Source: Curtobacterium sp. SGAir0471 (GTDB taxonomy: Bacteria > Actinomycetota > Actinomycetes > Actinomycetales > Microbacteriaceae). Taken from it: a stretch of 64,000 bases of DNA. The notes beneath the pieces are model-generated. The model made no database searches and was not told the origin of the DNA. It worked only from the letters and a program-made list of their open reading frames with translations. This document shows positions 1 through 64,000 of this stretch, piece by piece; position 1 is the first letter of the stretch, and every line of letters starts with the position of its first letter. The stretch spans positions 1,302,001 through 1,366,000 of the forward strand of contig NZ_CP027869.1 in the NCBI RefSeq assembly GCF_005490985.1, read 5' to 3'. A program made the translations under genes and the position numbers.

Positions 1-723
1 CCAGCGGATCTCGGGCGCCTCGTCCACGGGTGCCGTCGTCTCGCTGATGACGGTCGTCGGTTCCGCGCCGGGGGCGGTGCCGGTGACGCGGACGGCGTAC
101 CGGTCGAGGGCGCCCTCCACGGAGCCGATCACGAACGTGCGCTCGGTCGTCGCGCCGACTTGCTCGACGAGTGGGCCGCCGTCGTACGAGTGGAGCCACT
201 GGTAGGCGAACGTGGTGCCGGCGGGCCACCCGGCGGTCTCGGCGGTCAGGGTGCCGAGACGCTGCACGCTCCCGCTGACGGTCACGGTGCCAGCCGGCGT
301 GGCGGCGGCGGCGGACGCCTGGTCGACGGCGGCCGTCGGAGCCGGGGAGGTCGTCCCGCTTGCGCCGGTGATCGGGACGGTGGCGGTGGGAGCGGCGGTG
401 CCCGGGTCGGAGGTGCCCGCGTCGGCTCCGGCCGGTGTGTCCGCATCGGGGCGGGGCGTGGCCGTCCCGGAGTCCGTGGCGGCCGACGCAGCGGCAGCAG
501 GGGCTGCTGCGGTGTCGTCGGCGACGTCGGGAGCGGTGGCGGACGTCGTGCCGGCGTTCGTCGAGTCCGGCGCGGCCGTGGTCGCGCTCGTGTCCGTCGG
601 TTCAGCGGCGGTGGCCGTGGCGGCGCCGATGCCGAAGGCGGACGAGCCGACGGCGACGACGACGGCGGCGGCGCCGAGTGCAGCGGTGCGGCGGAGTGCG
701 GTTCGGCAGGTGTGCTGGTGCAT
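1..723 (-). CDS. Secreted Ig-like/PKD-type surface protein (C-terminus beyond window)
   Basis: The frame reads from an ATG at 721-723 leftwards and stays open to base 1, so 241 residues are visible and the C-terminus is missing. The N-terminus has Arg residues followed by a hydrophobic stretch (about residues 14-35) and an Ala-rich cleavage region near residue 40, which fits a signal peptide. Residues about 40-120 are a low-complexity Ala/Thr/Pro linker. From about residue 125 the chain looks like an actinobacterial Ig-like repeat, with a YQWLHSYDGG core and a later YAVRVTGTAPG strand. Such modules usually sit in cell-surface or secreted proteins. No enzymatic motif is visible. It is transcribed away from the LysR gene at 836. 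Confidence 0.7.
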   Translation of the reverse strand, partial: MHQHTCRTALRRTAALGAAAVVVAVGSSAFGIGAATATAAEPTDTSATTAAPDSTNAGTTSATAPDVADDTAAAPAAAASAATDSGTATPRPDADTPAGADAGTSDPGTAAPTATVPITGASGTTSPAPTAAVDQASAAAATPAGTVTVSGSVQRLGTLTAETAGWPAGTTFAYQWLHSYDGGPLVEQVGATTERTFVIGSVEGALDRYAVRVTGTAPGAEPTTVISETTAPVDEAPEIRW

Positions 724-835
724 GGGTTCCCCTCGTGGTGGCGGGCGTCGTGGTGTGCCCTCACTGAGTGGTGTCGCGACCGGACGGATCCTCACGGCGA
801 TCAGGTCACGGCTCGGTCACGGTTCGCCGCACCCG

Positions 836-1753
836 TCACCGCTGCGCGGCAGCCGCGTCCTCGAGGGCCGCCCGGAGCGCCGTCACCGCGGGGGAGTCGG
901 CGCCCGACATCCGCTGCGCCGTGAAGATCGTGCGGCGTGCCGGGTCCGGCAGTTCGAGCAGTCGGCACGACGTCGAGCGGCCCGCCCAGACCAGGTCGGG
1001 CATCAGGCCCACGGCGTTCCCGGACTCGATCAGCCGGATCTGCGCCTGCAGGTCGGCGGTCTCGTAGCGCACGTCCGGCTCGAACCCGGCACGGCGGCAG
1101 GTCTGCTCCGCGAAGTGCCGGGACGCCGCGCCGCGCGGCTCCATCACCCACGGCATCTCGGCCGCGTCGACCAGCGCGACGGCCGGGTCGTCGTCGGTCA
1201 GGGGGCGGAGGCTCGTCCCCGTCGGCGGCAGGGCGAGCCGCACCGCGTCCCTCGTCAGGACCCGCTGGTCCAGCCCCGGGAAGCGCGGGGCAGCGTGCGC
1301 CGGGTACTGCTCGGCGATCACCATGTCGAAGTCCCGCGCCCAGGTCTCGTTGAGCGCGGTCTCCGGTTCGCGCTGCACCATCTCGACCCGCACGTCGGGG
1401 TGCTCGATCGCCATGGTGCGGAGCGCGGTCGGCATGAGCGCGAGCGCCGCGGACTGGAACACCGCGACGCGGATCCGCCCCTGCACGTTGGTGAGCGTCG
1501 ACTCGACCGACGACTGCGCCCGCTCGAGGACGTCGAGCACCTCGCCCGCGGCCGCCACGAGCACCTCGGCCTGCGGGGTGAGCTGCAGGCGGCGCCCGAC
1601 CCGGCGGACGAGTTGCACGCCGGCCTCGCGTTCGAGCACGCCGAGCTGCTGCGACACCGCCGACGGCGTGAGGTTCACGGCCTCCGCCACGGCCGCGACG
1701 GTGCCGCGGATCGAGAGTTCGCGGAGGAGGACCAGGCGCCGGACGTCGAGCAT
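836..1753 (-). CDS. LysR-family transcriptional regulator next to putA
   Basis: 305 residues from the ATG at 1753, the usual LysR length. A GTG 24 nt further upstream (1777) is an alternative start, but LysR proteins normally begin just before the helix-turn-helix, as the ATG gives. Residues 1-60 hold the winged HTH (TPSAVSQQLGVLEREAG, then VRRVGRRLQLT); the rest is the effector-binding domain. It is divergent from putA with only about 80 bp between starts, so it probably controls proline catabolism. The shared region contains GAACAGTAGTTC at 1758-1769, an imperfect dyad that could be part of an operator. The effector is not readable from sequence. Confidence 0.85.
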   Translation of the reverse strand: MLDVRRLVLLRELSIRGTVAAVAEAVNLTPSAVSQQLGVLEREAGVQLVRRVGRRLQLTPQAEVLVAAAGEVLDVLERAQSSVESTLTNVQGRIRVAVFQSAALALMPTALRTMAIEHPDVRVEMVQREPETALNETWARDFDMVIAEQYPAHAAPRFPGLDQRVLTRDAVRLALPPTGTSLRPLTDDDPAVALVDAAEMPWVMEPRGAASRHFAEQTCRRAGFEPDVRYETADLQAQIRLIESGNAVGLMPDLVWAGRSTSCRLLELPDPARRTIFTAQRMSGADSPAVTALRAALEDAAAAQR

Positions 1754-1834
1754 GCTCGAACAGTAGTTCTTCTTCACGGTATGCGTCAGAACTCCTTGCT
1801 TCCGCTAACGATTGGCGGGCATCACACTGATGCC

Positions 1835-4800
1835 ATGACCGACGTCCAGCCGCGCACCGATGCGCATGCCACGCCTGCTCCCGACACCCTCGCCGACGCC
1901 TCCGTCGCGCTCGTCCGGCAGTGGCTGGCCGAGGCCGAGACCTACCCGGTCGACGGCTCGGCGAAGCAGCTCGCCGGCGTCCTCGCCGACCCGGCCGGCC
2001 TCGACTTCGCGGTCGGCTTCGTCGACGGCGTGGTCCGACCCGAGGACCTCGGTGTGGCCGCCCGGAAGCTCCGGCAGATCGCGCCGGGTGCACCGGGGTT
2101 CCTGCCGGCAGCGCTCCGCGGGCTCGTGCGCCTCGGCGGGGGTATGGCACCGGTGCTGCCCGGCGTCGTCGTCCCGATCGCACGCCGGGTGCTCCGTGAG
2201 ATGGTCGGGCACCTCATCGTCGACGCGACCGACGCCAAGCTCGGCCCGGCGATCGCCAAGATCAAGCGCGACGGGGTCCGGCTCAACGTGAACCTGCTCG
2301 GCGAGGCCGTGCTCGGCGAGAAGGAGGCCTCGCGTCGACTCGAGGGCACGCAGCGGCTGCTCGCGCGCGACGACGTCGACTACGTGTCGATCAAGGTCTC
2401 GTCGACCGTCCACCCGCACTCGCCGTGGGCGTTCGACCACGCGGTCGAGGACATCATCGCGAAGCTCCGCCCGCTCTTCCGCCGCGCCGTGCAGAGCTCG
2501 CCGCGCAAGTTCATCAACCTCGACATGGAGGAGTACAAGGACCTCGACCTGACGATCGCGGTGTTCACGAAGCTCCTCGACGAGCCGGAGTTCACCGACC
2601 TCGAGGCCGGCATCGTGCTGCAGGCGTACCTGCCCGATGCGCTCGCCGCGATGCAGCACCTGCAGGAGTGGTCGGCGGCTCGTCGCGCCCGCGGCGGTGC
2701 CGACATCAAGGTCCGGCTCGTCAAGGGCGCGAACCTGCCGATGGAGCAGGTCGAGGCCTCGGTGCACGGGTGGCCGCTCGCCACCTGGCACACCAAGCAG
2801 GACTCCGACACGAACTACAAGCGCGTGCTCGACTGGGCGCTGACGCCCGAACGCATCGCGAACGTCCGCGTGGGCATCGCAGGGCACAACCTGTTCGACG
2901 TCGCGCACGCCTGGCTGCTCGCCGGGGAGCGCGGTGTCCGCGACGGCATCGAGTTCGAGATGCTGCTCGGCATGGCGCAGGGGCAGGCCGAGGCGGTCCG
3001 TCGCACGGTCGGCTCGCTGCTCCTCTACACGCCGGTCGTCCACCCGGGCGAGTTCGACGTCGCCATCGCCTACCTGATCCGACGGCTCGAAGAGGGCGCC
3101 TCGCAGGAGAACTTCATGTCGGCGGTGTTCTCGCTGGCGTCGTCGCCCGAGCTCTTCGCCCGCGAAGAGGCACGCTTCCGCGACTCCCTGCTGCCGCTCG
3201 CGCAGCCCGGCGGGCTCGACGCCCCCGCACCGCACCGTGTCGCCGACCGGTACGCCGCGGTCGAGCGACCCCGCCCTGGGCACTTCGACAACACGCCGGA
3301 CAGCGACCCGTCGGTCGCGGCCGTCCGCGAGTGGGGTGCGGCGATCACGTCGCGCGTCGCCACGTCGACGCTCGGTGAACGTGCCGTCCAGGAGGCCCGG
3401 CTCACCTCCGCCGAGCAGCTCGAGTCCGTCCTGGGTCGCGTCCGCGCCGCCGGCGCCGAGTGGGGCACGTGGTCGGGTGCCGCCCGTGGCGCCGTGCTGC
3501 ACGCCGTCGGCGACGCACTCGAGGCGAACCGTGCGGCGCTCGTCGAGGTCATGGCGGCCGAGGCCGGCAAGACCATCGACCAAGCCGACCCCGAGGTGTC
3601 CGAGGCGATCGACTTCGCCCACTTCTACGGTGAGCTCGCCGCGCAGCTCGACGACGTCGACGGCGCGTCCTTCACCCCTGCTGCCCTGACCCTCGTCACG
3701 CCGCCGTGGAACTTCCCGGTCGCGATCCCGGCCGGCTCGACCCTCGCCGCGCTCGCCGCCGGTTCGGCCGTCGTGCTCAAGCCCGCGCCGCCCGCCGAGC
3801 GCTGCGGCGCCGTGCTGGCGTCGATCATCGAGACCGCACTCGACGCCCACGGGGTCCCCGCGGACGTCCTCGCCTTCGTGCAGGTCGCCGAGGACGACCT
3901 CGGCAAGCAGCTCATCGCCGCACCGCAGGTCGACCGGGTCATCCTGACCGGTGCCTACGAGACGGCCGAGCTGTTCCGGTCGTTCCGCCCCGACCTGCCG
4001 CTGCTCGCGGAGACCTCGGGCAAGAACGCGATCATCGTCACCCCGTCGGCCGACCTCGACCTCGCGGTGAAGGACGTCGTCGCATCGGCCTTCGGGCACG
4101 CCGGGCAGAAGTGCTCCGCCGCCTCGCTCGTCGTGCTCGTGGGCTCCGTGGCGACCTCGCGCCGGTTCCGCTCGCAGCTGCTCGACGCGGTGTCGTCGCT
4201 CACCGTCGGGTACCCGACCGACCCGACGACGCAGATGGGCCCGGTCATCGAACCCGCCGCGGGCAAGCTGCTCGAGGGGCTGACGACCCTGGGCGCGGGG
4301 GAGTCCTGGGCCGTCACGCCGAAGCGCCTCGACGACACGGGCAAGCTCTGGAGCCCCGGTGTCCGTGACGGCGTCCGACGTGGCTCGGCGTTCCACCGGA
4401 CGGAGTACTTCGGCCCGATCCTCGGCATCATGACGGCGAAGACCCTCGACGAGGCGATCGCCATCGTCAACGAGGTCGACTACGGCCTGACCTCTGGCCT
4501 GCACTCCCTCGACGCCTCCGAGATCGGCACCTGGCTCGACCGGATCGAGGCGGGCAACCTCTACGTCAACCGTGGGATCACGGGCGCCATCGTCCGCCGG
4601 CAGCCGTTCGGCGGGTGGAAGAAGTCTGCCGTCGGTGCAGGCACCAAGGCGGGCGGGCTCAACTACCTGCTCGGGCTCGGGTCGTGGTCGCCGGCGCAGG
4701 CATCGGCGGACGCGGCGGTGTCGGCTCCGGTGCGCTCGTTCCTCCGGGCCGCAGGTGTCACGTCGGAGTCGATCGACCGGGCGACCGCGTCCGACGAGCA

Positions 4801-5305
4801 GTCCTGGTCGTCGTTCTTCGGCGCAGCGGTGGACGTCTCGGCGCTCTCCGCCGAGCGGAACATCGCGCGGTACCTGCCGTACCCGGGCGTGCACGTCCGT
4901 CTCGCTTCGGCGGAGGAGTCCGCGGTCGCCGACCTCGTGCGCTCCGTCGCCGCAGCGGTCCGGGCCGGTACGACGATCGACGTCTCGGCCGTGGCCGCGC
5001 TGCCGTCCGAGGTGGCATCGGCGATCCGTGCGCTGCCGAACGTGCGCTCCGTCGCCGAGGGACAGTCGGACGACGCCTTCGCGAAGCGCGTCGAGCGTGG
5101 TGCGTCCACGCGCGTCCGGCTGATCGGCGGCGACACCGCGGCGCTGACGACCGCGATCGGTGGACGGCCGGACGTCGCGGTGTACGGGGAGCCGGTGACC
5201 GAGGCCGGGCGGATCGAGCTGCTGCCGTTCCTCCGTGAGCAGGCGGTGTCGATCACGGCGCACCGCTTCGGTACGCCGAACCACCTCACCGACGCGCTGA
5301 TCTGA
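1835..5305 (+). CDS. putA: Bifunctional proline dehydrogenase / glutamate-semialdehyde dehydrogenase
   Basis: 1156 residues. It oxidises proline to P5C with FAD and then glutamate semialdehyde to glutamate with NAD. The proline dehydrogenase barrel spans about residues 100-470, with RLVKGAN near 292 and YLIRRLEEG at 413. The aldehyde dehydrogenase half spans about 500-980, with PPWNFP (Trp625), general base Glu726 in ETSGKN and catalytic Cys760 in GQKCS. The last 150 residues are a C-terminal extension as in other actinobacterial fused PutA proteins. There is no N-terminal ribbon-helix-helix DNA-binding domain, so it is not self-repressing; the divergent LysR gene is the likely regulator. The frame is open upstream to 212, but the ATG at 1835 gives the family-typical start and the upstream part overlaps the LysR gene. 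Confidence 0.96.
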   Translation: MTDVQPRTDAHATPAPDTLADASVALVRQWLAEAETYPVDGSAKQLAGVLADPAGLDFAVGFVDGVVRPEDLGVAARKLRQIAPGAPGFLPAALRGLVRLGGGMAPVLPGVVVPIARRVLREMVGHLIVDATDAKLGPAIAKIKRDGVRLNVNLLGEAVLGEKEASRRLEGTQRLLARDDVDYVSIKVSSTVHPHSPWAFDHAVEDIIAKLRPLFRRAVQSSPRKFINLDMEEYKDLDLTIAVFTKLLDEPEFTDLEAGIVLQAYLPDALAAMQHLQEWSAARRARGGADIKVRLVKGANLPMEQVEASVHGWPLATWHTKQDSDTNYKRVLDWALTPERIANVRVGIAGHNLFDVAHAWLLAGERGVRDGIEFEMLLGMAQGQAEAVRRTVGSLLLYTPVVHPGEFDVAIAYLIRRLEEGASQENFMSAVFSLASSPELFAREEARFRDSLLPLAQPGGLDAPAPHRVADRYAAVERPRPGHFDNTPDSDPSVAAVREWGAAITSRVATSTLGERAVQEARLTSAEQLESVLGRVRAAGAEWGTWSGAARGAVLHAVGDALEANRAALVEVMAAEAGKTIDQADPEVSEAIDFAHFYGELAAQLDDVDGASFTPAALTLVTPPWNFPVAIPAGSTLAALAAGSAVVLKPAPPAERCGAVLASIIETALDAHGVPADVLAFVQVAEDDLGKQLIAAPQVDRVILTGAYETAELFRSFRPDLPLLAETSGKNAIIVTPSADLDLAVKDVVASAFGHAGQKCSAASLVVLVGSVATSRRFRSQLLDAVSSLTVGYPTDPTTQMGPVIEPAAGKLLEGLTTLGAGESWAVTPKRLDDTGKLWSPGVRDGVRRGSAFHRTEYFGPILGIMTAKTLDEAIAIVNEVDYGLTSGLHSLDASEIGTWLDRIEAGNLYVNRGITGAIVRRQPFGGWKKSAVGAGTKAGGLNYLLGLGSWSPAQASADAAVSAPVRSFLRAAGVTSESIDRATASDEQSWSSFFGAAVDVSALSAERNIARYLPYPGVHVRLASAEESAVADLVRSVAAAVRAGTTIDVSAVAALPSEVASAIRALPNVRSVAEGQSDDAFAKRVERGASTRVRLIGGDTAALTTAIGGRPDVAVYGEPVTEAGRIELLPFLREQAVSITAHRFGTPNHLTDALI

Positions 5306-5337
5306 CCGGCTGCGAGCGACACGCCGCCGGCGACCTC

Positions 5338-5405
5338 GGGCATCGAACCACGGACGCGACATCGAACCAGCACCGCCGCTGGTTCGGTGTCGTGATCCTG
5401 GTTCA
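5338..5405. repeat. 19-bp-step array, 2 direct + 2 inverted copies
   Basis: CATCGAACCA starts at 5341 and again at 5360; its inverted core CTGGTTC starts at 5379 and 5398. All four steps are exactly 19 bp. The inner pair forms a hairpin (CGAACCAGC 5363-5371 with GCTGGTTCG 5378-5386, 6-nt loop). It lies 33 bp after the putA stop and may help end putA transcription. The 12283 element shares its key words GAACCA and GGTTCGGTGTC. Confidence 0.75.
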
Positions 5406-5505
5406 ACGTGCCTCTCGGAGCGCCGAGTGCGTGTTCCGGATCGTCGAGCGTGCGGCGGACGCCGCGCCGTACCACCCGGTAGCCGCGCTGCGTACCGTCG
5501 GTCCC

Positions 5506-5661
5506 ATGTGCGAGTCCGTCCAGTGCCCGGTGTGCGGCAAGACCTCGTGGACCGGATGCGGGGAACACGTCCGCGACGTCTTCCGCGGTGTCCGTCGCCG
5601 GGACCGCTGCACGGGCCACGGACTCCCGCGGCACGTCTTCGACACCGCCGGCTTCCGGTGA
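5506..5661 (+). CDS. Small Cys-rich (putative zinc-binding) protein
   Basis: 51 residues beginning MCESVQCPVCGKTSWTGCG. The C-P-x-C-G-K-T-x-W-x-G-C-G-x-H pattern resembles small uncharacterised actinobacterial proteins annotated as hypothetical, and four Cys/His ligands suggest one metal site. The ATG at 5506 was chosen because it places this signature at the N-terminus; upstream in-frame codons look non-coding. Its TGA overlaps the GTG of the next VOC gene (GTGA), implying translational coupling. Function unknown. Confidence 0.6.
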   Translation: MCESVQCPVCGKTSWTGCGEHVRDVFRGVRRRDRCTGHGLPRHVFDTAGFR

Positions 5662-6116
5662 GCACCGCCGACGGCGGGATCGTCGACCCGCAGGGGTTCG
5701 CGCACGTCCGACTCACGGTGACGGACATCCGTCGGAGCAAGGCCTTCTACCAGCAGCTGTTCGGCATGCCGCCGGGCAGTGACTTCAGCGACCAGATCGA
5801 CGACCCGACGATCCACGACGACCCGTGGCGGACCTACGGCGGGTGCTCGTTCACGTTCCACGGGCAGACGCTCGGGCTCCGTCCGGTGGCGCGGGCTGGC
5901 GACCGCTTCGACCCCGACCGGGTCGGTCTCGACCACCTGAGCCTGCGGGTCGGGTCCGTCGACGACCTCCACCGCGCGGCCGAGCGGCTCGACCAGGCGG
6001 GCATCGTGCACGGCGCGGTCACGGACCTCGAACCGTTCGGACTCGTCATCCTGTCGCTGCAGGACCCGGACGACATCAACCTCGAGCTCGCCGCACCGCG
6101 CCCGGTGGACGCCTGA
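5658..6116 (+). CDS. VOC-family protein (glyoxalase/dioxygenase fold), copy 1
   Basis: 152 residues from a GTG that overlaps the stop of the preceding small gene. The sequence FAHVRLTVTDIRRSKAFY at the start and a C-terminal LQDPDDINLELAAP strand define a vicinal-oxygen-chelate domain. The conserved His of the first strand (AHVRL), the H in LDHLSLRV and the E in NLELAAP are the expected metal ligands. Substrate cannot be assigned; proteins of this subfamily are usually called glyoxalase/bleomycin-resistance-like. It is a tandem paralogue of the gene at 6196, with closely matching N- and C-terminal blocks. Confidence 0.88.
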   Translation: MSTADGGIVDPQGFAHVRLTVTDIRRSKAFYQQLFGMPPGSDFSDQIDDPTIHDDPWRTYGGCSFTFHGQTLGLRPVARAGDRFDPDRVGLDHLSLRVGSVDDLHRAAERLDQAGIVHGAVTDLEPFGLVILSLQDPDDINLELAAPRPVDA

Positions 6117-6195
6117 GCGGCCGACGGACGGCAGGGCTGGCCGGTTGCCGCACGACAGACGGTGCCGTCCAGCCGGACCGCGTTGGCTCGACGGC

Positions 6196-6633
6196 ATGAG
6201 CGAACAGATCGTCAAGCCCCTCGGCCTCGCGCACGTCCGGGTCACCGTCACGGACATCCACCGGAGCAAGGCCTTCTACGAGCAGCTGCTCGGCACCGCG
6301 CCCGCGATGGACTTCAGCGACTTCATCGACGAGCCCGGGATCACCGAGGACCGTGAGCGCCTGTACGGCGGCGCGATCTTCCCGGTCGGTGACCAGCTCT
6401 TCGGACTGCGGCCGGTCGCCCCGAGCGGGCAGCGCTTCGACCCGGACACCGTCGGCCTCGACCACGTGAGCTTCGTCGTCGGGTCCGTCGACGATCTGCA
6501 CGCTGCTGCCGAGCGCCTCGATGCCGCCGGCATCGAGCACGGCGAGGTCACCGACCTCGGCGACGCCGGCATGGTCATCCTGTCGGTGCAGGACCCGGAC
6601 GACATCAACCTGGAGCTCGCCGCGCAGAAGTAG
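6196..6633 (+). CDS. VOC-family protein (glyoxalase/dioxygenase fold), copy 2
   Basis: 145 residues from ATG (MSEQIVKPLG). It shares AHVRVTVTDIHRSKAFYEQL, the FGLRPVA block, LDHVSFVVGSVDDLH and LQDPDDINLELAA-type ends with the gene at 5658, so the pair arose by tandem duplication. Metal ligands appear intact (AHVRV, LDHVS, NLELA). The 79-bp gap between the copies contains a short GCCGTCC/GGACGGC-like dyad and no clear promoter. The pair is convergent with the TetR gene at 6685. Confidence 0.88.
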   Translation: MSEQIVKPLGLAHVRVTVTDIHRSKAFYEQLLGTAPAMDFSDFIDEPGITEDRERLYGGAIFPVGDQLFGLRPVAPSGQRFDPDTVGLDHVSFVVGSVDDLHAAAERLDAAGIEHGEVTDLGDAGMVILSVQDPDDINLELAAQK

Positions 6634-6684
6634 TCGCGCAGCCCTCGTGGCACACGGTGGCCGGACGGCTGTCGCCCCCGAGCG

Positions 6685-7305
6685 TCAGGGCCGCAGGATG
6701 TACTCGAACGTCGTCCGGGCGCGCTCGGGGTCCGGCGTCTCGCCGGAGATCAGGTCCGCGTACGTGAACGACTCCGAGACCCGGACGAGCAGCCGCGCGA
6801 GCTCCTCGGCGGACAGGGGCGCCGGGTCGAACGCGCCGGCGTCCTGTTCGGTCCCGATCACCGCGGTCATGACGGCCACGAACCGGCGCTGCACGTCGCT
6901 GTCGGTCGTGGTGAGCAGGCGGAGCGCTCGGGTCGGCTCCCGGGTCAGGAAGGCGCGGAAGTACGGCGCCCGGATGAGGTCCGCCGTGAAGTGGTCGAGC
7001 ACGTCGACGATCCGCGCGGCGCCGGAGGGTGCGGCCGCCCGCCCCGCGGCGTCGAGCGTCGGGACGGCGAGCGACCAGAGGATCTCGGAGAGCAGCTGGT
7101 CGCGGTTGCCGACCCAGCGGAACAGCGACGTCCGGTCGACACCGAGCGACGCGGCGACTGAGCCCATGTCGATGCGTGCCCCGTCGATGAACGCACGACG
7201 TGCGGAACGGAACGCGCGCTGGGAGTCGCCGTGGGCCTCCAGTCTGGCGGCCAGCGCGCTCGGGACGAGCGTCGATCCGAGTGTGCCGAGTGGTTCGTTC
7301 CTCAC
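6685..7305 (-). CDS. TetR-family transcriptional regulator (QsdR-like)
   Basis: 206 residues from a GTG at 7305, which has a purine-rich GGGGGAA stretch just upstream; an ATG at 7338 would add 11 unlikely residues. The HTH region contains DMGSVAASLGVDRTSLFRWVGNRDQLLSEILW at about residues 40-72, of which the SLFRWVG block matches the QsdR-like TetR group rather than the classical TLYYHF. The C-terminal half is helical and would bind the effector. It is divergent from the acyl-CoA dehydrogenase at 7369 with 63 bp between starts, so it probably represses that gene and itself. Confidence 0.85.
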   Translation of the reverse strand: MRNEPLGTLGSTLVPSALAARLEAHGDSQRAFRSARRAFIDGARIDMGSVAASLGVDRTSLFRWVGNRDQLLSEILWSLAVPTLDAAGRAAAPSGAARIVDVLDHFTADLIRAPYFRAFLTREPTRALRLLTTTDSDVQRRFVAVMTAVIGTEQDAGAFDPAPLSAEELARLLVRVSESFTYADLISGETPDPERARTTFEYILRP

Positions 7306-7333
7306 CGTTCCCCCTGAGTGCCGACGCCGGTCT

Positions 7334-7363
7334 TGCAACGTTTTCGAGAATGATGCATCGTTG
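7334..7363. promoter_or_regulatory. Candidate TetR operator/promoter between tetR-like gene and acyl-CoA dehydrogenase
   Basis: CAACG at 7336-7340 and its inverse CGTTG at 7359-7363 flank an AT-richer stretch (TTTTCGAGAATGATGCAT) that is unusual for this DNA. The site ends 6 bp before the dehydrogenase ATG, so binding would block it. Only five-base arms are clear, hence low confidence. Confidence 0.3.
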
Positions 7364-7368
7364 GTGCC

Positions 7369-8562
7369 ATGTCAACGTCGATCACCGACACGCCCCTGCT
7401 CGAATCCGACTTCTACCGGTTCCAGGAGGGGCTCACGCCCAGGGAGCGGGAGTCGCTCGGGGAGCTGCGCGCCTACCTCGAGGCCGAGGTGCGCCCGATC
7501 GCCGACCAGTACTGGGCGCGGGCGGAGTTCCCGACGCAGACGATCGCGCCGCTCGCGGAGCTCGGCATGTACGGCCCGAGCATCCCGCTCGTGCGCCACT
7601 TCGAGAACTCTGCGGTGTACCGCGGCTGGGCGGCGCTCGAGCTCGGCCGCATCGACGCCGGCGTCTCGACGTTCATCGGGGTGCAGTCCGGCCTGGCGAT
7701 GAACTCGATTGCGGTCGGCGGCAGCGACGAGCAGCAGCAGGAGTGGCTGCCGCGGATGGCCCGTGGTGAGGTCGTCGGGGCCTTCGGGCTGACCGAGCCG
7801 CTGTCCGGCAGCGACTCCGCGCGCGGGCTCCGTACCACCGCTCGGCGCGAGGGCGACACGTGGGTGCTCGACGGCGAGAAGCGGTGGATCGGCAACGCGA
7901 CCTTCGCGGACGTCGTCGTCATCTGGGCGAAGGACGTCGCCGACGAGCAGGTCAAGGGCTTCCTCGTCACGACGGACACCCCGGGCTTCACCGCCACGAA
8001 GATCGAGGACAAGATCGCCCTGCGCACCGTGCAGAACGCCGACATCGTGCTCGACGGCGTCCGGGTGCCCGAGTCGCGCCGACTGCAGCGCGCGGACTCC
8101 TTCCGCACCACGGCCGCGGTGCTCCGGCTCACGCGCACCGAGGTCGCCTGGCAGGCCATCGGCATCGCGATCGGGGCCTACGAGGCAGCGCTCGACTACG
8201 CCCGCGAGCGCATCCAGTTCGGCAAGCCGATCGCGGCGCACCAGATGGTCCAGGACCTGCTCGTCCGGTCGCTCATGAACATCACCGCGTCGATCGCCCT
8301 GTGCACGCAGGCCTCGGCGATGCAGGACCAGGGGATCGGCGGTGACGAGCACTCCGCGATGGCGAAGGCGTTCGCGACGGCGAAGATGCGCGAGACGGTC
8401 GGCTGGTGCCGCGAGGTCCAGGGCGGCAACGGCATCGTGCTCGACAAGGGGGTCGCGCGGTTCTTCTCGGACGCCGAGGCGATCTACTCGTACGAGGGCA
8501 CGCGCGAGGTGAACACGCTCATCGTCGGTCGGGCGATCACGGGGCAGGCCGCGTTCGTCTGA
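7369..8562 (+). CDS. Acyl-CoA dehydrogenase (glutaryl-CoA dehydrogenase-like)
   Basis: 397 residues. An FAD flavoprotein that introduces an alpha-beta double bond into an acyl-CoA. The N-terminal helical domain runs to about 130, the FAD-binding GAFGLTEPLSGSDSARG segment lies at about 138-155, and the C-terminal helices contain RIQFGKPIAAHQ (about 283) and the catalytic Glu376 in SYEGTREVN. The placement of this Glu and the QGGNGI block resemble glutaryl-CoA and other GCDH-type dehydrogenases. The exact acyl chain is not determined. Divergent from a TetR regulator; monocistronic as far as seen. Confidence 0.92.
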   Translation: MSTSITDTPLLESDFYRFQEGLTPRERESLGELRAYLEAEVRPIADQYWARAEFPTQTIAPLAELGMYGPSIPLVRHFENSAVYRGWAALELGRIDAGVSTFIGVQSGLAMNSIAVGGSDEQQQEWLPRMARGEVVGAFGLTEPLSGSDSARGLRTTARREGDTWVLDGEKRWIGNATFADVVVIWAKDVADEQVKGFLVTTDTPGFTATKIEDKIALRTVQNADIVLDGVRVPESRRLQRADSFRTTAAVLRLTRTEVAWQAIGIAIGAYEAALDYARERIQFGKPIAAHQMVQDLLVRSLMNITASIALCTQASAMQDQGIGGDEHSAMAKAFATAKMRETVGWCREVQGGNGIVLDKGVARFFSDAEAIYSYEGTREVNTLIVGRAITGQAAFV

Positions 8563-8813
8563 GTAGTGACCGGCGGTGCGCCGGGGCGGGCGGGACCCCG
8601 GCGCAGCGCACGCTTCTTCGACGTTGCACGTGTCGATCGACGCGCGGAATGTCGATCCGTGCACCCGCATCCAGTGCGTGTGCATCGTGCGACATCGCAC
8701 TCGTCGATCAACGCGCGCGATGTCGCCAGCGGAGCGGCCACCCAGCGGTACCGCGCACCGCCGCGCACCGCCGCGCACCGCCGCGCGCCGCGCCCCGCGC
8801 CGCTGTCCGCCGC
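8563..8813. repeat. Intergenic region with a 29-bp imperfect direct repeat and a GCACCGCC tract
   Basis: Between two convergent genes. GCAC-GTCGATC-ACGCGCG-ATGTCG occurs at 8626-8654 and again at 8697-8725 with a few mismatches, 71 bp apart; within the first copy GTCGATC recurs after 19 bp (8632, 8651). A GTGCGACATCGCAC near-palindrome sits at 8687-8700. At 8754-8795 an octamer-to-decamer GCACCGCCGC is repeated four to five times. No open frame here looks coding. Confidence 0.5.
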
Positions 8814-9686
8814 CTACGCCCAGAACGCGGCGATCGCCTCCGCTGCCGCCTCGCCCTGCCGCCGCCCCTCGGTCGCCGAGGGCGCCTGCGTCGACAGCGA
8901 CAACGAGTTGTCCCCGAACGCGTGCTGCGACGCACTGTCCGCCACGATCGTCTCGACCGAGCTCCCGCCGGCCCGCAGGGACTCCACCGCCAGGTCGAGC
9001 CACGGCCCGAGCGGCGACGGACCCTCCGGCCCGCACGCCACGACGAGCACGCGCTCGTACCCTGCGGCGACGTCGGCGTTCGTGGCCGAACGGAGCCCGC
9101 CGTCGTAGTGCGGCACCCCGTCGATGTGCACCGGCGACCACACGAACGGCACCGAGCAGCTCGCGGCCACGGCGCGGGGGAGCGGCACGCCCGACTCGGC
9201 GGTCAGCACCCGGAACGCGCCGTCGAGCGCATCGATCGTCGTCAGTGCGAGCGGCTTCGCCGGCCACTCGTCCGACGGCAGCGTCTCGCGGAACGTCGCG
9301 ACCCGCTCCTCGTCGGACTGCCCGGTGACGACCTGCTGTGCCACGGCACCGAGCCGTGCGCGAGCGTCCTGCTCCGAGGTCGCCCCTGCCAGCACCTGCA
9401 GCAGTCGGTCCTGGTAGTCATCGCCGGCGATCCGCTCCGGCTCGACGTAGGTGCTCGGCAGCGGTGCGTGCTGCTGCTCGTACGCCTGGGCCACGGCGCC
9501 GGCGCGCACGAACGAGCCGACGACACTGCCGGCACTCGTCCCGATCACGAGGTCTGCGGCGTCGAGGTCGACCCCGGCGTCCTGCAGGGCGGAGAGCACC
9601 CCGACCTCCCACGCGATGCCGGCGACGCCGCCTCCGCCGAGGACGAGTGCTCTGGTTCCGGGCGTGGGCGTCGCGAGATCCGTCAT
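8814..9686 (-). CDS. Patatin-like phospholipase family protein
   Basis: 290 residues from the ATG at 9686 (MTDLATPTPG); an in-frame ATG 24 nt upstream is less likely. The glycine-rich oxyanion loop LGGGGVAGIAWEVG spans about residues 16-29, the nucleophile elbow GTSAG places Ser51, and the catalytic Asp lies in HYDGGLRSATN. This is a Ser-Asp dyad acyl hydrolase acting on lipids. There is no signal peptide, so it is likely cytosolic. Convergent with the acyl-CoA dehydrogenase gene, which may mean a loose link through fatty-acid release, but nothing in the sequence proves it. Confidence 0.9.
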   Translation of the reverse strand: MTDLATPTPGTRALVLGGGGVAGIAWEVGVLSALQDAGVDLDAADLVIGTSAGSVVGSFVRAGAVAQAYEQQHAPLPSTYVEPERIAGDDYQDRLLQVLAGATSEQDARARLGAVAQQVVTGQSDEERVATFRETLPSDEWPAKPLALTTIDALDGAFRVLTAESGVPLPRAVAASCSVPFVWSPVHIDGVPHYDGGLRSATNADVAAGYERVLVVACGPEGPSPLGPWLDLAVESLRAGGSSVETIVADSASQHAFGDNSLSLSTQAPSATEGRRQGEAAAEAIAAFWA

Positions 9687-9712
9687 GCGACCTGTGTACC
9701 AGGTGGGCACGC

Positions 9713-9760
9713 GACGGCCGGGAGGCGCGAGGCGGACCCGCCACGCGCCTCCCGGCCGTC
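9713..9760. terminator. GGAGGCGCG palindrome (family A), 17-bp perfect arms
   Basis: GACGGCCGGGAGGCGCG (9713-9729) pairs perfectly with 9744-9760 around a 14-nt loop. It lies between the stop of the MDR gene (minus strand) and the start of the patatin gene, so it can end MDR transcription. Same element as at 12201, 19313, 48188 and others. Confidence 0.7.
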
Positions 9761-9894
9761 AGCTGGTCGCGTTGGTGACCCGTGGTCGGGTCGCGGGTCG
9801 CGCCTCCCGGCCGTCACCCGGTCACGGCGGCGACCCGTGGTCGGGTCGCAGGTCGCGCCTCCCGTCCGTCACCGGTCGCGACGGCGACCCGTCG
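9744..9894. repeat. 55-bp direct repeats of the right arm of the preceding palindrome
   Basis: CGCGCCTCCCG starts at 9744, 9799 and 9854, an exact 55-bp step. The repeated unit also carries GACCCGTGGTCGGGTCGC. So one half of the hairpin at 9713-9760 is present three times while the other half is present once. Confidence 0.75.
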
Positions 9895-10923
9895 CTACTC
9901 GCCTGCCACGTCGATCAGGACCTTGCCGACCGCGTCACCCTCGACGGCGTCGTGCGCGGCGGCGGTGTCCTCGAGCGCGAAGCGCGTCAGGGGCAGGCCG
10001 GCGTCCTCGCCGACGGGGAGCACGCCGTCGCGCAGTGCGGCGGTGACGTCCTCGGCGGCTGCGGCCAGGGCACGGTCGCCGATCGTGTAGAGCAGCAGGA
10101 ACTGGTACCGGGCGTTCACCGACATGTTCGGGCGGATCGGGAGCGTCGCCTCGTCGCCGCCGTTGTTCGCGTAGATCGACACGACGCCGTGGTTCGCCAG
10201 GACGTCCGCGACGAGCTGCGCGTTCTGGGGGATCGAGACCTCGACGACGATGTCCACGCCGTCAGGGGCGATCTCGCGGATGCGTGCGGCGGCGTCCTCG
10301 TCGCGGTAGTTCACGGTGTGGTGGGCACCGGCGGCGGTCGCCAGGGCGGCCTTCGCGTCGGAGCTGATCGTGCTGATGACGGTCGCGCCGGCCCAGCGGG
10401 CCAGCTGGATCGCGGCGTGGCCGACGGCCCCGGCACCACCGGCGACCAGCACGGTGCGGCCCTCGAGCGCTCCGGGTGCGAGCCGCGACGGGCCGTCCTC
10501 GTGGGTGGTGAGTGCTCGGTGCGCGGTCATCGCGGGGACGCCGAGCGAGGCGCCGACGTCGAGGCTCGTGCCCTCGGGCAGGGCCACCGCGCGCGATGCC
10601 GGCACGACGGTGTACTCCTGCGCGGTGCCGGTGGGGCGGCTGGCGGCGGCCATGTAGAGCCAGACGCGGTCGCCCTCGTGCAGCGTGTCGACGCCCTCGC
10701 CGACGGCGTCGACCACACCGGCGCCGTCCTGGTTCGGGGTGATCTCGGGGAAGGGCAGGCCGTCGCCGTAGGTGCCGCCGGCGCGGGCCTTCCAGTCGGT
10801 GGGGTTCACGCCGGAGACGGCGACGCGGACGCGGACCTCACCGGGGCCGGGCTGCGGGACCTCCCGCTCGACCAGGTCGAGGACGCTGCTGTCACCGGGC
10901 TTCGTGTAGACGATCGATCGCAT
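9895..10923 (-). CDS. Zinc-independent MDR oxidoreductase (NADPH:quinone reductase type)
   Basis: 342 residues from the ATG at 10923; two further codons upstream (ATG at 10935) could extend it. The N-terminal GroES-like domain has GVNPTDWKARAG and PNQDGAGVVDAVGEGV; the Rossmann half has VLVAGGAGAVGHAAIQLARW (about residues 150-170) for NADPH. No structural zinc Cys cluster is present, as in quinone oxidoreductases. Likely reduces quinones or enones in the cytosol. Divergent to nothing nearby; it ends toward the family A palindrome. Confidence 0.9.
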   Translation of the reverse strand: MRSIVYTKPGDSSVLDLVEREVPQPGPGEVRVRVAVSGVNPTDWKARAGGTYGDGLPFPEITPNQDGAGVVDAVGEGVDTLHEGDRVWLYMAAASRPTGTAQEYTVVPASRAVALPEGTSLDVGASLGVPAMTAHRALTTHEDGPSRLAPGALEGRTVLVAGGAGAVGHAAIQLARWAGATVISTISSDAKAALATAAGAHHTVNYRDEDAAARIREIAPDGVDIVVEVSIPQNAQLVADVLANHGVVSIYANNGGDEATLPIRPNMSVNARYQFLLLYTIGDRALAAAAEDVTAALRDGVLPVGEDAGLPLTRFALEDTAAAHDAVEGDAVGKVLIDVAGE

Positions 10924-11026
10924 GTGTCCAGGCAACCACCGCGGGGCCCCGGGTCTTCCTGGGGACGGTCAGCGGGCGCGGCGGCCGCGCGTGTCCGGCG
11001 CGTGCGGCGTCGGCGGGGCGTGTCGG

Positions 11027-11085
11027 CTCAGCGCGTGTCGCTCAGCGCGTGTCGCTCAGCGCGCGTCGGCTCAGCGCGCGTCGTA
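11027..11085. repeat. 14-bp tandem repeats overlapping the hxlR-type gene stop
   Basis: CTCAGCGCG starts at 11027, 11041, 11055 and 11070 (steps 14, 14, 15). The last copy contains the stop codon of the gene on the minus strand, so the tract looks like a tandem copy of that gene's last codons extending downstream. Confidence 0.65.
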
Positions 11086-11433
11086 CGCGTCGCGGGAGTC
11101 CTGCACGTCGGCCATGTGCGACGTCGCCCAGTCCTCGAGCGGCTCCAGCACGGAGCGCAGGGACCGCCCGCGCTCGGTGAGCTCGTACTCGACCCGCGGC
11201 GGGATCTCGGGGAACACCGTGCGCGTCACGAGCCCGTCCCGCTCGAGCGCGCGCAGCGTCTGCGTGAGCATCTTCTGCGACACGCCCTGCACCCGCGCAG
11301 CGACGGCGGAGTAGCGCTGCGGTCCGTGCGCGAGCGACCCGATCACCAGGACGCTCCACCGGTCACCGATGCGGTCGAGCAGCTGCCGCGAGGGGCAGTC
11401 CGCCGCGTAGGGGCTGTACTCGAGTGCCGACAT
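11071..11433 (-). CDS. HxlR-family winged-helix transcriptional regulator
   Basis: 120 residues, starting at an ATG with a strong AGGAGG seven bases upstream. It has the HxlR signature: a Cys near the N-terminus (AADCPSRQLLDRIGDRWSVLVI), then RYSAVAARVQGVSQKMLTQTLRALERDGLV and the wing RVEYELTERGRSL. HxlR proteins sense aldehydes, quinones or oxidants through such a Cys (Cys13 here). The gene is divergent from an NmrA-like oxidoreductase, the standard pairing for this family. Confidence 0.93.
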   Translation of the reverse strand: MSALEYSPYAADCPSRQLLDRIGDRWSVLVIGSLAHGPQRYSAVAARVQGVSQKMLTQTLRALERDGLVTRTVFPEIPPRVEYELTERGRSLRSVLEPLEDWATSHMADVQDSRDAYDAR

Positions 11434-11461
11434 CGTGACCTCCTGTACGCACTGTGAGGTG

Positions 11462-11484
11462 CCTACTTCCCACGAGAGAGTAAC
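11462..11484. promoter_or_regulatory. Candidate HxlR operator
   Basis: TACT at 11464-11467 and AGTA at 11479-11482 form an interrupted dyad in the 90-bp divergent region. HxlR-type operators of the QorR/YodB kind are built on TACT-AGTA half sites, so this is the best candidate here. Confidence 0.4.
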
Positions 11485-11523
11485 GCGAGTACGGTCAGCT
11501 GCACCAGTCACGGAAGGACACTC

Positions 11524-12177
11524 ATGACCAACATCGTCGTCTTCGGCGGCACCGGGTACGCCGGCTCCGCCATCGTCCGCGAGGCCCTGTCCCGCGGCAT
11601 CGCCGTCACCGCCGTCGCCCGCGACACCTCGAAGCTCGACGCCGCCGAGGGACTCACCCTCGCGCAGGGCGACGCCTTCGACCCGTCGTTCGTGGCGGAC
11701 GTCACGAAGGGCGCCGACGTCGTCGTGGTCTCGTTGCACGCGGTCCAGGCGGACGGCAGCGAGCTCAAGGACAAGTTCCAGCACTTCGTCGACGCGGCGG
11801 CTGCTGCCGGCGCCCGGCTCGGCATCGTCGGCGGCGCGGGTTCGCTGCTCGTCGCCGAGGGCGGCCCGGCGCTGTACGACACCGCGGAGTTCCCCGACGC
11901 CTTCAAGGGCGAGGCGAAGAGCCACGGCGAGATCCTCGACCGGCTGCGTTCCGGCGGGTACACCGGCGACGTCGATTGGTTCTACGTGAGCCCGGCCGCG
12001 GCCTTCGGCGGGTACAACCCCGGCGAGCGTCGGGGCACGTACCGCACCACGGACGACCTGCTCCTCACCGACGCCGAGGGCAACTCGGACATCTCCGGCG
12101 CGGACTACGCGATCGCGATCGTCGACGAGATCGAGCGCCCGGCGCACCACCGGGCGCGCTTCGGCGTCGCGTACTGA
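11524..12177 (+). CDS. NAD(P)-dependent oxidoreductase, NmrA/NAD(P)H-binding type
   Basis: 217 residues with the nucleotide-binding loop VFGGTGYAGSAIVREAL at residues 5-21. The middle has VSLHAVQADGSELKDKF and VGGAGSLLV, and the end ADYAIAIVDEIERPAHHRARF matches the atypical SDR group often found beside HxlR regulators. Likely induced when the divergent HxlR protein senses an electrophile. Start ATG is preceded by GGAAGGACA. Confidence 0.88.
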   Translation: MTNIVVFGGTGYAGSAIVREALSRGIAVTAVARDTSKLDAAEGLTLAQGDAFDPSFVADVTKGADVVVVSLHAVQADGSELKDKFQHFVDAAAAAGARLGIVGGAGSLLVAEGGPALYDTAEFPDAFKGEAKSHGEILDRLRSGGYTGDVDWFYVSPAAAFGGYNPGERRGTYRTTDDLLLTDAEGNSDISGADYAIAIVDEIERPAHHRARFGVAY

Positions 12178-12200
12178 CGCGAGCGGCCGGCGCGACCGGC

Positions 12201-12250
12201 TGACGGACGGGAGGCGCGGTGCGGGCTCGCACCGCGCCTCCCGTCCGTCA
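12201..12250. terminator. GGAGGCGCGG palindrome (family A), 20-bp perfect arms
   Basis: TGACGGACGGGAGGCGCGGT (12201-12220) pairs base for base with 12231-12250 around a 10-nt loop, 23 bp after the stop of the NmrA-like gene and before the convergent MFS gene. It is the best-conserved copy of the family and a likely bidirectional terminator. Confidence 0.8.
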
Positions 12251-12282
12251 CGTGGTCCCGTGCATCTCTGGTGCCTGCCGCG

Positions 12283-12346
12283 CGGAACCAGGTTCCGGAC
12301 ACAGCACCGCGAAAAAGCCCGGTTCGGTGTCCGGAACCTGGTTCCG
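12283..12346. repeat. Hairpin with 20-bp perfect arms, 19-bp internal step
   Basis: CGGAACCAGGTTCCGGACAC (12283-12302) pairs perfectly with 12327-12346 around a loop containing GAAAAAG. Each arm holds a near-palindrome (GGAACC-GGTTCC). CGGTTC at 12320 and TGGTTC at 12339 are 19 bp apart, and GGAACCA at 12284 has a degenerate partner AGCACCG at 12303. This copies the 2 + 2 plan of the element at 5341. It lies between convergent genes. Confidence 0.75.
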
Positions 12347-12417
12347 AGGACGCCGCCGACGCCGCCGCCGACGCCGCCGACGCCGCCGCCGCCGTCCGCC
12401 CCCGCCGAGCGCCGCAG

Positions 12418-13740
12418 CTACCGCGCCTCGATCGCGGGCAGCGGCACGTGGTGCCGCATCCGCACCGCGAGGTGCAGCCCACCGCGCCGCGCGAGCACGA
12501 CCCCGGCGACGACCGCAGCCAGCGCGGGGATGCCCCCGGCGACGACCATGCCGACGTGCGCCCCGAAGTGGTCGACGACCTGCCCCATGACCGGCCCACC
12601 GACCGCCTGACCGCCGAGCAGCACGAGCACGTACAGCGACATCACCCGGCCGCGGATCGCGACGTTCGACGACAGCTGCACGAGCGAGTTCGACGCCGTC
12701 ATGAACAGCAGCTGCGACATCCCGACCGCGACGAGCGCCACCGTGAACGGTGCGATCACCGGGATCGAGCCGCTCACCACGAGCAGCACGCCCGTCCAGA
12801 ACACCCCGCCGACGATCGTCCGGAGCCGCACCGTCGCACGCCTGGTCGACAGCAGGGCACCGGTCAGCGCCCCGACCGCGACGGCGGAGTTGAACACGCC
12901 GTAGCCACCGGCGCCGACGTCGTAGACCTCGGACGCGAAGGCCGAGAGCAGCACCGGCATCGTCAGGGCGAACACCGAGAAGAACGCCATGAGCACCACC
13001 GGCACCAGGATCGTCGGCTTCCGGACCGCGTAGCGGAGGCCCTCGACGAGCTGCCCCTTGGCACGGGGCATCGGCGGCGTCCGGTGGAGCTCCGAGGTCC
13101 GGAGGAACCCGAGCGTGACGACCACGGCGATGCAGGCGACGGCGTTCACCCCGAACGACCACCCCGCCCCGACGGCCACGAGCAGCGCTCCGGAGAGCGC
13201 GGGACCGATCATCCCGCCGAGCTGGAACACGCTGGAGTTGACGCTGATCGCGTTCCGCAGGTGCTGGTGGCCGACGATCTCGGTGACGAACACCTGACGC
13301 GCCGGGTTGTCGATCACGGTGACCATCCCGACCAGGAACGCGATCACCCAGATGTGCCACGCCTCGACCACGCCGGTGAGCGTGAGGACGGCGAGCAGGG
13401 CGGAGAGCACCGCGAAGGCGCCCTGGGTGAGCATCATCAGCGCGCGCTTCGAGAACCGGTCGACGAGCACCCCGCCCCAGAGCCCGAACAGCAGCATCGG
13501 CGCGAACTGGCACGCCACGGTGATGCCGACCTGCGCGACGGAGCCGGTGAGCTGCAGCACGAGCCAGTCCTGCGCGATCCGCTGCATCCACCCGGCCGTC
13601 ATCGCGACCAGGTTCGTCGCGGTGAAGAGCCGGAAGTTCGGCACCGAGAGGGCGATGAGCGTGTGCCGCCAGGGCGGGCGCTCGGCCTGGATCGGCAGTG
13701 GTTCGGTGGGCGGAGGGAGGGTCGTCGATGACGCACTCAC
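12418..13740 (-). CDS. MFS exporter (EntS-like, 12 membrane segments)
   Basis: 440 residues from a GTG at 13740 with CGGAG upstream. The N-terminus is Pro-rich, then NFRLFTATNLVAMTAGWMQRIAQDWLVLQL begins the first membrane segment; the loop GVLVDRFSKRALM (about 95-107) is the MFS motif A position, and FVTEIVGHQHLRNAISVNSSVFQLGGMIGPALSG is typical of the MFS_3/EntS group. Such carriers export siderophores, macrolides or other small molecules by proton antiport. Divergent from a LysR regulator, which probably controls it. The reading frame is open further upstream, but that part overlaps the regulator. Confidence 0.88.
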   Translation of the reverse strand: MSASSTTLPPPTEPLPIQAERPPWRHTLIALSVPNFRLFTATNLVAMTAGWMQRIAQDWLVLQLTGSVAQVGITVACQFAPMLLFGLWGGVLVDRFSKRALMMLTQGAFAVLSALLAVLTLTGVVEAWHIWVIAFLVGMVTVIDNPARQVFVTEIVGHQHLRNAISVNSSVFQLGGMIGPALSGALLVAVGAGWSFGVNAVACIAVVVTLGFLRTSELHRTPPMPRAKGQLVEGLRYAVRKPTILVPVVLMAFFSVFALTMPVLLSAFASEVYDVGAGGYGVFNSAVAVGALTGALLSTRRATVRLRTIVGGVFWTGVLLVVSGSIPVIAPFTVALVAVGMSQLLFMTASNSLVQLSSNVAIRGRVMSLYVLVLLGGQAVGGPVMGQVVDHFGAHVGMVVAGGIPALAAVVAGVVLARRGGLHLAVRMRHHVPLPAIEAR

Positions 13741-13804
13741 GGTCGTGGGGCTCCGGATCGTCGGGGGTGGATTCGGTACCCGTTCGAAACTACGTGGCAC
13801 CGAC

Positions 13805-13853
13805 CCATTCGACACCCCTATGGTGGCTATCACTCCATTGCGATGTCGAATGG
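13805..13853. promoter_or_regulatory. 10-bp perfect inverted repeat between MFS and LysR genes
   Basis: CCATTCGACA (13805-13814) and TGTCGAATGG (13844-13853) are perfect inverses, 29 bp apart, in the shared promoter region. The spacer holds TATGGTGGCTATCAC, an AT-richer block suited to a -10 element. Position and spacing fit a LysR tetramer site. Confidence 0.55.
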
Positions 13854-13881
13854 CGGCGGTCCGTCCGCCGGAGGAGGTCAC

Positions 13882-14739
13882 GTGCTCGACCCGGTGCTGC
13901 TCCGCACGTTCCTCGCCGTCGCCGAGACCGGCAGCTTCACCCTCGCCGGTCAGCGGCTCGGCATCAGTCAGCCGACCGTCTCGCAACACGTGCGGCGGCT
14001 CGAGACCGCCGTGTCCCGGACCCTCGTCGCGCGCGACACCCGCGGGGTCGCGCTCACCGACAACGGGGACGCGATGGCCGGGTTCGCCCGCTCGATCCTG
14101 GCGGCGCACGCGACCGCCGACGCCTACTTCTCCGGAGCGGCGACCCGCGGGCGACTCCGGTTCGGCGCCGCCGACGACCTCGCGATCACGCAGCTGCCCC
14201 GGATCCTGCGGGACTTCCGCCGGCTGCACCCGCAGGTGAACCTCGAGCTGACGGTGAACCAGTCCGCGCCGCTGCTCCGTCGGGTGCACGCCGGCCAGCT
14301 CGACCTCGTCTTCATCAAGCAGACCGCGGGGGAGTCCGCCGAGGGCACCCGAGTCGCGACCGACCAGATGGTGTGGATGGCGCAGGACGGCATCGCGCTC
14401 GAGGCCGACGAGCCCGTCCCGCTGATCGCCTACCAGGCGCCGAGCATCAGCCGGCAGATGGCGATCGACGCGCTCGAGGCCGCCGGCCGCACGTGGCGGA
14501 TCACCTGCAACACCCGCGACGTGAACGGGGTGCTCGCCGCCGTGCGCGCGGGGATCGGGGTCGCGGTGTTCCCGCACTCGCTCATCCCGGCGGACCTCGT
14601 GAAGGTGTCGCAGCGGCTCTCGCTGCCGGACCTTCCTGCGGTCGACTACGTCCTCATCGCGAACCCGACGGTGCAGCGCGAGCCGATCGACGCCCTGACG
14701 AGCGCGATCCTGTCCCGCGGGGTCGTGCGCGCCGTCTGA
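13882..14739 (+). CDS. LysR-family transcriptional regulator
   Basis: 285 residues from a GTG at 13882 that has an excellent GGAGGAGG ribosome site seven bases before it. An in-frame ATG at 13843 would add 13 Gly-rich residues and would bury the operator-like repeat, so it was not chosen. The HTH covers LLRTFLAVAETGSFTLAGQRLGISQPTVSQHVRRLE; the effector domain begins around residue 80 (RGRLRFGAADD). Divergent from the MFS exporter, so most likely its regulator. Confidence 0.9.
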   Translation: MLDPVLLRTFLAVAETGSFTLAGQRLGISQPTVSQHVRRLETAVSRTLVARDTRGVALTDNGDAMAGFARSILAAHATADAYFSGAATRGRLRFGAADDLAITQLPRILRDFRRLHPQVNLELTVNQSAPLLRRVHAGQLDLVFIKQTAGESAEGTRVATDQMVWMAQDGIALEADEPVPLIAYQAPSISRQMAIDALEAAGRTWRITCNTRDVNGVLAAVRAGIGVAVFPHSLIPADLVKVSQRLSLPDLPAVDYVLIANPTVQREPIDALTSAILSRGVVRAV

Positions 14740-14935
14740 GCGCTCCGGCCGCCCTGCCGCCGGCACCGCTGCCGCCGCCCTGCCGCCGGAGACTCCCGGC
14801 AGAGCGACAGGCTGCCGCCGATGTTCCGCGGCGCACTGTCGCTTTCGCGGGATCGATCGGAACCGGGCCGCGCCGGGCCGCGCCGGGCAGGCCTCGCCTG
14901 GCCGCACCGCGCCGTGCCTGGCCGGGAGCGGCCCG
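14740..14935. other. Intergenic region with a hairpin and GGGCCGCGCC repeats
   Basis: Between two convergent genes. AGCGACAG (about 14802-14809) and CTGTCGCT (about 14838-14845) can pair, with CCGCCG/CGGCG stacking inside, giving a plausible terminator. After it GGGCCGCGCC is repeated twice and followed by GGCAGGCC words. No gene seen. Confidence 0.45.
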
Positions 14936-16351
14936 CTACGGCGCGACGGTCGGCGTGGTCCCCGTGCCGGTCAGGTCGGGCAGCGCCACACCCGCCGGCG
15001 CCAGCAGCGCCGCGGCGACCGCCCAGAGCAGCACGAGCGTCCCGACCCCGCCGAGCACCGCCCCGAGGAGCCCCACCGGTCGCTGCCACGTCGCCGCGGG
15101 GCTCCGCAACGCCGTCCCCGACAGTGCGAGGGCGAGCACCCCGAGCACCAGTCCCGTCGCGTGCACCGTCGCCGGCGCCGTGAACCACCAGGCGGCGAGG
15201 GCGATCGTGGCGACCCCGGTCACGGCCCCGAGCGCGGCCGCCGGCGTCACACCGATCGCGGTGCGGCTGCGGTCACGAACGGTTCCGCGTCCGGTCTGGA
15301 GGCCCCGCTCACCCCCGTCGTCCTCGCCCACTCCGGCGTCGATCCCGGTCTGCACCGTGGTCGGCCCCGACCGGTGGCCTCGCCCGCGGGTCCCGGCCCC
15401 CCGGCGCCGCACCGGAGCGCCGGCCGTGCTCGGTTCGGCGGGGACGACCGGAGCGGCCGTCGTGCCCGTTGGGCCGGTGACGGCTCGGGCAGCGGCGGGG
15501 AGCGTGCCGGGGAAGACCGACGGCGCCGGGGCCGGGGCCGGCGTCGACGTCGACGCCGGGGCGGGTGCTGCGATCACGGCGTCGAAGTCGCTCGGCGCGG
15601 GCTCGACGACGACCGGCCGCGGTGCCTGCTGTCGGGCGAAGCGCGCTGGCGTGCGGTACCCGATCGGACCGGAGGGCTCGGGCTCCGTGCCCTCGACCAG
15701 GACGTGCTCGAGGCCGGGCACCGAGAAGCGTGGCTGCCCGACCGTGGGAGCGGCCGGTGCGGGGGGCTGCACCGGTGCCGGGGCGTGGGCGCTGTGGGTC
15801 GGGTCGACGGGCGGCGTGAGGGGACCGTTCGCCTCCGCGGCGTCGGTGGGCGACACCGGCAGGGGAGCGGTGTCGAACGGCGGCACCTGGACGGCGGGCG
15901 AGGTGGGAGCGGGCGGGAGCAGGTGTTCCTGCGGCGGGTAGTCCGGGACGACGACCTCGCCGACGGGCAGCGACCCGGCAGGACCCGACGGCGACACCGA
16001 GCCGGACGGCGGCACCGAGCCGGACGGCGGCACCGAGCCGGACGGCGACACCGAGCCCGACGGCGACACCGCGCCCGCGGCGGCCGGTCCGGCGCCCGCG
16101 GCAGCCCCGATCGCGGCCGCGGGCGACCCGGCGACGGCGGTGCCGTGCGGGCCGGGAGCGGCCGCGGGGACCGACGCACCCGTGTCGACGACGGGAGGGT
16201 GCGCGGCGGGGGCGAGTGGTGCCTCCCGGCCGGTCACGGTGTCCTCCGGGGGCGCGACGACCCACGCAGGGACCGCTCGACGCGGCCGGTCTCTGTCCGG
16301 CATGCGGTGCGACGCCACTCGTGCTCCCTCGCTCTTCTGATCCATCGTCAT
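14936..16351 (-). CDS. Pro/Ala-rich membrane protein of unknown function
   Basis: 471 residues from the ATG at 16351 (MTMDQKSEG). About 370 residues are a hydrophilic, disordered Pro/Ala/Ser/Thr-rich region, including a five-fold PSGSV/PSGSVPP repeat encoded by 18-bp units. The last 105 residues hold three or four hydrophobic segments (around ALGAVTGVATIALAAWW, GLVLGVLALALSG and LLGAVLGGVGTLVLLWAV). The layout, a long cytosolic tail plus a small membrane domain, recalls DUF4190/septation-type membrane proteins, but I do not recognise the family. It follows the reductase gene on the same strand, after a strong hairpin. Confidence 0.7.
   Translation of the reverse strand: MTMDQKSEGARVASHRMPDRDRPRRAVPAWVVAPPEDTVTGREAPLAPAAHPPVVDTGASVPAAAPGPHGTAVAGSPAAAIGAAAGAGPAAAGAVSPSGSVSPSGSVPPSGSVPPSGSVSPSGPAGSLPVGEVVVPDYPPQEHLLPPAPTSPAVQVPPFDTAPLPVSPTDAAEANGPLTPPVDPTHSAHAPAPVQPPAPAAPTVGQPRFSVPGLEHVLVEGTEPEPSGPIGYRTPARFARQQAPRPVVVEPAPSDFDAVIAAPAPASTSTPAPAPAPSVFPGTLPAAARAVTGPTGTTAAPVVPAEPSTAGAPVRRRGAGTRGRGHRSGPTTVQTGIDAGVGEDDGGERGLQTGRGTVRDRSRTAIGVTPAAALGAVTGVATIALAAWWFTAPATVHATGLVLGVLALALSGTALRSPAATWQRPVGLLGAVLGGVGTLVLLWAVAAALLAPAGVALPDLTGTGTTPTVAP
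15986..16075. repeat. 18-bp coding tandem repeat, five copies
   Basis: CGACGGCGACACCGAGCC-type units start at 15986, 16004, 16022, 16040 and 16058. They encode the SPSGSV/PPSGSV repeats of the membrane protein on the minus strand. A multiple of three, so copy-number change would keep the frame. Confidence 0.8.
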
Positions 16352-16449
16352 TTCTATCCACGTGCATGGATCCGGGAGCAGCCCCAGTTCCGGGGGCGCA
16401 CGGTCCACTTCGCGCAGGACGCCCTCGCACAACGCCCTCGCAGAACGCA

Positions 16450-16499
16450 ACGACGGCGGTTCCTCGCAGGGCTGTACCGCTGCGAGGAACCGCCGTCGT
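16450..16499. terminator. Hairpin terminator with 20-bp perfect arms
   Basis: ACGACGGCGGTTCCTCGCAG (16450-16469) pairs perfectly with 16480-16499; loop of 10 nt. It sits 23 bp past the stop of the minus-strand reductase gene. Just beyond it CGCCCTCGCA-AACGC is repeated in a 15-bp step. No strong U-tract. Confidence 0.75.
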
Positions 16500-16522
16500 G
16501 GCGTGTTGCGGAGGGGGAGTGG

Positions 16523-17170
16523 CTACATGTCGCGGTAGCGCTTCGCCTCGGCGAGCTTCGTGCGGAGCTCGTCTGCCGTGAAGCGCGTGACGTACCCGGG
16601 GGTGTCTCGCTGGATCCGCCAGCCCTCGGCGAGGGGACCGGCGTCGACGACGTCGAACCCGAACTGGTCGATCAGCTCGGACACGACCCGCTTGGCCTCG
16701 GCGTCGTCACCCGCGACCACCAGGGCGCGGCGGTCGGGCGTGCCGGCCGGGGTGGCCTCGTCGGTGAGCGCGGGGGCGGCGATGTGGTTGAACGCCTTGA
16801 CCACCCGGGCGCCGCGCAGGTGGTCCTGCAGGAGCTCCGCGGTGGTGGTCGTCTCGTCGTCGAGGGACGCGATGTGGCCGTCCCGTTGCGGGTAGTAGTT
16901 GTTCGTGTCGATGACGACCTTGCCGACCAGGGGCTCGACCGGGATCGTCTCGATCGCCGCGAGCGGGGTGGTGACGACGACGATGTCGCCCGCTGCCGCC
17001 GCCTCGTCGCGGGTCGCTGCTCGGGCGTGCTCGCCGAGCTCCGATACGAGGTCCTGCAGGGTCTCGGGGCCGCGTGAGTTGGCGATCACGACCTCGTGAC
17101 CGTGCTGCACGGCGAGGCGCGCGAGCTGAGAACCGATGTTGCCTGCTCCGATGATGCCGATCGTTGTCAT
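16523..17170 (-). CDS. NADPH-dependent F420 reductase-like oxidoreductase
   Basis: 215 residues from the ATG at 17170. The N-terminal Rossmann motif TTIGIIGAGNIGSQLARLAV and the NSRGPE loop (2'-phosphate of NADP) define the F420-dependent NADP oxidoreductase family; later VVIDTNNYYPQRDG and VKAFNHIAAPAL are family blocks. It may reduce F420 with NADPH or act on another substrate; the family is often misassigned, so the cofactor stays open. Divergent from the GNAT gene at 17293. Confidence 0.88.
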   Translation of the reverse strand: MTTIGIIGAGNIGSQLARLAVQHGHEVVIANSRGPETLQDLVSELGEHARAATRDEAAAAGDIVVVTTPLAAIETIPVEPLVGKVVIDTNNYYPQRDGHIASLDDETTTTAELLQDHLRGARVVKAFNHIAAPALTDEATPAGTPDRRALVVAGDDAEAKRVVSELIDQFGFDVVDAGPLAEGWRIQRDTPGYVTRFTADELRTKLAEAKRYRDM

Positions 17171-17292
17171 GCGGTCGTGCAACGCGGCTCGGTGCGGAGC
17201 ATTCCCACCCGAGCGTGCGCCGAGACGCGCGGTGCGTCCACTCCGGTGCGGACCACCGTACGGCCGCTGTCGCTCGGGTGCATGATGGCGCC

Positions 17293-17589
17293 ATGGCCCA
17301 CGAGTTCCGCGACGAAGCCGACCGCGACCGCTACGCGATGTACGTCGACGGCGAGCTCGTGAGCGTCCTCGACTACCGGGCCGGGGACGACGCCGTGTCG
17401 TTCCCGCACACCTACACGGTCCCGAAGCACCGCGGACACGGCTACGCGGCGGAGCTCGTCGCGCACGCCGTCGGCGACGTCGAGGCCAGGACCACGAAGC
17501 GCATCGTGCCGATGTGCTGGTTCGTCGGCAAGTGGTTCGACGAGCACCCGGAGAAGGCCGACCTGCTCAGCCGCGGCGCCGCGGACTGA
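17293..17589 (+). CDS. Small GNAT-family N-acetyltransferase (YjdJ/Gcn5-related type)
   Basis: 98 residues. Short acetyltransferase with VDGELVSVLDYR at the N-terminus, VPKHRGHGYAAELVAHAV as the acetyl-CoA pyrophosphate loop, and the conserved end VPMCWFVGKWFDEHPE. This is the YjdJ-like (COG2388) group, whose C-terminal Cys (here in PMCWFV) can be catalytic. Start ATG at 17293 was taken because it gives the usual N-terminus. Confidence 0.88.
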   Translation: MAHEFRDEADRDRYAMYVDGELVSVLDYRAGDDAVSFPHTYTVPKHRGHGYAAELVAHAVGDVEARTTKRIVPMCWFVGKWFDEHPEKADLLSRGAAD

Positions 17590-17645
17590 CACATCCGACG
17601 GTCCGGTCGCAGCGTCGCTGCCGGACACGAACACCCGGAGACACC

Positions 17646-18107
17646 GTGCCCACCATCACCCCGTTCCTCTGGTTCGACGACCAGGCCGAGCAGGCCGCCA
17701 CGTACTACACGGAGCTCTTCCCGGACAGCCGGGTCGACAGCGTCGCGCGGACCCCGGAGGGCACCGCCCTCGTCGTCGAGTTCACCCTGCTCGGCCAGCC
17801 GTACCGGGCGATGAACGGCGGCCCGGGGCACCCGCACACCGACGCCGTGTCCTTCCAGGTCGACGTCGACACCCAGGAGGAGCTCGACCGGATCTGGGAC
17901 GCGCTCCTCGCCGACGGTGGTCGGCCGCTCGCGTGCGGATGGCTCCACGACCGCTGGGGGCTGACCTGGCAGGTGACCCCGTCGATGATGGGCGACCTGA
18001 TGACCGGCGGCGGCGACCCGGAGGCGAACGCCCGGGTGTTCCGCGCGATGCAGGACATGGTCAAGCTCGACATCCCGGCGCTGCAGGCCGCAGCGGCCGG
18101 CGGATGA
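17646..18107 (+). CDS. PhnB-like VOC protein (3-demethylubiquinone methyltransferase-like fold)
   Basis: 153 residues from a GTG. ITPFLWFDDQAEQAATYYTELF, then YRAMNGGPGHPHTDAVSFQVDVDTQEELDRIWDALL and GWLHDRWGLTWQVTP are classic blocks of the PhnB/3-dmu-9_3-mt family. These proteins have the VOC fold but no demonstrated methyltransferase activity in most cases. It follows the GNAT gene by 56 bp and is probably co-transcribed. Confidence 0.88.
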   Translation: MPTITPFLWFDDQAEQAATYYTELFPDSRVDSVARTPEGTALVVEFTLLGQPYRAMNGGPGHPHTDAVSFQVDVDTQEELDRIWDALLADGGRPLACGWLHDRWGLTWQVTPSMMGDLMTGGGDPEANARVFRAMQDMVKLDIPALQAAAAGG

Positions 18108-18193
18108 CGAGGAGCCGGGGTGTCCGCCGGTAGGGTGGCGGGACCCACCAGTGCCGGGAGACCGGCGCACCCGGTCACAGGCTGGAGGACCCG

Positions 18194-18760
18194 ATGAGCA
18201 GCCCGAGTGCAGACGTCCGCGGCGGCCGCACGACCGACGACGTCCGCAACACGGACATCGGCCGCGCCTACACCGAGCTCTCCCGCATCACCCGACGTGC
18301 GAGCATCCGGGCACGCGGCGACGACCTCGTGCTCAGCGTCGTCGACCAGTCCCTCGTCGACTTCGTCGTCCAGCACCCCGGCTGCATGGCGATCGACATC
18401 GCCCGCTACCTGCGGCTGAACCGGTCGACGATCTCCCGACAGCTCTCCGGCCTGCTCGCAGCGGGGCTCGTCCGCACCACCGACGGCGGCTCCGGCAACG
18501 CGAAGCCGCTCGAGGCGACCGACGCCGGCCGTGCCGCACTCGAGCGCTCGGTGCGTCTGCACCGCGACGCGCTCGAGGAACGGCTCGCCGACTGGTCCGA
18601 CGACGACGTCGCGCTCCTCGCCGGCCTGCTCGAACGACTCGGCGCCGCCGACGAGGCCGGTCTCCCCATGCCCGCGCGCGCGACCGACGACGGCGCCGGC
18701 GCCGACACCGGTCACGGCGGCGACGGCGACCCCGGGCGCGACGGTCCCACCGCCTCGTGA
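18194..18760 (+). CDS. MarR-family transcriptional regulator
   Basis: 188 residues. The winged HTH runs over VVQHPGCMAIDIARYLRLNRSTISRQLSGLLAAGLVRTTDGG (about 58-98), followed by the dimer helices. The last 35 residues are an Asp/Gly/Thr-rich tail. An upstream TAGGGT at 18131 could be a -10 element. Its stop overlaps the start of the phosphoesterase gene (GTGA), so both are one operon. Confidence 0.88.
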   Translation: MSSPSADVRGGRTTDDVRNTDIGRAYTELSRITRRASIRARGDDLVLSVVDQSLVDFVVQHPGCMAIDIARYLRLNRSTISRQLSGLLAAGLVRTTDGGSGNAKPLEATDAGRAALERSVRLHRDALEERLADWSDDDVALLAGLLERLGAADEAGLPMPARATDDGAGADTGHGGDGDPGRDGPTAS

Positions 18761-19266
18761 CCACCTCGTTCGTCCTGCTCTCCGACACCCACCTGCCGAA
18801 GCGCGCGAAGGACCTGCCCGCCGGGCTCTGGGCGGACATCGACGCCGCGGACCTCGTCGTGCACGCGGGGGACTGGGTGGACCTCGCCACCCTCGACGCC
18901 GTGCAGGGACGGTCCCGCCGCTCCGAGGGCGTCCGCGGCAACAACGACGGCCCCGAGTTCGACGACCGACTGCCGCTCGTCGCGCGGTTCACCGTCGAGG
19001 ACCTGCGGTTCGCCCTGGTGCACGAGACCGGTGCCGCGACGGGCCGCGAGCGTCGGGCCGACGCCGCCTACCCGGACACCGACGTGCTCGTCTTCGGGCA
19101 CTCGCACATCCCCTGGGACTCGGTCGCGCCCTCGGGCATGCGCCTGCTCAACCCCGGGTCGCCGACGGACCGCCGTCGACAGCCCGACTTCACCTGGATG
19201 CGGGGCACGGTGGACGGGCGCGCACTGACGGTCGAGACGGTCCGCCTGCCCCCGGCAGCCCGCTGA
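18757..19266 (+). CDS. YfcE-type metallophosphoesterase
   Basis: 169 residues from a GTG overlapping the marR-type stop. All calcineurin-fold signatures are visible: SDTHLPKRAK (D-x-H), HAGDW (GD), GVRGNNDG (GN-D) and FGHSHIPWD (GH-x-H), giving a two-metal site. YfcE/MJ0936-type enzymes are phosphodiesterases of unsettled substrate. Cytosolic. Confidence 0.92.
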   Translation: MTTSFVLLSDTHLPKRAKDLPAGLWADIDAADLVVHAGDWVDLATLDAVQGRSRRSEGVRGNNDGPEFDDRLPLVARFTVEDLRFALVHETGAATGRERRADAAYPDTDVLVFGHSHIPWDSVAPSGMRLLNPGSPTDRRRQPDFTWMRGTVDGRALTVETVRLPPAAR

Positions 19267-19312
19267 CGCGACGCAGCGGTCGGGACGGCGGGCAGGGACC
19301 GCGCGGACGCTC

Positions 19313-19356
19313 CGGACGGGAGGCGCGGCTGCTGTCCGCCCCGCGCCTCCCGTCCG
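19313..19356. terminator. GGAGGCGCGG palindrome (family A), 16-bp perfect arms
   Basis: CGGACGGGAGGCGCGG (19313-19328) pairs with 19341-19356, loop 12 nt. It sits between the convergent phosphoesterase and thiD-tenA genes and would stop transcription from both sides. Confidence 0.78.
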
Positions 19357-19387
19357 TCCCGTGGCGGGTGCCACCGCCGTGGTCCGG

Positions 19388-20920
19388 TCAGCCGCGCCAG
19401 CAGGGCGGCTCCGTGGGCATCCGGAAGAACGCGAGCTCCCACTCGGTCGACTGCCGGTGCGCCCGCGCCATCCGCCCCCGCTCCGCCGGGTCCGCAGCCG
19501 CGGCGAGTGCCTCGACCCGTGCGGTCGCCGCGGCGCTCGCCGCCGCGAACGTCGGGTCCCCGTACGCACCGAGCCAGTCCGCGAACGGGTGTCCCTCCGG
19601 AGCGTGCCCGAGCTGCGTCCCGACCCAGGCGTAGACCCGGAAGCACGGCAGCACGGCGGCGGCGAGCACCCCGACCGACCCGCTGTCGGCCGCGTCCTGC
19701 AGGTGGGCGAGGTACCCCGCGCAGGTCGGGTGGACCGGGTCGTCGGCGTGGGTGCCGGCCAGATGGCGGTGGTGCAGGTCCCGTGCCTCGTCGGCGCAGC
19801 CCTGTGCGGCTGCGGCCCACTCCGCTGCGGCGTCGCCGTCCGAGGCCGTTGCCAGGCGCCGGAGGTGCTGCTCGTAGGCCCGCAGGTAGTGGAGGTCCTG
19901 CGCGAGGTACCCGGCGAACACGTCCGGGTCGAGCGTGCCGTCGGCGAGGCCCTCCAGGAAGCCGCACGAGAGCGTCGCGTCGAGGGTCTCCGCGACGTCC
20001 GTCCACCACCGGTCCGTCCAGGTCACCGCGGGCAGGGCCGCACGGGTACGGGCGCCGTGGTCGACCGGGCCGTTGCCCGTCCCGACGTGCAGGGCGTCGG
20101 CACCGCGGAGCGCCTCGGTGAGCCAGGACTTCGCCTCGCCGACCGCGAGCTCCCAGTCGCCGTCGCGTGCCGCCAGCGTCGCGATCGCACTCGACAGCGA
20201 GCACCCCGTGCCGTGCGTGTTGGTCGTGGCGACCCGCGGCCCCCGGAAGGTCCGGGCGGAGCCGTCGGGCCGGACGAGCACGTCGTCGGAGGTCGGGCCG
20301 GTGTCGTGGCCGCCCTTCGCGAGCACCAGGACGTCCCAGCGGCGGGCCACCAGAAGTGCGGCCTCCAGGGGTGTCGCGGCGGTGCCCCCGGCGAGCGCGA
20401 CGAGGTCGGTCAGCTCCGCGCGGTTGGGGGTCACCAGGTCGGCGAGGGCGAGCAGGTCGCCCATCGCGGCCGCGGCCTGCGGGTCGAGCAGCCGATCGCC
20501 GCTCGTTGCGACCATCACCGGGTCGACGACGACCACGGGTGGGCGGTGCTCGCGGAGCCAGTCGGTGACCGTGCGGACGACCTCGACGGTGCCGAGCATC
20601 CCGACCTTGACCGCGTCGACCACGACGTCGTCCGACACGGCGTCGAGCTGCTGCCGGAGGAACCCGACGTCGGGCACGTGCACCGACCGGACCCCGTGGG
20701 TGTTCTGCGCGACGAGGGCCGTGACGACCCCCATCCCGTAGCCGTCGTGCGCCGCGATCGCCTTGAGGTCCGCCTGCAGCCCCGCGCCGCCGGTCGGGTC
20801 GGTGCCCGCGATGCTGAGGACACGCGGGACGAGCAGCCCGCCCGGTCGAGCCTGCACGACGTGCCCCGTGCGCCCCGACGCTCCGGTGCCGGTGCCGGTT
20901 CCTGCGCCCGGGGCGGTCAT
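19388..20920 (-). CDS. thiD: ThiD-TenA fusion: HMP/HMP-phosphate kinase plus aminopyrimidine aminohydrolase-type domain
   Basis: 510 residues. Residues about 30-290 are ThiD, which phosphorylates hydroxymethylpyrimidine twice: SIAGTDPTGGAGLQADLKAI, DPVMVATSGDRLL and the anion-hole HGTGCSLSSAIA. Residues about 300-510 are TenA (thiaminase II fold): FLEGLADGTLDPDVFAGYLAQDLHYL, a Cys in LPCFRVYAWVG matching the TenA nucleophile, and Glu in TEWELAFF. TenA salvages pyrimidine from damaged thiamine. The fusion puts salvage and phosphorylation in one chain. Its ATG overlaps the thiE stop (ATGA), so it is translated with thiE. Confidence 0.95.
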   Translation of the reverse strand: MTAPGAGTGTGTGASGRTGHVVQARPGGLLVPRVLSIAGTDPTGGAGLQADLKAIAAHDGYGMGVVTALVAQNTHGVRSVHVPDVGFLRQQLDAVSDDVVVDAVKVGMLGTVEVVRTVTDWLREHRPPVVVVDPVMVATSGDRLLDPQAAAAMGDLLALADLVTPNRAELTDLVALAGGTAATPLEAALLVARRWDVLVLAKGGHDTGPTSDDVLVRPDGSARTFRGPRVATTNTHGTGCSLSSAIATLAARDGDWELAVGEAKSWLTEALRGADALHVGTGNGPVDHGARTRAALPAVTWTDRWWTDVAETLDATLSCGFLEGLADGTLDPDVFAGYLAQDLHYLRAYEQHLRRLATASDGDAAAEWAAAAQGCADEARDLHHRHLAGTHADDPVHPTCAGYLAHLQDAADSGSVGVLAAAVLPCFRVYAWVGTQLGHAPEGHPFADWLGAYGDPTFAAASAAATARVEALAAAADPAERGRMARAHRQSTEWELAFFRMPTEPPCWRG

Positions 20921-21585
20921 GCCCCGCTCCACGCGCGGACGTAGGCCGCTGCCGCCGCGTGCGGGTCGGCGGCGGCGCAGATCCCGGCCACCACCGCGAC
21001 GCCCGCGGCACCGGCCGCCCGCAGCGGCGCGACGTCGTCGAGGGCGACCCCGCCGATCGCGACGCACGGGAGCCCGAGCGGCCGAGCAGCGCGCACGATC
21101 CGGGCGACGCCGTCGACGCCGAGCGCCGGCGGGTGGTCCGGCTTCGTCGCGGTGGGGTGGACGACACCGACCCCGAGCAGGTCCACCGTGCCGCGGGGCA
21201 GCGCCGCGACGGCGGCGAGGTGCTCCGGCGTGTTCGCGGTGAGCCCCACGTGGGCGTCCGGCCCGAGGAGCGCCCGGGCGGCGGCGACCGGCAGGTCCGA
21301 CTGGCCGAGGTGGACGCCCGCGACCCGGCGTCCGGCGCGTCGGGCTGCGAGCGCGACGTCGGTCCGGTCGTCCACCACGACGGTCGCGCGGTCCCCGACG
21401 GCGTCGGCCACCGCGGCGGTCAGGGCGAGGAGGTCGCGGACCGGCGCCTGCTTGTCCCGCACCTGCACGAGCCGCACGCCGGCGTCGACCGCGGCACGGA
21501 CGACGCCGAGCACGCCCCTGCCGTGCCGGTCGACGAGCACGGGGTCGGTGACCAGGTAGACGCCGAGGTCCACCGGGGCGCTCAC
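20917..21585 (-). CDS. thiE: Thiamine-phosphate synthase
   Basis: 222 residues from a GTG that overlaps the thiM stop (GTGA). It joins HMP-pyrophosphate and thiazole phosphate to thiamine monophosphate. Visible blocks: [17 protein letters not shown] (phosphate binding), [31 protein letters not shown] and [16 protein letters not shown], then CVAIGGV and [11 protein letters not shown]. Complete for the family. Middle gene of the thiM-thiE-thiD/tenA operon. Confidence 0.95.
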
Positions 21586-22463
21586 GGTCGGACCGCCGCA
21601 GGTGCCGTGACGTGCGTCGTGACGCGAGCCACCCGGACGACGTCCTCGGGGGTCAGCGCTGCCAGGCGGTCGAGGAACAGTGGCTGGAACGTGCCGGGCC
21701 CGCCGGCGTCCCGTGCGGCCAGCTCGGCGGCGACCGTGTGGACGAGGGTGCCGGCGACGGCGGCCGTGCCGGGGTCCTCCGGGACCACCGCCGCGAAGGC
21801 GGCGATCACGGCGCCGAGCGCGCAGCCGCCCCCGGTGATGCGCGTCAGCAGCGGTGTTCCGTTCGCGACCCGCACCACGCCCGTACCCGGCGCGACCAGC
21901 AGGTCGACGGGACCGGACACGGCGACGGCGCCCACGAGCCTCCCGTCCGACGCCCGGAGCGCGGCCTCCCGTGCCTCGTCCGTCCCGGCGGTGCTGTCGA
22001 CCCCGCGGCCCCCGTCGGCGGCGCCGAGCAGTGCGAGGACCTCCGAGGCGTTGCCGCGGAGCACGGACGGCCGGAGCGCGAGCAGCTCGTGGGCGAGGGC
22101 GGTGCGGACCGGCAGCGAGCCGACCGCGACGGGGTCCAGGACCCACGGGGTGCCGGCGTCGACCGCGGCGGTGACCGCCTCGACCGACGCCGCGCGCGGC
22201 TCGGGATGCGGTGTGCCGGTGTTGACGAGCAGGGCGTCGGCCACCCGGGCGAACGGGCCGGCCTCGGTGGTGACGTCGACCATCGCGGCGGAGGCGCCGA
22301 GGGCGAGCAGGACGTTCGCCGTCACGTTCTGCACCACCGTGTTCGTGATGCACTGCACCAGGGGGCTGCGGGCGCGCACCTCCTCGAGCAGCGTGGCGGT
22401 GCGGGCAGCCCAGTCCGGGGACGGGGCGCCGGCGGATCCGGGTACGGGCGCAGCAGTGTGCAT
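21582..22463 (-). CDS. thiM: Hydroxyethylthiazole kinase
   Basis: 293 residues from the ATG at 22463, directly behind the TPP riboswitch. It phosphorylates hydroxyethylthiazole for thiamine salvage. [26 protein letters not shown] and [12 protein letters not shown] are diagnostic. The catalytic loop reads TGGGCALGA instead of the more common TGTGC, but the Cys is kept. First gene of the operon; no thiC or thiG is nearby, so this locus is for salvage. Confidence 0.95.
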
Positions 22464-22466
22464 GGA

Positions 22467-22541
22467 CGATCCCTTCGCGAGTACGAGCTCGAGCAGGTTC
22501 GACGGGTGTGATCTCAGCCGCTCGGTGCGGCACCCCGTGTC
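22467..22541 (-). promoter_or_regulatory. TPP (THI-box) riboswitch
   Basis: Read on the minus strand the leader has ACACGGGGTGCC, then GGCTGAGATCACACCCG, GAACCTGCTCGAGC and GTACTCGCGAAGGGAT, which are the ordered conserved parts of the thiamine pyrophosphate aptamer (CTGAGA, ACCCG, GAACCTG, GCGAAGGGA). It ends a few bases before the thiM ATG, so binding of TPP most likely hides the ribosome site. The AAGGGA of the aptamer may itself act as the Shine-Dalgarno. Confidence 0.95.
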
Positions 22542-22615
22542 TCGGACGACACCGTACACGACGTCCGACTTCGTCCTCCGGGCACACCGGGGGTGCGGTG
22601 TGCCAGTGTTGACGG

Positions 22616-23548
22616 GTGCCTGACGTGACCCCTCCCGGACCGCCGCCCGGACCCCGAGACCCCGGCGACGCGTGGGCCGTCGGACCGGACGGCACGAAGG
22701 CCTGGGGACGCTTCGGCGCGGCCGGACTGCTCGTCGACGACGGCGCCGGACGCGTGCTCCTGCAGCACCGCGTGGAGTGGAGCCACCACGGCGGCACGTG
22801 GGGCATCCCCGGCGGAGCACGGCACCAGGGCGAGGACGCCGTCACCGCGGCGCTCCGCGAGTCCGCCGAGGAAGCGGGGGTGCCCGAGGACGGCATCGAC
22901 CTCCGGCACGCCGCCGTGCTCGACCTCGGGTTCTGGACCTACACGACCGTCGTCGGCCGGGCCCGGACCCCGTTCGAGCCGGTGATCGCCGACCGCGAGA
23001 GCCTCGCACTGTCGTGGGTGCCCGTCGCCGAGGTCGACGCGCTGCCGCTGCACCCGGGCTTCGGTGCCTCGTGGCCGGCGCTCCGAGCCGCGATCGAGAC
23101 CGTCCCGCACGTGGTGGTCGACGCGGCGAACGTGGTCGGCAGCGTGCCGGACGGCTGGTGGCGGGACCGCGCGGGTGCGGCGGAGCGACTGCTGTCGTCC
23201 GTGGCGGCGCTCGCCGCACAGGGCGTGGACGCGGGGGAGCTCGGGCTGCCGTTCGCGCGGTGGTGGCCTCGGTGGACGGTGGTGCTCGAGGGTGAGGCAC
23301 GTGCCGCAGCGGCGACGGGGAACGGTGCCGGCGGGACGGCCGGGGTCGGCGCGGACCACGGCGGCGCCTCGGTCGCGGTCGTCCGGGCCGAGGGCTCCGG
23401 CGACGACGCGATCGTCGAGGCCGCCCGCTCGGCGCTCGACGACGGTCACGCACCGGTCGTCGTCGTCACGGCGGACCGGGAGCTCCGGACCCGCGTCGAG
23501 GCCCTGGGCGCCGAGGTGCGCGGCCCGGGCTGGTTCCGCGAGCAGTAG
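22616..23548 (+). CDS. NUDIX hydrolase fused to a NYN/YacP-like domain
   Basis: 310 residues from GTG. Residues about 25-155 are a NUDIX domain with a complete Nudix box, G67 to V89 ([20 protein letters not shown] then AGV), so it should hydrolyse a nucleoside diphosphate-X. From about residue 164 [20 protein letters not shown] starts a second domain with an Asp-Ala-Asn motif, and [26 protein letters not shown] closes it; this matches PIN-like NYN/YacP ribonuclease folds. The two halves suggest coupled nucleotide and RNA processing. No operon partner on this strand. Confidence 0.85.
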
Positions 23549-23565
23549 CCCCGACCGCCGCTCCG

Positions 23566-24819
23566 TCAGTCCTCGGGCACGTAGCGCCGCGACGACACCA
23601 GCAGCGCCACCCACGACACCACGCCGAGCCCGACCACGACGGCCAGGACCACCGACACCGGCACCCCGGCGCCACCCACGACCGCCGCGATGACGGCCGG
23701 CGCGAGGAACCCGCTGTAGGCCACCGCGTAGAACGCCCCCGTCAACCCGGCCAGGTCCCGCGACCCGGCGATCCGCTGCACCTCGAGCAACGACGAGACC
23801 AGCGCGGTCCCCATCCCGACACCGATCACCACGTTCGCCACGAGCCCCACCCACACCGACTGCAGCTCGATCGCCAGGAGCACGATCGCGATACCGACGG
23901 TCACCACCGCGACCGCGGTCACGAGCCCGCGCGCCGAGGACACCGAGTGCACCCGCTTCGCGAACGGCTGCACGGCGCTCGACACCCCGAGCGCCACGAC
24001 GGTCGCGGCCGTGGCGAACACGAGCCCCCACTGGCCGGTCGCACCGGCCAGCCGGGTCGGCAGGTACCCGTAACCGATCGCGGCCGACCCGAAGATCCAC
24101 GGCGCGGCGACGACGACGACCCGCGTGAACCGGCGGTGCCCGGCGCTCGGGATCGCGAGCTGCCGCCACCACGGCCCGGCCAGACCGCCGTGCACCGCGG
24201 TCTCCGGCGCCCGCCACACCACGAGGGCGAACGGCGCCGCGACGCAGACGTGCACGAGGAACGGCAGGACCTCGGGCGCGGGACCCCACTGCGCGATCCC
24301 GCCCGCGACGAGCGCACCGATCCCGGACCCGAGCGTGAACGCCAGTGATGCACGCCGTGCTCCCGAGCCGACGTCGGCTCCGGGGTCGTGCCGTCCCTGC
24401 GAGAGCTCCTTCACCCAGCTGTTGCCGACCGCCATCGCGATGCCCACCGTCACCCCCGAGAACAGCCGTCCGGCCGCCAGGAACCCCGGCCCCAGCGGCC
24501 CGAGTGCCAGGAGTCCGCTGCCGACGACCGCGGCGCCGATGCCGACGAGCATGAGCGGCTTCCGTCCGTGCCGGTCGGACAGTGACCCGGCGACGAGCAG
24601 CGCGGGTGCGAGCCCGAGCACGTAGACGCCGAGGAAGGCGTTGACGAGCAGGGACGAGTAGTGCGCCCGCTCCTCGTACATGAGCAGCAGCGGCGAGAAC
24701 TGGTTGCCGCCCCACGAGCACACGAAGACCGCACCCCAGACCATCGCCCACGGCGCCACCCGGCTCGCCGGCACCGCGACCGACCCGGTGGTCGGGATGC
24801 TCCCGGTCGCACCGCTCAC
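23566..24819 (-). CDS. MFS transporter
   Basis: 417 residues from a GTG that overlaps the stop of the GntR gene (GTGA), so regulator and carrier form an operon. Twelve hydrophobic segments can be counted; GSLSDRHGRKPLMLVG is MFS motif A between segments 2 and 3. The N-terminus WAMVWGAVFVCSWGGNQFSPLLLMY and the lack of a drug-specific motif leave the substrate open. The GntR partner suggests an organic acid or sugar acid, or an antimetabolite. Confidence 0.88.
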   Translation of the reverse strand: MSGATGSIPTTGSVAVPASRVAPWAMVWGAVFVCSWGGNQFSPLLLMYEERAHYSSLLVNAFLGVYVLGLAPALLVAGSLSDRHGRKPLMLVGIGAAVVGSGLLALGPLGPGFLAAGRLFSGVTVGIAMAVGNSWVKELSQGRHDPGADVGSGARRASLAFTLGSGIGALVAGGIAQWGPAPEVLPFLVHVCVAAPFALVVWRAPETAVHGGLAGPWWRQLAIPSAGHRRFTRVVVVAAPWIFGSAAIGYGYLPTRLAGATGQWGLVFATAATVVALGVSSAVQPFAKRVHSVSSARGLVTAVAVVTVGIAIVLLAIELQSVWVGLVANVVIGVGMGTALVSSLLEVQRIAGSRDLAGLTGAFYAVAYSGFLAPAVIAAVVGGAGVPVSVVLAVVVGLGVVSWVALLVSSRRYVPED

Positions 24820-25457
24820 AGCGCACCCCGGTGCGAGGCCACGTGGGCGCGGAGGACCGCGGCGTACCGCTCGGCGTCGCCGTCGTCGAGTGCGGCGGCG
24901 AGTGCGCGGTGGTCGTCGAGCGACGCCTGCAACTGCTCCGGCCGGAGCCGCATCAGCTGGTGCCGGAGCCGCTGCTGCCGGTCGCTCAGCGTCCGGGCGA
25001 ACAGGACCGCGATCGCGTTGCGCGACGCCGCGATCACGGCCGCGTGGAACGCCGCGTCCCGCTCGACGAACCGGTCGACGTCACCGGCCGCCACCGCCGC
25101 CTCCTGTTCCGCCAGCTCGGCCTGGAGGCGCGGTGCCAGTTCCGCAGCGCGGCCGTCGGTGACGACGCGGGCCGCGGCCGTCGACTCGATCGCCTCGCGC
25201 ATCTCCAGCACGTCCGCCGCCTCGTTCGGGGACATCGGGCGCACGACGGCACCCCGGCGCGCCCCGAGCAGGATGAGTTCCTCGGCCGCGAGACGCAGGA
25301 ACGCCTCGTGCACCGGAGTCCGTGAGACGCCGATCTCCTGGCACAGGGCGTTCTCGCTGATCGCGGTGCCGCCCGGCAGGTCCCCGCGGATGATCGCCCG
25401 CTTGACGTGCTCGTAGGCCCGTTCGGCCGCGGGGAGCTCGGTGTTGGTGTCGCTCAC
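24816..25457 (-). CDS. GntR-family regulator (FadR/FCD type)
   Basis: 213 residues from a GTG at 25457 (VSDTNTELP); an upstream ATG at 25493 lies inside the palindromic operator and is less likely. The N-terminal winged HTH includes GTAISENALCQEIGVSRTPVHEAFLRLAAEELI, and the C-terminal FCD domain keeps the metal/effector residues in the pattern D-x3-H (RDAAFHAAV) and later H in LDDHRALAAAL. Probably autoregulated and controls the MFS gene it overlaps. Confidence 0.92.
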   Translation of the reverse strand: MSDTNTELPAAERAYEHVKRAIIRGDLPGGTAISENALCQEIGVSRTPVHEAFLRLAAEELILLGARRGAVVRPMSPNEAADVLEMREAIESTAAARVVTDGRAAELAPRLQAELAEQEAAVAAGDVDRFVERDAAFHAAVIAASRNAIAVLFARTLSDRQQRLRHQLMRLRPEQLQASLDDHRALAAALDDGDAERYAAVLRAHVASHRGAL

Positions 25458-25475
25458 GACAGCCGATCCTACGCC

Positions 25476-25493
25476 TTGCATGCAAGCTTGCAT
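25476..25493. promoter_or_regulatory. Overlapping palindromes, likely GntR operator
   Basis: TTGCATGCAA (25476-25485) and ATGCAAGCTTGCAT (25480-25493) are perfect palindromes that share bases, 19 bp upstream of the GntR start. The AT content stands out sharply from the surrounding DNA. FCD-type GntR proteins bind short palindromes of this kind. Confidence 0.7.
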
Positions 25494-25607
25494 CCCGAGC
25501 GCAGCGAGAACGTCACACGGCGTTCGTGACCGGATCGAGACATTCTCCGGCCACCGTCGCTACGCTGACCCTCACGTCAACGGAGACGTACCGATCAGGA
25601 GGTCACG

Positions 25608-26360
25608 ATGGAGCGTGTCACCAGAGCCGACGACCGCGTCCACCGCCCCGCGGGGCCCTGGACGCCGACGGTCCACCGGCTGCTCGCGCACCTGCACGAG
25701 CAGGGGTTCGTCGCGGCCCCGGAACCGATCGCCGTCGGCGGCGCGGTCGAGACGGTGAGCTTCGTACCCGGCACGGCGGGGAACTACCCGTGGAGCACCG
25801 AGATCGCGAGCGAGGCCGCCCTCGTCACCTCCGCGCGGCTGCTCCGCCAGTACCACGACGTCGCGGCGACCTACCCGCGCGACGCGACGGTCGACGTGTG
25901 GTCGCAGGCGGAACGACTGCCGGTCGAGACGATCGTGCACGGCGACTTCGCGCCGTACAACTGCGTCTACGACGGCATCGCTGCCGTCGGGCTCATCGAC
26001 TTCGACACTGCGCACCCCGGACCGCGGGTCTGGGACGTGGCGAGCGCCGTCTACCGCTTCGCGCCGTTCACCACCGGACTGGTCGAGGGCGGCACCGCGC
26101 CGGGGCTCGACGAACGCCTCGACCGCGCGGTGGAGTTCTGCCGCGCCTACGGGCTCGACGACCGATCCCGCGGGGTGCTCGTCGAGACGATGACGGCGTC
26201 GCTCGTCGCCCTCGTCACGACGATGGAGACCGAGGCCGCGGCGGGGAACCCGAAGTTCCTCAGCGACCTGGAGCACGGACACGCCGACCTGTACCGCGCG
26301 GACGTCACCTGGATCGAGTCGCACGCCGACGCGATCCACGAGGCAGTCACCGCGGGCTGA
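25608..26360 (+). CDS. Aminoglycoside phosphotransferase-family kinase
   Basis: 250 residues with AGGAGG directly before the ATG. The catalytic loop VHGDFAPYNCVYDG (about residue 110-123; Asp is the base, Asn the metal ligand) and the metal-binding IDFDTAHPGPRVWDVA are those of the APH/choline kinase fold. The N-terminal lobe is short (about 85 residues). Small actinobacterial APH proteins of this kind seldom confer drug resistance; the substrate is unknown. Confidence 0.85.
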   Translation: MERVTRADDRVHRPAGPWTPTVHRLLAHLHEQGFVAAPEPIAVGGAVETVSFVPGTAGNYPWSTEIASEAALVTSARLLRQYHDVAATYPRDATVDVWSQAERLPVETIVHGDFAPYNCVYDGIAAVGLIDFDTAHPGPRVWDVASAVYRFAPFTTGLVEGGTAPGLDERLDRAVEFCRAYGLDDRSRGVLVETMTASLVALVTTMETEAAAGNPKFLSDLEHGHADLYRADVTWIESHADAIHEAVTAG

Positions 26361-26700
26361 CCCCCATCGACACGGGTGTCGAGGCGAGACGCCGACGAGG
26401 ACGCGAGACGCCGGCGTGGACGCGAGACGCCGGCGTGGACGCGAGACGCCGGCGTGGACGCGAGACACCGCCCAGCACGCGAGACGCCGCTGGATCCCGC
26501 GGCGTCTCGACCGGCGCGCGGCGTCTCCACCGGACACCGGCGTCTCGAGGACCCGGCGCAAGCGTCGGGTCGAGGCGTCTCGTGCTGACGCCGGCGTCCC
26601 GGGGACCGGACGCACGCGTCGGACGTGCACCGGGCCTCCCGGCAGCTCCCAGCGCGCACGCGGCGGACTCCGATGCTGCAGCGGGTAGTGTCGCAGGGCC
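26361..26700. repeat. 19-bp-step array, 6 direct + about 5 inverted copies (340-bp gene-free stretch)
   Basis: CGAGACGCC starts at 26385, 26404, 26423, 26442, 26461 and 26480, exactly 19 bp apart (the fifth has one change). Inverted copies GGCGTCTCG start at 26501, 26520, 26539, 26574 and 26593; steps are 19, 19, 35, 19. The unit contains the palindrome ACGCCGGCGT. The direct and inverted blocks can fold into one long imperfect hairpin. The rest holds a possible TAGTGT -10 element at 26686 for the DnaJ gene. No gene. Confidence 0.85.
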
Positions 26701-27645
26701 ATGACCGACAGCCCGGCCGACGCCACCCCGTACGAGGTCCTCGGCGTCCCCGCGACCGCCGACGACGACGAGCTCCGTCGCGCCTACCGCCGGGCCGCCC
26801 GCGAGACCCACCCCGACCTCGGCGGCGACGCCCGACGCTTCCGCCAGGTGCAGATCGCGTGGGAGCGCATCGGGACCCCTGCCGCCCGGCGCGCGTACGA
26901 CGCGGGGTCGCGCGCGTCGGCCCCACGTACGGCGTCCGGCCCGTCCGGCTCGTCCGTCTGGTCGCACGACGACGGCGGGGGCTTCGCGCCCCCGACCGCC
27001 CGCCGCGACTCCCGGCCGCGGGCGCGTTCGCACGGCCACCCGGGTGGTCGCTCGCGCGAGGTGTTCCTGCAGGCCGAACGCGAGTGGGTCGGCCTCGGCG
27101 ACCCGATCGAGGACCCATACGACCCCGCACTCGTCCGCTCGGCGCCTCGGCACATCCGGCGCCTCCTCGCCGAGGCACTCGCCGAGGAGGCGACGGCCGC
27201 GATCGTGTCCGAGATGGGCATCGGCGTGAGCGTCTGGCACGACCTCGACGCCGGTGCCGAGGGCAAGCTCGACCACGCCGTCCTCACCCCGAGCGGACTC
27301 TGGGCCGTCGAGTCGATCGACTGGGGAGCGCCGGTGCGCATCGAGCACGGCGAGATCGCCGGCGAGACCCTGGCACCGGGGGAGCGCCCGGTCAAGGAGC
27401 TCGTGCGGGCTGCCCGGGCCGTCCAGAAGCAGACGCGTGTGAAGTTCACCGGGCGGCTGATGGTCGTACCGGACGCCGCCGTCGACGAGGACGTCCAGGT
27501 CGTCGGCCCGGCGCGGAAGCCCACCGCGCTCCTGGTCCGGCGGAGCGCCCTGGGACAGGTCCTGAACGGGGTGTTCTCGCCGGAGGGCTCCGTCGACGTG
27601 TTCGAGATCCGCGACCGCCTGCAGCAGACCGTCCGCTTCGTCTGA
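26701..27645 (+). CDS. J-domain protein with NERD-like nuclease-related domain
   Basis: 314 residues. Residues 8-70 are a J domain (TPYEVLGVPATADDDELRRA, HPD at about residue 38, WERIGTPAARRAYD). After a Pro/Gly/Ser-rich, His-containing linker, residues about 150-260 look like NERD: GAEGKLDHAVLTPSGLWAVES carries the Glu, Asp and Ser-rich pattern of that restriction-like fold. The J domain would recruit a DnaK; NERD is thought to act on DNA or to be a scaffold. The start lies 9 bp after TAGTGT, so it may be nearly leaderless. Confidence 0.85.
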   Translation: MTDSPADATPYEVLGVPATADDDELRRAYRRAARETHPDLGGDARRFRQVQIAWERIGTPAARRAYDAGSRASAPRTASGPSGSSVWSHDDGGGFAPPTARRDSRPRARSHGHPGGRSREVFLQAEREWVGLGDPIEDPYDPALVRSAPRHIRRLLAEALAEEATAAIVSEMGIGVSVWHDLDAGAEGKLDHAVLTPSGLWAVESIDWGAPVRIEHGEIAGETLAPGERPVKELVRAARAVQKQTRVKFTGRLMVVPDAAVDEDVQVVGPARKPTALLVRRSALGQVLNGVFSPEGSVDVFEIRDRLQQTVRFV

Positions 27646-27662
27646 GGCGGCCGACCCGGGAC

Positions 27663-28025
27663 TCAGTACCCGCGGAGCTTCTCGAGGTCGCGGCGCTCCC
27701 GCTTGCTCGGACGCCCGGCCCCGCGGTCGCGCGTCGGGACGAACCCGGCCTCCTCGCGGGGGAGCCGCGGCGGGGTGCGGTCCTCGAAGTGCTTCGCCGC
27801 CTCGGTCGCACTCGTGCGCTTGAGGATGATGCCCCGCACGACCACCACGCGGTCGAAGCCGTGCTGGCGGACCCGGACCTCGTCCCCGGGGGCGATCGGC
27901 TGGGCCGGCTTCGCGCGCTCGCCGTTCACCCGGACGTGGCCGGCCTTGCACGCGCTGGTCGCCGCGGAGCGGGTCTTCGTGATCCGCACCGCCCAGATCC
28001 AGCTGTCGACGCGTGCCTTCTCCAT
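27663..28025 (-). CDS. S4-domain RNA-binding protein (Hsp15-like)
   Basis: 120 residues. The S4 domain is at the N-terminus: VDSWIWAVRITKTRSAATSACKAGHVRVNG, followed by KPAQPIAPGDEVRV. The C-terminal tail is basic (GRPSKRERRDLEKLRGY). Hsp15 binds stalled 50S subunits carrying peptidyl-tRNA. It is convergent with the DnaJ-NERD gene, with only 17 bp between stops. Confidence 0.9.
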   Translation of the reverse strand: MEKARVDSWIWAVRITKTRSAATSACKAGHVRVNGERAKPAQPIAPGDEVRVRQHGFDRVVVVRGIILKRTSATEAAKHFEDRTPPRLPREEAGFVPTRDRGAGRPSKRERRDLEKLRGY

Positions 28026-28063
28026 CCGCCCAGCCTAGGCGGCCCGGTCCTGCGAGCAGGCCC

Positions 28064-28078
28064 TACGCTCGACGCGTG
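28064..28078 (+). promoter_or_regulatory. Leaderless-type start: TACGCT then CGACGC then GTG
   Basis: A -10-like TACGCT at 28064-28069 is followed after six bases by the GTG start at 28076. Transcription would begin at or beside the start codon. The same layout recurs at 28413 and 44915. Confidence 0.5.
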
Positions 28079-28336
28079 CAGGAACCGCGGCAGCAGGACG
28101 CCCTCGCCCGGGCACTGGCGCTCGGCGTGCTGTCCGACGCGGCGCTCGGTGACCGGCTCGTGGTGCGGGCGCGGCACGGCGGCGGCGCGCAGGACGCCCT
28201 CGGCACGCTGACCGCCCGCACCGCCGACACGGTGACGATCGAGACACGCCGGGGGGCCCTCGAGGTCCGGCTCGCCGACGTCGTCGCGGCGAAGCCCGTG
28301 CCCCCGCCACCCTCGCCCCGGCCCCGCCGACCCTGA
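28076..28336 (+). CDS. Small stand-alone SH3-like domain protein (Rv0428c N-terminal type)
   Basis: 86 residues. LGDRLVVRARHGGGAQDALGTLTARTADTVTIETRRGALEVRLADVVAAKPVPP matches the short beta-barrel that precedes the GNAT domain in Rv0428c-like acetyltransferases, ending in the same AAKPVPP motif. Here the protein stops after a Pro/Arg tail, with no acetyltransferase domain. It may be an independent gene or what remains of a longer one; the next gene is unrelated. Confidence 0.65.
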   Translation: MQEPRQQDALARALALGVLSDAALGDRLVVRARHGGGAQDALGTLTARTADTVTIETRRGALEVRLADVVAAKPVPPPPSPRPRRP

Positions 28337-28412
28337 CGGCGCCGTCGCCGTCGCCGCAGCCCTCGCCGCCGGTCACCGGCGAGCCGTCGGCGTCCCCGCA
28401 GCGGCCGCCACG

Positions 28413-28427
28413 TAGCCTCGACGCATG
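28413..28427 (+). promoter_or_regulatory. Leaderless-type start: TAGCCT then CGACGC then ATG
   Basis: TAGCCT at 28413-28418, six bases, then ATG at 28425. Nearly identical to the element at 28064. Confidence 0.5.
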
Positions 28428-29582
28428 GCCGTCCCCGCCCCGCTCGGCACCGAGGACCGAACCTCCCGCCTCACCCTCCGCCGTCCCGACCGCTGGCGCC
28501 GCGAGGACGCCCCGCAGGCCGACCTCCGGCTGACCGGCGACGACGTGGTGCTGACCGTCCGCTCCCGCCCCTCCGAGCGCATGATCGCCGAGGAGCACAC
28601 GAGCCTGCTCGAACGCCTGCCCGGCTCCGTCGAGGGGCTCCGGCTCATCGGCTGCGACCCGTGGACCGCCGCCGGAGCGCCGGCCCGCCTGGTCGAGTAC
28701 GTCCGCCCCGACGAGGAGGGCGACGTCACCGGCACCCACCTGCTCTTCGTCACCGGCCGTCACCGCGTCGACCTCACCGTCGAGCGGCCGCTCACCCGGA
28801 TGCTCGCCACCGACGACCTGGTGTCGAGCGTGCTCGAGTCCGTCCGCGCCACCGAGCCCGCACCGTCCCGACCGCAGCGCGAGCTCGAGGCCCTGCCGGT
28901 CGCCGCGCCGGCACCGCAGCTCGACGGGACGCACCTGGGGCCCGACGCGCTGACCACCCTGCGCAGCCTGGCCGGCCGCCGGTGGGACCCGATGCTCCTG
29001 CGCTCGCCCGCCGGTCGCGAACTCGTCCAGACCGGGCTCGTCGGTCGCCTCGGGACGCTCCCGGAGGCCACCCAGGAGCTCCTCGCCCCCTGGGCCGACG
29101 ACACCCAGCCGGTCACCCTGGAACAGCGGCTGCCCGACGGGCGGGCCACGCGCCTCCAGGCCTGGTCGGAGACCGTCGTCGACGGGACGGACGAGACGGG
29201 CGGCACCGTCGCCCGGCTGCCGGTCGAGCGCGTGGTCGCGTTCGCGGCCGGGAGGCTCGGCATCCGCCCGTCGTGGACCTTCCCGTTCCGCACGGGGTCG
29301 GTCGGTGCGGACCTGCTGTCCCGCAGGACGGGGACCGCCGCGACCGCGCCGGACCTGCCGGCGGCCGTCGCCGAGGCCGACCCGCGCCTGGCGCGCTTCT
29401 GGGCGGCGCCGTGGACGGTCTCGTCGATCCGTCGGCCGGGGCGGCCGGCACCGGTCGTCGTCGTGCACGCCGAGGGGATCGGCTTCGCCAGGGTCGGACG
29501 CACGGAGGCCGGGGAGACGGCCTTCCGGTCCGACTCCCCGGCCAACGTCTACCGGTCCCTGGTGCGGGCGTTGCTGGTCTGA
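28425..29582 (+). CDS. Conserved protein of unknown function
   Basis: 385 residues, no signal peptide and no membrane segment. I do not recognise it firmly. Residues about 15-140 (RLTLRRPDRWRRED to FVTGRHRVDLTVERPLTRM) have the feel of an LpqN/DUF1795-like module; residues about 165-385 are a second globular part with GTHLGPDALTTLRSLAGRRWDP, LPVERVVAFAAGRLGIRPSW and a final VVVHAEGIGFARVGRTEAGETAFRSDSP. The second part resembles EspG-like or ESX-associated proteins only loosely. The last 40 bp of the gene are the first copy of a 70-bp tandem repeat. Confidence 0.7.
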   Translation: MAVPAPLGTEDRTSRLTLRRPDRWRREDAPQADLRLTGDDVVLTVRSRPSERMIAEEHTSLLERLPGSVEGLRLIGCDPWTAAGAPARLVEYVRPDEEGDVTGTHLLFVTGRHRVDLTVERPLTRMLATDDLVSSVLESVRATEPAPSRPQRELEALPVAAPAPQLDGTHLGPDALTTLRSLAGRRWDPMLLRSPAGRELVQTGLVGRLGTLPEATQELLAPWADDTQPVTLEQRLPDGRATRLQAWSETVVDGTDETGGTVARLPVERVVAFAAGRLGIRPSWTFPFRTGSVGADLLSRRTGTAATAPDLPAAVAEADPRLARFWAAPWTVSSIRRPGRPAPVVVVHAEGIGFARVGRTEAGETAFRSDSPANVYRSLVRALLV

Positions 29583-29791
29583 CGACGTGCCGGTCCACTG
29601 TGCCCGCTGGGCCAACGTGTACCGGTCCCTGGTGCGGGCGTTGCTGGTCTGACGACGTGCCGGTCCACTGTGCCCGCTGGGCCAACGTCTACCGGTCCCT
29701 GGTGCGGGCGTTGCTGGGCTGACGACGTGCCGGTCCACTGTGCCCGCTGGGCCGACGTGTACCGGTCCCTCGTGCGGGCGTTGCTGGGCTG
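29541..29791. repeat. 70-bp tandem repeat beginning in a gene 3' end, about 3.6 copies
   Basis: GCCAACGT-TACCGGTCCCTGG starts at 29541, 29611, 29681 and 29751, an exact 70-bp step. The first copy lies in the coding end of the 28425 gene and contains its TGA at 29580; later copies are non-coding relics of the same codons. Copies differ at only a few positions (C/T after ACGT, GGTCTG or GGGCTG), so the expansion is recent. Confidence 0.95.
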
Positions 29792-29822
29792 AGCCTGCGG
29801 CTGCTGCTGCTGGCCCTGCTCG

Positions 29823-31364
29823 CTAGGCGGCGGGGCCCGCGGTCAGCGTCACGGTCACGGTGTGCGCTGCACCGGACGCGTCGGTGTAGCCGACCTGCAC
29901 GCGGTCGCCGACGGCGTGCGAGCGGATCGCCGCCGTCAGCGCGTCGTTGCTCGCGACCGCGGTGCCGTCGAGGCTCGTGATCGTGTCGCCGGCGACCAGA
30001 CCCGCTGCCGCCGCACCCGAGCCGTCGACGGTCCCGGCGACCGGGACCCCCGCGGTGGTCTGCGACGTCGCGGTCGACGCCACCTCGACGCCGAGGAACG
30101 CCGGCAGGCCGATCGTGATGGTGTCGGAGGACTCCCCGGCGAGGATCTTGTCGGCGATCGCCTTCGCCGTCGTGATCGGGATCGCGTACCCGGTGACCTC
30201 GGCGGACCCGGACGACGCAGCGGTCGCCATGCCGACGACCTCGCCCTCGCTGTCCAGGACCGGGCCGCCCGAGTCGCCCGGCACGATCTGCGCGGCGACC
30301 TGGATGAGGCCCTGCAGCGACTCGGTGCCGGTGCCGGACTCGCTCTGCACCTGGATGTCCTGGTCGAGCGCGGTGACGGTGCCCGCTGCTGCGACGAGGT
30401 TGCCCGTGCCCTCCGCGTTGCCGACGTCGGTCACGGCGTCCCCGGTGGACGGTTCGCCGTCGTCGTCGAGCGCCACCGTGGACAGGCCGGAGGCGTCCTG
30501 CAGCTTGAGGACGGCGACGTCGTGCGTGGCATCGGTGCCGACGACCTCGGCCCGGTACTGCTTGCCGGTCGTCTCGTCGGTGACCGAGATGCTCGTGGCG
30601 CCCTGCACCACGTGGTTGTTCGTCAGGACGAAGCCGTCCGAGGTGAGGATCATGCCGGTGCCCGCGGCCTGCGACGAGGTGTCGTAGTTCATGACCGTGT
30701 CGATCGTCACGACGCCCTTCTTCTGGGCGGTCGTCGCCGGGGTCGCGGCGGTCTGCGTCCCCGTACCGCTGCCGCTGCCGCTGCCGCTGCTCCCGCTGCT
30801 GCCGTCGCTGCCCGAGCCGCCGCCGTAGCCGGGGACGGTGAAGCCGTTCGTGCCACCGGTTCCGCCGTTCGTACCGGAGCCGCCGCCGGGCAGCGTCGTC
30901 GAGCCCTGCGACTGGCTCGACGTGGTCGTCGTGCCGTGGGAGGACAGCCCGAGGGCGGTGCCGCCGGCCGCGCCGATGATGGCCAGCGCGGCGACACCCG
31001 AGCCGATGACGAGCCCGAGCCGCCGCGGGCGCTTCGTGCCGGGGTGGTTCGCCGCCGCCGCGCCCGAGGTCCAGCCCCAGGGCGTGGAGCCGACGGTGGG
31101 AGCCGCGTTCGTCGCACCGTGCGCGGTCGTGCCGTACGCGGTGGCGACCTGGTGGGAGGTGCCGCCGAGGGCGGCGCTGCCGACGAGGTAGGGGCCGCGG
31201 CCGTCGGGCGTGTAGGCGTAGGGCCCCGAACCGTCGGTGCCGTACAGCCACGGGCCGCTGCCGTCGAAGGCGTATGCGGGGCGGAGGGTGTCGCGGTCGG
31301 CGTGCGGGGCCTCCCAGCCGGGGCGGTCGGTCGCGCGCTGGTCGTCGGCGGGGTTCTCGTTCAT
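29823..31364 (-). CDS. HtrA/DegP-type membrane serine protease with PDZ domain
   Basis: 513 residues. A cytosolic, Gly/Pro/Tyr-rich N-terminal tail (three DGSGPW/DGSGPY/DGRGPY repeats at about 33-60), one membrane segment at about residues 115-138, a Gly/Ser linker, then a trypsin-like domain: His in LTNNHVVQG, Asp in HDVAVLKL, Ser in VPGDSGGPVLD. A PDZ domain follows from about 410 (LGVEVASTATS to GDTITSLDG). It would degrade misfolded proteins outside the membrane. The 'DGSGPY' tail resembles the intracellular tails of actinobacterial PepD-like proteases but is unusually patterned. Confidence 0.93.
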   Translation of the reverse strand: MNENPADDQRATDRPGWEAPHADRDTLRPAYAFDGSGPWLYGTDGSGPYAYTPDGRGPYLVGSAALGGTSHQVATAYGTTAHGATNAAPTVGSTPWGWTSGAAAANHPGTKRPRRLGLVIGSGVAALAIIGAAGGTALGLSSHGTTTTSSQSQGSTTLPGGGSGTNGGTGGTNGFTVPGYGGGSGSDGSSGSSGSGSGSGTGTQTAATPATTAQKKGVVTIDTVMNYDTSSQAAGTGMILTSDGFVLTNNHVVQGATSISVTDETTGKQYRAEVVGTDATHDVAVLKLQDASGLSTVALDDDGEPSTGDAVTDVGNAEGTGNLVAAAGTVTALDQDIQVQSESGTGTESLQGLIQVAAQIVPGDSGGPVLDSEGEVVGMATAASSGSAEVTGYAIPITTAKAIADKILAGESSDTITIGLPAFLGVEVASTATSQTTAGVPVAGTVDGSGAAAAGLVAGDTITSLDGTAVASNDALTAAIRSHAVGDRVQVGYTDASGAAHTVTVTLTAGPAA

Positions 31365-31531
31365 GGGTGCTCTCCGGTCATCCCTCGACCACCCGGGGGT
31401 GGCGGTGTGTTCCTCGACGACCCGGTCGGGCGTCGACGGAGACCAGTACAGGAGCCGAACCCATGACGACCCTATGAACGGGCCCGGTGGCTGCTCCGGG
31501 CTTCCTCGGGGGCCGCCGAACGGGGTGCGGG

Positions 31532-31552
31532 ATTAGGCTTGCCGCACCTCCC
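31532..31552 (+). promoter_or_regulatory. Promoter with possible iron (DtxR/IdeR-type) box
   Basis: ATTAGGCTTGCCGCACCTCCC precedes the permease ATG. TTAGGCTTGCC fits the first half of the actinobacterial iron box TTAGGTTAGGCTAACC. TAGGCT at 31534-31539 can act as the -10. The second half site is poor, so control by iron is likely but not proved. Confidence 0.45.
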
Positions 31553-32605
31553 ATGCGCGCGTCCTCACCCGTCACCCCCGTCGTCCGGCCCCGCCCGGCA
31601 CCTGCCTCGCGGTCCCGTCTCGTCGGGGCGGCGCTGCTCGCGGTCGCCGTGCTCGTGGTCGCCGTCGCGCTCTCCGTGGCGTTCGGCTCGCGCCCGATCC
31701 CGCTCGGCACCGTGGTCGACGTCGTCCTGCACCCGGACCGGAACGACGACGTCGGGCTGATCGTCCTCGGCAACCGCGTGCCCCGGACGATCGTCGGGCT
31801 GCTCGCGGGCGCCGCGCTCGGGGTGGCCGGCGCCGTGATGCAGGGCGTCACCCGGAACCCGCTGGCCGACCCGAGCATCCTCGGCATCAACGCCGGGGCG
31901 GCCCTCGCCGTCGTCGTCGGCATCGCGGTGTTCGGCATCAGCGGCACGGCCGCGTACCTGCCCTTCGCCTTCGTCGGTGCCGGACTCGCGGCACTGCTCG
32001 TCTACGGCATCGCCGCCGTCGCCCGCCGCGGTCTGTCACCGGTCGGGCTCGCGCTCGCTGGGGCGGTGGTCGCCGCCGCGCTGTCGTCGATCACGACGGC
32101 GGTCCTCGTCTCGAGCCAGAGCCTGCTCGACCAGCTGCGCTTCTGGCAGGTCGGCGCGCTCGCCGGCAAGGACCTCGGCACCGCCGGGGTCGTCGCAGTC
32201 CCGGTGCTCCTCGGGCTCGTCGTGGCCGCCGGACTCGGACGTTCGCTGAACACCCTCGCGCTCGGTGACGAGCTCGCCGCGTCGCTCGGCCAGCGCGTGG
32301 TCCTCGTCCGCGTCGTGGGCGGGGTCGTGACGGTCCTGCTCGCGGGCTCCGCCGTGGCCGCCGCCGGACCGATCGCGTTCGTCGGCCTCGCCGTCCCGCA
32401 CGCCGTCCGCCGACTGAGCGGACCCGACCAGCGCTGGACGATCCTCCTGTCCGCGCTCGTCGCACCCGCGCTCCTGCTCGTCGCCGACGTGATCGGGCGC
32501 GTCGTCGCGTACCCGGGGGAGCTGCAGGTCGGCATCGTGACCGCCCTCATCGGCGCCCCGGTCTTCATCTGGCTCGTCCGGTCGCGGGTGGTGACCGGCC
32601 TGTGA
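31553..32605 (+). CDS. Iron-siderophore ABC transporter permease (FecCD family), subunit 1
   Basis: 350 residues from the ATG at 31553. FecCD/BtuC fold with nine to ten membrane segments; LGNRVPRTIVGLLAGAALGVAGAVMQGVTRNPLADPSILGINAGAAL is the strongly conserved early block and GPIAFVGLAVPHAVRR the coupling helix that contacts the ATPase. It imports ferric-siderophore across the cytoplasmic membrane. The stop overlaps the start of the second permease (GTGA). No substrate-binding protein or ATPase gene is beside it. Confidence 0.94.
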   Translation: MRASSPVTPVVRPRPAPASRSRLVGAALLAVAVLVVAVALSVAFGSRPIPLGTVVDVVLHPDRNDDVGLIVLGNRVPRTIVGLLAGAALGVAGAVMQGVTRNPLADPSILGINAGAALAVVVGIAVFGISGTAAYLPFAFVGAGLAALLVYGIAAVARRGLSPVGLALAGAVVAAALSSITTAVLVSSQSLLDQLRFWQVGALAGKDLGTAGVVAVPVLLGLVVAAGLGRSLNTLALGDELAASLGQRVVLVRVVGGVVTVLLAGSAVAAAGPIAFVGLAVPHAVRRLSGPDQRWTILLSALVAPALLLVADVIGRVVAYPGELQVGIVTALIGAPVFIWLVRSRVVTGL

Positions 32606-33582
32606 CCGCCCTCCGCCGCGAGCTCGTCGTCCTCGGCGCGGTGCTCGTGCTCCTGGTCGCCCTCGTGCTCGTCGGCCTCGGGGTGGGGGAGATCCCGCTC
32701 TCGCCGCTGCAGGTCGCCGGCGCACTGGTCGGTCACGGTGACACCGTGTCGGACTTCGTGATCGGGCAGCTCCGCGGGCCCCGGGTCGCCGGTGCCGTGC
32801 TGGTCGGTGCCGCGCTCGGAGCGGCCGGCGGCATCGTGCAGAGCGTCGTCCGCAACCCGATCGCGAGCCCCGACGTCATCGGCATCACCTCGGGCGCGAG
32901 CGCCTCCGGCCTGACCGCGATCGTGCTCTTCGGGGCGAGCGGCGGGGTGCTCTTCGGCTCCGTCGTGGTCGGAGCCGTGCTCGTGTCCGTCGTCATCGCG
33001 GCACTCTCGTGGCGTCGGGGCATCACCGGCAACCGGGTCGTCCTGGTCGGCATCGGGGTCGCCGCGATCTGCCTGAGCGTCACCGGGTGGATGCTGACCG
33101 CCGGCACCGTGCAGCAGGCCGGCACCGCGCTCCTCTGGCTCTCCGGCAGCCTGAACGCCGTCGACCGGACGCTCGTCGGCATCCTCGCGGTCGCCGTCGT
33201 CGTGCTCCTGGCCGCCGCCCTCGCGCAGTCCCGACGGCTGACGGTCCTCGCGCTCGGTGACGAGGTCGCGGCCGCGCTCGGCCTCCGGCCCGACCGGGCG
33301 AAGGTGCTCCTGCTGCTCACCGCCGTGGGGCTGACCGCGGGGGCGGTGGCGACCGCCGGACCGGTCGCCTTCGTCGCGCTGATGGCCGCCCCGATCGCAC
33401 GCCGGCTCGTCGGCAACGGTCGCGTCGCGCTCGGGGTGGTCGCCGTGGTCGGCGCCGTCGTGACGCTCGCGAGCGACCTGGTGGCGCAGTTCGCGATCCC
33501 CGGCAACGCGCTGCCGGTCGGGGTGGTCACGGGGGTCGTCGGGGCGCCGTACCTGCTCTGGCTGCTCGCGCGCGGCCGGTAG
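32602..33582 (+). CDS. Iron-siderophore ABC transporter permease (FecCD family), subunit 2
   Basis: 326 residues from GTG. RGPRVAGAVLVGAALGAAGGIVQSVVRNPIASPDVIGITSGASASG and GPVAFVALMAAPIARRLVG are the matching blocks of the partner subunit, so the two make a heterodimeric channel as FepD/FepG do. The missing ATPase and binding protein must be supplied from elsewhere. Confidence 0.94.
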   Translation: MTALRRELVVLGAVLVLLVALVLVGLGVGEIPLSPLQVAGALVGHGDTVSDFVIGQLRGPRVAGAVLVGAALGAAGGIVQSVVRNPIASPDVIGITSGASASGLTAIVLFGASGGVLFGSVVVGAVLVSVVIAALSWRRGITGNRVVLVGIGVAAICLSVTGWMLTAGTVQQAGTALLWLSGSLNAVDRTLVGILAVAVVVLLAAALAQSRRLTVLALGDEVAAALGLRPDRAKVLLLLTAVGLTAGAVATAGPVAFVALMAAPIARRLVGNGRVALGVVAVVGAVVTLASDLVAQFAIPGNALPVGVVTGVVGAPYLLWLLARGR

Positions 33583-34073
33583 CGGCCGCGCCCGAGCCCG
33601 GGCGTACCTGGGCCTGCCGGGCGTACCTGGTCGTTCCGGGCGTACCTGGGCCTGCCGGGCGTAGCTGGTCGTTCCGGGCGTACCTGGTCGTCCTCATCCA
33701 CCAGGTACGCCCGCTTCCGCATCCCATCTCAGTCGTTCTGGGAAGGAACGGGTGTCCGGCCGGACGCCAGGCGCGGGGCGGGCCGGTGCCGCGCCTCCCG
33801 TCCGGCGCATGGTGATGTCGTTCCGTGCCGCCCGGCAGCGCTCGGTCCAGGCCTCGAAACGGTCGCGCCGTGCGGCCCTGCGGCCCGTGCGGGGAGCCGC
33901 GTGCGGCCCACGCGATGCGGCACCGCACTGCGCGATCCCGCACACAACGCCCCCGACCCCCCGTTCGGGTGTCGGCGTCCGCCGGGATCCCTCGTACCGT
34001 CGTCCCGACCGACCGGACACCCGACAGCGCCCGACCCGACGGAGCGCTGGTCCGTGAGGAACGAAGGACTGCC
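33583..34073. repeat. Composite repeat: five 19-bp copies, an inverted copy, conserved linker and family A palindrome (491-bp gap)
   Basis: GGCGTACCTGG starts at 33601, 33620, 33639, 33658 (one change) and 33677, an exact 19-bp step. The inverse CCAGGTACGCC is at 33701-33711, 24 bp after the last direct start. The linker TTCTGGGAAGGAACGGG follows at about 33736-33752, then a family A palindrome at 33761-33804. The 54.3-kb array repeats the whole order. The remaining 270 bp up to the GT2 start hold no clear gene; AAGGA six bases before the ATG is its ribosome site. Confidence 0.85.
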
Positions 34074-36497
34074 ATGCCTGATCTGCCCGCCGGCGCACCG
34101 ACGCGCCGTCGTCAGTGGGGTGCCGAGCGCCGGACCCGTCCGCTCGACACCCTGCACGCCCGCCCCTCCGACCGGAAGCTCGTCTCCGGGCGGGTGGCGA
34201 TCATCCTGACCATCGCCTTCTGGCTGGCGTACGTCGTCTACACCGTGATCCGCCAGTTCCTCGACTACGGCACCGAGAGCTTCCGCTTCACCACCGAGGC
34301 GATCTCGTACCTCGTGGTGGTCACCTTCCTGACGTTCTCGGCGCTCATGCACCTGGTCGCCCGCCAGGGCGCGATGGAGCGCTTCGCGGCCCACGTGCGG
34401 GTCCCGCGCGCCGAGCTCGACCGGCACTTCGCGACCGGCCACGACGCACCGATGACCGTCCTCGTGCCGAGCTACGCCGAGGAGCCGGACGTCGTCGCGA
34501 CCACCCTCTGGTCGGCGGCGCTCCAGGAGTACCCGGCCCTCCGCGTCGTCCTGTTGGTCGACGACGCGCCCTTCCCGACCGACCCGGAGACGCTCGACAA
34601 GCTCGAGCGCACCCGCGCGGTCGCGGGCCGCATCCAGGCACAGCTCGAGGCGCCCTCGCGCCGCTTCCAGGAGGCGCTGTTCTCCGCCGAGGTCGAGGCG
34701 GACGCGGCACCGTTCGCCAGCACGCACGCCCTCCGGACCCTCGTCGAGCACCACCGCTGGGCGGACGCGTGGCTGCGCCGCAACGCCCGCGAGCACGAGG
34801 TCGCCGACCACGTCGACCGGTTCTTCCACGACCAGGTGCTCGTCGGGCTCGCGGACGAGTTCCGCCTGACCGCCGAGGCGCTCGAGGCCGCGATCGCCGA
34901 CGCCGTCGCCCTGGGGCAGGACTTCAGCGAGGTGACCTCCGCGCGGGCACTCGAGCTGCAGCGCCGTCTCGCCTGGACCTTCACGGCCGAGCTCACGACC
35001 TTCGAGCGCAAGCGGTACGTGAACCTGTCCGACGAGGCCAACAAGGCGATGAACCTCAACGCCTACATCGGTTTGATGGGCGGGGCGTACGCGTTCGACG
35101 AGACCGCGTCCGGCACCGTCCTGCGCACCGTCGCCGACCCGGCCGCCGCCGACCTGGTGGTCCCGGCCTCGGACTACCTCCTGACGCTCGACGCCGACTC
35201 CGTCCTGCTGCGCGACTACTGCCTGCGCCTGGTCTACTTCCTCGAGCAGCCGGAGAACGCCCGGGTCGCGGTGACGCAGACCCCGTACTCGTCCTTCCGC
35301 GGGGCCGCGACGCGCATCGAACGGCTCGCGGGTGCCACCACCGACATCCAGCACATCCTGCACCAGGGGATGTCCCGCTACGACGCCACCTTCTGGGTCG
35401 GGGCGAACGCCGTGATCCGCACGCAGGCGCTCCGCGACATCGAGGAGGTCGAGACCGTCGGCGGCTTCGAGGTGAAGCGCTACGTGCAGGACCGCACCGT
35501 GATCGAGGACACCGAGTCGAGCGTCGACCTGGGCATGCACGGGTGGACACTCGTCAACTACCCGGAGCGCCTGTCCTACAGCGCCACACCGCCGGACTTC
35601 GGGTCGCTCGTCGTCCAGCGCCGACGCTGGGCGAACGGTGGTCTCCTCATCCTGCCGAAGTACGTCCGACAGGTCCGCGAGCGCCGGGCCCGTGGCGAGC
35701 GGGTGGGTCTCGTCGAGATGGCGCTGCGCGTCAACTACATGGCGTCGATCACCTGGGCGTCGTTCGGGCTCGTCTTCCTGCTCGCGTACCCGTACGACTC
35801 GCGCCTGCTCAGCCCGATGGTGCTCCTCGCCGCGCTGCCGTACTTCTGGCTGCTGTCGAGCGACCTGCAGTACTGCGGGTACAAGCGCACCGACGTCCTC
35901 CGCATCTACGGCTTCAACCTCATCCTGACCCCGGTGAACGTCGCGGGCGTGCTCAAGAGCATCCAGCAGGCACTGACGGCCAAGAAGATCCCGTTCGCCC
36001 GGACGCCCAAGGTGCGGGACCGCACCGCCTCGCCGGCGCTCTACGTGCTCGCGCCGTACGCCATCGTGGCGTTCTCGGTCTTCACCTTCGTCCGCGACTA
36101 CGGCGCGCAGAACTGGGGCAACGCGGTCTTCGCCGCCTTCAACGCCCTGCTCGCGACGTACGCGATCGTCGCCTACATCGGCGTGTGGAACTCCGTGGTC
36201 GACGTCTGGCTGTGGGCCACCCGGTGGATGTACTACGACCCGTCGGCGCGCGCGGCCCGCCGTGCCGCTCGTCGCGCCGCCCGCGCGGAGCGTCGCCACG
36301 GACGTCGTCGTCACGGGGTCGGCCCGGTCCCGGAGCCGGTCACCGAGGACTGGCACGCGGTCCTCTACTTCGGCCACGGCGGCGGCAACCTGCCCGTGCG
36401 CCACGACGCCGACGTCGTCGGTGCGACGGGCACGCGCCCGGTCGCGTCCACCCGGGCCGGCACGACCGGCACCCAGCAGGAACGGAGCGCAGCCTGA
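34074..36497 (+). CDS. Membrane glycosyltransferase family 2 (cellulose/chitin synthase-like)
   Basis: 807 residues. Two membrane segments near the start (about 42-62 and 76-96), a cytosolic GT2 domain, then three to five segments from about 555. Processive-synthase motifs are present: an Asp in LLVDDAPFP, D373-A-D375 in LTLDADS, E478-D479-T-E481 (TED-like) and Q515-R-R-R-W. A helical insert of about 140 residues splits the first catalytic block. The C-terminus is a basic Arg/Ala-rich tail. It should polymerise a sugar from UDP-sugar and push it across the membrane. The partner GH18 suggests a GlcNAc-containing product. No PilZ domain is seen. Confidence 0.88.
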   Translation: MPDLPAGAPTRRRQWGAERRTRPLDTLHARPSDRKLVSGRVAIILTIAFWLAYVVYTVIRQFLDYGTESFRFTTEAISYLVVVTFLTFSALMHLVARQGAMERFAAHVRVPRAELDRHFATGHDAPMTVLVPSYAEEPDVVATTLWSAALQEYPALRVVLLVDDAPFPTDPETLDKLERTRAVAGRIQAQLEAPSRRFQEALFSAEVEADAAPFASTHALRTLVEHHRWADAWLRRNAREHEVADHVDRFFHDQVLVGLADEFRLTAEALEAAIADAVALGQDFSEVTSARALELQRRLAWTFTAELTTFERKRYVNLSDEANKAMNLNAYIGLMGGAYAFDETASGTVLRTVADPAAADLVVPASDYLLTLDADSVLLRDYCLRLVYFLEQPENARVAVTQTPYSSFRGAATRIERLAGATTDIQHILHQGMSRYDATFWVGANAVIRTQALRDIEEVETVGGFEVKRYVQDRTVIEDTESSVDLGMHGWTLVNYPERLSYSATPPDFGSLVVQRRRWANGGLLILPKYVRQVRERRARGERVGLVEMALRVNYMASITWASFGLVFLLAYPYDSRLLSPMVLLAALPYFWLLSSDLQYCGYKRTDVLRIYGFNLILTPVNVAGVLKSIQQALTAKKIPFARTPKVRDRTASPALYVLAPYAIVAFSVFTFVRDYGAQNWGNAVFAAFNALLATYAIVAYIGVWNSVVDVWLWATRWMYYDPSARAARRAARRAARAERRHGRRRHGVGPVPEPVTEDWHAVLYFGHGGGNLPVRHDADVVGATGTRPVASTRAGTTGTQQERSAA

Positions 36498-38089
36498 TGT
36501 CGACGACGAGACGACTCTCCCCGGTCCGGGTCGCCATCGCGGTCGTGGTCGCCGCCGCCGTCGCGGTCGCCGGGTACGCCGGCTTCGACCGCTGGCACGC
36601 CGCGCAGGCGACCGAGCGGCAGCCCGCGTGGTTCGGCGCCTACACGGACGTCACCGCGACGCCGGCCTTCGCGTTCGAGGACGTCAAGTCGGCGAAGGGA
36701 CGCAACGTCATGCTGTCCTTCGTCGTCGCCGACCACGACGACGCCTGCTCGCCGACGTGGGGGTCCTACTACTCGCTGCAGGGTGCGGCGGACCAGCTCG
36801 ACCTCGACCGCCGTGTCGCCCGCCTGCAGCAGCAGCACGGCGAGGTCGGGGTGTCGTTCGGCGGCCTGACGAACGACGAGCTCGCAACCACCTGCACGAA
36901 CGGGTCCGACCTGCTCGGCGCCTACCGCCAGGTCGTGGAGCGCTACGACCTGTCGACGGTCGACTTCGACGTCGAGGGCGACGACCTGACGAACCGCACC
37001 GCGGGGGAGCGCCGGGCGAAGGCGGTCGCGGCGCTGCAGGAGCAGCGTCGGGCGGCCGGCCACCCGCTCGCGGTGTGGCTCACCCTGCCGGCCGCACCCT
37101 CGGGCCTGACGTCCGACGGGACGACCGCGGTGTCGCAGTTCCTCGCCGCCGGTGTGGACCTCGCCGGCGTGAACGCCATGACCATGGACTACGGCGAGGC
37201 GAAGGGCTCCAGCCAGAGCATGTACTCGGCCTCGGTGCAGGCGCTGCAGGAGGTCCAGCGCCAGCTCGGCGTCCTGTACCAGCGCTCGGGCACGCCCCTC
37301 GGCGACGGCACGCTCTGGCACAAGGTCGGCGCGACCCCGATGATCGGGCAGAACGACGTCCGCGACGAGGTCTTCTCGCTGAGCGACGCCCGGAAGCTCA
37401 ACGCCTGGGCGCGGGACCGCGGGCTGGGGCGGATGTCGATGTGGTCGTTGAACCGGGACACCACCTGCGGCTCGAACTACGTCAACCTGTCGACCGTCTC
37501 GAACTCGTGCTCGGGGGTCGACCAGCACGGACTGCTGTTCGCCGACGTGCTCGGCAAGGGCTTCACCGGCGGGATCGTCGCGGCAGCGTCCGACGTCACC
37601 GAGGCCGAGCCGTCGGCCACCGAGCAGCCCAACGACGACCCGAAGACCAGCCCGTACCCGGTCTGGGACCAGGACGCCTCGTACCTCGAGGGCACGAAGG
37701 TCGTGTGGCACCACAACGTCTACCAGGCGAAGTGGTGGACCTCGGGCGACCTGCCCGACGACCCGGTGCTCAGCGCCTACGAGACGCCGTGGCAGATCAT
37801 CGGGCCGGTCCTGCCCGGTGAGAAGCCGGTGCAACCGCTCACCCTGCCCGCCGGCTCCTACGCCGCGTGGTCCGGCACGGCGCAGTACGACACGGGTGCC
37901 CGCGTCCTGTTCCACGGGATCCCGTACCAGTCGAAGTGGTGGAACACCGGCGACAGCCCCGAGGCGTCGACGAGCGACCCGGACGGCTCGCCCTGGGTGC
38001 GGCTGAAGGACGCCGAGGTGCGCCGGATCCTCGACGCCCTCGCTTCCGGGCAGCCCGCCCCGTCCGCGACGGCGACGCCGGCTCCGTGA
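36497..38089 (+). CDS. Membrane-anchored GH18 chitinase-like protein with two chitin-binding modules
   Basis: 530 residues; its ATG overlaps the GT2 stop (TGATG). A signal anchor lies at residues 10-30. The GH18-like barrel (about 40-365) has the acid residue Glu160 in VDFDVEG (Asp156, Asp158), and MTMDYG as the substrate-side block. Two CBM5/12 modules follow at about 385-440 and 454-505, each with the aromatic pair pattern YQAKWW/YQSKWW. It would sit outside the membrane and trim, release or bind a GlcNAc polymer. Translational coupling to the GT2 gene ties both to one polysaccharide. Confidence 0.9.
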   Translation: MSTTRRLSPVRVAIAVVVAAAVAVAGYAGFDRWHAAQATERQPAWFGAYTDVTATPAFAFEDVKSAKGRNVMLSFVVADHDDACSPTWGSYYSLQGAADQLDLDRRVARLQQQHGEVGVSFGGLTNDELATTCTNGSDLLGAYRQVVERYDLSTVDFDVEGDDLTNRTAGERRAKAVAALQEQRRAAGHPLAVWLTLPAAPSGLTSDGTTAVSQFLAAGVDLAGVNAMTMDYGEAKGSSQSMYSASVQALQEVQRQLGVLYQRSGTPLGDGTLWHKVGATPMIGQNDVRDEVFSLSDARKLNAWARDRGLGRMSMWSLNRDTTCGSNYVNLSTVSNSCSGVDQHGLLFADVLGKGFTGGIVAAASDVTEAEPSATEQPNDDPKTSPYPVWDQDASYLEGTKVVWHHNVYQAKWWTSGDLPDDPVLSAYETPWQIIGPVLPGEKPVQPLTLPAGSYAAWSGTAQYDTGARVLFHGIPYQSKWWNTGDSPEASTSDPDGSPWVRLKDAEVRRILDALASGQPAPSATATPAP

Positions 38090-38121
38090 GCGGTCGCACC
38101 GACGTGACCCGGTTCCGGTCT

Positions 38122-38153
38122 GGAGGCGCGGTGCGGGTCCGCCCCGCGCCTCC
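38122..38153. terminator. GGAGGCGCGG palindrome (family A), short form
   Basis: GGAGGCGCGG (38122-38131) pairs with CCGCGCCTCC (38144-38153) 32 bp after the GH18 stop. Only the right side keeps the outer CGTCCG bases, so the arm is 10 bp. Confidence 0.65.
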
Positions 38154-38283
38154 CGTCCGCCAGCTGGGTCACCTCGGTGCGTTCGCTGTGCGCGTGCTGG
38201 CGAGTTCTCCCCAGCCCCGTTCGGGGCTCCCGCGAGGTCACCCGTTTCCGATACGCTGGGGCGCCAAGAGGAGGAGGTCCACG

Positions 38284-38763
38284 ATGCCAGAGCCAGTGGC
38301 CCCGCAGCCGGGCGGTCAGAAGACTCCGGAACAGCGGCTGGTCGACACCACCCTGACCTTCAGCATGGACATGGGAGCGGCCCTCACGGCCGAGTCCGGT
38401 GTCTCGACGGAAGAGCGCGAGGCGATCAACGCCCTGCCCTCCGGTTCGGCGTTGCTGGTGGTCCGTCGTGGCCCGAACGTCGGCGCGCGGTTCCTCCTCG
38501 ACTCGGACGTCACGACGGCCGGGCGGCACCCCGCCGCGGACATCTTCCTCGACGACGTCACGGTCTCCCGCAAGCACGCCCAGTTCCTGCGTCACGGCAC
38601 GGCCTTCAGCGTCAAGGACAACGGCTCCCTGAACGGCACCTACTTCGACGGCGTCCGCATCGACGAGGCGCTGCTCACCGACGGTGCCGAGGTGCAGGTC
38701 GGCAAGTTCCGCCTGACGTTCTACGCATCCCGGGTCGACCTGGCGCGCCTGGCGACCGCGTAG
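38284..38763 (+). CDS. odhI: FHA-domain regulator of 2-oxoglutarate metabolism (OdhI/GarA-like)
   Basis: 159 residues with a strong AAGAGGAGGAGG upstream. The N-terminal tail carries a VDTTLTF threonine motif at about residue 20-26, equivalent to the ETT phosphorylation site of GarA/OdhI, though the Glu is Asp here. The FHA domain spans about 60-150: VTTAGRHPAADIFLDDVTVSRKHAQF and NGSLNGTYFDG. Unphosphorylated OdhI inhibits 2-oxoglutarate dehydrogenase; kinases such as PknB/PknL relieve this. First gene of the conserved odhI-ftsR-merR run. Confidence 0.9.
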   Translation: MPEPVAPQPGGQKTPEQRLVDTTLTFSMDMGAALTAESGVSTEEREAINALPSGSALLVVRRGPNVGARFLLDSDVTTAGRHPAADIFLDDVTVSRKHAQFLRHGTAFSVKDNGSLNGTYFDGVRIDEALLTDGAEVQVGKFRLTFYASRVDLARLATA

Positions 38764-39467
38764 TGGCTGCGCGGTCCGCCGCAGCCCGGGCCGGTGCTGC
38801 GGTACCGGACCTGCTCACCATCGGGCAGGTCATCGCCCGGTTGAAGCCCGAGTTCCCCGACCTGTCGAGCTCGAAGCTCCGCTTCCTCGAGGAACGTGAG
38901 CTCGTCACACCGATCCGCACCGCGAGCGGGTACCGGAAGTTCTCGGCGGCAGACGTGGAGCGGCTCCGGATCGTCCTCGGACTGCAGCGCGACCACTACC
39001 TGCCGCTCAAGGTCATCAAGGACTACCTCGCCGACCTCGACGCCGGTCGCGAGCCCGTCCTCCCCGGTGGTGGGGACGCACCGAAGCCGTCGATCCTCGG
39101 TCGCGAGCGCCGGTACACCCGCGACGAGACGGTCCGTGCCGCGGGCGCCTCGCCGATGCTCCTGACCGATGCGGTCTCGGCGTCGCTGCTCCCCGCAGCG
39201 GACACCTACGGCGACGACGCCGTGGCCGTGCTCAAGGCCCTCGTCGAACTCCAGCGCACCGGAATCGAGCCGCGGCACCTGCGCACCATGCGCGGGGTCG
39301 TCGAGCGCGAGGTCGGGCTGATCGAGTCCGCGCTGATGCCGGTGTCCCGGCGCGGCGACGCCACGTCCCGCGCCAAGGCGACCGAACTCGCGCGGGAGAT
39401 CGCCGGGCAGCTCGAGGTCGTCCGGTCGAACCTGGTCCGCGCGGCGATCGGTCGCCTCGACGCATGA
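38763..39467 (+). CDS. ftsR: MerR-family regulator of cell division (FtsR-like)
   Basis: 234 residues from a GTG overlapping the odhI stop by one base. The MerR HTH is LLTIGQVIARLKPEFPDLSSSKLRFLEERELVTPIRTASGYRKFSAADVERLRIVLGLQ; the rest is a long helical region. Position directly after odhI is the same as for FtsR of corynebacteria, an activator of ftsZ. That placement plus length supports the name. Confidence 0.88.
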   Translation: MAARSAAARAGAAVPDLLTIGQVIARLKPEFPDLSSSKLRFLEERELVTPIRTASGYRKFSAADVERLRIVLGLQRDHYLPLKVIKDYLADLDAGREPVLPGGGDAPKPSILGRERRYTRDETVRAAGASPMLLTDAVSASLLPAADTYGDDAVAVLKALVELQRTGIEPRHLRTMRGVVEREVGLIESALMPVSRRGDATSRAKATELAREIAGQLEVVRSNLVRAAIGRLDA

Positions 39468-39666
39468 CCGGTCGTCGGGCGGCGTCCGGACTACGGGTGA
39501 CCCCTGTCGACCGTCGGTGGTCAGGGCGTATCCTCGACACGCCGGACGCGCCGGTGCGGATGTGCCGGGCAGACCGTGCCCGAGTCGCTACCGTGGACCT
39601 CGAAACAACTCTCAACCCGTCGTTGAACCTTCTGGTGGGAGCTCGAACGTCGTGGAAGGCATGCAC

Positions 39667-40227
39667 ATGAGTGGGACTGACACCCCCGGTACCGAGTCCG
39701 AGATGACTCGGTACGACCTCGGCCTGCTCTTCACCGACGGCCTCCCCGAGCACGACGAGCAGAACGGCTACCGCGGCACCGTCGCCGCCCGTGCAGCCGG
39801 CATCTCCTACCGCCAGCTCGACTACTGGGCCCGGACCGAGCTCGTGCAGCCGACCATCCGTGGCGCTGCCGGCTCCGGTTCGCAGCGGCTCTACGGCTTC
39901 CGCGACATCCTCGTCCTCAAGCTCGTCAAGCGACTCCTCGACACCGGCATCTCGCTCCAGCAGATCCGCACCGCCGTGAACCAGCTCCGCGAGTCGGGGG
40001 TGTCCGACCTGGCCCAGACGACGCTGATGTCGGACGGGGCCTCGGTCTACCTCTGCACCTCCGACGACGAGGTCATCGACCTGGTGTCCCGCGGCCAGGG
40101 CGTGTTCGGCATCGCCGTCGGCAAGGTCCTGCGCGAGGTCGAGAGCTCCCTGGTCGAGCTCGACGCCACCCCGGCGGCCGACCCCGACGACGAGCTCGCC
40201 GCGCGCCGAGCCTCCCGCGCGTCCTAG
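39667..40227 (+). CDS. MerR-family regulator, Rv1828-type
   Basis: 186 residues from the ATG at 39667; the ATG six bases upstream lies too close to the GGAAGG ribosome site. YRGTVAARAAGISYRQLDYWARTELVQPTIRGAAGSGSQRLYGFRDILVLKLVKRLLDTGISLQQIRTAV is the DNA-binding part; the rest ends in an acidic/Ala tail. The same gene follows ftsR in other actinobacteria. The upstream TCAAC-CCGTC-GTTGA dyad (39608-39622 region) could be its own operator. Confidence 0.88.
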   Translation: MSGTDTPGTESEMTRYDLGLLFTDGLPEHDEQNGYRGTVAARAAGISYRQLDYWARTELVQPTIRGAAGSGSQRLYGFRDILVLKLVKRLLDTGISLQQIRTAVNQLRESGVSDLAQTTLMSDGASVYLCTSDDEVIDLVSRGQGVFGIAVGKVLREVESSLVELDATPAADPDDELAARRASRAS

Positions 40228-40962
40228 CCGCCCCTCGCACGCACGCACGCTCGGCCTTTTTCCTCGGCCGGCGCTGTCATCGAAGCGCGCACGAGCGTGC
40301 ACGATCCGTCACGCTCCCGCCCGCTGACGACGGGTCGCACCCGCTCGGCGTCCGACGCGCGGCGACGGCGTCCGGAAGACCGCCAGCTCCGGTCGCACGA
40401 CCTGCCGCCTGCGTCCGCTGAGGTCGCACGACTTGCCGCTCAGCTTCCGGTGCGACGGCATGTCGTGCGACCAGGGCGGTAGCGCGAGTGCGGGATCGCC
40501 GGCCACCGCCCGACGCTGTACCGGCGCCGACCGAAGACCGACGACTTCCATTCGCCAGACTTCGACCTCCGAAGCCCGGATCGTCGACGCTTCCGGTCGC
40601 ACGACACGCCACCGGCGTCCGCTGTAGTCGCACGGCATGCCGCCCGCAAGCCCTGTTGTCGCACGACCTGCCGCTCAGCTTCCGACGCGACGGCATGTCG
40701 TGCGACCAGGACGCGAGTGCGTGAGCGACGGCCGATCGCCGACCGTCGATCGACCGGCGCGGACCGACCGCCCACGCACGGTTCGTCGCCAGTTCCGGTT
40801 GCACGACATGCTGCCTGCGAGCGCCGTGGTCGCACGACCTGCCGCTCAGCTTCCGGCGCGACGGCATGTCGTGCGACGAGAACGAGCCGGGGCCCTGCCC
40901 CAGGCTAGGCAGGCCAGGCCATGCAGGCCGCGCCGGGCAGGCCAGCCCAGGCCAGGCAGGGC
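40228..40962. repeat. 31-bp-step hairpin arrays, three blocks (735-bp gene-free stretch)
   Basis: GGTCGCACGAC starts at 40391 and 40422; at 40595, 40626 and 40657; and at 40797 and 40828: every step inside a block is 31 bp. Each block ends in an inverted arm (40456-40472, 40691-40707, 40862-40877), 51 bp from the last direct start to the end. GGTCGCACGACNTGCCG pairs with CGGCATGTCGTGCGACC with one mismatch. Blocks are about 200 bp apart. The last 75 bp (40890-40962) are GGCAGGCC repeats. The stretch separates convergent merR and parA genes. Confidence 0.88.
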
Positions 40963-41775
40963 CTAGGCGGCGCCGCCCTCGGCGTAGGGGCCGATCTTGC
41001 CCGTGCGCATGATGCGCTCGAGCAGCTGGTCGAAGTTCTTCGCCATCTCCTGCGCGGACTCGCCCGGCCACACGTGCAGGGGCTTCGCCGCACCCTGCGC
41101 CTGTTGCAGCGACGTGCGCTCGGGCAGCTGCGGCGAGAGCACGAGCGGCCCGAACATGTCCCGGAGCTCCTTGATGCGGAACTGGTGCTCGAGCGACTGC
41201 ACGCGCGCCCGGTTCACGATGATGCCGAGCGGCTGCAGCCGGGGGGAGAGGCCGCGGCGGATCTCCTCGATCGCGCGGAGGGCCCGGTCGGCGGCAGCCA
41301 CGGAGAACAGACCCGGCTCGGTGACGACGGTCACGCGGTCCGACGCTGCCCAGGCGGTGCGGGTGAGGGCGTTCAGCGACGGTGCGCAGTCGATGAGCAC
41401 GAGCTCGTAGTCCTGCTCGACGTTGGCCAGCGCCTCCTCGAGCTTCCAGATGTCCCGGATGGAGGGGTGCGGCCCGTCGAAGTTGATCGCCGAGGGGGAG
41501 CCGACGAGCACGTCGACCTTGCCCTGCGAACCCTTCGTCCACCCGGACGGGGCGATCGCCTGGCGGACGATCTTCTCCTTCGGGTTCTCGAGGACGTCGG
41601 CGACGTTGAGGTGGCCGGAGATGTCGATGTCGAGGCCCGTGGAGACGTCGGACTGCGGGTCGAGGTCCACCACCAGCGTGCGCAGTCCCTTGGCGAACGC
41701 GGCCGAAGTCAGGCCGAGCGTCACCGTCGTCTTGCCGACACCACCCTTGAGGGAGCTCACGCTGAGTACATGCAC
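40963..41775 (-). CDS. ParA-family ATPase (orphan, no ParB beside it)
   Basis: 270 residues. Deviant Walker [15 protein letters not shown] at about 9-22, Walker A' [13 protein letters not shown], and Walker B-like [15 protein letters not shown] are all intact. The protein lacks an N-terminal HTH. No parB or parS-like site is visible here, and the gene stands beside division regulators, so it may act in cell division or positioning, as PldP-like ParA proteins do, instead of chromosome segregation. Confidence 0.9.
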
Positions 41776-41835
41776 GGTGAGCCACGTTACCGCCAGTAGG
41801 GTTGTGACACCTCAACCCGGGCTGAAAGGGACGTC

Positions 41836-42045
41836 GTGTCCAGCAAGATCTCGGTCGCGAACCGTGGCCGGATCGCCCTGCACGCGTCCCGTGTCGCACC
41901 GTCCTCCGGTGCGGTCGTGCCCGAGGTCGCCGTCGGTGACGCCGTCGGCCGTCCCACGCTCCCGGCGTCCCCGCAGGTGGACGCCGCCGACCTCCTGGTG
42001 GTGCTGCACCAACATGACCGTCCGTCCCATCCGCCTGTTCGGTGA
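41836..42045 (+). pseudogene. Probable relic of pyruvate carboxylase (start and end fused, middle lost)
   Basis: 69 codons from a GTG with GAAAGG upstream. The first 21 residues ([20 protein letters not shown]) align with the start of biotin carboxylase domains (MFSKVLVANRGEIAIRAFRAA-like). The next part, [15 protein letters not shown] and [10 protein letters not shown], resembles the last biotinyl-domain strands of the same enzyme, but the biotin-accepting AMKM motif is gone. An internal deletion of about 1,000 codons explains this. It overlaps the start of def (42014), and may still be translated. A chance likeness cannot be excluded from sequence alone. Confidence 0.45.
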
Positions 42046-42517
42046 CCCCGTCCTCCGTTCCCCCGCTGACCCGATCGCGCCCGGTGCGCTCGGCTCCCAG
42101 GGCGTCCGTGACCTCGTGCAGGACCTCCTCGACACCGTGCGGGAACCCGGTCGCGCCGGCGTGGCCGCCCCGCAGATCGGGGTCGGCCTGCGCGCGTTCT
42201 CGTACAACGTCGACGGCGAGGTCGGGTACGTGCTCAACCCCGAGGTCGTCGAGGTCCGCGGCGAGGTCGAGCTGATGGACGAGGGCTGCCTGTCCGTGCC
42301 CGGCCTGTCCTACCCGACGCCACGTTCCCCGTACGCCAAGGTCCGCGGCGTCGACGTCGACGGGGCCGAGGTCGTGCTCGAGGGCACCGGGCTGATGGCC
42401 GAGGCGCTGCAGCACGAGGTCGACCACCTCGACGGCACGGTGTACGTGATGACCCTCGACCCCGAGGTCCGCCGCGGGGCGCTCCGCGACATCCGCGCGC
42501 AGGCCTGGTTCCACTGA
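42014..42517 (+). CDS. def: Peptide deformylase
   Basis: 167 residues. All three motifs are intact: [11 protein letters not shown] (motif 1), DEGCLSVPG (motif 2, metal Cys) and [10 protein letters not shown] (motif 3, two metal His and the Glu). It removes the N-formyl group from new proteins, with Fe or another divalent metal. The ATG lies inside the overlapping relic frame, so both share a leader. Confidence 0.95.
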
Positions 42518-42669
42518 GCGCGAGCGTCCGGAACGCAACCGGACGAGCCGCTCTCGGCGAACAGGGCGTGACACCCCTTCGTGGGATTGTCCGGACATCC
42601 CGACCACGAGGTACCGTGTCCGCGTCGGCTTCCCACCGACGCGCATCCCACACCCTCAGGACACCCAGC

Positions 42670-42798
42670 ATGACCGTTCAGAACGACGAGCTCAGCTCGC
42701 ACCGTACCCGCACCAACCGCCGCCCGGACCCCGCACCGACGACGTCGTCGGTCGCCGTCCTCGACGCACCGGAGGTGCAGCAGGCCCCGGAGGCCTGA
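42670..42798 (+). CDS. Possible small protein
   Basis: 42 codons, MTVQNDELSSHRTRTNRRPDP with a basic first half and acidic end. The region is otherwise gene-free between def and the acyl-CoA synthetase, and codon use is GC-rich like its neighbours, but the ribosome site is weak. No family known. Confidence 0.3.
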   Translation: MTVQNDELSSHRTRTNRRPDPAPTTSSVAVLDAPEVQQAPEA

Positions 42799-42853
42799 GC
42801 CGGCGTGCGGTCGCGTCCCGACGACGGGTCGCGCCCCGCGCGCACACGACACA

Positions 42854-42898
42854 CGGGAGGCTCGGTGTCGGTCCGTCGGACCGGCACCGGGCCTCCCG
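42854..42898. terminator. Family A palindrome, 21-bp arms with two G-U pairs
   Basis: CGGGAGGCTCGGTGTCGGTCC (42854-42874) pairs with 42878-42898 around GTC. The inner part differs from other copies but compensating or G-U pairs keep the stem, so the fold is under selection. It lies 10 bp from the end of the minus-strand acyl-CoA synthetase. Confidence 0.75.
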
Positions 42899-42908
42899 TC
42901 CGTCGTCC

Positions 42909-44756
42909 CTACGCGCGGTTCCGTCGTCGGGACGCGACCACCGGGGTAGCCGTGGTCTGGACCTTCGAGCCCGAGTAGATGTGCTCCACGTCCGCGGCGA
43001 AGTCGCGCAGGACCACCGCGCGCTTGATCGTCAGCTTGGGGGTGAGGTGCCCCGACGCCTCCGTCAGCTCGGTGTCGACGATCGTGAAGGACCGCACCGA
43101 CTCAGCGCGGGAGACGCGCTGGTTGGCGGTGTCAACGGCCTCCTGCACGGCGGCGTGCACGCGCTCGTCGTACGCTGCCGCGCGCGGGGTGAGCGCGGGG
43201 GAGATCCCACGGGCCTCGCACCAGCCCGGCAGCATCTCGCGGTCGAGCGTGACGAGCGCTGCGACGAACGGCTTGCCCTCGCCGACGACGACCACCTGCC
43301 CGACCAGCGGGTGTTCGCGGATGCCGTCCTCGAGCGGCGCCGGCGCGACGTTCTTGCCGCTCGCGGTGACGATGAGCTCCTTCGCCCGGCCGGTCACGGT
43401 GAGCACGCCGTCGGCGTCGAGCCGGCCGAGGTCACCGGTGCGGAACCAGCCGTCGGCGAAGGCCTTCGTCGTCGCCTCGTCGTTGTGCCAGTACCGGTCG
43501 AACACGTCGACGCCGCGGATCAGGATCTCGCCGTCGTCGGCGATGCGCACCTCGACGCCGGGGAGCGCGCGCCCCACCGTCCCGATCCGCAGCTCGTGCG
43601 CCCGGTTCACGGTCGCGGGGGCCGTCGTCTCGGTCAGCCCGTAGCCCTCGAGGATGTGCACGCCGATCGAGCGGAAGAAGTGCGAGAGGCGGGGGGAGAG
43701 CGGTGCGGACCCGCTGATCGCGTACTGCACCCGGCCGCCGATCGCGTCGCGGAGCTTCGCGTAGACGAGCTTGTCGAACAGGGCGAACCGGAGCTTCAGG
43801 CCGAGCGGCACCCGGCCGTCGGCGACGGCCTCGGAGTGCGCGACCGCGACGTCGGCGGCGGCACGGAAGACCTTGCCCTTGCCGCCCAGGTCGGCCTTCT
43901 GCTCCGCCGAGTTGTAGATCTTCTCGAACACCCGGGGGACGGCGAGCAGGAAGGTCGGCCGGAAGGTCGAGACCGCCCGCATCAGGTCGCGGGTGTCGGG
44001 CTCGTGGCCGACCAGCACGCCGGTCGAGATCGACATCACCGCGATGAACCGGGCGAACACGTGGGCCATCGGGATGAAGAGCAGTGTCGAGGACCCGTCC
44101 GCGACGACCTCGGGCATGGCCTCGGTGGCGCCCTCGACCGTGCCGGTGAAGTTGTCGTGGCGGAGGACGCAGCCCTTCGGGCGTCCGGTCGTGCCCGAGG
44201 TGTAGATGATCGTCGCGTCGTCGTGGCCGTGCACGTCCGCCGTCCGGGCGTCGAGTTCGGCGTCGGTGACGGTCTCGCCGAGGCGGACCAGGTCGTCGAG
44301 CCCACCGCCGTCGATGGTCCAGTGCTGGCCGAGGTGCGGCAGGTCCGGTGCGACGGCGGCCACCCGGCGGGCGTGCTCCTCCTGCTCGACCACGATCGCG
44401 ACGGTCTCGGAGTCGGACAGGATCCAGCGGACCTGGTCGGGCGAGCTCGTCTCGTACACGGGCACGGACACGAGCCCGGCGGTCCAGACGGCGAAGTCGA
44501 CGAGCGTCCACTCCATCCGGGTGCGGGACAGGATCGCGACGTGCGCGCCCGGTTCGAGCCCGGCGGCGACGAACCCCTTCGCGATGCCGCGGACGCGCGC
44601 GAGGGTGTCGGCGGCGCTCACCGTCGTCCACGTGTCGCCGTGCCGCTGGGCGAGGATCGGCCGGTCGGGTGTCCGACGTGCCCGTTCGGAGAGCAGCCGG
44701 CCGGCGGAGCCGTGGTCGGGTGCGGGGGTGGGTGCGGACTGCCGCTGATCGTTCAC
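42909..44756 (-). CDS. Long-chain acyl-CoA synthetase (AMP-forming)
   Basis: 615 residues from a GTG at 44756 (VNDQRQSAP); a longer start at 44843 adds unconserved residues. Adenylate-forming motifs: YTSGTTGRPKGCVLRHDN (P-loop A3), GYGLTETTAPATVN (A5), GWFRTGDLGRLDADGVL (A7/A8) and a final KLTIKRAVVLRDF. Typical of FadD15-like enzymes that activate fatty acids for beta-oxidation or lipid synthesis. Divergent from the ROK kinase gene. Confidence 0.93.
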   Translation of the reverse strand: MNDQRQSAPTPAPDHGSAGRLLSERARRTPDRPILAQRHGDTWTTVSAADTLARVRGIAKGFVAAGLEPGAHVAILSRTRMEWTLVDFAVWTAGLVSVPVYETSSPDQVRWILSDSETVAIVVEQEEHARRVAAVAPDLPHLGQHWTIDGGGLDDLVRLGETVTDAELDARTADVHGHDDATIIYTSGTTGRPKGCVLRHDNFTGTVEGATEAMPEVVADGSSTLLFIPMAHVFARFIAVMSISTGVLVGHEPDTRDLMRAVSTFRPTFLLAVPRVFEKIYNSAEQKADLGGKGKVFRAAADVAVAHSEAVADGRVPLGLKLRFALFDKLVYAKLRDAIGGRVQYAISGSAPLSPRLSHFFRSIGVHILEGYGLTETTAPATVNRAHELRIGTVGRALPGVEVRIADDGEILIRGVDVFDRYWHNDEATTKAFADGWFRTGDLGRLDADGVLTVTGRAKELIVTASGKNVAPAPLEDGIREHPLVGQVVVVGEGKPFVAALVTLDREMLPGWCEARGISPALTPRAAAYDERVHAAVQEAVDTANQRVSRAESVRSFTIVDTELTEASGHLTPKLTIKRAVVLRDFAADVEHIYSGSKVQTTATPVVASRRRNRA

Positions 44757-44914
44757 GGTTGACTCCCTCGTCGGCCGGTTCGACACGAGGACGCCTCGAC
44801 GATGAGACGTCACCGCCAGCATACGGGCGTGGGCGTGCGGCACGGAGGGGGCGCAGCCGGGTTCGCAGCACCTCGTCAGCCGAACGGGCGTTCGGCACCG
44901 CTACGCGGAGGCGG

Positions 44915-44931
44915 TAGGCTCGACGCTCGTG
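44915..44931 (+). promoter_or_regulatory. Leaderless-type start: TAGGCT then CGACGCTC then GTG
   Basis: TAGGCT at 44915-44920 is eight bases before the GTG at 44929. No ribosome site fits between. Same type as at 28064 and 28413. Confidence 0.5.
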
Positions 44932-45882
44932 CATGCCATCGGAATCGACATCGGGGGCACCAAGATCGCGGGAGCGGTCGTCTCGGAGCTCGGCGAGATC
45001 CTCGCCGAGGACCGCGTCGCCACCAACGCGGCGGACCCGGACGCCATGCTCGACGACGTCGTGACGATGGTCACGCGCCTGCGAGCAGCCCACGACGTGG
45101 GAGCGGTCGGTGTCGCGGCACCCGGGTTCATCGACGCCTCGCAGTCGATCGTCTACTACACGCCGAACATCCGGTGGCGGAACGAGCCCCTGCGGCAGAA
45201 GCTCCAGGAGCGCCTCGGCGACCTGCACATCACCGTCGACAACGACGCGAACGCGGCCGGCTGGGCGGAGTTCCGCTTCGGTGCCGGTCGACTCGTGTCG
45301 GACATGACCATGCTCACGATCGGCACGGGCGTCGGCGGCGCGATCGTCACCGAGGACCGGCTCTTCCGCGGCGGCTTCGGCACGGGCGGCGAGATCGGGC
45401 ACCTGCGGATCGTCCCGAACGGCCTGCCCTGCGGGTGCGGCGCCCGTGGCTGCATCGAGCAGTACGGCTCCGGTCGTGCCCTGCAGCGCATGGCGAACGA
45501 CGTCGCCGACGCCGGCGGCATCGGGTCGGCGCTCGCGGACGCCCGCGAGCAGAACGGCGGCCAGCTCGACGGGAAGATCGTCGGCGACCTGATCCTGGCC
45601 GACGACCCGGGGGCCCTCGCGGCGCTCCGTCGCCTCGGTCGGCACCTCGGCGAGGCGTGCGCCTCGCTGTCCGCCGTCCTCGACCCGCAGCTGTTCGTCT
45701 TCGGCGGCGGGGTCGCGAGCGCGGGGGACCGGCTGCTCGAGCCGATCAAGCAGGCGTACCTGAACAACCTGCCGGCGCGCGGCTACCACCCGGAACCCGA
45801 CTTCGTGATCGCCGAGCTCGTGAACGACGCCGGTGTCGTCGGCGCCGCCGACCTCGCCCGCATCCACGCCCGCACGGCGTAG
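44929..45882 (+). CDS. ROK-family glucokinase
   Basis: 317 residues. ATP-binding GIDIGGTKIAGAVV at the N-terminus, sugar-binding VDNDANAAGWAEFRFG and GTGGEIGHLRI, and the zinc cluster CGCGARGCIEQYGSG. It lacks an HTH, so it is an enzyme and not a ROK repressor. It phosphorylates glucose with ATP in the cytosol. Followed by plsC 42 bp later on the same strand. Confidence 0.92.
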   Translation: MHAIGIDIGGTKIAGAVVSELGEILAEDRVATNAADPDAMLDDVVTMVTRLRAAHDVGAVGVAAPGFIDASQSIVYYTPNIRWRNEPLRQKLQERLGDLHITVDNDANAAGWAEFRFGAGRLVSDMTMLTIGTGVGGAIVTEDRLFRGGFGTGGEIGHLRIVPNGLPCGCGARGCIEQYGSGRALQRMANDVADAGGIGSALADAREQNGGQLDGKIVGDLILADDPGALAALRRLGRHLGEACASLSAVLDPQLFVFGGGVASAGDRLLEPIKQAYLNNLPARGYHPEPDFVIAELVNDAGVVGAADLARIHARTA

Positions 45883-45924
45883 GGTCACCCCCGACGGTAC
45901 GCGCGTCCCGAACTGGAGTCGACG

Positions 45925-46647
45925 GTGACCTACTGGCTGCTCAAGAACTTCCTGCTCGGCCCGCTCATCCTCACCCTCTTCCGGCCGTGGGTCGTCGGTC
46001 GTGAGCACGTGCCCGCGAAGGGTCCGGTGATCTTCGCGTCGAACCACATCTCGTTCATCGACTCGGTGATCCTGCCGGCGGTGCTCGACCGGCGGATCTC
46101 GTTCCTGGCGAAGAGTGACTACTTCACCGGCCGCGGCCTCAAGGGCTGGGCGACGAAGACGTTCTTCAACGCGATCGGACAGCTGCCGATCGACCGCTCG
46201 GGCGGCAAGGCCTCCGAGGCCTCGCTCCACACCGGGCTCCAGGTCCTGGCGCGCGGTGAGCAGCTCGGCATCTACCCCGAGGGCACCCGGAGCCCGGACG
46301 GCAAGCTCTACCGCGGCCGCACCGGCATCGCCCGGATGATCCTCGAGGGTCGGGTGACCGTCGTGCCGGTCGCGATGATCGGCACGCGCGAGGTGCAGCA
46401 GATCGGGCAGAAGTTCCCGAAGTTCAAGCGCGTCGGCGTCGTCTTCGGCAAGCCGCTCGACTTCTCGCGCTTCGAGGGGTTCGAGACCGACCGCTTCATC
46501 CTGCGCAGCGTCACCGACGAGGTCATGCACGAGCTCGCCGGGGTGAGCCGCCAGGAGTACGTCGACGTCTACGCGACGAGCGTCAAGGAGCGTGCCAGCA
46601 GTGCGCGCGAGCAGGTCATGAAGGACCGCCGGACGCCCACGGCCTGA
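45925..46647 (+). CDS. 1-acyl-sn-glycerol-3-phosphate acyltransferase (PlsC family)
   Basis: 240 residues from GTG. NHISFID is the H-x4-D catalytic motif (about residue 39-45), RGLKGWATKTFFNAIGQLPIDRSG the next block, YPEGTRSPDGKLYRG the glycerol-phosphate binding motif and VPVAMIGT the last. The N-terminal hydrophobic stretch anchors it at the membrane. It makes phosphatidic acid. Confidence 0.93.
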   Translation: MTYWLLKNFLLGPLILTLFRPWVVGREHVPAKGPVIFASNHISFIDSVILPAVLDRRISFLAKSDYFTGRGLKGWATKTFFNAIGQLPIDRSGGKASEASLHTGLQVLARGEQLGIYPEGTRSPDGKLYRGRTGIARMILEGRVTVVPVAMIGTREVQQIGQKFPKFKRVGVVFGKPLDFSRFEGFETDRFILRSVTDEVMHELAGVSRQEYVDVYATSVKERASSAREQVMKDRRTPTA

Positions 46648-46706
46648 CGGACGACCGTCGCCACCGCTGCCGCGTCACGCGGGAGCGGGGCGTCCTGCCC
46701 GGACGG

Positions 46707-46712
46707 TAGGAT
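46707..46712 (+). promoter_or_regulatory. Possible -10 element for aroG
   Basis: TAGGAT at 46707-46712, about 80 bp before the TTG start of the DAHP synthase, is the best -10 match in this gap. No clear -35. Confidence 0.35.
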
Positions 46713-46792
46713 CTGAGGACTCCGGCCCCGGCCGGACCGGCCTGCGCGCAGGCCATCCGCTCCCGCCCGACCCAGAACACCGAGGTACCGCC

Positions 46793-48178
46793 TTGATCGA
46801 GTCGACCGACGTCGTCGCCCTGCAGGATCCGGACGTGATCGAGGGCCTCGACCACTGGCGCACCCTGCCGATCAAGCAGCAGCCGACGTGGCCTGACCGT
46901 GCCGCTGCCGAGGCGGCCTCCGCCGAGATCGCGACGCTCCCGCCGCTCGTCTTCGCGGGCGAGGTCGACAAGCTCCGCGAGCGGCTCGCCGCCGCCGCCC
47001 AGGGCAGGGCCTTCCTGCTGCAGGGCGGCGACTGTGCCGAGACCTTCGCCGGCGCCACCGCGGACTCGATCCGCGACCGCGTCAAGACGATCCTGCAGAT
47101 GGCCGTCGTGCTGACCTACGGCGCCTCGATGCCGGTCATCAAGATGGGCCGCATGGCGGGGCAGTTCGCCAAGCCGCGGTCGAGCGACTTCGAGACGCGC
47201 GGCGACGTGACGCTGCCGGCCTACCGCGGCGACATCGTGAACGGCTACGACTTCACGCCGGAGAGCCGCCAGGCCGACCCCCGTCGCCTGGTGCAGGGCT
47301 ACCACACAGCCGCGTCGACGCTGAACCTCGTCCGCGCCTTCACCCAGGGCGGGTTCGCCGACCTGCGGCAGGTCCACTCGTGGAACAAGGGCTTCGCGTC
47401 GAACCCGGCGAACGCCCGCTACGAGCACCTGGCGAAGGAGATCGACCGCGCGATCCGCTTCATGGACGCCTGCGGTGCCGACTTCGAAGCGCTCAAGCAC
47501 ACCGAGTTCTACGCCTCGCACGAGGGGCTGCTCATGGACTACGAGCGCCCGATGACCCGCATCGACTCGCGCTCCGGCCTGGCCTACGACACGTCCGGGC
47601 ACTTCATCTGGATCGGCGAGCGGACGCGTGACATCGACGGCGCACACGTCGACTTCCTGTCCCGCGTGCGGAACCCGATCGGGGTCAAGCTCGGCCCGAC
47701 CACGAGCGTCGACGACATGAAGGCCCTGGTCGACACGCTCGACCCCGAGCGCGAGCCCGGCCGCCTCACGTTCATCACCCGCATGGGCGCCGGCAGGATC
47801 CGCGACGAACTCCCGAAGCTGCTCGAGGCCATCAAGGGCATGGACGCGAACCCGCTGTGGGTCACGGACCCGATGCACGGCAACGGGCTCACCACGCCGA
47901 CCGGGTACAAGACCCGGCGCTTCGACGACGTGGTCGACGAGGTCCTCGGGTTCTTCGAGGCGCACCGACAGGTCGGGACCTACCCGGGCGGCATGCACGT
48001 CGAGCTCACCGGCGACGACGTCACGGAGTGCCTCGGCGGCTCCGAGCAGATCGACGAGGCGACCCTCGCGACGCGGTACGAGTCGCTGTGCGACCCGCGG
48101 CTCAACCACATGCAGTCGCTCGAGCTCGCCTTCCTGGTGGCCGAGGAGCTCAGCGCCCACCCGTACCAGCGGCCGTAG
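46793..48178 (+). CDS. aroG: Class II 3-deoxy-7-phosphoheptulonate synthase
   Basis: 461 residues from a TTG start. It joins PEP and erythrose-4-phosphate, the first step of aromatic synthesis. Class II blocks are complete: LLQGGDCAETFAGA, GRMAGQFAKPRSSDFE, YRGDIVNGYDFTP, EGLLMDYERPMTR, RTRDIDGAHVDF and DPMHGNG. As in Mycobacterium tuberculosis AroG, it lies near pknL and the Rv2175c-type gene. The rare TTG start lowers translation unless a strong leader compensates. Confidence 0.95.
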   Translation: MIESTDVVALQDPDVIEGLDHWRTLPIKQQPTWPDRAAAEAASAEIATLPPLVFAGEVDKLRERLAAAAQGRAFLLQGGDCAETFAGATADSIRDRVKTILQMAVVLTYGASMPVIKMGRMAGQFAKPRSSDFETRGDVTLPAYRGDIVNGYDFTPESRQADPRRLVQGYHTAASTLNLVRAFTQGGFADLRQVHSWNKGFASNPANARYEHLAKEIDRAIRFMDACGADFEALKHTEFYASHEGLLMDYERPMTRIDSRSGLAYDTSGHFIWIGERTRDIDGAHVDFLSRVRNPIGVKLGPTTSVDDMKALVDTLDPEREPGRLTFITRMGAGRIRDELPKLLEAIKGMDANPLWVTDPMHGNGLTTPTGYKTRRFDDVVDEVLGFFEAHRQVGTYPGGMHVELTGDDVTECLGGSEQIDEATLATRYESLCDPRLNHMQSLELAFLVAEELSAHPYQRP

Positions 48179-48187
48179 CCGCGACGG

Positions 48188-48233
48188 ACGGACGGACGGG
48201 AGGCGCGGGGCCAGCTGGCACCGCGCCTCCCGT
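48188..48233. terminator. GGAGGCGCGG palindrome (family A), 17-bp perfect arms
   Basis: ACGGACGGGAGGCGCGG (48188-48204) pairs with 48217-48233, ten bases after the aroG stop, between convergent aroG and pknL. Confidence 0.78.
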
Positions 48234-48249
48234 CCGTTCCGGCGCGCTG

Positions 48250-48430
48250 TCGGCCCGGCCCGGCCCGGCCCGGCCCGGCGTCTCGTCGGGCGCTGCCCTG
48301 GGCGCACGACCTGCCGCTCAGGTTCCGTCACGGCGGCACGTCGTGCGACCGGAACCGCCGCAGGCGGCACGTCGTGCGACCGGAACGGCCGCCGACACGG
48401 CGCGCACGGCGGCACGTCGTGCGACCGGAG
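48250..48430. repeat. GGCCC tract and a 31-bp-step hairpin relative (family B)
   Basis: GGCCC is repeated five times at about 48254-48280. Then GCGCACGACCTGCCG (48302-48316) pairs with CGGCACGTCGTGCG starting at 48334. Two further right arms start at 48365 (31 bp later) and 48410. Here the right half is multiplied, where the 40-kb blocks multiply the left half. Confidence 0.8.
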
Positions 48431-48468
48431 CGACCGGCCCGACCGGTGCGGCCAGGCGTCTCGTGCGC

Positions 48469-50508
48469 CTACTGCTCGTAGGACAGCGTGATCGTGTCAC
48501 CGCGGTGCACGGTCGACCCCTTGACCGGGTCCGTCGCGGTGACCGGGAGCGCCGACTTCCAGTCGTAGAAGCGGCAGAGCACGTTCGTGCATTCGGGGAC
48601 CTCGACGTCGAGCCCGAGGTTCTCGAGGGTGGAGGTCGCCTCGTCGATGGTCTTGCCGGCGACGTCGGGCAGCGTGATCGGCGTCGGCCCCTTCGAGAGC
48701 ACGAGGTCGACCGCCGAGCCCCGGACGGCGGGGGAGTCCTCGACGCTGGACGACACGACCTGGCCCTTCGGCACGTCGTCGCTGTAGCGCTCCTGCTGCG
48801 CACCGACGACCAGGCCGACCTCGTCGAGTGCCGCGGTCGCCGCGTCGAGGGTCTTGCCGGTGACGTCGGGCACCGCGCCGAGCGACACGGTGAGCGTGAC
48901 CGGACCGCGCTCGGCGTACTCGCCGACCGACGCCAGGTCGACGGTCTGCCCGTCGGTACCGAGGCCCTTCGCCGCGATGACGGTGTCCTTCGGTGCGTCG
49001 GCCGAGAACTCGTACTGGTCGTCCTGCAGCTGGAAGTCGTCGTCGAGCGCCGCCGTCACGGTCGACAGGGGCTGCCCGACGATCGCGGGCAGGGCGATCA
49101 TCCGCGGGCCGTCCGACACGACGATCTGCACCGGCGTGCCCTTGCGGACCTCGCGTGCTGCTGCGGGCTTCGTCGTCGACACCTGGCCCTTCGCCACCAC
49201 GGCGTCGTACCGGCTGTCGGTGCGGGCCGTCGGCTCGAGGCCCTGGGCCTGGAGCAGCTGCCTGGCCTGCGCCACCGACTTGCCGGTGACCTCGGGGATG
49301 CGGACGTTGCCCCACGGGCCGGGGCCGAGGGCCCACCCGATCACACCGGCGAGCACCGCGAGCACGACGACGACCGCCAGGACGATCCACCCGCGCTTCC
49401 GGCGCTTGGCGGACTTGTCGGCCAGCCGTTGCCCGGCGGGGGAGAGCGCGCCGGGCTGGGAGCCCGTGCGGCGAGGCCCGGGTGCGCCGCGGCGACCGGG
49501 TGCTGCGGGAGCGCCGCCGGTGGAGCTCGCGATGACCCGTGTGGCGTCGTCCGGTGCACCGCCGTCGCGTCGCCCGGTGTCTGCCGAGGACGGCGCCGCG
49601 CTGCCGGCCGGCAGGATCGCGGTCGCATTCTCCGGCCGGAGTACGGCGGTGCGGTACTGGCCGGTCGCGCGCTGCTGGTTGCCCGAGATGTGGTCGAGCA
49701 TCTCGCGGGCGTCGCGGGGACGGTCCTCGGGGTCGCGCGCGGTCGCCCAGGCGACGAGGTCGTCGAGCTCCGGCGGGACCCCGGGTTCCGCGGCGCTCGG
49801 CACCGGGACCGTGTCGTTGGCGTGCTGGTAGGCGATCTGCATCGGCTGGTCGCCCTTGTAGGGCTGCTCGCCGGTGAGCATCTCGTAGAGCATGATGCCG
49901 AGCGCGTAGATGTCGCTGCGCGAGTCGGCGGCGCCGCGCGTGACGAGCTCGGGGGACAGGTAGGCGATCGTCCCGAGCAGCGCCGCGCCGGTCGCGGTGT
50001 TCGCGGTCGTCGCCCGCGCCAGGCCGAAGTCGCCGAGCTTGATCCTGCCGTCGTCGGCGAGCAGTACGTTCTCGGGCTTGAGGTCACGGTGGACGATGCC
50101 GGCCTTGTGCGCCGACGCCAGGCCGGCGAGCACGGCGCGCAGGATGTCGGTGGCCTGTTCGGGGGTGAGGGCCCGGTGCTCCTGCAGGAGGTCCCGCAGC
50201 GTGATGCCCGGGATGTACTCCATGACGATGTACGCCGTGTCGTCCTCGGCGCCCTGGTCGTACACCCCGACGAGGTTCGGGTGCGAGAGCCGGGCGGCGG
50301 ACCGGGCCTCCTGGATGAAGCGCTCCCGGAAGGCCTGGTCGTCGGCCAGGTGCCCGTGCATGATCTTGATCGCGACACGACGCTCGAGGCGGACGTCGGT
50401 GGCGAGGTACACGGTCGCCATGCCGCCGCGGGCGATGCGCGAGCGCACGCGGTACCGCTGGTCGATCATGCGACCGATCATCGGGTCCGTGGCGGCGTTC
50501 GTGGTCAT
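48469..50508 (-). CDS. pknL: Membrane Ser/Thr protein kinase with four PASTA domains (PknL-like)
   Basis: 679 residues from the ATG at 50508 (MTTNAATDP). The kinase domain spans about 15-275: GGMATVYLA (P-loop), VAIKIM (Lys), VHRDLKPENVLL, DFGLAR and a GTIAYLSPE activation end. A Pro/Ser/Ala juxtamembrane linker, one membrane segment at about 371-395, then four PASTA repeats with P-x-V-x-G starts that should bind muropeptides or lipid II. The Rv2175c-type gene beside it and aroG on the other side match the M. tuberculosis pknL neighbourhood. It should tune envelope synthesis and growth. Confidence 0.93.
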   Translation of the reverse strand: MTTNAATDPMIGRMIDQRYRVRSRIARGGMATVYLATDVRLERRVAIKIMHGHLADDQAFRERFIQEARSAARLSHPNLVGVYDQGAEDDTAYIVMEYIPGITLRDLLQEHRALTPEQATDILRAVLAGLASAHKAGIVHRDLKPENVLLADDGRIKLGDFGLARATTANTATGAALLGTIAYLSPELVTRGAADSRSDIYALGIMLYEMLTGEQPYKGDQPMQIAYQHANDTVPVPSAAEPGVPPELDDLVAWATARDPEDRPRDAREMLDHISGNQQRATGQYRTAVLRPENATAILPAGSAAPSSADTGRRDGGAPDDATRVIASSTGGAPAAPGRRGAPGPRRTGSQPGALSPAGQRLADKSAKRRKRGWIVLAVVVVLAVLAGVIGWALGPGPWGNVRIPEVTGKSVAQARQLLQAQGLEPTARTDSRYDAVVAKGQVSTTKPAAAREVRKGTPVQIVVSDGPRMIALPAIVGQPLSTVTAALDDDFQLQDDQYEFSADAPKDTVIAAKGLGTDGQTVDLASVGEYAERGPVTLTVSLGAVPDVTGKTLDAATAALDEVGLVVGAQQERYSDDVPKGQVVSSSVEDSPAVRGSAVDLVLSKGPTPITLPDVAGKTIDEATSTLENLGLDVEVPECTNVLCRFYDWKSALPVTATDPVKGSTVHRGDTITLSYEQ

Positions 50509-50617
50509 CGGCGGCATTCTACGAAGCGCTGCCCGTGCGGCCCGACCTGACGCACCGACCGTGACCCAATCTCGATCTCGAGGATGAGTCGGCTGACCGG
50601 CCGACCACGTCCGCGCG

Positions 50618-51904
50618 TCAGAGCGAGGCCAGCAGCGCGCGCGCCGTCTGCTCCCACTTCGCGTACTCGTTCGGGTACGCGGAGACCTGGACGGCCTGGG
50701 CGGCGTCGGTCAGGGCCATCGACGACCAGCCGCGCACGCCGAGCAGCCCGCGGGTCTTGCCGGGGTTGCCGACGTAGAACAGCTCGGCGGCGGTGGCCGG
50801 GTCCTGCAGTGCGGCCTTCGTGCCCCAGCCCTGGCTCGGTCGCTGCTGGAACAGGCCGACGGAGTCGCGATCGCCGTGCGACAGGTTGCGCAGGCTCGAC
50901 TCCTGGAGTGCGGCCGCGAGGGCGATGACGATGCCGCGGTCGGGGACGCCGAGGGTCCGGCCGACGCTGACGATCGTCGCCGCGTTGCGCCGCTGCTCGC
51001 CGGTCAGCTCGACCCCGTTGACGCTGCCGACCGCGGTCGTCACGGCGCCGCCGGTCGGGGTCGTGGTCGGCTTCGAGGTCGCGGCGGGCAGCACCAGGGT
51101 CTTGCCGGCGTAGATCGTGCTCGTGTAGCTGAGGCCGTTCGCGGCGAGGAGCGCCTTCACCGACACCCCGTGCTTCGCGGCGATGGCGCCGATGGTGTCA
51201 CCGGTCGCGATCTTCACGCTCGTCGCAGCAGCGGGAGCGGGAGCGGCAGCCGGGGTGGACGCGACCGGAGCAGCCGCGGCGGGCGCGGACGCCGAGGCGG
51301 TCGTGCCGGCGCGCGGGATCGTCAGCGTCTGACCGGGGTAGATCAGCGCGCGCTGCGAGAGGTTGTTGGCCGCGAGGACCGACGAGGTCGACACGCCGTT
51401 GCGGGCGGCGATGCTCGACACGGTGTCGCCGGACTTCACGTGGTAGCTGCCGGTCGCACCGGTCGACGCCGGGGCTGCGGCGGGAGCGGCGGGCGCCGAT
51501 GCCAGGTGGAGGGTCTGGCCGGGGTGGATGATCGTGTTCCACCCGAGGCCGTTGCGGACCAGGACCTCCTGCGCGGAGAGCCCGAAGCGCGCGGCGATCC
51601 CGGAGACGGTGTCGCCCTGGCGCACCGTGTAGGTCGTCGGGGCCTTCGACACGCTGGCCACCGTGGTGACGGTGGTGGTCGACGGGCGGGCGACGGCGGT
51701 GCCGAACACCGGACGGTCGCCGACGTTGCGGTCCTCGTCGACGTGCCGCTTCTTCGCGGCGTCGTCGTCGTGCCGGGGTTCGGCGTGTGCGACCGGGCCG
51801 GTGAGGCCGGCGGTGACGGCGATCGTCCCGGCGAGGACGATGGGCATGGTGGCGAACCGGGCGGATCGAGCGCGCCGGGCGGCGTCGTCTGCAGCGTTGT
51901 CCAC
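50618..51904 (-). CDS. Secreted peptidoglycan hydrolase with three LysM domains
   Basis: 428 residues from a GTG at 51904 with AGGAG upstream. A signal peptide with Arg residues and a hydrophobic core (RFATMPIVLAGTIAVTAGLTGPVAHA) ends near residue 43. LysM repeats lie at about 95-140 (YTVRQGDTVSGIAARFGLS), 157-200 (YHVKSGDTVSSIAARNG) and 230-275 (VKIATGDTIGAIAAKHG), separated by Ala/Pro linkers. The C-terminal 130 residues (IALAAALQESSLRNLSHGDRDSVGLFQQRPSQGWG) resemble lytic-transglycosylase-like NlpC-associated domains, with Glu in QESS as the acid. Located outside the cell, cutting or remodelling the wall. Confidence 0.88.
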   Translation of the reverse strand: MDNAADDAARRARSARFATMPIVLAGTIAVTAGLTGPVAHAEPRHDDDAAKKRHVDEDRNVGDRPVFGTAVARPSTTTVTTVASVSKAPTTYTVRQGDTVSGIAARFGLSAQEVLVRNGLGWNTIIHPGQTLHLASAPAAPAAAPASTGATGSYHVKSGDTVSSIAARNGVSTSSVLAANNLSQRALIYPGQTLTIPRAGTTASASAPAAAAPVASTPAAAPAPAAATSVKIATGDTIGAIAAKHGVSVKALLAANGLSYTSTIYAGKTLVLPAATSKPTTTPTGGAVTTAVGSVNGVELTGEQRRNAATIVSVGRTLGVPDRGIVIALAAALQESSLRNLSHGDRDSVGLFQQRPSQGWGTKAALQDPATAAELFYVGNPGKTRGLLGVRGWSSMALTDAAQAVQVSAYPNEYAKWEQTARALLASL

Positions 51905-52076
51905 GGGTTGTCTCCTGTCCTGGGTGAGCCGAGCGCGCGAGCGAGCACTCACAGGTGGCTCCACGCTGACATGGCGTGATTCCCAAGTCAACCAGAGAGT
52001 CGCGTGTTGCGTGTGTGACTCGTGTGACGGACGGGGCGGCGTCAACAGTGACCGCCGCTCTGGCAACATGGGGCGC

Positions 52077-52433
52077 GTGAGTGATGGACCCACCGACGAC
52101 ACGACCCTCTCCGAGCGCTGGCTGACGGTGCCCGACCTCGTGGACCTGCTCGGGGTGACCCCCGGGCGCATCCACCGCCTCTTCGAGCAGAAGACGCTGC
52201 TGCCCGCTCGCGTGGACGGCGTCCTGCGGGTGCCGAGCGAGTTCCTCGACGACGCCGAACCGCTGCCGGAGCTGCGCGGCACGCTGATCGTCCTCGGGGA
52301 CAACGGGTTCTCCGACGACGAGGCCGTCCGCTGGATGCTCTCCGAGGAGCCGGCGCTCCGCACCTCGCCGATCGCCGCGCTGCGCGCCGGCCGCAAGGCC
52401 GAGGTGCGCCGCGTCGCGCAGTCCCTGCTCTAG
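52077..52433 (+). CDS. Rv2175c-family DNA-binding protein
   Basis: 118 residues from a GTG at 52077; an ATG nine bases upstream is an alternative. ERWLTVPDLVDLLGVTPGRIHRLFEQKTLLPARVDGVLRVPSEFLDD is the winged HTH of Rv2175c, and the C-terminal half (WMLSEEPALRTSPIAALRAGRKAEVRRVAQSLL) is the family's own domain. Rv2175c is a phosphorylation target of PknL in M. tuberculosis, where phosphorylation of an N-terminal Thr blocks DNA binding; Thr residues (TDDTT) stand at the same place here. Confidence 0.9.
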   Translation: MSDGPTDDTTLSERWLTVPDLVDLLGVTPGRIHRLFEQKTLLPARVDGVLRVPSEFLDDAEPLPELRGTLIVLGDNGFSDDEAVRWMLSEEPALRTSPIAALRAGRKAEVRRVAQSLL

Positions 52434-52511
52434 CGACACCGGAGCCCCGCTCGGCGCGGGCCGCAGGACGGTCCGCGCCACGCTGGTCGCCCGACCGGGG
52501 CGACCGGACGA

Positions 52512-52555
52512 CGGACGGGAGGCACGCGGCGGTGTCGCCACGGGCCTCCCGTCCG
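52512..52555. terminator. GACGGGAGGC palindrome (family A), 12-bp arms
   Basis: CGGACGGGAGGC (52512-52523) pairs with GCCTCCCGTCCG (52544-52555) between the convergent Rv2175c-type and idsA genes. Confidence 0.75.
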
Positions 52556-52568
52556 GTGTGACCCGCGT

Positions 52569-53687
52569 CTACGCGACGCGGCGGCTGACCGTGTCCGCCA
52601 GCGACAGCAGCTGGCCGCGCGCCGACGGGCTGAGCGGGGTGGCCTCGAGCGCTGCCTTGGCGCGCTGCACGTGCCGGTCGATCGAGCGCTCCACCGCGGC
52701 GACCGCACCGGACTCGGTGAGGGTCGCACGGAGCATCTGCACCTGCTCCTCGGTCAGGTCCGGGTCGCCGAGGAGTTCGTCGAGCAGCTGGCGGGGACCT
52801 GCCGACAGCGACTTGCGGGCGGAGGCGATGAGCACGGTGCGCTTGCCCTCACGGAGGTCGTCACCGGCGGGCTTGCCGGTCACCTCCGGGTCGCCGAAGA
52901 CGCCGAGCACGTCGTCGCGGAGCTGGTAGGCGACGCCGAGGGGCAGACCGAACGAGCGGAGGCCCTCGAGCTGCGCCTCGGACGCGCCGGCGACCAGGGC
53001 GCCGATGACGAGCGGGGCCTCGATCGAGTACTTCGCCGACTTGAAGACGATGACGCGCTGCGCACGCACCAGGTGCTCGGACTCGTCGATCGACGGCCAG
53101 GCGGTCTCCTCGTGCACGTCGAGGTACTGCCCCGCGGTCACGTCGAGCCGCATCGTGTGGAACTCCTGGCGGACGATGCGCGCCCGCGCGGGGTCGAGCA
53201 GCGCGAGTCCCTCGTCGAAGACCGCGTCGCTCAGCGAGAGCAGCACGTCTCCGAGCAGCAGCGCCGAGTTCGTGCCGTACAGCGCGCGGTCGCCGACCCA
53301 GCCGGACTCCTCGTGCAGGGACTCGAAGCGCCGGTGTGCGGCGGGACGACCGCGACGCGTGTCCGAGCGGTCCATGATGTCGTCGTGCACCAGCGCCGCG
53401 GCGTGGAAGATCTCGAGCGCGGCGGCCACCGTGACGATCGCCTCGGCCGTGGTCTGGCGGGAGCCCTCCGCCAGGGGGTCGAACGAGCCGGAACGGCCGG
53501 CGACGGACTGCCACCCCCAGTAGCAGAACAGTGCCCGGAAGCGCTTGCCGCCGGACAGCAGGTCCCGGGCGTACCGGTCGAACGGCGCGAGGTCGGGGCT
53601 GATCGCGAGGAGCCGGTCACGCTGCTCGTCGAGTGCCCGGCCGACCCGTGCCGAAACGAGGTCCACTAATCGCGTACTCTCAGCCAC
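52569..53687 (-). CDS. idsA: Polyprenyl diphosphate synthase (geranylgeranyl type)
   Basis: 372 residues from GTG. First Asp-rich motif DDIMDRSDTRRG (DDxxD) and second YQLRDDVLGVFGDP (DDxxD-like), with GKRFRALFCYWG near the start, define a trans-prenyl synthase that extends allyl diphosphates with isopentenyl diphosphate. It supplies C20 or longer chains for menaquinone, carotenoids or undecaprenyl carriers. The chain length cannot be fixed from sequence. In M. tuberculosis idsA2 also lies near Rv2175c and pknL. Confidence 0.92.
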   Translation of the reverse strand: MAESTRLVDLVSARVGRALDEQRDRLLAISPDLAPFDRYARDLLSGGKRFRALFCYWGWQSVAGRSGSFDPLAEGSRQTTAEAIVTVAAALEIFHAAALVHDDIMDRSDTRRGRPAAHRRFESLHEESGWVGDRALYGTNSALLLGDVLLSLSDAVFDEGLALLDPARARIVRQEFHTMRLDVTAGQYLDVHEETAWPSIDESEHLVRAQRVIVFKSAKYSIEAPLVIGALVAGASEAQLEGLRSFGLPLGVAYQLRDDVLGVFGDPEVTGKPAGDDLREGKRTVLIASARKSLSAGPRQLLDELLGDPDLTEEQVQMLRATLTESGAVAAVERSIDRHVQRAKAALEATPLSPSARGQLLSLADTVSRRVA

Positions 53688-53813
53688 GACTCCTACCCTA
53701 GTGGAGCGGCTGAGACGTAGGATCGGTCCACTTCAGCGATGCCACAACCCGGCGGCAACGCGGCACACCAGCGGTCACCCAGACAGCATCCCCAGGAACA
53801 AGAGGGAAACGAG

Positions 53814-54212
53814 ATGCCACTCTCGGAGCAAGAGCAGCGACTCCTCGAGGAGATGGAGCGGAGCCTCTACCAGAACGACTCCGACTTCGTGGCGCGGGTC
53901 ACGCGCCGCCAGGGTCGCGCCAGTTACACGTCGATCACGCTCGGGGTGCTGGGTGCACTCGTGGGGATCGCGATCGTCGTCGTCGCGCTCGTGATCAAGC
54001 AGCCGTGGCTCGGCCTGCCGGGCTTCATCGTGATGCTCGCCGGCGTGCTCTACGCGCTGCGCCCGGGCATGCGGATGCCGAAGTCGGGGGCGAAGGCGCC
54101 CAAGGCCGGCAAGGCATCGACCGGCCGCTCGCAGCGCTCGTCCTCGGGCGGATCGTTCATGGACCGCATGAACGAGCGCTGGGACAAGCGCAACGACCCC
54201 GGGCAGCAGTAG
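53814..54212 (+). CDS. DUF3040 membrane protein
   Basis: 132 residues. MPLSEQEQRLLEEMERSLYQNDSDFVAR is the DUF3040 start, followed by two membrane segments (about 41-60 and 64-82) and a basic, Ser/Gly-rich tail. In actinobacteria this gene usually precedes mraZ, as here. Function unknown; probably part of the division cluster. Two repeats and a terminator separate it from mraZ. Confidence 0.9.
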   Translation: MPLSEQEQRLLEEMERSLYQNDSDFVARVTRRQGRASYTSITLGVLGALVGIAIVVVALVIKQPWLGLPGFIVMLAGVLYALRPGMRMPKSGAKAPKAGKASTGRSQRSSSGGSFMDRMNERWDKRNDPGQQ

Positions 54213-54241
54213 CCGTCCGGCAGCTCCTCCACACGCCTCCA

Positions 54242-54269
54242 CGGGGCCGGTCCTTCGGGACCGGCCCCG
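54242..54269 (+). terminator. Intrinsic terminator with UUCG tetraloop
   Basis: CGGGGCCGGTCC, TTCG, GGACCGGCCCCG: 12-bp perfect stem, 30 bp past the DUF3040 stop, followed by TTCTCGT. Separates DUF3040 from the mraZ operon. Confidence 0.9.
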
Positions 54270-54533
54270 TTCTCGTGTCCGGGGTCCGTCACGTGTTGCT
54301 GTGGCGGAGCGCAGTGCACGTGCCTGGCGGAGCCGGGCGTACTCGGCGGAACCGGGCGTGCCTCGCGGTACCGGGCGTACCTGACGGAACCGGGCGTACC
54401 CCGCGAAACCGGGCGTACCTGGCGGAATCGGGCGTACCTGGTCGGACGGAACCACCTGGTTCGCCCGTTTCCGCCTTCCATTGCGGGCGTTGTGGGAAGG
54501 AACGGGCGACGCGGGCGCCGGCGCGAGCGATGG

Positions 54534-54577
54534 CGGACGGGAGGCGCGGGGCGGGCAGGCGCCGTGCCTCCCGTCCG
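54534..54577. terminator. GGAGGCGCGG palindrome (family A), 16-bp arms
   Basis: CGGACGGGAGGCGCGG (54534-54549) pairs with 54562-54577 with one mismatch. It forms the end of the composite element. Confidence 0.75.
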
Positions 54578-54612
54578 GCGCGCCCCCGCTCGCTCCTGAG
54601 ACTGCGAAAGTC

Positions 54613-54647
54613 CTCCACTTCCCTCCACTGCCTCCACTTCGCTCCAC
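54613..54647 (-). promoter_or_regulatory. Four inverted MraZ-type boxes
   Basis: CTCCAC starts at 54613, 54623, 54632 and 54642, so GTGGAG is read on the minus strand with steps of 10, 9 and 10 bp. This is the repeat spacing expected for MraZ, which binds GTGG/TGGG words one helical turn apart. Confidence 0.6.
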
Positions 54648-54764
54648 GAGCCCATCGTTCCGCGGATCCGCGAGGCTGTCGGCGCGCTCCGGCCGCCCTC
54701 GGGATGCCCCAGTCCGGGGGATTCGGCGGTATTCGGGAGCGCCGACCGTTCCGCGGGGAGCGAA

Positions 54765-54800
54765 GTGGAGTAAAGTGGGGGTCACGACGGTCCGGTGGAG
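54765..54800 (+). promoter_or_regulatory. MraZ-type boxes at the mraZ promoter
   Basis: GTGGAG at 54765, GTGGGG at 54775 and GTGGAG at 54795 (steps 10 and 20 bp) precede the mraZ start at 54819. MraZ autorepresses its own operon through such repeats, so these are its likely operator. Confidence 0.7.
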
Positions 54801-54818
54801 CGGAGGGGAGGCCCCGAC

Positions 54819-55250
54819 GTGCTGCTCGGTACCCATGCCCCGAAGCTCGACGAGAAGGGTCGCGTGATCCTCCCCGCCAAGTTCCGGGACGAACTGTCCG
54901 GGGGACTCGTGATGACCCGCGGACAGGAGCGCTGCGTCGTGGTGTTCAGTGCGGACACGTTCGAGCAACTGCACGAACGGATCCGGACGGCTCCGATGAC
55001 GTCGAAGCGCACCCGGGACTACATGCGCCTGTTCCTCTCCGGAGCGAGCGCGGAGACCCCGGACAAGCAGAACCGCGTGACGATCCCGCAGAACCTCCGT
55101 GAGTACGCGGGGCTCGAGCGGGACCTCACGGTCATCGGCAGCGGTGACCGTGCCGAGATCTGGTCGACCCCCGCGTGGGAGGCCTACTACGCCGAGGTCG
55201 AAGAGGGCTTCGCCGACAACGACGAGGAGGTGATCCCGGGGATCTTCTGA
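54819..55250 (+). CDS. mraZ: Transcriptional regulator MraZ
   Basis: 143 residues from a GTG with GGAGGGGAGG upstream; a GTG at 54795 is inside an operator box and gives a longer, atypical start. Two SpoVT/AbrB-like halves: [17 protein letters not shown] and [18 protein letters not shown]. MraZ forms rings and represses the division cluster it heads. Confidence 0.96.
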
Positions 55251-55358
55251 TCCGCGGATCGGGACTCCCAGCCGTGGTGCCCTGACACACCTTCCCCGGT
55301 GTCAGGTCGCATGGATGGGGATCCGGATGCGTGGCCCGGAGGACCAGAGGGGCTGCAC

Positions 55359-56315
55359 ATGGCCGAAGACCAGCCGAAGTTCCCGCACACGCCGGTGATG
55401 CTCCAGCGCATCGTCGACCTGTTCGTCCCCGCCCTCGACGGGCCCGACAAGGTCGTCGTCGACGCCACCCTCGGCATGGGCGGACACTCAGAGGCGCTGC
55501 TCGAGCGCTTCCCCGAGCTCACGCTCATCGGGCTCGACCGCGACACCGACGCGCTCGGCATCGCGGGGGAGCGGCTCGCGCGCTTCGGCGACCGCGTACG
55601 GCTCGTCCACACCGTGTACGACGGCATCGTCAAGGCGGTCGAGGGCGAGGGGTTCGACGCGGTCGACGGTGTGCTGTTCGACCTCGGGGTCAGCTCCCTG
55701 CAGCTGGACCGTGCAGAGCGAGGCTTCGCCTACAGCCAGGACGCCCCGCTCGACATGCGGATGGACCGGACCGAGGGGCAGACCGCCGCGGACGTCCTCG
55801 CGACCTACGACGAGGGCGAGCTGCGCCGGATCTTCCAGCGCTACGGCGAGGAGAAGCTCGCCGGGCGCTACGCCCGCGCCATCGTCGATCGCCGCGCCGA
55901 GCGCCCCTTCACGATGTCCGGGGACCTGGTGCAGGTCCTGCACGACGCCACCCCCGTCGCCGTGCAGCGGCAGGGACACCCGGCGAAGCGCGTCTTCCAG
56001 GCGCTCCGCATCGAGGTGAACGCCGAGCTCGCCGTGCTCGAGCGGGCGATCCCGGCCGCGCTCGACGTGATCGCCGTGGGTGGCCGCATCGTCGTCGAGT
56101 CCTACCAGTCGCTCGAGGACCGCCTCGTGAAGCGGGCCCTCGTCGAGCGCACCACCTCGAGCGCCCCGGCCGGCCTGCCGATCGAGCTGCCGGAGCACGC
56201 TCCCACCTACTCCCTCGTCGTCAAGGGCGCGGAACTGGCCGACGAGGCCGAACGCGCCGCCAACCCCCGAGCCATCCCCGTGCGCCTGCGCGCGGCCGAG
56301 CGGATCCGGAAGTGA
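55359..56315 (+). CDS. rsmH: 16S rRNA (cytosine1402-N4)-methyltransferase
   Basis: 318 residues from the ATG at 55359 ([15 protein letters not shown]) preceded by AGAGGGG; other ATG codons upstream would add 16-20 residues. HTPVML start, SAM-binding [36 protein letters not shown] and [15 protein letters not shown] are diagnostic. It methylates C1402 of 16S rRNA using SAM. Second gene of the dcw operon. Confidence 0.96.
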
Positions 56316-56316
56316 C

Positions 56317-57081
56317 ATGAGCACGAACCTCGCACTCGTCGACCCCGTCGGCGCACCGTCGCGTGCCCCGCAGCCGCCCCGCCGGGCGCGCCCCGAGCTC
56401 GTCGAGGTCGCCCCGTCGAAGGCGCAGCGTCGGGCACGGCCGAAGGTCGCCTACGCCGTGGTCGGGGTCGTCGCGCTCGGCGTGCTGCTCCTCGCGCAGC
56501 TCGGCATCAGCATGGTGCTCAGCCAGGGTGCGTACACGTTGGACTCCCTCGGGGCCGAGCAGACGAAGCTCTCCCGCACGCAGCAGTCGCTGTCCGAGGA
56601 GCTCCGGGTGCTCGACTCGCCGCAGAACCTTGCACGCAACGCCAAGGCGCTGGGGATGATCGCGAACTCGACGCCGGTCTACCTCGACCCGAAGACGGGC
56701 CACGTCTACGGCACGCCGACCCCGGCGGCCCCGGACGAGGTGACCGCGAGCGGCGACAACCAGGTCCCCAACGCCCTGCTCGACCCGGTCCCGCTCGCCG
56801 CGGGGCCCGACGCCAGCGCCGGGAAGGCCGGCGCGACCGACGGCGGCACGTCCGCGGGCGGCGCCGGCTCGACCGCGGCCACGGGCAGCACGAGCACGAC
56901 CGACGGCAGCGCGACGGCCGACGGCACGTCCGGCACCGCGGGCAGCACGAGCACCGCCGCCGGTGGCTCCTCGGCCACCGACGCTGAGAAGAGCGCAGGC
57001 GCCAGCGAGTCGGGCCGGACGGGCTCGACCACCGACGTAGAGTCCGACGCGAACCCGCTCCAGGCACCCACCACCCGGTGA
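56317..57081 (+). CDS. ftsL: FtsL-like cell division protein with a long extracellular tail
   Basis: 254 residues, starting two bases after the rsmH stop. A basic cytosolic N-terminus (RRARPK), one membrane segment at about 45-66, then a short coiled coil (LGAEQTKLSRTQQSLSEELRVLDSPQNLARNAKALGM) are the FtsL core. About 120 C-terminal residues are a Ser/Thr/Gly/Ala/Asp-rich tail, where typical FtsL ends near 120-130. It would bind FtsB-like DivIC and FtsI at the septum. Assignment rests on position and layout, since FtsL is poorly conserved. Confidence 0.8.
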   Translation: MSTNLALVDPVGAPSRAPQPPRRARPELVEVAPSKAQRRARPKVAYAVVGVVALGVLLLAQLGISMVLSQGAYTLDSLGAEQTKLSRTQQSLSEELRVLDSPQNLARNAKALGMIANSTPVYLDPKTGHVYGTPTPAAPDEVTASGDNQVPNALLDPVPLAAGPDASAGKAGATDGGTSAGGAGSTAATGSTSTTDGSATADGTSGTAGSTSTAAGGSSATDAEKSAGASESGRTGSTTDVESDANPLQAPTTR

Positions 57082-57130
57082 CCTGCGGGCGGGATCGGAC
57101 TGCCGCACCACCCGGGAAGGACCGCACCGC

Positions 57131-58900
57131 GTGACGAAGACGATCCGCAACCCTCGACTGCGCTACAGCGTGGTGATCATCGCCGTGATCGCCCTCGTCG
57201 CGGTCTTCGTGATCCGCCTGGTCGACATCCAGGTGGTCCAGGCAGCGTCCCTGAACGAGGCCTCGAAGGCGAAGCGCAGCATCCCGGTGACCATCTACGG
57301 CAACCGCGGAGCGATCGTCGACCGCAACGGCACCGAGCTCGCCGAGAGCGTGAACCGCTACAACATCGTCACGTCGCCGCGGCTGGTGGCGGCCTTCGAC
57401 GGCAAGCTCGGCGGCGAACGCACGAAGAAGGTCTCGGTCGACGACGCCCTGCAGGCGCTGGCGAAGGCGTCCGGCGGCGACGCGCAGGCGATGCGGAAGG
57501 CGATCCAGGCCGACCCGAAGTCCGACTTCGCCTACCTGGTCAAGGGCCTCGACGTGAAGCACTACGAGGCCGTCGTCGCCCTCGGCATCCCGTGGGTCTA
57601 CAAGGAGCAGCAGTCGGCGCGCGTCTACCCGATGGGCGCGACCGGCGGTGCGCTGACCGGCTTCATGGGCACGGACGGGGCCCAGGCCGGCCTCGAGTAC
57701 TCGTACAACCAGTGCCTGGCGGGCAAGAACGGCTCGGAGACCTACGAGCGCGGCGAGGACGGCGTGCAGCTCCCCGGGAGCACCCGGACGACGGAGCAGG
57801 CCAAGGACGGCGGCACGCTCGAGACGACCATCGACAGCGACCTGCAGTACATGGCGCAGCAGACGATCGCCTCGGCCGCCCAGTCGCTGGAGGCGGAGTC
57901 GGCGACCGCGACGGTCGTCGACGTCAAGACCGGTGAGCTCCTCGCCGTCGCGGACTGGCCCACGGTCGACCCGAACGACGTCGATGCGACCACGGACAAG
58001 GGCGCGTACGGCTCCCGGGCGCTGACCTCGACCTACGAGCCCGGCTCGACCATCAAGGCCGCGATCGCCGCTGCACTCATCGACCAGGGCAAGTCGAGCC
58101 CGACCGATCGTGCGGTCGTGCCGTACTCGCGGTCCTTCCCGTGGGGCGGCAAGATCCAGGACTCCGAGTTCCACCCGACCGAGAACCTGACGCTGACCGG
58201 CATCCTGCAGAACTCGTCGAACGTCGGCATCACGGAGCTCGGCGAGCGGCTCTCGCAGCAGCAGCGGTACGACTACATGAAGAAGTTCGGCCTGTTCGAG
58301 CCCGAGTCGGCGATCCAGTACCCGGGGCAACCCGCCATGCAGTACGGCGCATCGCCCGACTGGAGCAGCCAGACGAACATCAACTCGATGTTCGGGCAGG
58401 GCATCTCGACGACCGCGATCCAGGTCGCCAGCGTGTTCCAGACCCTGGCGAACCAGGGTGTCCGGATCCCGCTCCACATGGTGAAGGGCTGCAAGACCGC
58501 CGACGGCAAGCTCATCGACGCGCCCGACGTGCAGGGCACGCGCGTCGTGTCCGCCGCGGCGGCCGACCAGACCGTGAAGATGCTGCAGAGCGTGGTCACC
58601 GGCGGCACCCTGGTCGGGATGAAGCCGATCTCCGGCTACAACATCGCGGCGAAGACCGGTACCGCCGAGGTCGCCGAGGGCAGCAAGGGCTACGGCGGCC
58701 AGCGGATCACCTCCGTGGCCGGAATGGCACCCGCCGAGGACCCCCAGTATGTTGTCACGGTGACGTTCACGAAGCCGCAGACCAACAAGTGGTCCAGCGG
58801 AGCGGCTCCGGCGTTCCGCACACTCATGTCCCAGGTGCTCGAGAAGTACCGAGTAGCCCCCTCCACGGCCGAGGCGCAGCTGTACCCGTCCACGTGGTGA
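57131..58900 (+). CDS. ftsI: Septal peptidoglycan transpeptidase (PBP3/FtsI)
   Basis: 589 residues from GTG. A membrane segment at about 14-33, the PBP dimer domain with GNRGAIVDRNGTELA, then the transpeptidase domain with S306-T-I-K (SxxK nucleophile), S362-S-N and K508-T-G. Penicillin target that crosslinks septal wall. The gene is 50 bp after ftsL. Confidence 0.96.
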   Translation: MTKTIRNPRLRYSVVIIAVIALVAVFVIRLVDIQVVQAASLNEASKAKRSIPVTIYGNRGAIVDRNGTELAESVNRYNIVTSPRLVAAFDGKLGGERTKKVSVDDALQALAKASGGDAQAMRKAIQADPKSDFAYLVKGLDVKHYEAVVALGIPWVYKEQQSARVYPMGATGGALTGFMGTDGAQAGLEYSYNQCLAGKNGSETYERGEDGVQLPGSTRTTEQAKDGGTLETTIDSDLQYMAQQTIASAAQSLEAESATATVVDVKTGELLAVADWPTVDPNDVDATTDKGAYGSRALTSTYEPGSTIKAAIAAALIDQGKSSPTDRAVVPYSRSFPWGGKIQDSEFHPTENLTLTGILQNSSNVGITELGERLSQQQRYDYMKKFGLFEPESAIQYPGQPAMQYGASPDWSSQTNINSMFGQGISTTAIQVASVFQTLANQGVRIPLHMVKGCKTADGKLIDAPDVQGTRVVSAAAADQTVKMLQSVVTGGTLVGMKPISGYNIAAKTGTAEVAEGSKGYGGQRITSVAGMAPAEDPQYVVTVTFTKPQTNKWSSGAAPAFRTLMSQVLEKYRVAPSTAEAQLYPSTW

Positions 58901-58914
58901 GGAAGAAGGAGCAC

Positions 58915-60540
58915 TTGTCCGCACGGATCCCCCCGGTCCTCCGACCCGAACACCCGACCCCGAGGAGCGTGGCCGAGCTCGCGAACGCGTTCGGCATGCG
59001 CGTGGTCGGCTCCGTCGACGCCGTCGAGACGACGGGCGTCACGCTGAGTGCTGCCGAGGTGCAGCCGGGTGACCTCTTCGTCGGTGTGCACGGCGCGAAC
59101 CGCCACGGCGCCCAGTTCGCGACCGAGGCCGCCGAGCGCGGTGCCGTCGCGGTGCTGACCGACGCCGACGGGGTCGCCCTCGCGGAGCCGTCCGGCCTGC
59201 CGGTGCTCGTGGTCGAGGACCCGCGCGCCGCGCTCGGCGACGTCTCGGCGTGGGTCTACCGCACCCACCCGGACGAGGCGACCGACCTGCCGCAGCTCTT
59301 CGCGACGACCGGCACGAACGGCAAGACCAGCACGTCGTACATCCTCGAGGGCATCCTCAAGCAGCTCGGCCTGGTCACCGGCCTCAGCTCGACCGCGGAG
59401 CGCCACATCGGCTCGCTCAGCGTGACGAGCCGCCTGACCACGCCCGAGGCCAGCGAGATGCACGCACTCCTGGCCCGCATGCGCGAGTCCGAGGTCCGCG
59501 CGGTCGCGGTGGAGGTCAGCGCCCAGGCCCTGAGCCGCCACCGCGTCGACGGCATCGTGTTCGACGTCGCCGGGTTCACGAACCTGTCGCACGACCACCT
59601 CGACGACTACGCCGACATGGAGGAGTACTACCAGGCGAAGCTCCCGCTGTTCCAGCCCGAGCACGCCCGTCGTGGCGTCGTCTCGCTGGACACCGACTGG
59701 GGCCACCGCGTGGTGCAGGACTCCCGCATCCCGGTCACGACGATCACGGTGCACCCCGAGGTCGAGGCCGAGTGGCACGTCGACATCGTCGAGGCGCACG
59801 CGGCCTACACCGAGTTCCGGCTGACCGGCCCGGAGGGCCGCGAGCTGACGACGCGCGTCCCGCTGATCGGCTGGCACATGGCGGCCAACGCCGGACTCGC
59901 GATCGTGATGCTGGTCGAGGGAGGCTTCGAGCTCGGTGCCATCGCACACGCCCTCGGGTCGAACCACCGCCGTTACGCGGACGAGACCGACGAGCACCCG
60001 GTCAGCGCGATCGAGTGCTACCTGCCCGGACGCACCGAGCGGGTGTCCGGCGACTCGGGCCCGAGCGTCTACGTCGACTTCGGCCACAGCGCCGACGCGT
60101 TCGAGAACACGCTCGCCGCGGTCCGGCAGTTCACGCCCGGCAAGGTCCTCATGCTCTTCGGCGCCGACGGTGACCGGGACAAGACCAAGCGCGGCGACAT
60201 GGCGCGTGTCGCCGCCGCGGGCAGCGACATCCTCGTCGTCACCGACCACCACCCGCGCTTCGAGGACGCCGCGTCGATCCGGAAGACCCTGGTCGACGCC
60301 GCGCGCGAGGCGTACCCGGACCACGAGACCTACGAGGTCAGCCCGCCCGAGGCGGCGATCCGCAAGGCCGTGAGCCTGCTCGGCGAGGGCGACTCGATCC
60401 TCTGGGCCGGACCCGGCCACCAGGACTACCGCGACATCGAGGGCGTCCGCACGCCGTACTCGGCGCGTGACGAGGCCCGTCAGGCTCTCCGCGAGGCCGG
60501 CTGGGAGCCGAACTCCGGCCCGGCGGAGGAGATCCGATGA
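58915..60540 (+). CDS. murE: UDP-MurNAc-dipeptide:amino acid ligase
   Basis: 541 residues from a TTG that has a strong AAGGAG five bases before it; in-frame GTGs at 58894/58897 lie upstream of the ribosome site and are less likely. The P-loop GTNGKT covers residues 133-138. It adds the third residue to the stem peptide. At the amino-acid site, where meso-DAP enzymes have DNPR, this protein has D444-H445-H446-P447-R448, so the added residue is probably not meso-DAP. Its stop overlaps the murF start (ATGA). Confidence 0.95.
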
Positions 60541-62048
60541 TCGCCCTGACCCTCGCCGAGATCGCCGCCGCGATCGGCGGCGAGCTCGTCAGCGGTGCCC
60601 CGGAGCAGGTCGTCGACGGCAGCGTCGAGACCGACTCGCGCCTGGTCGGCGCCGGCAGCGTGTTCTTCGCCCTGCTCGGCGAGGAGACCGACGGCCACCG
60701 CTTCGTGCCGAACGCGGCCGAGGCCGGTGCGGCGCTGGTCGTGACCGAGCGCGCCGTCGCGCTGCCGGAGGGCTCCGCCACCGCGCAGGTCGTGGTGTCC
60801 GACGGGTACGCCGCCCTCGCCGCGCTCGCGCACGAGGTCGTCGCCCGCGTCCGCGCCTCGAGTGCCGACCGCGTGGACGACCAGGGTCGCCCGGCGCCGC
60901 TCCGCGTCGTCGGCATCACCGGCTCGAACGGCAAGACGAGCACCAAGAACATGCTCCGGACGATCCTCGAGCAGCACGGTGCGACCGTGGCGCCGCAGGG
61001 GTCGTTCAACAACCACGTCGGCGCCCCGGTCTCGATGCTCCGGATCACGCACGACACCCGGTTCCTCGTCGTCGAGATGGGTGCGAGCGGCAAGGGCCAC
61101 ATCGCCAAGCTCGTCTCGATCGCGGAGCCGGACACGGGCGTCGTGCTCAAGGTCGGACTCGCGCACGCCGGCGAGTTCGGCGGCATCGAGGCGACGCAGC
61201 GCGCGAAGTCGGAGATGGTCACCGACCTGCCGGCCACCGCGACGGCCCTGCTCAACGTCGACGACGACCGCGTCGCGTCCATGCGCGCGATCACCGATGC
61301 GACCGTCGTCGGGTTCGGCACGTCCGCCGGGGCGGACTACCGCATCTCCGGCATCGAGACGGACCGCAGCGGCACGCGCTTCACGCTCACCGCCCCTCCC
61401 GTCCGCCCCGGAGGCGACGGTCTCGCCGACGCGACGGACCAGCCGGGAGGCACCACCCGCTTCCCCGAGACCGTCGACGTCCGCCTCGCCATCCTCGGCG
61501 AGCACCACGCGATGAACGCGTCGGCCGCCCTGACCGTGGCCCACCTGTGGGGCATCCCGCTCGCCGCCGGCGCCGAGGCGCTCGCGTCGATGACGCGGGC
61601 CGAGCGCTGGCGCATGGAGCTCCTCCAGGGCGGACCGGAGGGCGTGACCGTCATCAACGACGCCTACAACGCGTCGCCCGACTCGATGGCAGCCGCCCTC
61701 CGGACCCTCGCGCAGATCGTGCGCCCGGGGGAGCGCTCGGTCGCCGTGCTCGGCGAGATGGCCGAGCTCGGGGAGTTCTCGACGGAGGAGCACGACCGCA
61801 TCGGCCGGCTCGTCGTCCGTCTCGGCATCGGACAGCTCGTGGTCGTCGGACCCGGCGCCGCGCCGATCCACCAGGCCGCCACCCTCGAGGGATCGTGGGA
61901 CGGCGAGTCCGTGTACATCGAGGACGTCGACGCGGCCGTCCACGCCCTGCAGGAGATGGTCCGCCCCGGCGACGTCGTCCTCGTCAAGTCCTCGAAGTCC
62001 GCCGAACTGCGATTCCTCGGCGACCGCCTCGGAGGTGTCACCGAATGA
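60537..62048 (+). CDS. murF: UDP-MurNAc-tripeptide:D-Ala-D-Ala ligase
   Basis: 503 residues. P-loop [16 protein letters not shown] with Lys133; [26 protein letters not shown] and [17 protein letters not shown] are family blocks. Residues about 283-308 ([18 protein letters not shown]) are an insertion in the loop before [16 protein letters not shown], coded by DNA carrying CTCCCGTCCG and CCGGGAGGC words akin to the intergenic palindromes. Overlaps mraY (ATGA). Confidence 0.95.
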
Positions 62049-63148
62049 TCGCGCTCCTCGTCGCCGGCGCCGTGGCGCTGGTGTTCACACTGCTGCTCAC
62101 ACCGCTGTTCATCAAGCTGTTCCACCGCCTCGGCTGGGGACAGTTCATCCGTGACGACGGCCCGCAGTCGCACCACACCAAGCGCGGGACGGCGACCATG
62201 GGCGGCATCGTCCTGATCATCGGCGCGGTGCTCGGCTACTTCGTCGGGCACCTGGTCGGCCGCGACTCGGTCACGCTGTCCGGGCTGCTCGTGCTGTTCC
62301 TGATGGTCGGGCTCGGGTTCGTCGGCTTCATCGACGACTTCCTCAAGGTGCGCCGGCAGCGGAGCCTCGGGCTCGGTGGCTGGGCCAAGGTCCTCGGGCA
62401 GGTCATCGTGGGCGTGGTGTTCGCCACGATCGCGCTCGTCGTGCCGACCGGGAACGGCAAGCCCCCGGCGTCGACGATGATCTCCGCGATCCGCGACGTG
62501 CCGTGGCTCGACTTCATGGTGCTCGGCACCGTGATCGGCACGATCCTGTACCTCGCGTGGATCGTGCTGCTGACCGTCTCCACGTCGAACGGCGTGAACG
62601 TCGCCGACGGGCTGGACGGTCTCGCGACCGGCTCGAGCATCCTGGCGATCGGCTCGTACGTGATCATCGGCTTCTGGCAGTCGAACCAGATCTGCGGAGG
62701 TGTCCGCCTCGACGAGAGCACCAGGCACGCCTGCTACAGCACGTCGGACCCGCTCGACCTCGCCGTCGTCGCCGCCGCCGTGTGCGGTGGCCTGATCGGG
62801 TTCCTCTGGTACAACACGTCGCCCGCGCAGATCTTCCTCGGCGACACCGGCTCGCTCGGCCTCGGCGGTGCGCTGGCCGGCCTCGCGATCCTCAGCCGCA
62901 CCGAGCTGCTGCTCATCCTGATCGGCGGCCTGTTCTTCATCGTCACCGGCTCGGTGATCCTGCAGCGCGCCTACTTCAAGATCACCCACGGCAAGCGCAT
63001 CTTCCGGATGAGCCCGCTGCACCACCACTTCGAGCTGAAGGGGTGGGCCGAGGTGACCGTCGTCGTCCGGTTCTGGATCATCGCGGGACTCTGCGTTGCG
63101 GCCGGTGTCGGACTCTTCTACCTGGAGTGGATCGCCCGTGTCGGCTGA
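62045..63148 (+). CDS. mraY: Phospho-N-acetylmuramoyl-pentapeptide transferase
   Basis: 367 residues, ten membrane segments. MraY signatures: [26 protein letters not shown] (the Asp pair), [16 protein letters not shown] and [13 protein letters not shown]. It transfers phospho-MurNAc-pentapeptide to undecaprenyl phosphate, giving lipid I. Confidence 0.97.
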
Positions 63149-64000
63149 CGCCCGCCTCGAAGGACTCGACAGCTGGTACGCCGAGGGCTGGAAGGGCCTG
63201 CGCGTCGCAGTGCTCGGCCTCGGCTCGACCGGGTTCTCGGTCGCCGACACCCTCGTGGAGCTCGGCAGCGACGTCGTCGTCTACGCACCCGACGGCCCCG
63301 CCGACACGGTGGAGCTGCTCGACGTCATCGGCGCGCGGTTCGAGCGCACCCCGCTCGAGACCGTGCCGGCCGCGCTCGAGCAGCAGGCCCCGGACGTCGT
63401 GGTCGTCTCGCCCGGCCTGCCCCCGCACAACGCGTCGGTCCGCTGGTCGGTCGAGCACAGCACCGTGTGGGGCGACATCGAGCTCGCCTGGCGCGTGCGT
63501 GACAAGGTCGTCCGCGGCCCGGTCGCCGCGCCGTGGGTGACCATCACGGGCACGAACGGCAAGACCACGACGACGCAGCTGACCACCGCGATGTTCGCCG
63601 CCGCCGGGCTCCGCGCGGTCGCGTGCGGGAACATCGGCGTGCCGGTGCTCGACGTCGTCCGCGACCCGGAGGGCTTCGACGTCCTGGTCGTCGAGCTGTC
63701 CAGCCACCAGCTGCACTACATGCCGACCACGGGCGACGGCGCGGTCGTGCCGCTCGCGAGCGCCTGCCTCAACATCGCCGACGACCACCTCGAGTGGCAC
63801 GGCTCCGCCGAGGCCTACCGCGCCGCGAAGGCCAAGGTGTACGAGCGCACCGTGACGGCCTGCGTCTACAACACCTCGGACGAGGTCACGCGCCGGATGG
63901 TCGAGGGCGCGGACGTGGTCGAGGGCTGCCGGGCGGTCGGCTTCACGCCTGGCGTCCCCGCGCCGGGCGACGTCGGGATCGTGGACGACGTGCTCTGCGA
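63138..64000 (+). CDS. murD: UDP-MurNAc-L-Ala:D-Glu ligase (partial, right edge)
   Basis: At least 287 residues, open at the window end. It starts from a GTG that overlaps the last 11 bases of mra[19 protein letters not shown] is the N-terminal Rossmann block, [15 protein letters not shown] the ATP P-loop (about residue 137), and [15 protein letters not shown] the central-domain signature. It adds D-Glu to UDP-MurNAc-L-Ala. ftsW and murG would be expected next but lie outside. Confidence 0.95.

Follow-up and report, generated by a model that had tools for sequence, protein, structure and literature searches.

Why do repeats of unrelated sequence, lying within one stretch of a Curtobacterium chromosome, advance by the same 19 bp? 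The window analysed here, a stretch of 64,000 bases, covers bases 1302001-1366000 of a 3.53 Mb genome in one contig; one of its genes has its closest named relatives in Curtobacterium. The initial annotation had described five arrays with a 19-bp step, in which direct copies are followed by inverted ones. All five are present and their positions are confirmed (Table 1). They had been assigned four unit sequences, but they really form three dispersed families: A, found twice (arrays 33601 and 54336; unit GGGCGTACCTGG plus 7 nt), B, found once (array 26385; CGAGACGCC plus 10 nt), and D, found twice (arrays 5341 and 12283; CGAACCAG / CTGGTTCG plus 11 nt). In our own ORF prediction, all five arrays come after the 3' end of a plus-strand gene, in agreement with the earlier placement at gene 3' ends. 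This prediction uses codon-position G+C and ORF length only, so some orientation calls are wrong.

Table 1. Position and composition of the five 19-bp arrays in the window.
Feature	Coordinates	Strand	Composition
D array	5344..5405	+	direct CGAACCA at 5344, 5363; inverted TGGTTC at 5380, 5399; steps 19 and 19
D array	12285..12345	+	direct GAACCAG at 12285, followed by a degenerate direct copy; inverted GGTTC at 12321, 12340 (step 19)
B array	26385..26601	+	six direct CGAGACGCC at 26385, 26404, 26423, 26442, 26461 (one mismatch), 26480, all 19-bp steps; five inverted copies at 26501, 26520, 26539, 26574, 26593 (steps 19, 19, 35, 19)
A element	33600..33750	+	five direct GGGCGTACCTGG arms at 33600, 33619, 33638, 33657, 33676; dyad with inverted arm at 33701; tail TGGGAAGGAACG at 33739
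A element	54316..54504	+	degenerate direct arm at 54316; six direct arms at 54335, 54354, 54373, 54392, 54411, 54430; inverted arm at 54455; tail at 54493

In a scan for self-similarity at a lag of 19, three of the arrays score 68.5, 52 and 47.5, and the two short D arrays are inconspicuous. Over a 464 kb sample of the same genome, six segments exceeded the threshold, against none in the null, which was one order-3 Markov simulation per stretch. These scores, the simulation and the genome-wide step counts of A, B and D together exclude a chance origin. Within this sample, exact A cores occur in arrays only, and six cores with one mismatch have no array (L033, L037 at 5916, L040, L042, L045 and L048).

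The step was then counted with the spacer left open, allowing values from 11-12 to 40-42. For family A, 18 of the 19 exact pairs in the own genome are spaced by 19 and one by 38; among 130 rows from 40 genomes of the genus, counted by reading the rows, 120 are at 19, eight at 38 and two at other values (35 and 37). Family B, counted in the own genome, has 33 pairs at 19 and 12 at 38 (45 of 54), the remaining nine being at 15, 18, 33, 34, 35 (two), 36 (two) and 39. As for D (CTGGTTC), 11 of 12 own pairs are at 19 and one at 30. Over 13 genomes, 17 of 70 D rows have this step (11 in the own genome, three in G009, two in G004 and one in G010), and most of the others resemble coding DNA with other steps. 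As a 19-step family, D is well marked in the own genome and sparse in the others.

A search without any given core considered dyads with 14-nt arms (at least 12 complementary) and a further copy of the arm at a distance of 12-60 bp, taking the smallest step. Here 19 is the commonest value both in the own sample (8 of 55, four of these eight inside the window) and in 46 named Curtobacterium loci (21 of 106). A step of 31 comes second, with seven cases in each set. With arms reversed as a control, such copies accompanied 19 of the 450 own-sample dyads and 41 of the 722 from the named loci, and no single step occurred more than three times. In single genomes, step 19 accounts for 2 of 13 in G033, 3 of 13 in G007, 1 of 16 in G018 and 0 of 12 in G032. 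It was found in 0 of 8 cases over 400 kb of three other genera, which have lower G+C and fewer dyads.

Across the whole genome, A, B and D bear out the claim of one 19-bp step in unrelated sequences, and more 19-step cores occur in relatives: CGGTGCGAGG at L062 and L084, and CGAAACACCGCC, with its compensating GGCGGTGTTTCG, at L089. As the sole step, 19 does not hold. Family C follows the direct-then-inverted plan with a 31-bp step, in three consecutive repeats at positions 40392-40877 of the window, always with 39 bp from the last direct to the inverted copy, and own-genome tandem arrays also have periods of 14, 16, 22, 23 and 53 bp. A single step for all repeats is therefore ruled out.

The elements of family A are rigid and about 97 bp long. 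Forty-one of them, chosen for an exact or nearly exact core, give a gap-free alignment of 99 columns, and in G033, with insertions allowed, 42 of 45 matches to the model built from them are exactly 99 long. Other sets of A elements came from finders that demanded complementarity at 9/12 arm positions, or at 8/12 for the 157 stems and 142 elements below, with the tail at a set distance; in those sets, gaplessness and pairing percentages are favoured by construction, and the choice gives G.U no advantage over A.C. The model matches 30 of the 40 genus genomes, own included. Under stricter filters it matches 3 of 120 genomes of the family, all three Curtobacterium, and a model search with these filters found no A element in the 84 other genera sampled. 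Separately, a plasmid collection gave a single match, in Embleya, which reads as a collagen-like Gly-X-Y coding repeat (not annotated there) and was set aside. In the own genome, 34 model rows reduce to 27 places, because palindromes match on both strands.

The anatomy was profiled on 142 A elements, selected for their dyad, their tail and the start of the arm. Information begins to climb near -38, is high from -19 onwards and drops abruptly near +77, leaving a sharp right edge and a ragged left one. Relative to the last direct arm, 12-bp blocks sit at -19, 0, +25, +44 and +63, with a spacing of 19 between the last three. On the direct side, copies in register become rarer away from the dyad (131 elements at -1, 85 at -2, 45 at -3, 24 at -4 and 12 at -5), and a second inverted arm (at least 8/12) is present in six of the 142. 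Mean identity to the arm is 4.9/12 at +44 and 1.9/12 at +63, so these two blocks share the register and not the word.

In terms of placement, 99 A elements were considered, ten of them inside a predicted ORF and five without an upstream call. The upstream neighbour is in sense for 70 of the remaining 84; convergent neighbours are the commonest (46 of 84), followed by co-directional ones (22 of 84), and these counts are not independent, as many loci are orthologous. By the automatic call, 18 of 23 own loci are in sense. At own loci L005 and L018 this call is antisense, and by eye the genes look to be in sense.

Such polarity raises the possibility of hairpins at RNA 3' ends, that is, terminators or mRNA-stabilising stem-loops whose extra 5' arms would compete for the inverted arm. 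The sense orientation past stop codons, with 49 of 70 dyads no more than 170 nt from the predicted stop, fits this, and so do compensating arms. The dyad is present across all 99 aligned A elements, and 133 cells of the stem are changed on both sides, against 59.8 after shuffling. Pair 21-55, for example, is GC in 82 elements, CG in 16, GU in one and broken in none. The covariation score is 0.229, compared with 0.109 for shuffles and 0.104 for the best slide, and lies above all 500 shuffles, which ignore relatedness.

In a stem selected as RNA, G.U should outnumber A.C on the sense strand. No such excess was found in A stems, with 128 G.U and 125 A.C in 157 distinct stems of 18 pairs each, a few of which are chance finds. 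The outer 12 pairs give 71 against 66, and no excess was seen next to co-directional sense neighbours (25 against 24). The tRNA control has 47 G.U and 0 A.C, a figure biased by the fact that ARAGORN seeks pairs, and E hairpins have 12 against 5, which is not significant (p 0.14). This lack of excess favours double-stranded DNA over RNA; the balance of G.U and A.C is the main evidence for it, and of moderate strength. Two further helices were tried and rejected: that of the spacer (columns 13-19 with 57-63) is barely above shuffles, and that of the tail is weak (78.8 vs 77.3 percent paired).

Other observations also weigh against RNA hairpins. Inspection by eye of the 99 aligned elements found no T run after dyad or tail, and searches of the window, L016 and L149 gave no Rfam match at the arrays at gathering scores. 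Core sequence and extra arms are conserved beyond what pairing needs, and some elements lie behind what appears to be the gene's own terminator hairpin (54240-54275, and at the UDP-glucose dehydrogenase (UGDH) locus). We consider an RNA function unlikely.

Furthermore, the initial annotation had asked whether relatives carry arrays at matching loci with compensating arms, and they do. On the 3' side of UGDH, many species share the position of an element but not its arms, and within each element the two sides match. With G039, 17 of 23 own loci are common; at L016/L322 and L154/L321, its arms read GCGCGT(A/C)GGAGG where the own ones read GGGC(G/A)TACCTGG. The upstream direct copies are sometimes switched along with both arms. 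Among the 30 fetched of 45 matches in G033, the arms all start GC(G/T)C, none equals GGGCGTACCTGG, and at least six own loci have an ortholog there. Intermediate arms occur at L196 and L199.

One explanation for these patterns invokes mutation alone, with template switching perfecting palindromes and slippage multiplying an arm, under no selection and with no dispersal machinery. Arrays do fade at the far end, neighbouring units are alike, and template switching would alter both arms together without a G.U bias. Such local action, which the annotation had offered in the form of slippage, leaves unaccounted for the cores common to dispersed loci and the genome-specific arm types at orthologous ones, by which it is already weakened. 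It also fails to explain why A, B and D all step by 19, or why the tail distance is constant, and we regard it as very improbable.

Elements can also be absent. Ten of the 40 genus genomes have no A match. In a UGDH gene tree of 30 genomes, one of these, G003, groups with G011, G005, G032 and G001 (support 80/90), which have 36, 76, 53 and 75 matches, respectively. Its UGDH locus has flanks that align at 88 and 94 percent, with a repeat of 37-bp period in the element's place. That A elements can vanish suggests their upkeep elsewhere by selection or homogenisation.

The same loss would suit selfish or homogenised, non-autonomous dispersed palindromes, spread by an enzyme or by gene conversion and tolerated without host function, in which new variants overwrite arms. 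Copying must have occurred, since the same 97-bp block stands at the 27 own places, and the patchy distribution within the genus and the lack of matches in the other genera sampled point the same way, as does a tandem duplication with dyad and tail at L070, L121 and L199. Against it, positions are shared with G039 and G033, the left end is ragged, unlike that of a transposon, and one step in three families is left without reason. Mobility by a RAYT was rejected: the Y1 transposase (PF01797), the one type searched, is present in 0 of 40 genus genomes, with 5 of 14 control genomes positive. Selfish spread is possible, and we hold it to be rather doubtful.

Our own reading, put forward tentatively and at somewhat less than an even chance, is that the arrays are rows of putative protein half-sites in double-stranded DNA, most likely acting as boundaries at gene ends. 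The geometry, the dispersal, the 3' placement and polarity, the shared positions, the arm switching and the symmetric mismatches are established, and from them we infer a protein reader, further sites at the +44 and +63 blocks and a boundary function. A protein, or several related ones with different sequence preferences, would seat a subunit about every 19 bp, so that direct sites, dyad and inverted sites would be read in this order. Such a boundary could act on RNA polymerase as a polar roadblock, or serve as a supercoil or insulator site. Words that are unrelated and yet share a step are what a protein lattice would produce, and rewording at kept places would follow from co-evolution with the reader.

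The extra direct copies, which pairing does not need, keep the register, and this speaks for half-sites. So do the common step of A, B and D, the rigidity of the A element, its stem covariation and lack of a G.U excess, the mostly sense upstream neighbours and the differing arms at shared loci. Evidence on the other side includes the nine of 54 B pairs at other steps, family C at 31, the poor inverted side and the contrast between G003 and its near relatives; sense polarity and covariation, moreover, also suit an RNA hairpin. A further, more speculative extension, to which we give roughly one chance in four, is that several DNA-binding proteins of the same architecture, each with its own half-site word and a common 19-bp step, mark Curtobacterium gene ends as parallel addressing systems, the arrays being reworded in step with the protein while their places are kept.

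Accounts of dispersed palindromes in bacteria usually invoke either a single transposase or RNA folding. Here, three unrelated families have one exact step, orthologous arms are rewritten on both sides, and mismatches favour DNA over RNA, which hints at a reader measuring 19 bases behind the arrays. Pull-down and altered spacing would put such a protein ruler, or a boundary of a new type at gene ends, to a direct test. A limited literature search by title on Curtobacterium repeats returned nothing on such arrays, which does not establish their absence from print.

Lastly, four known systems offer comparisons. REP, BIME and REPIN sequences with their RAYT are likewise dispersed intergenic palindromes at gene 3' ends with lineage-specific sequence; the Curtobacterium arrays differ in lacking the Y1 transposase in all 40 genomes, in their ragged rows of direct arms at 19 bp, and in having one step in unrelated families. 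Intrinsic terminator hairpins also place a G+C-rich dyad past stop codons, whereas the arrays have no T run or G.U tolerance, and possess conserved primary sequence and extra arms. Plasmid iterons and the end arrays of Tn7 and Tn5053 type likewise have direct, then inverted, sites, each about 19-22 bp, on which one protein forms a lattice, as proposed here, and the fixed step of 19 bp, near two helical turns, is as in iteron-like site arrays; the Curtobacterium arrays, however, are chromosomal, lie at many gene ends and have no conserved left end. The eukaryotic roadblock terminators of Reb1 and TTF-I are likewise polar arrays of sites past gene ends, the protein sites in Curtobacterium being putative.

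Family C is built from direct copies of its unit stepped by 31 bp, followed by an inverted copy. Three consecutive arrays have this plan, with a direct-to-inverted distance of 39 bp in every array. Family E hairpins are very abundant in the 464 kb sample of the own genome, where they frequently adjoin the A and B arrays, and are probably terminators. The 70-bp tandem repeat overlaps the 3' end of a predicted plus-strand gene (28425-29582).

Features in the window
Feature	Position	Strand	Details
Family C arrays	40392-40877, 48340-48425		unit GTCGCACGAC
Family E hairpins	12203-12250, 33755-33803, 54528-54577, plus other places		sequences CGGACGGGAGGCGCGG / CCGCGCCTCCCGTCCG
70-bp tandem repeat	29540-29792		3.6 copies, 96 percent matches
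TPP riboswitch	22452-22547	-	Rfam
mraW RNA	55246-55344	+	Rfam

As for the strand of family A, 19 of the 23 loci in the own genome are on the plus strand and 4 on the minus strand, with no switch among these from one chromosome half to the other. In G003, a genome of the genus with no A match, an array of 37-bp period lies past the UDP-glucose dehydrogenase gene (locus L407, 12820-13000), the place occupied by an A element in relatives.
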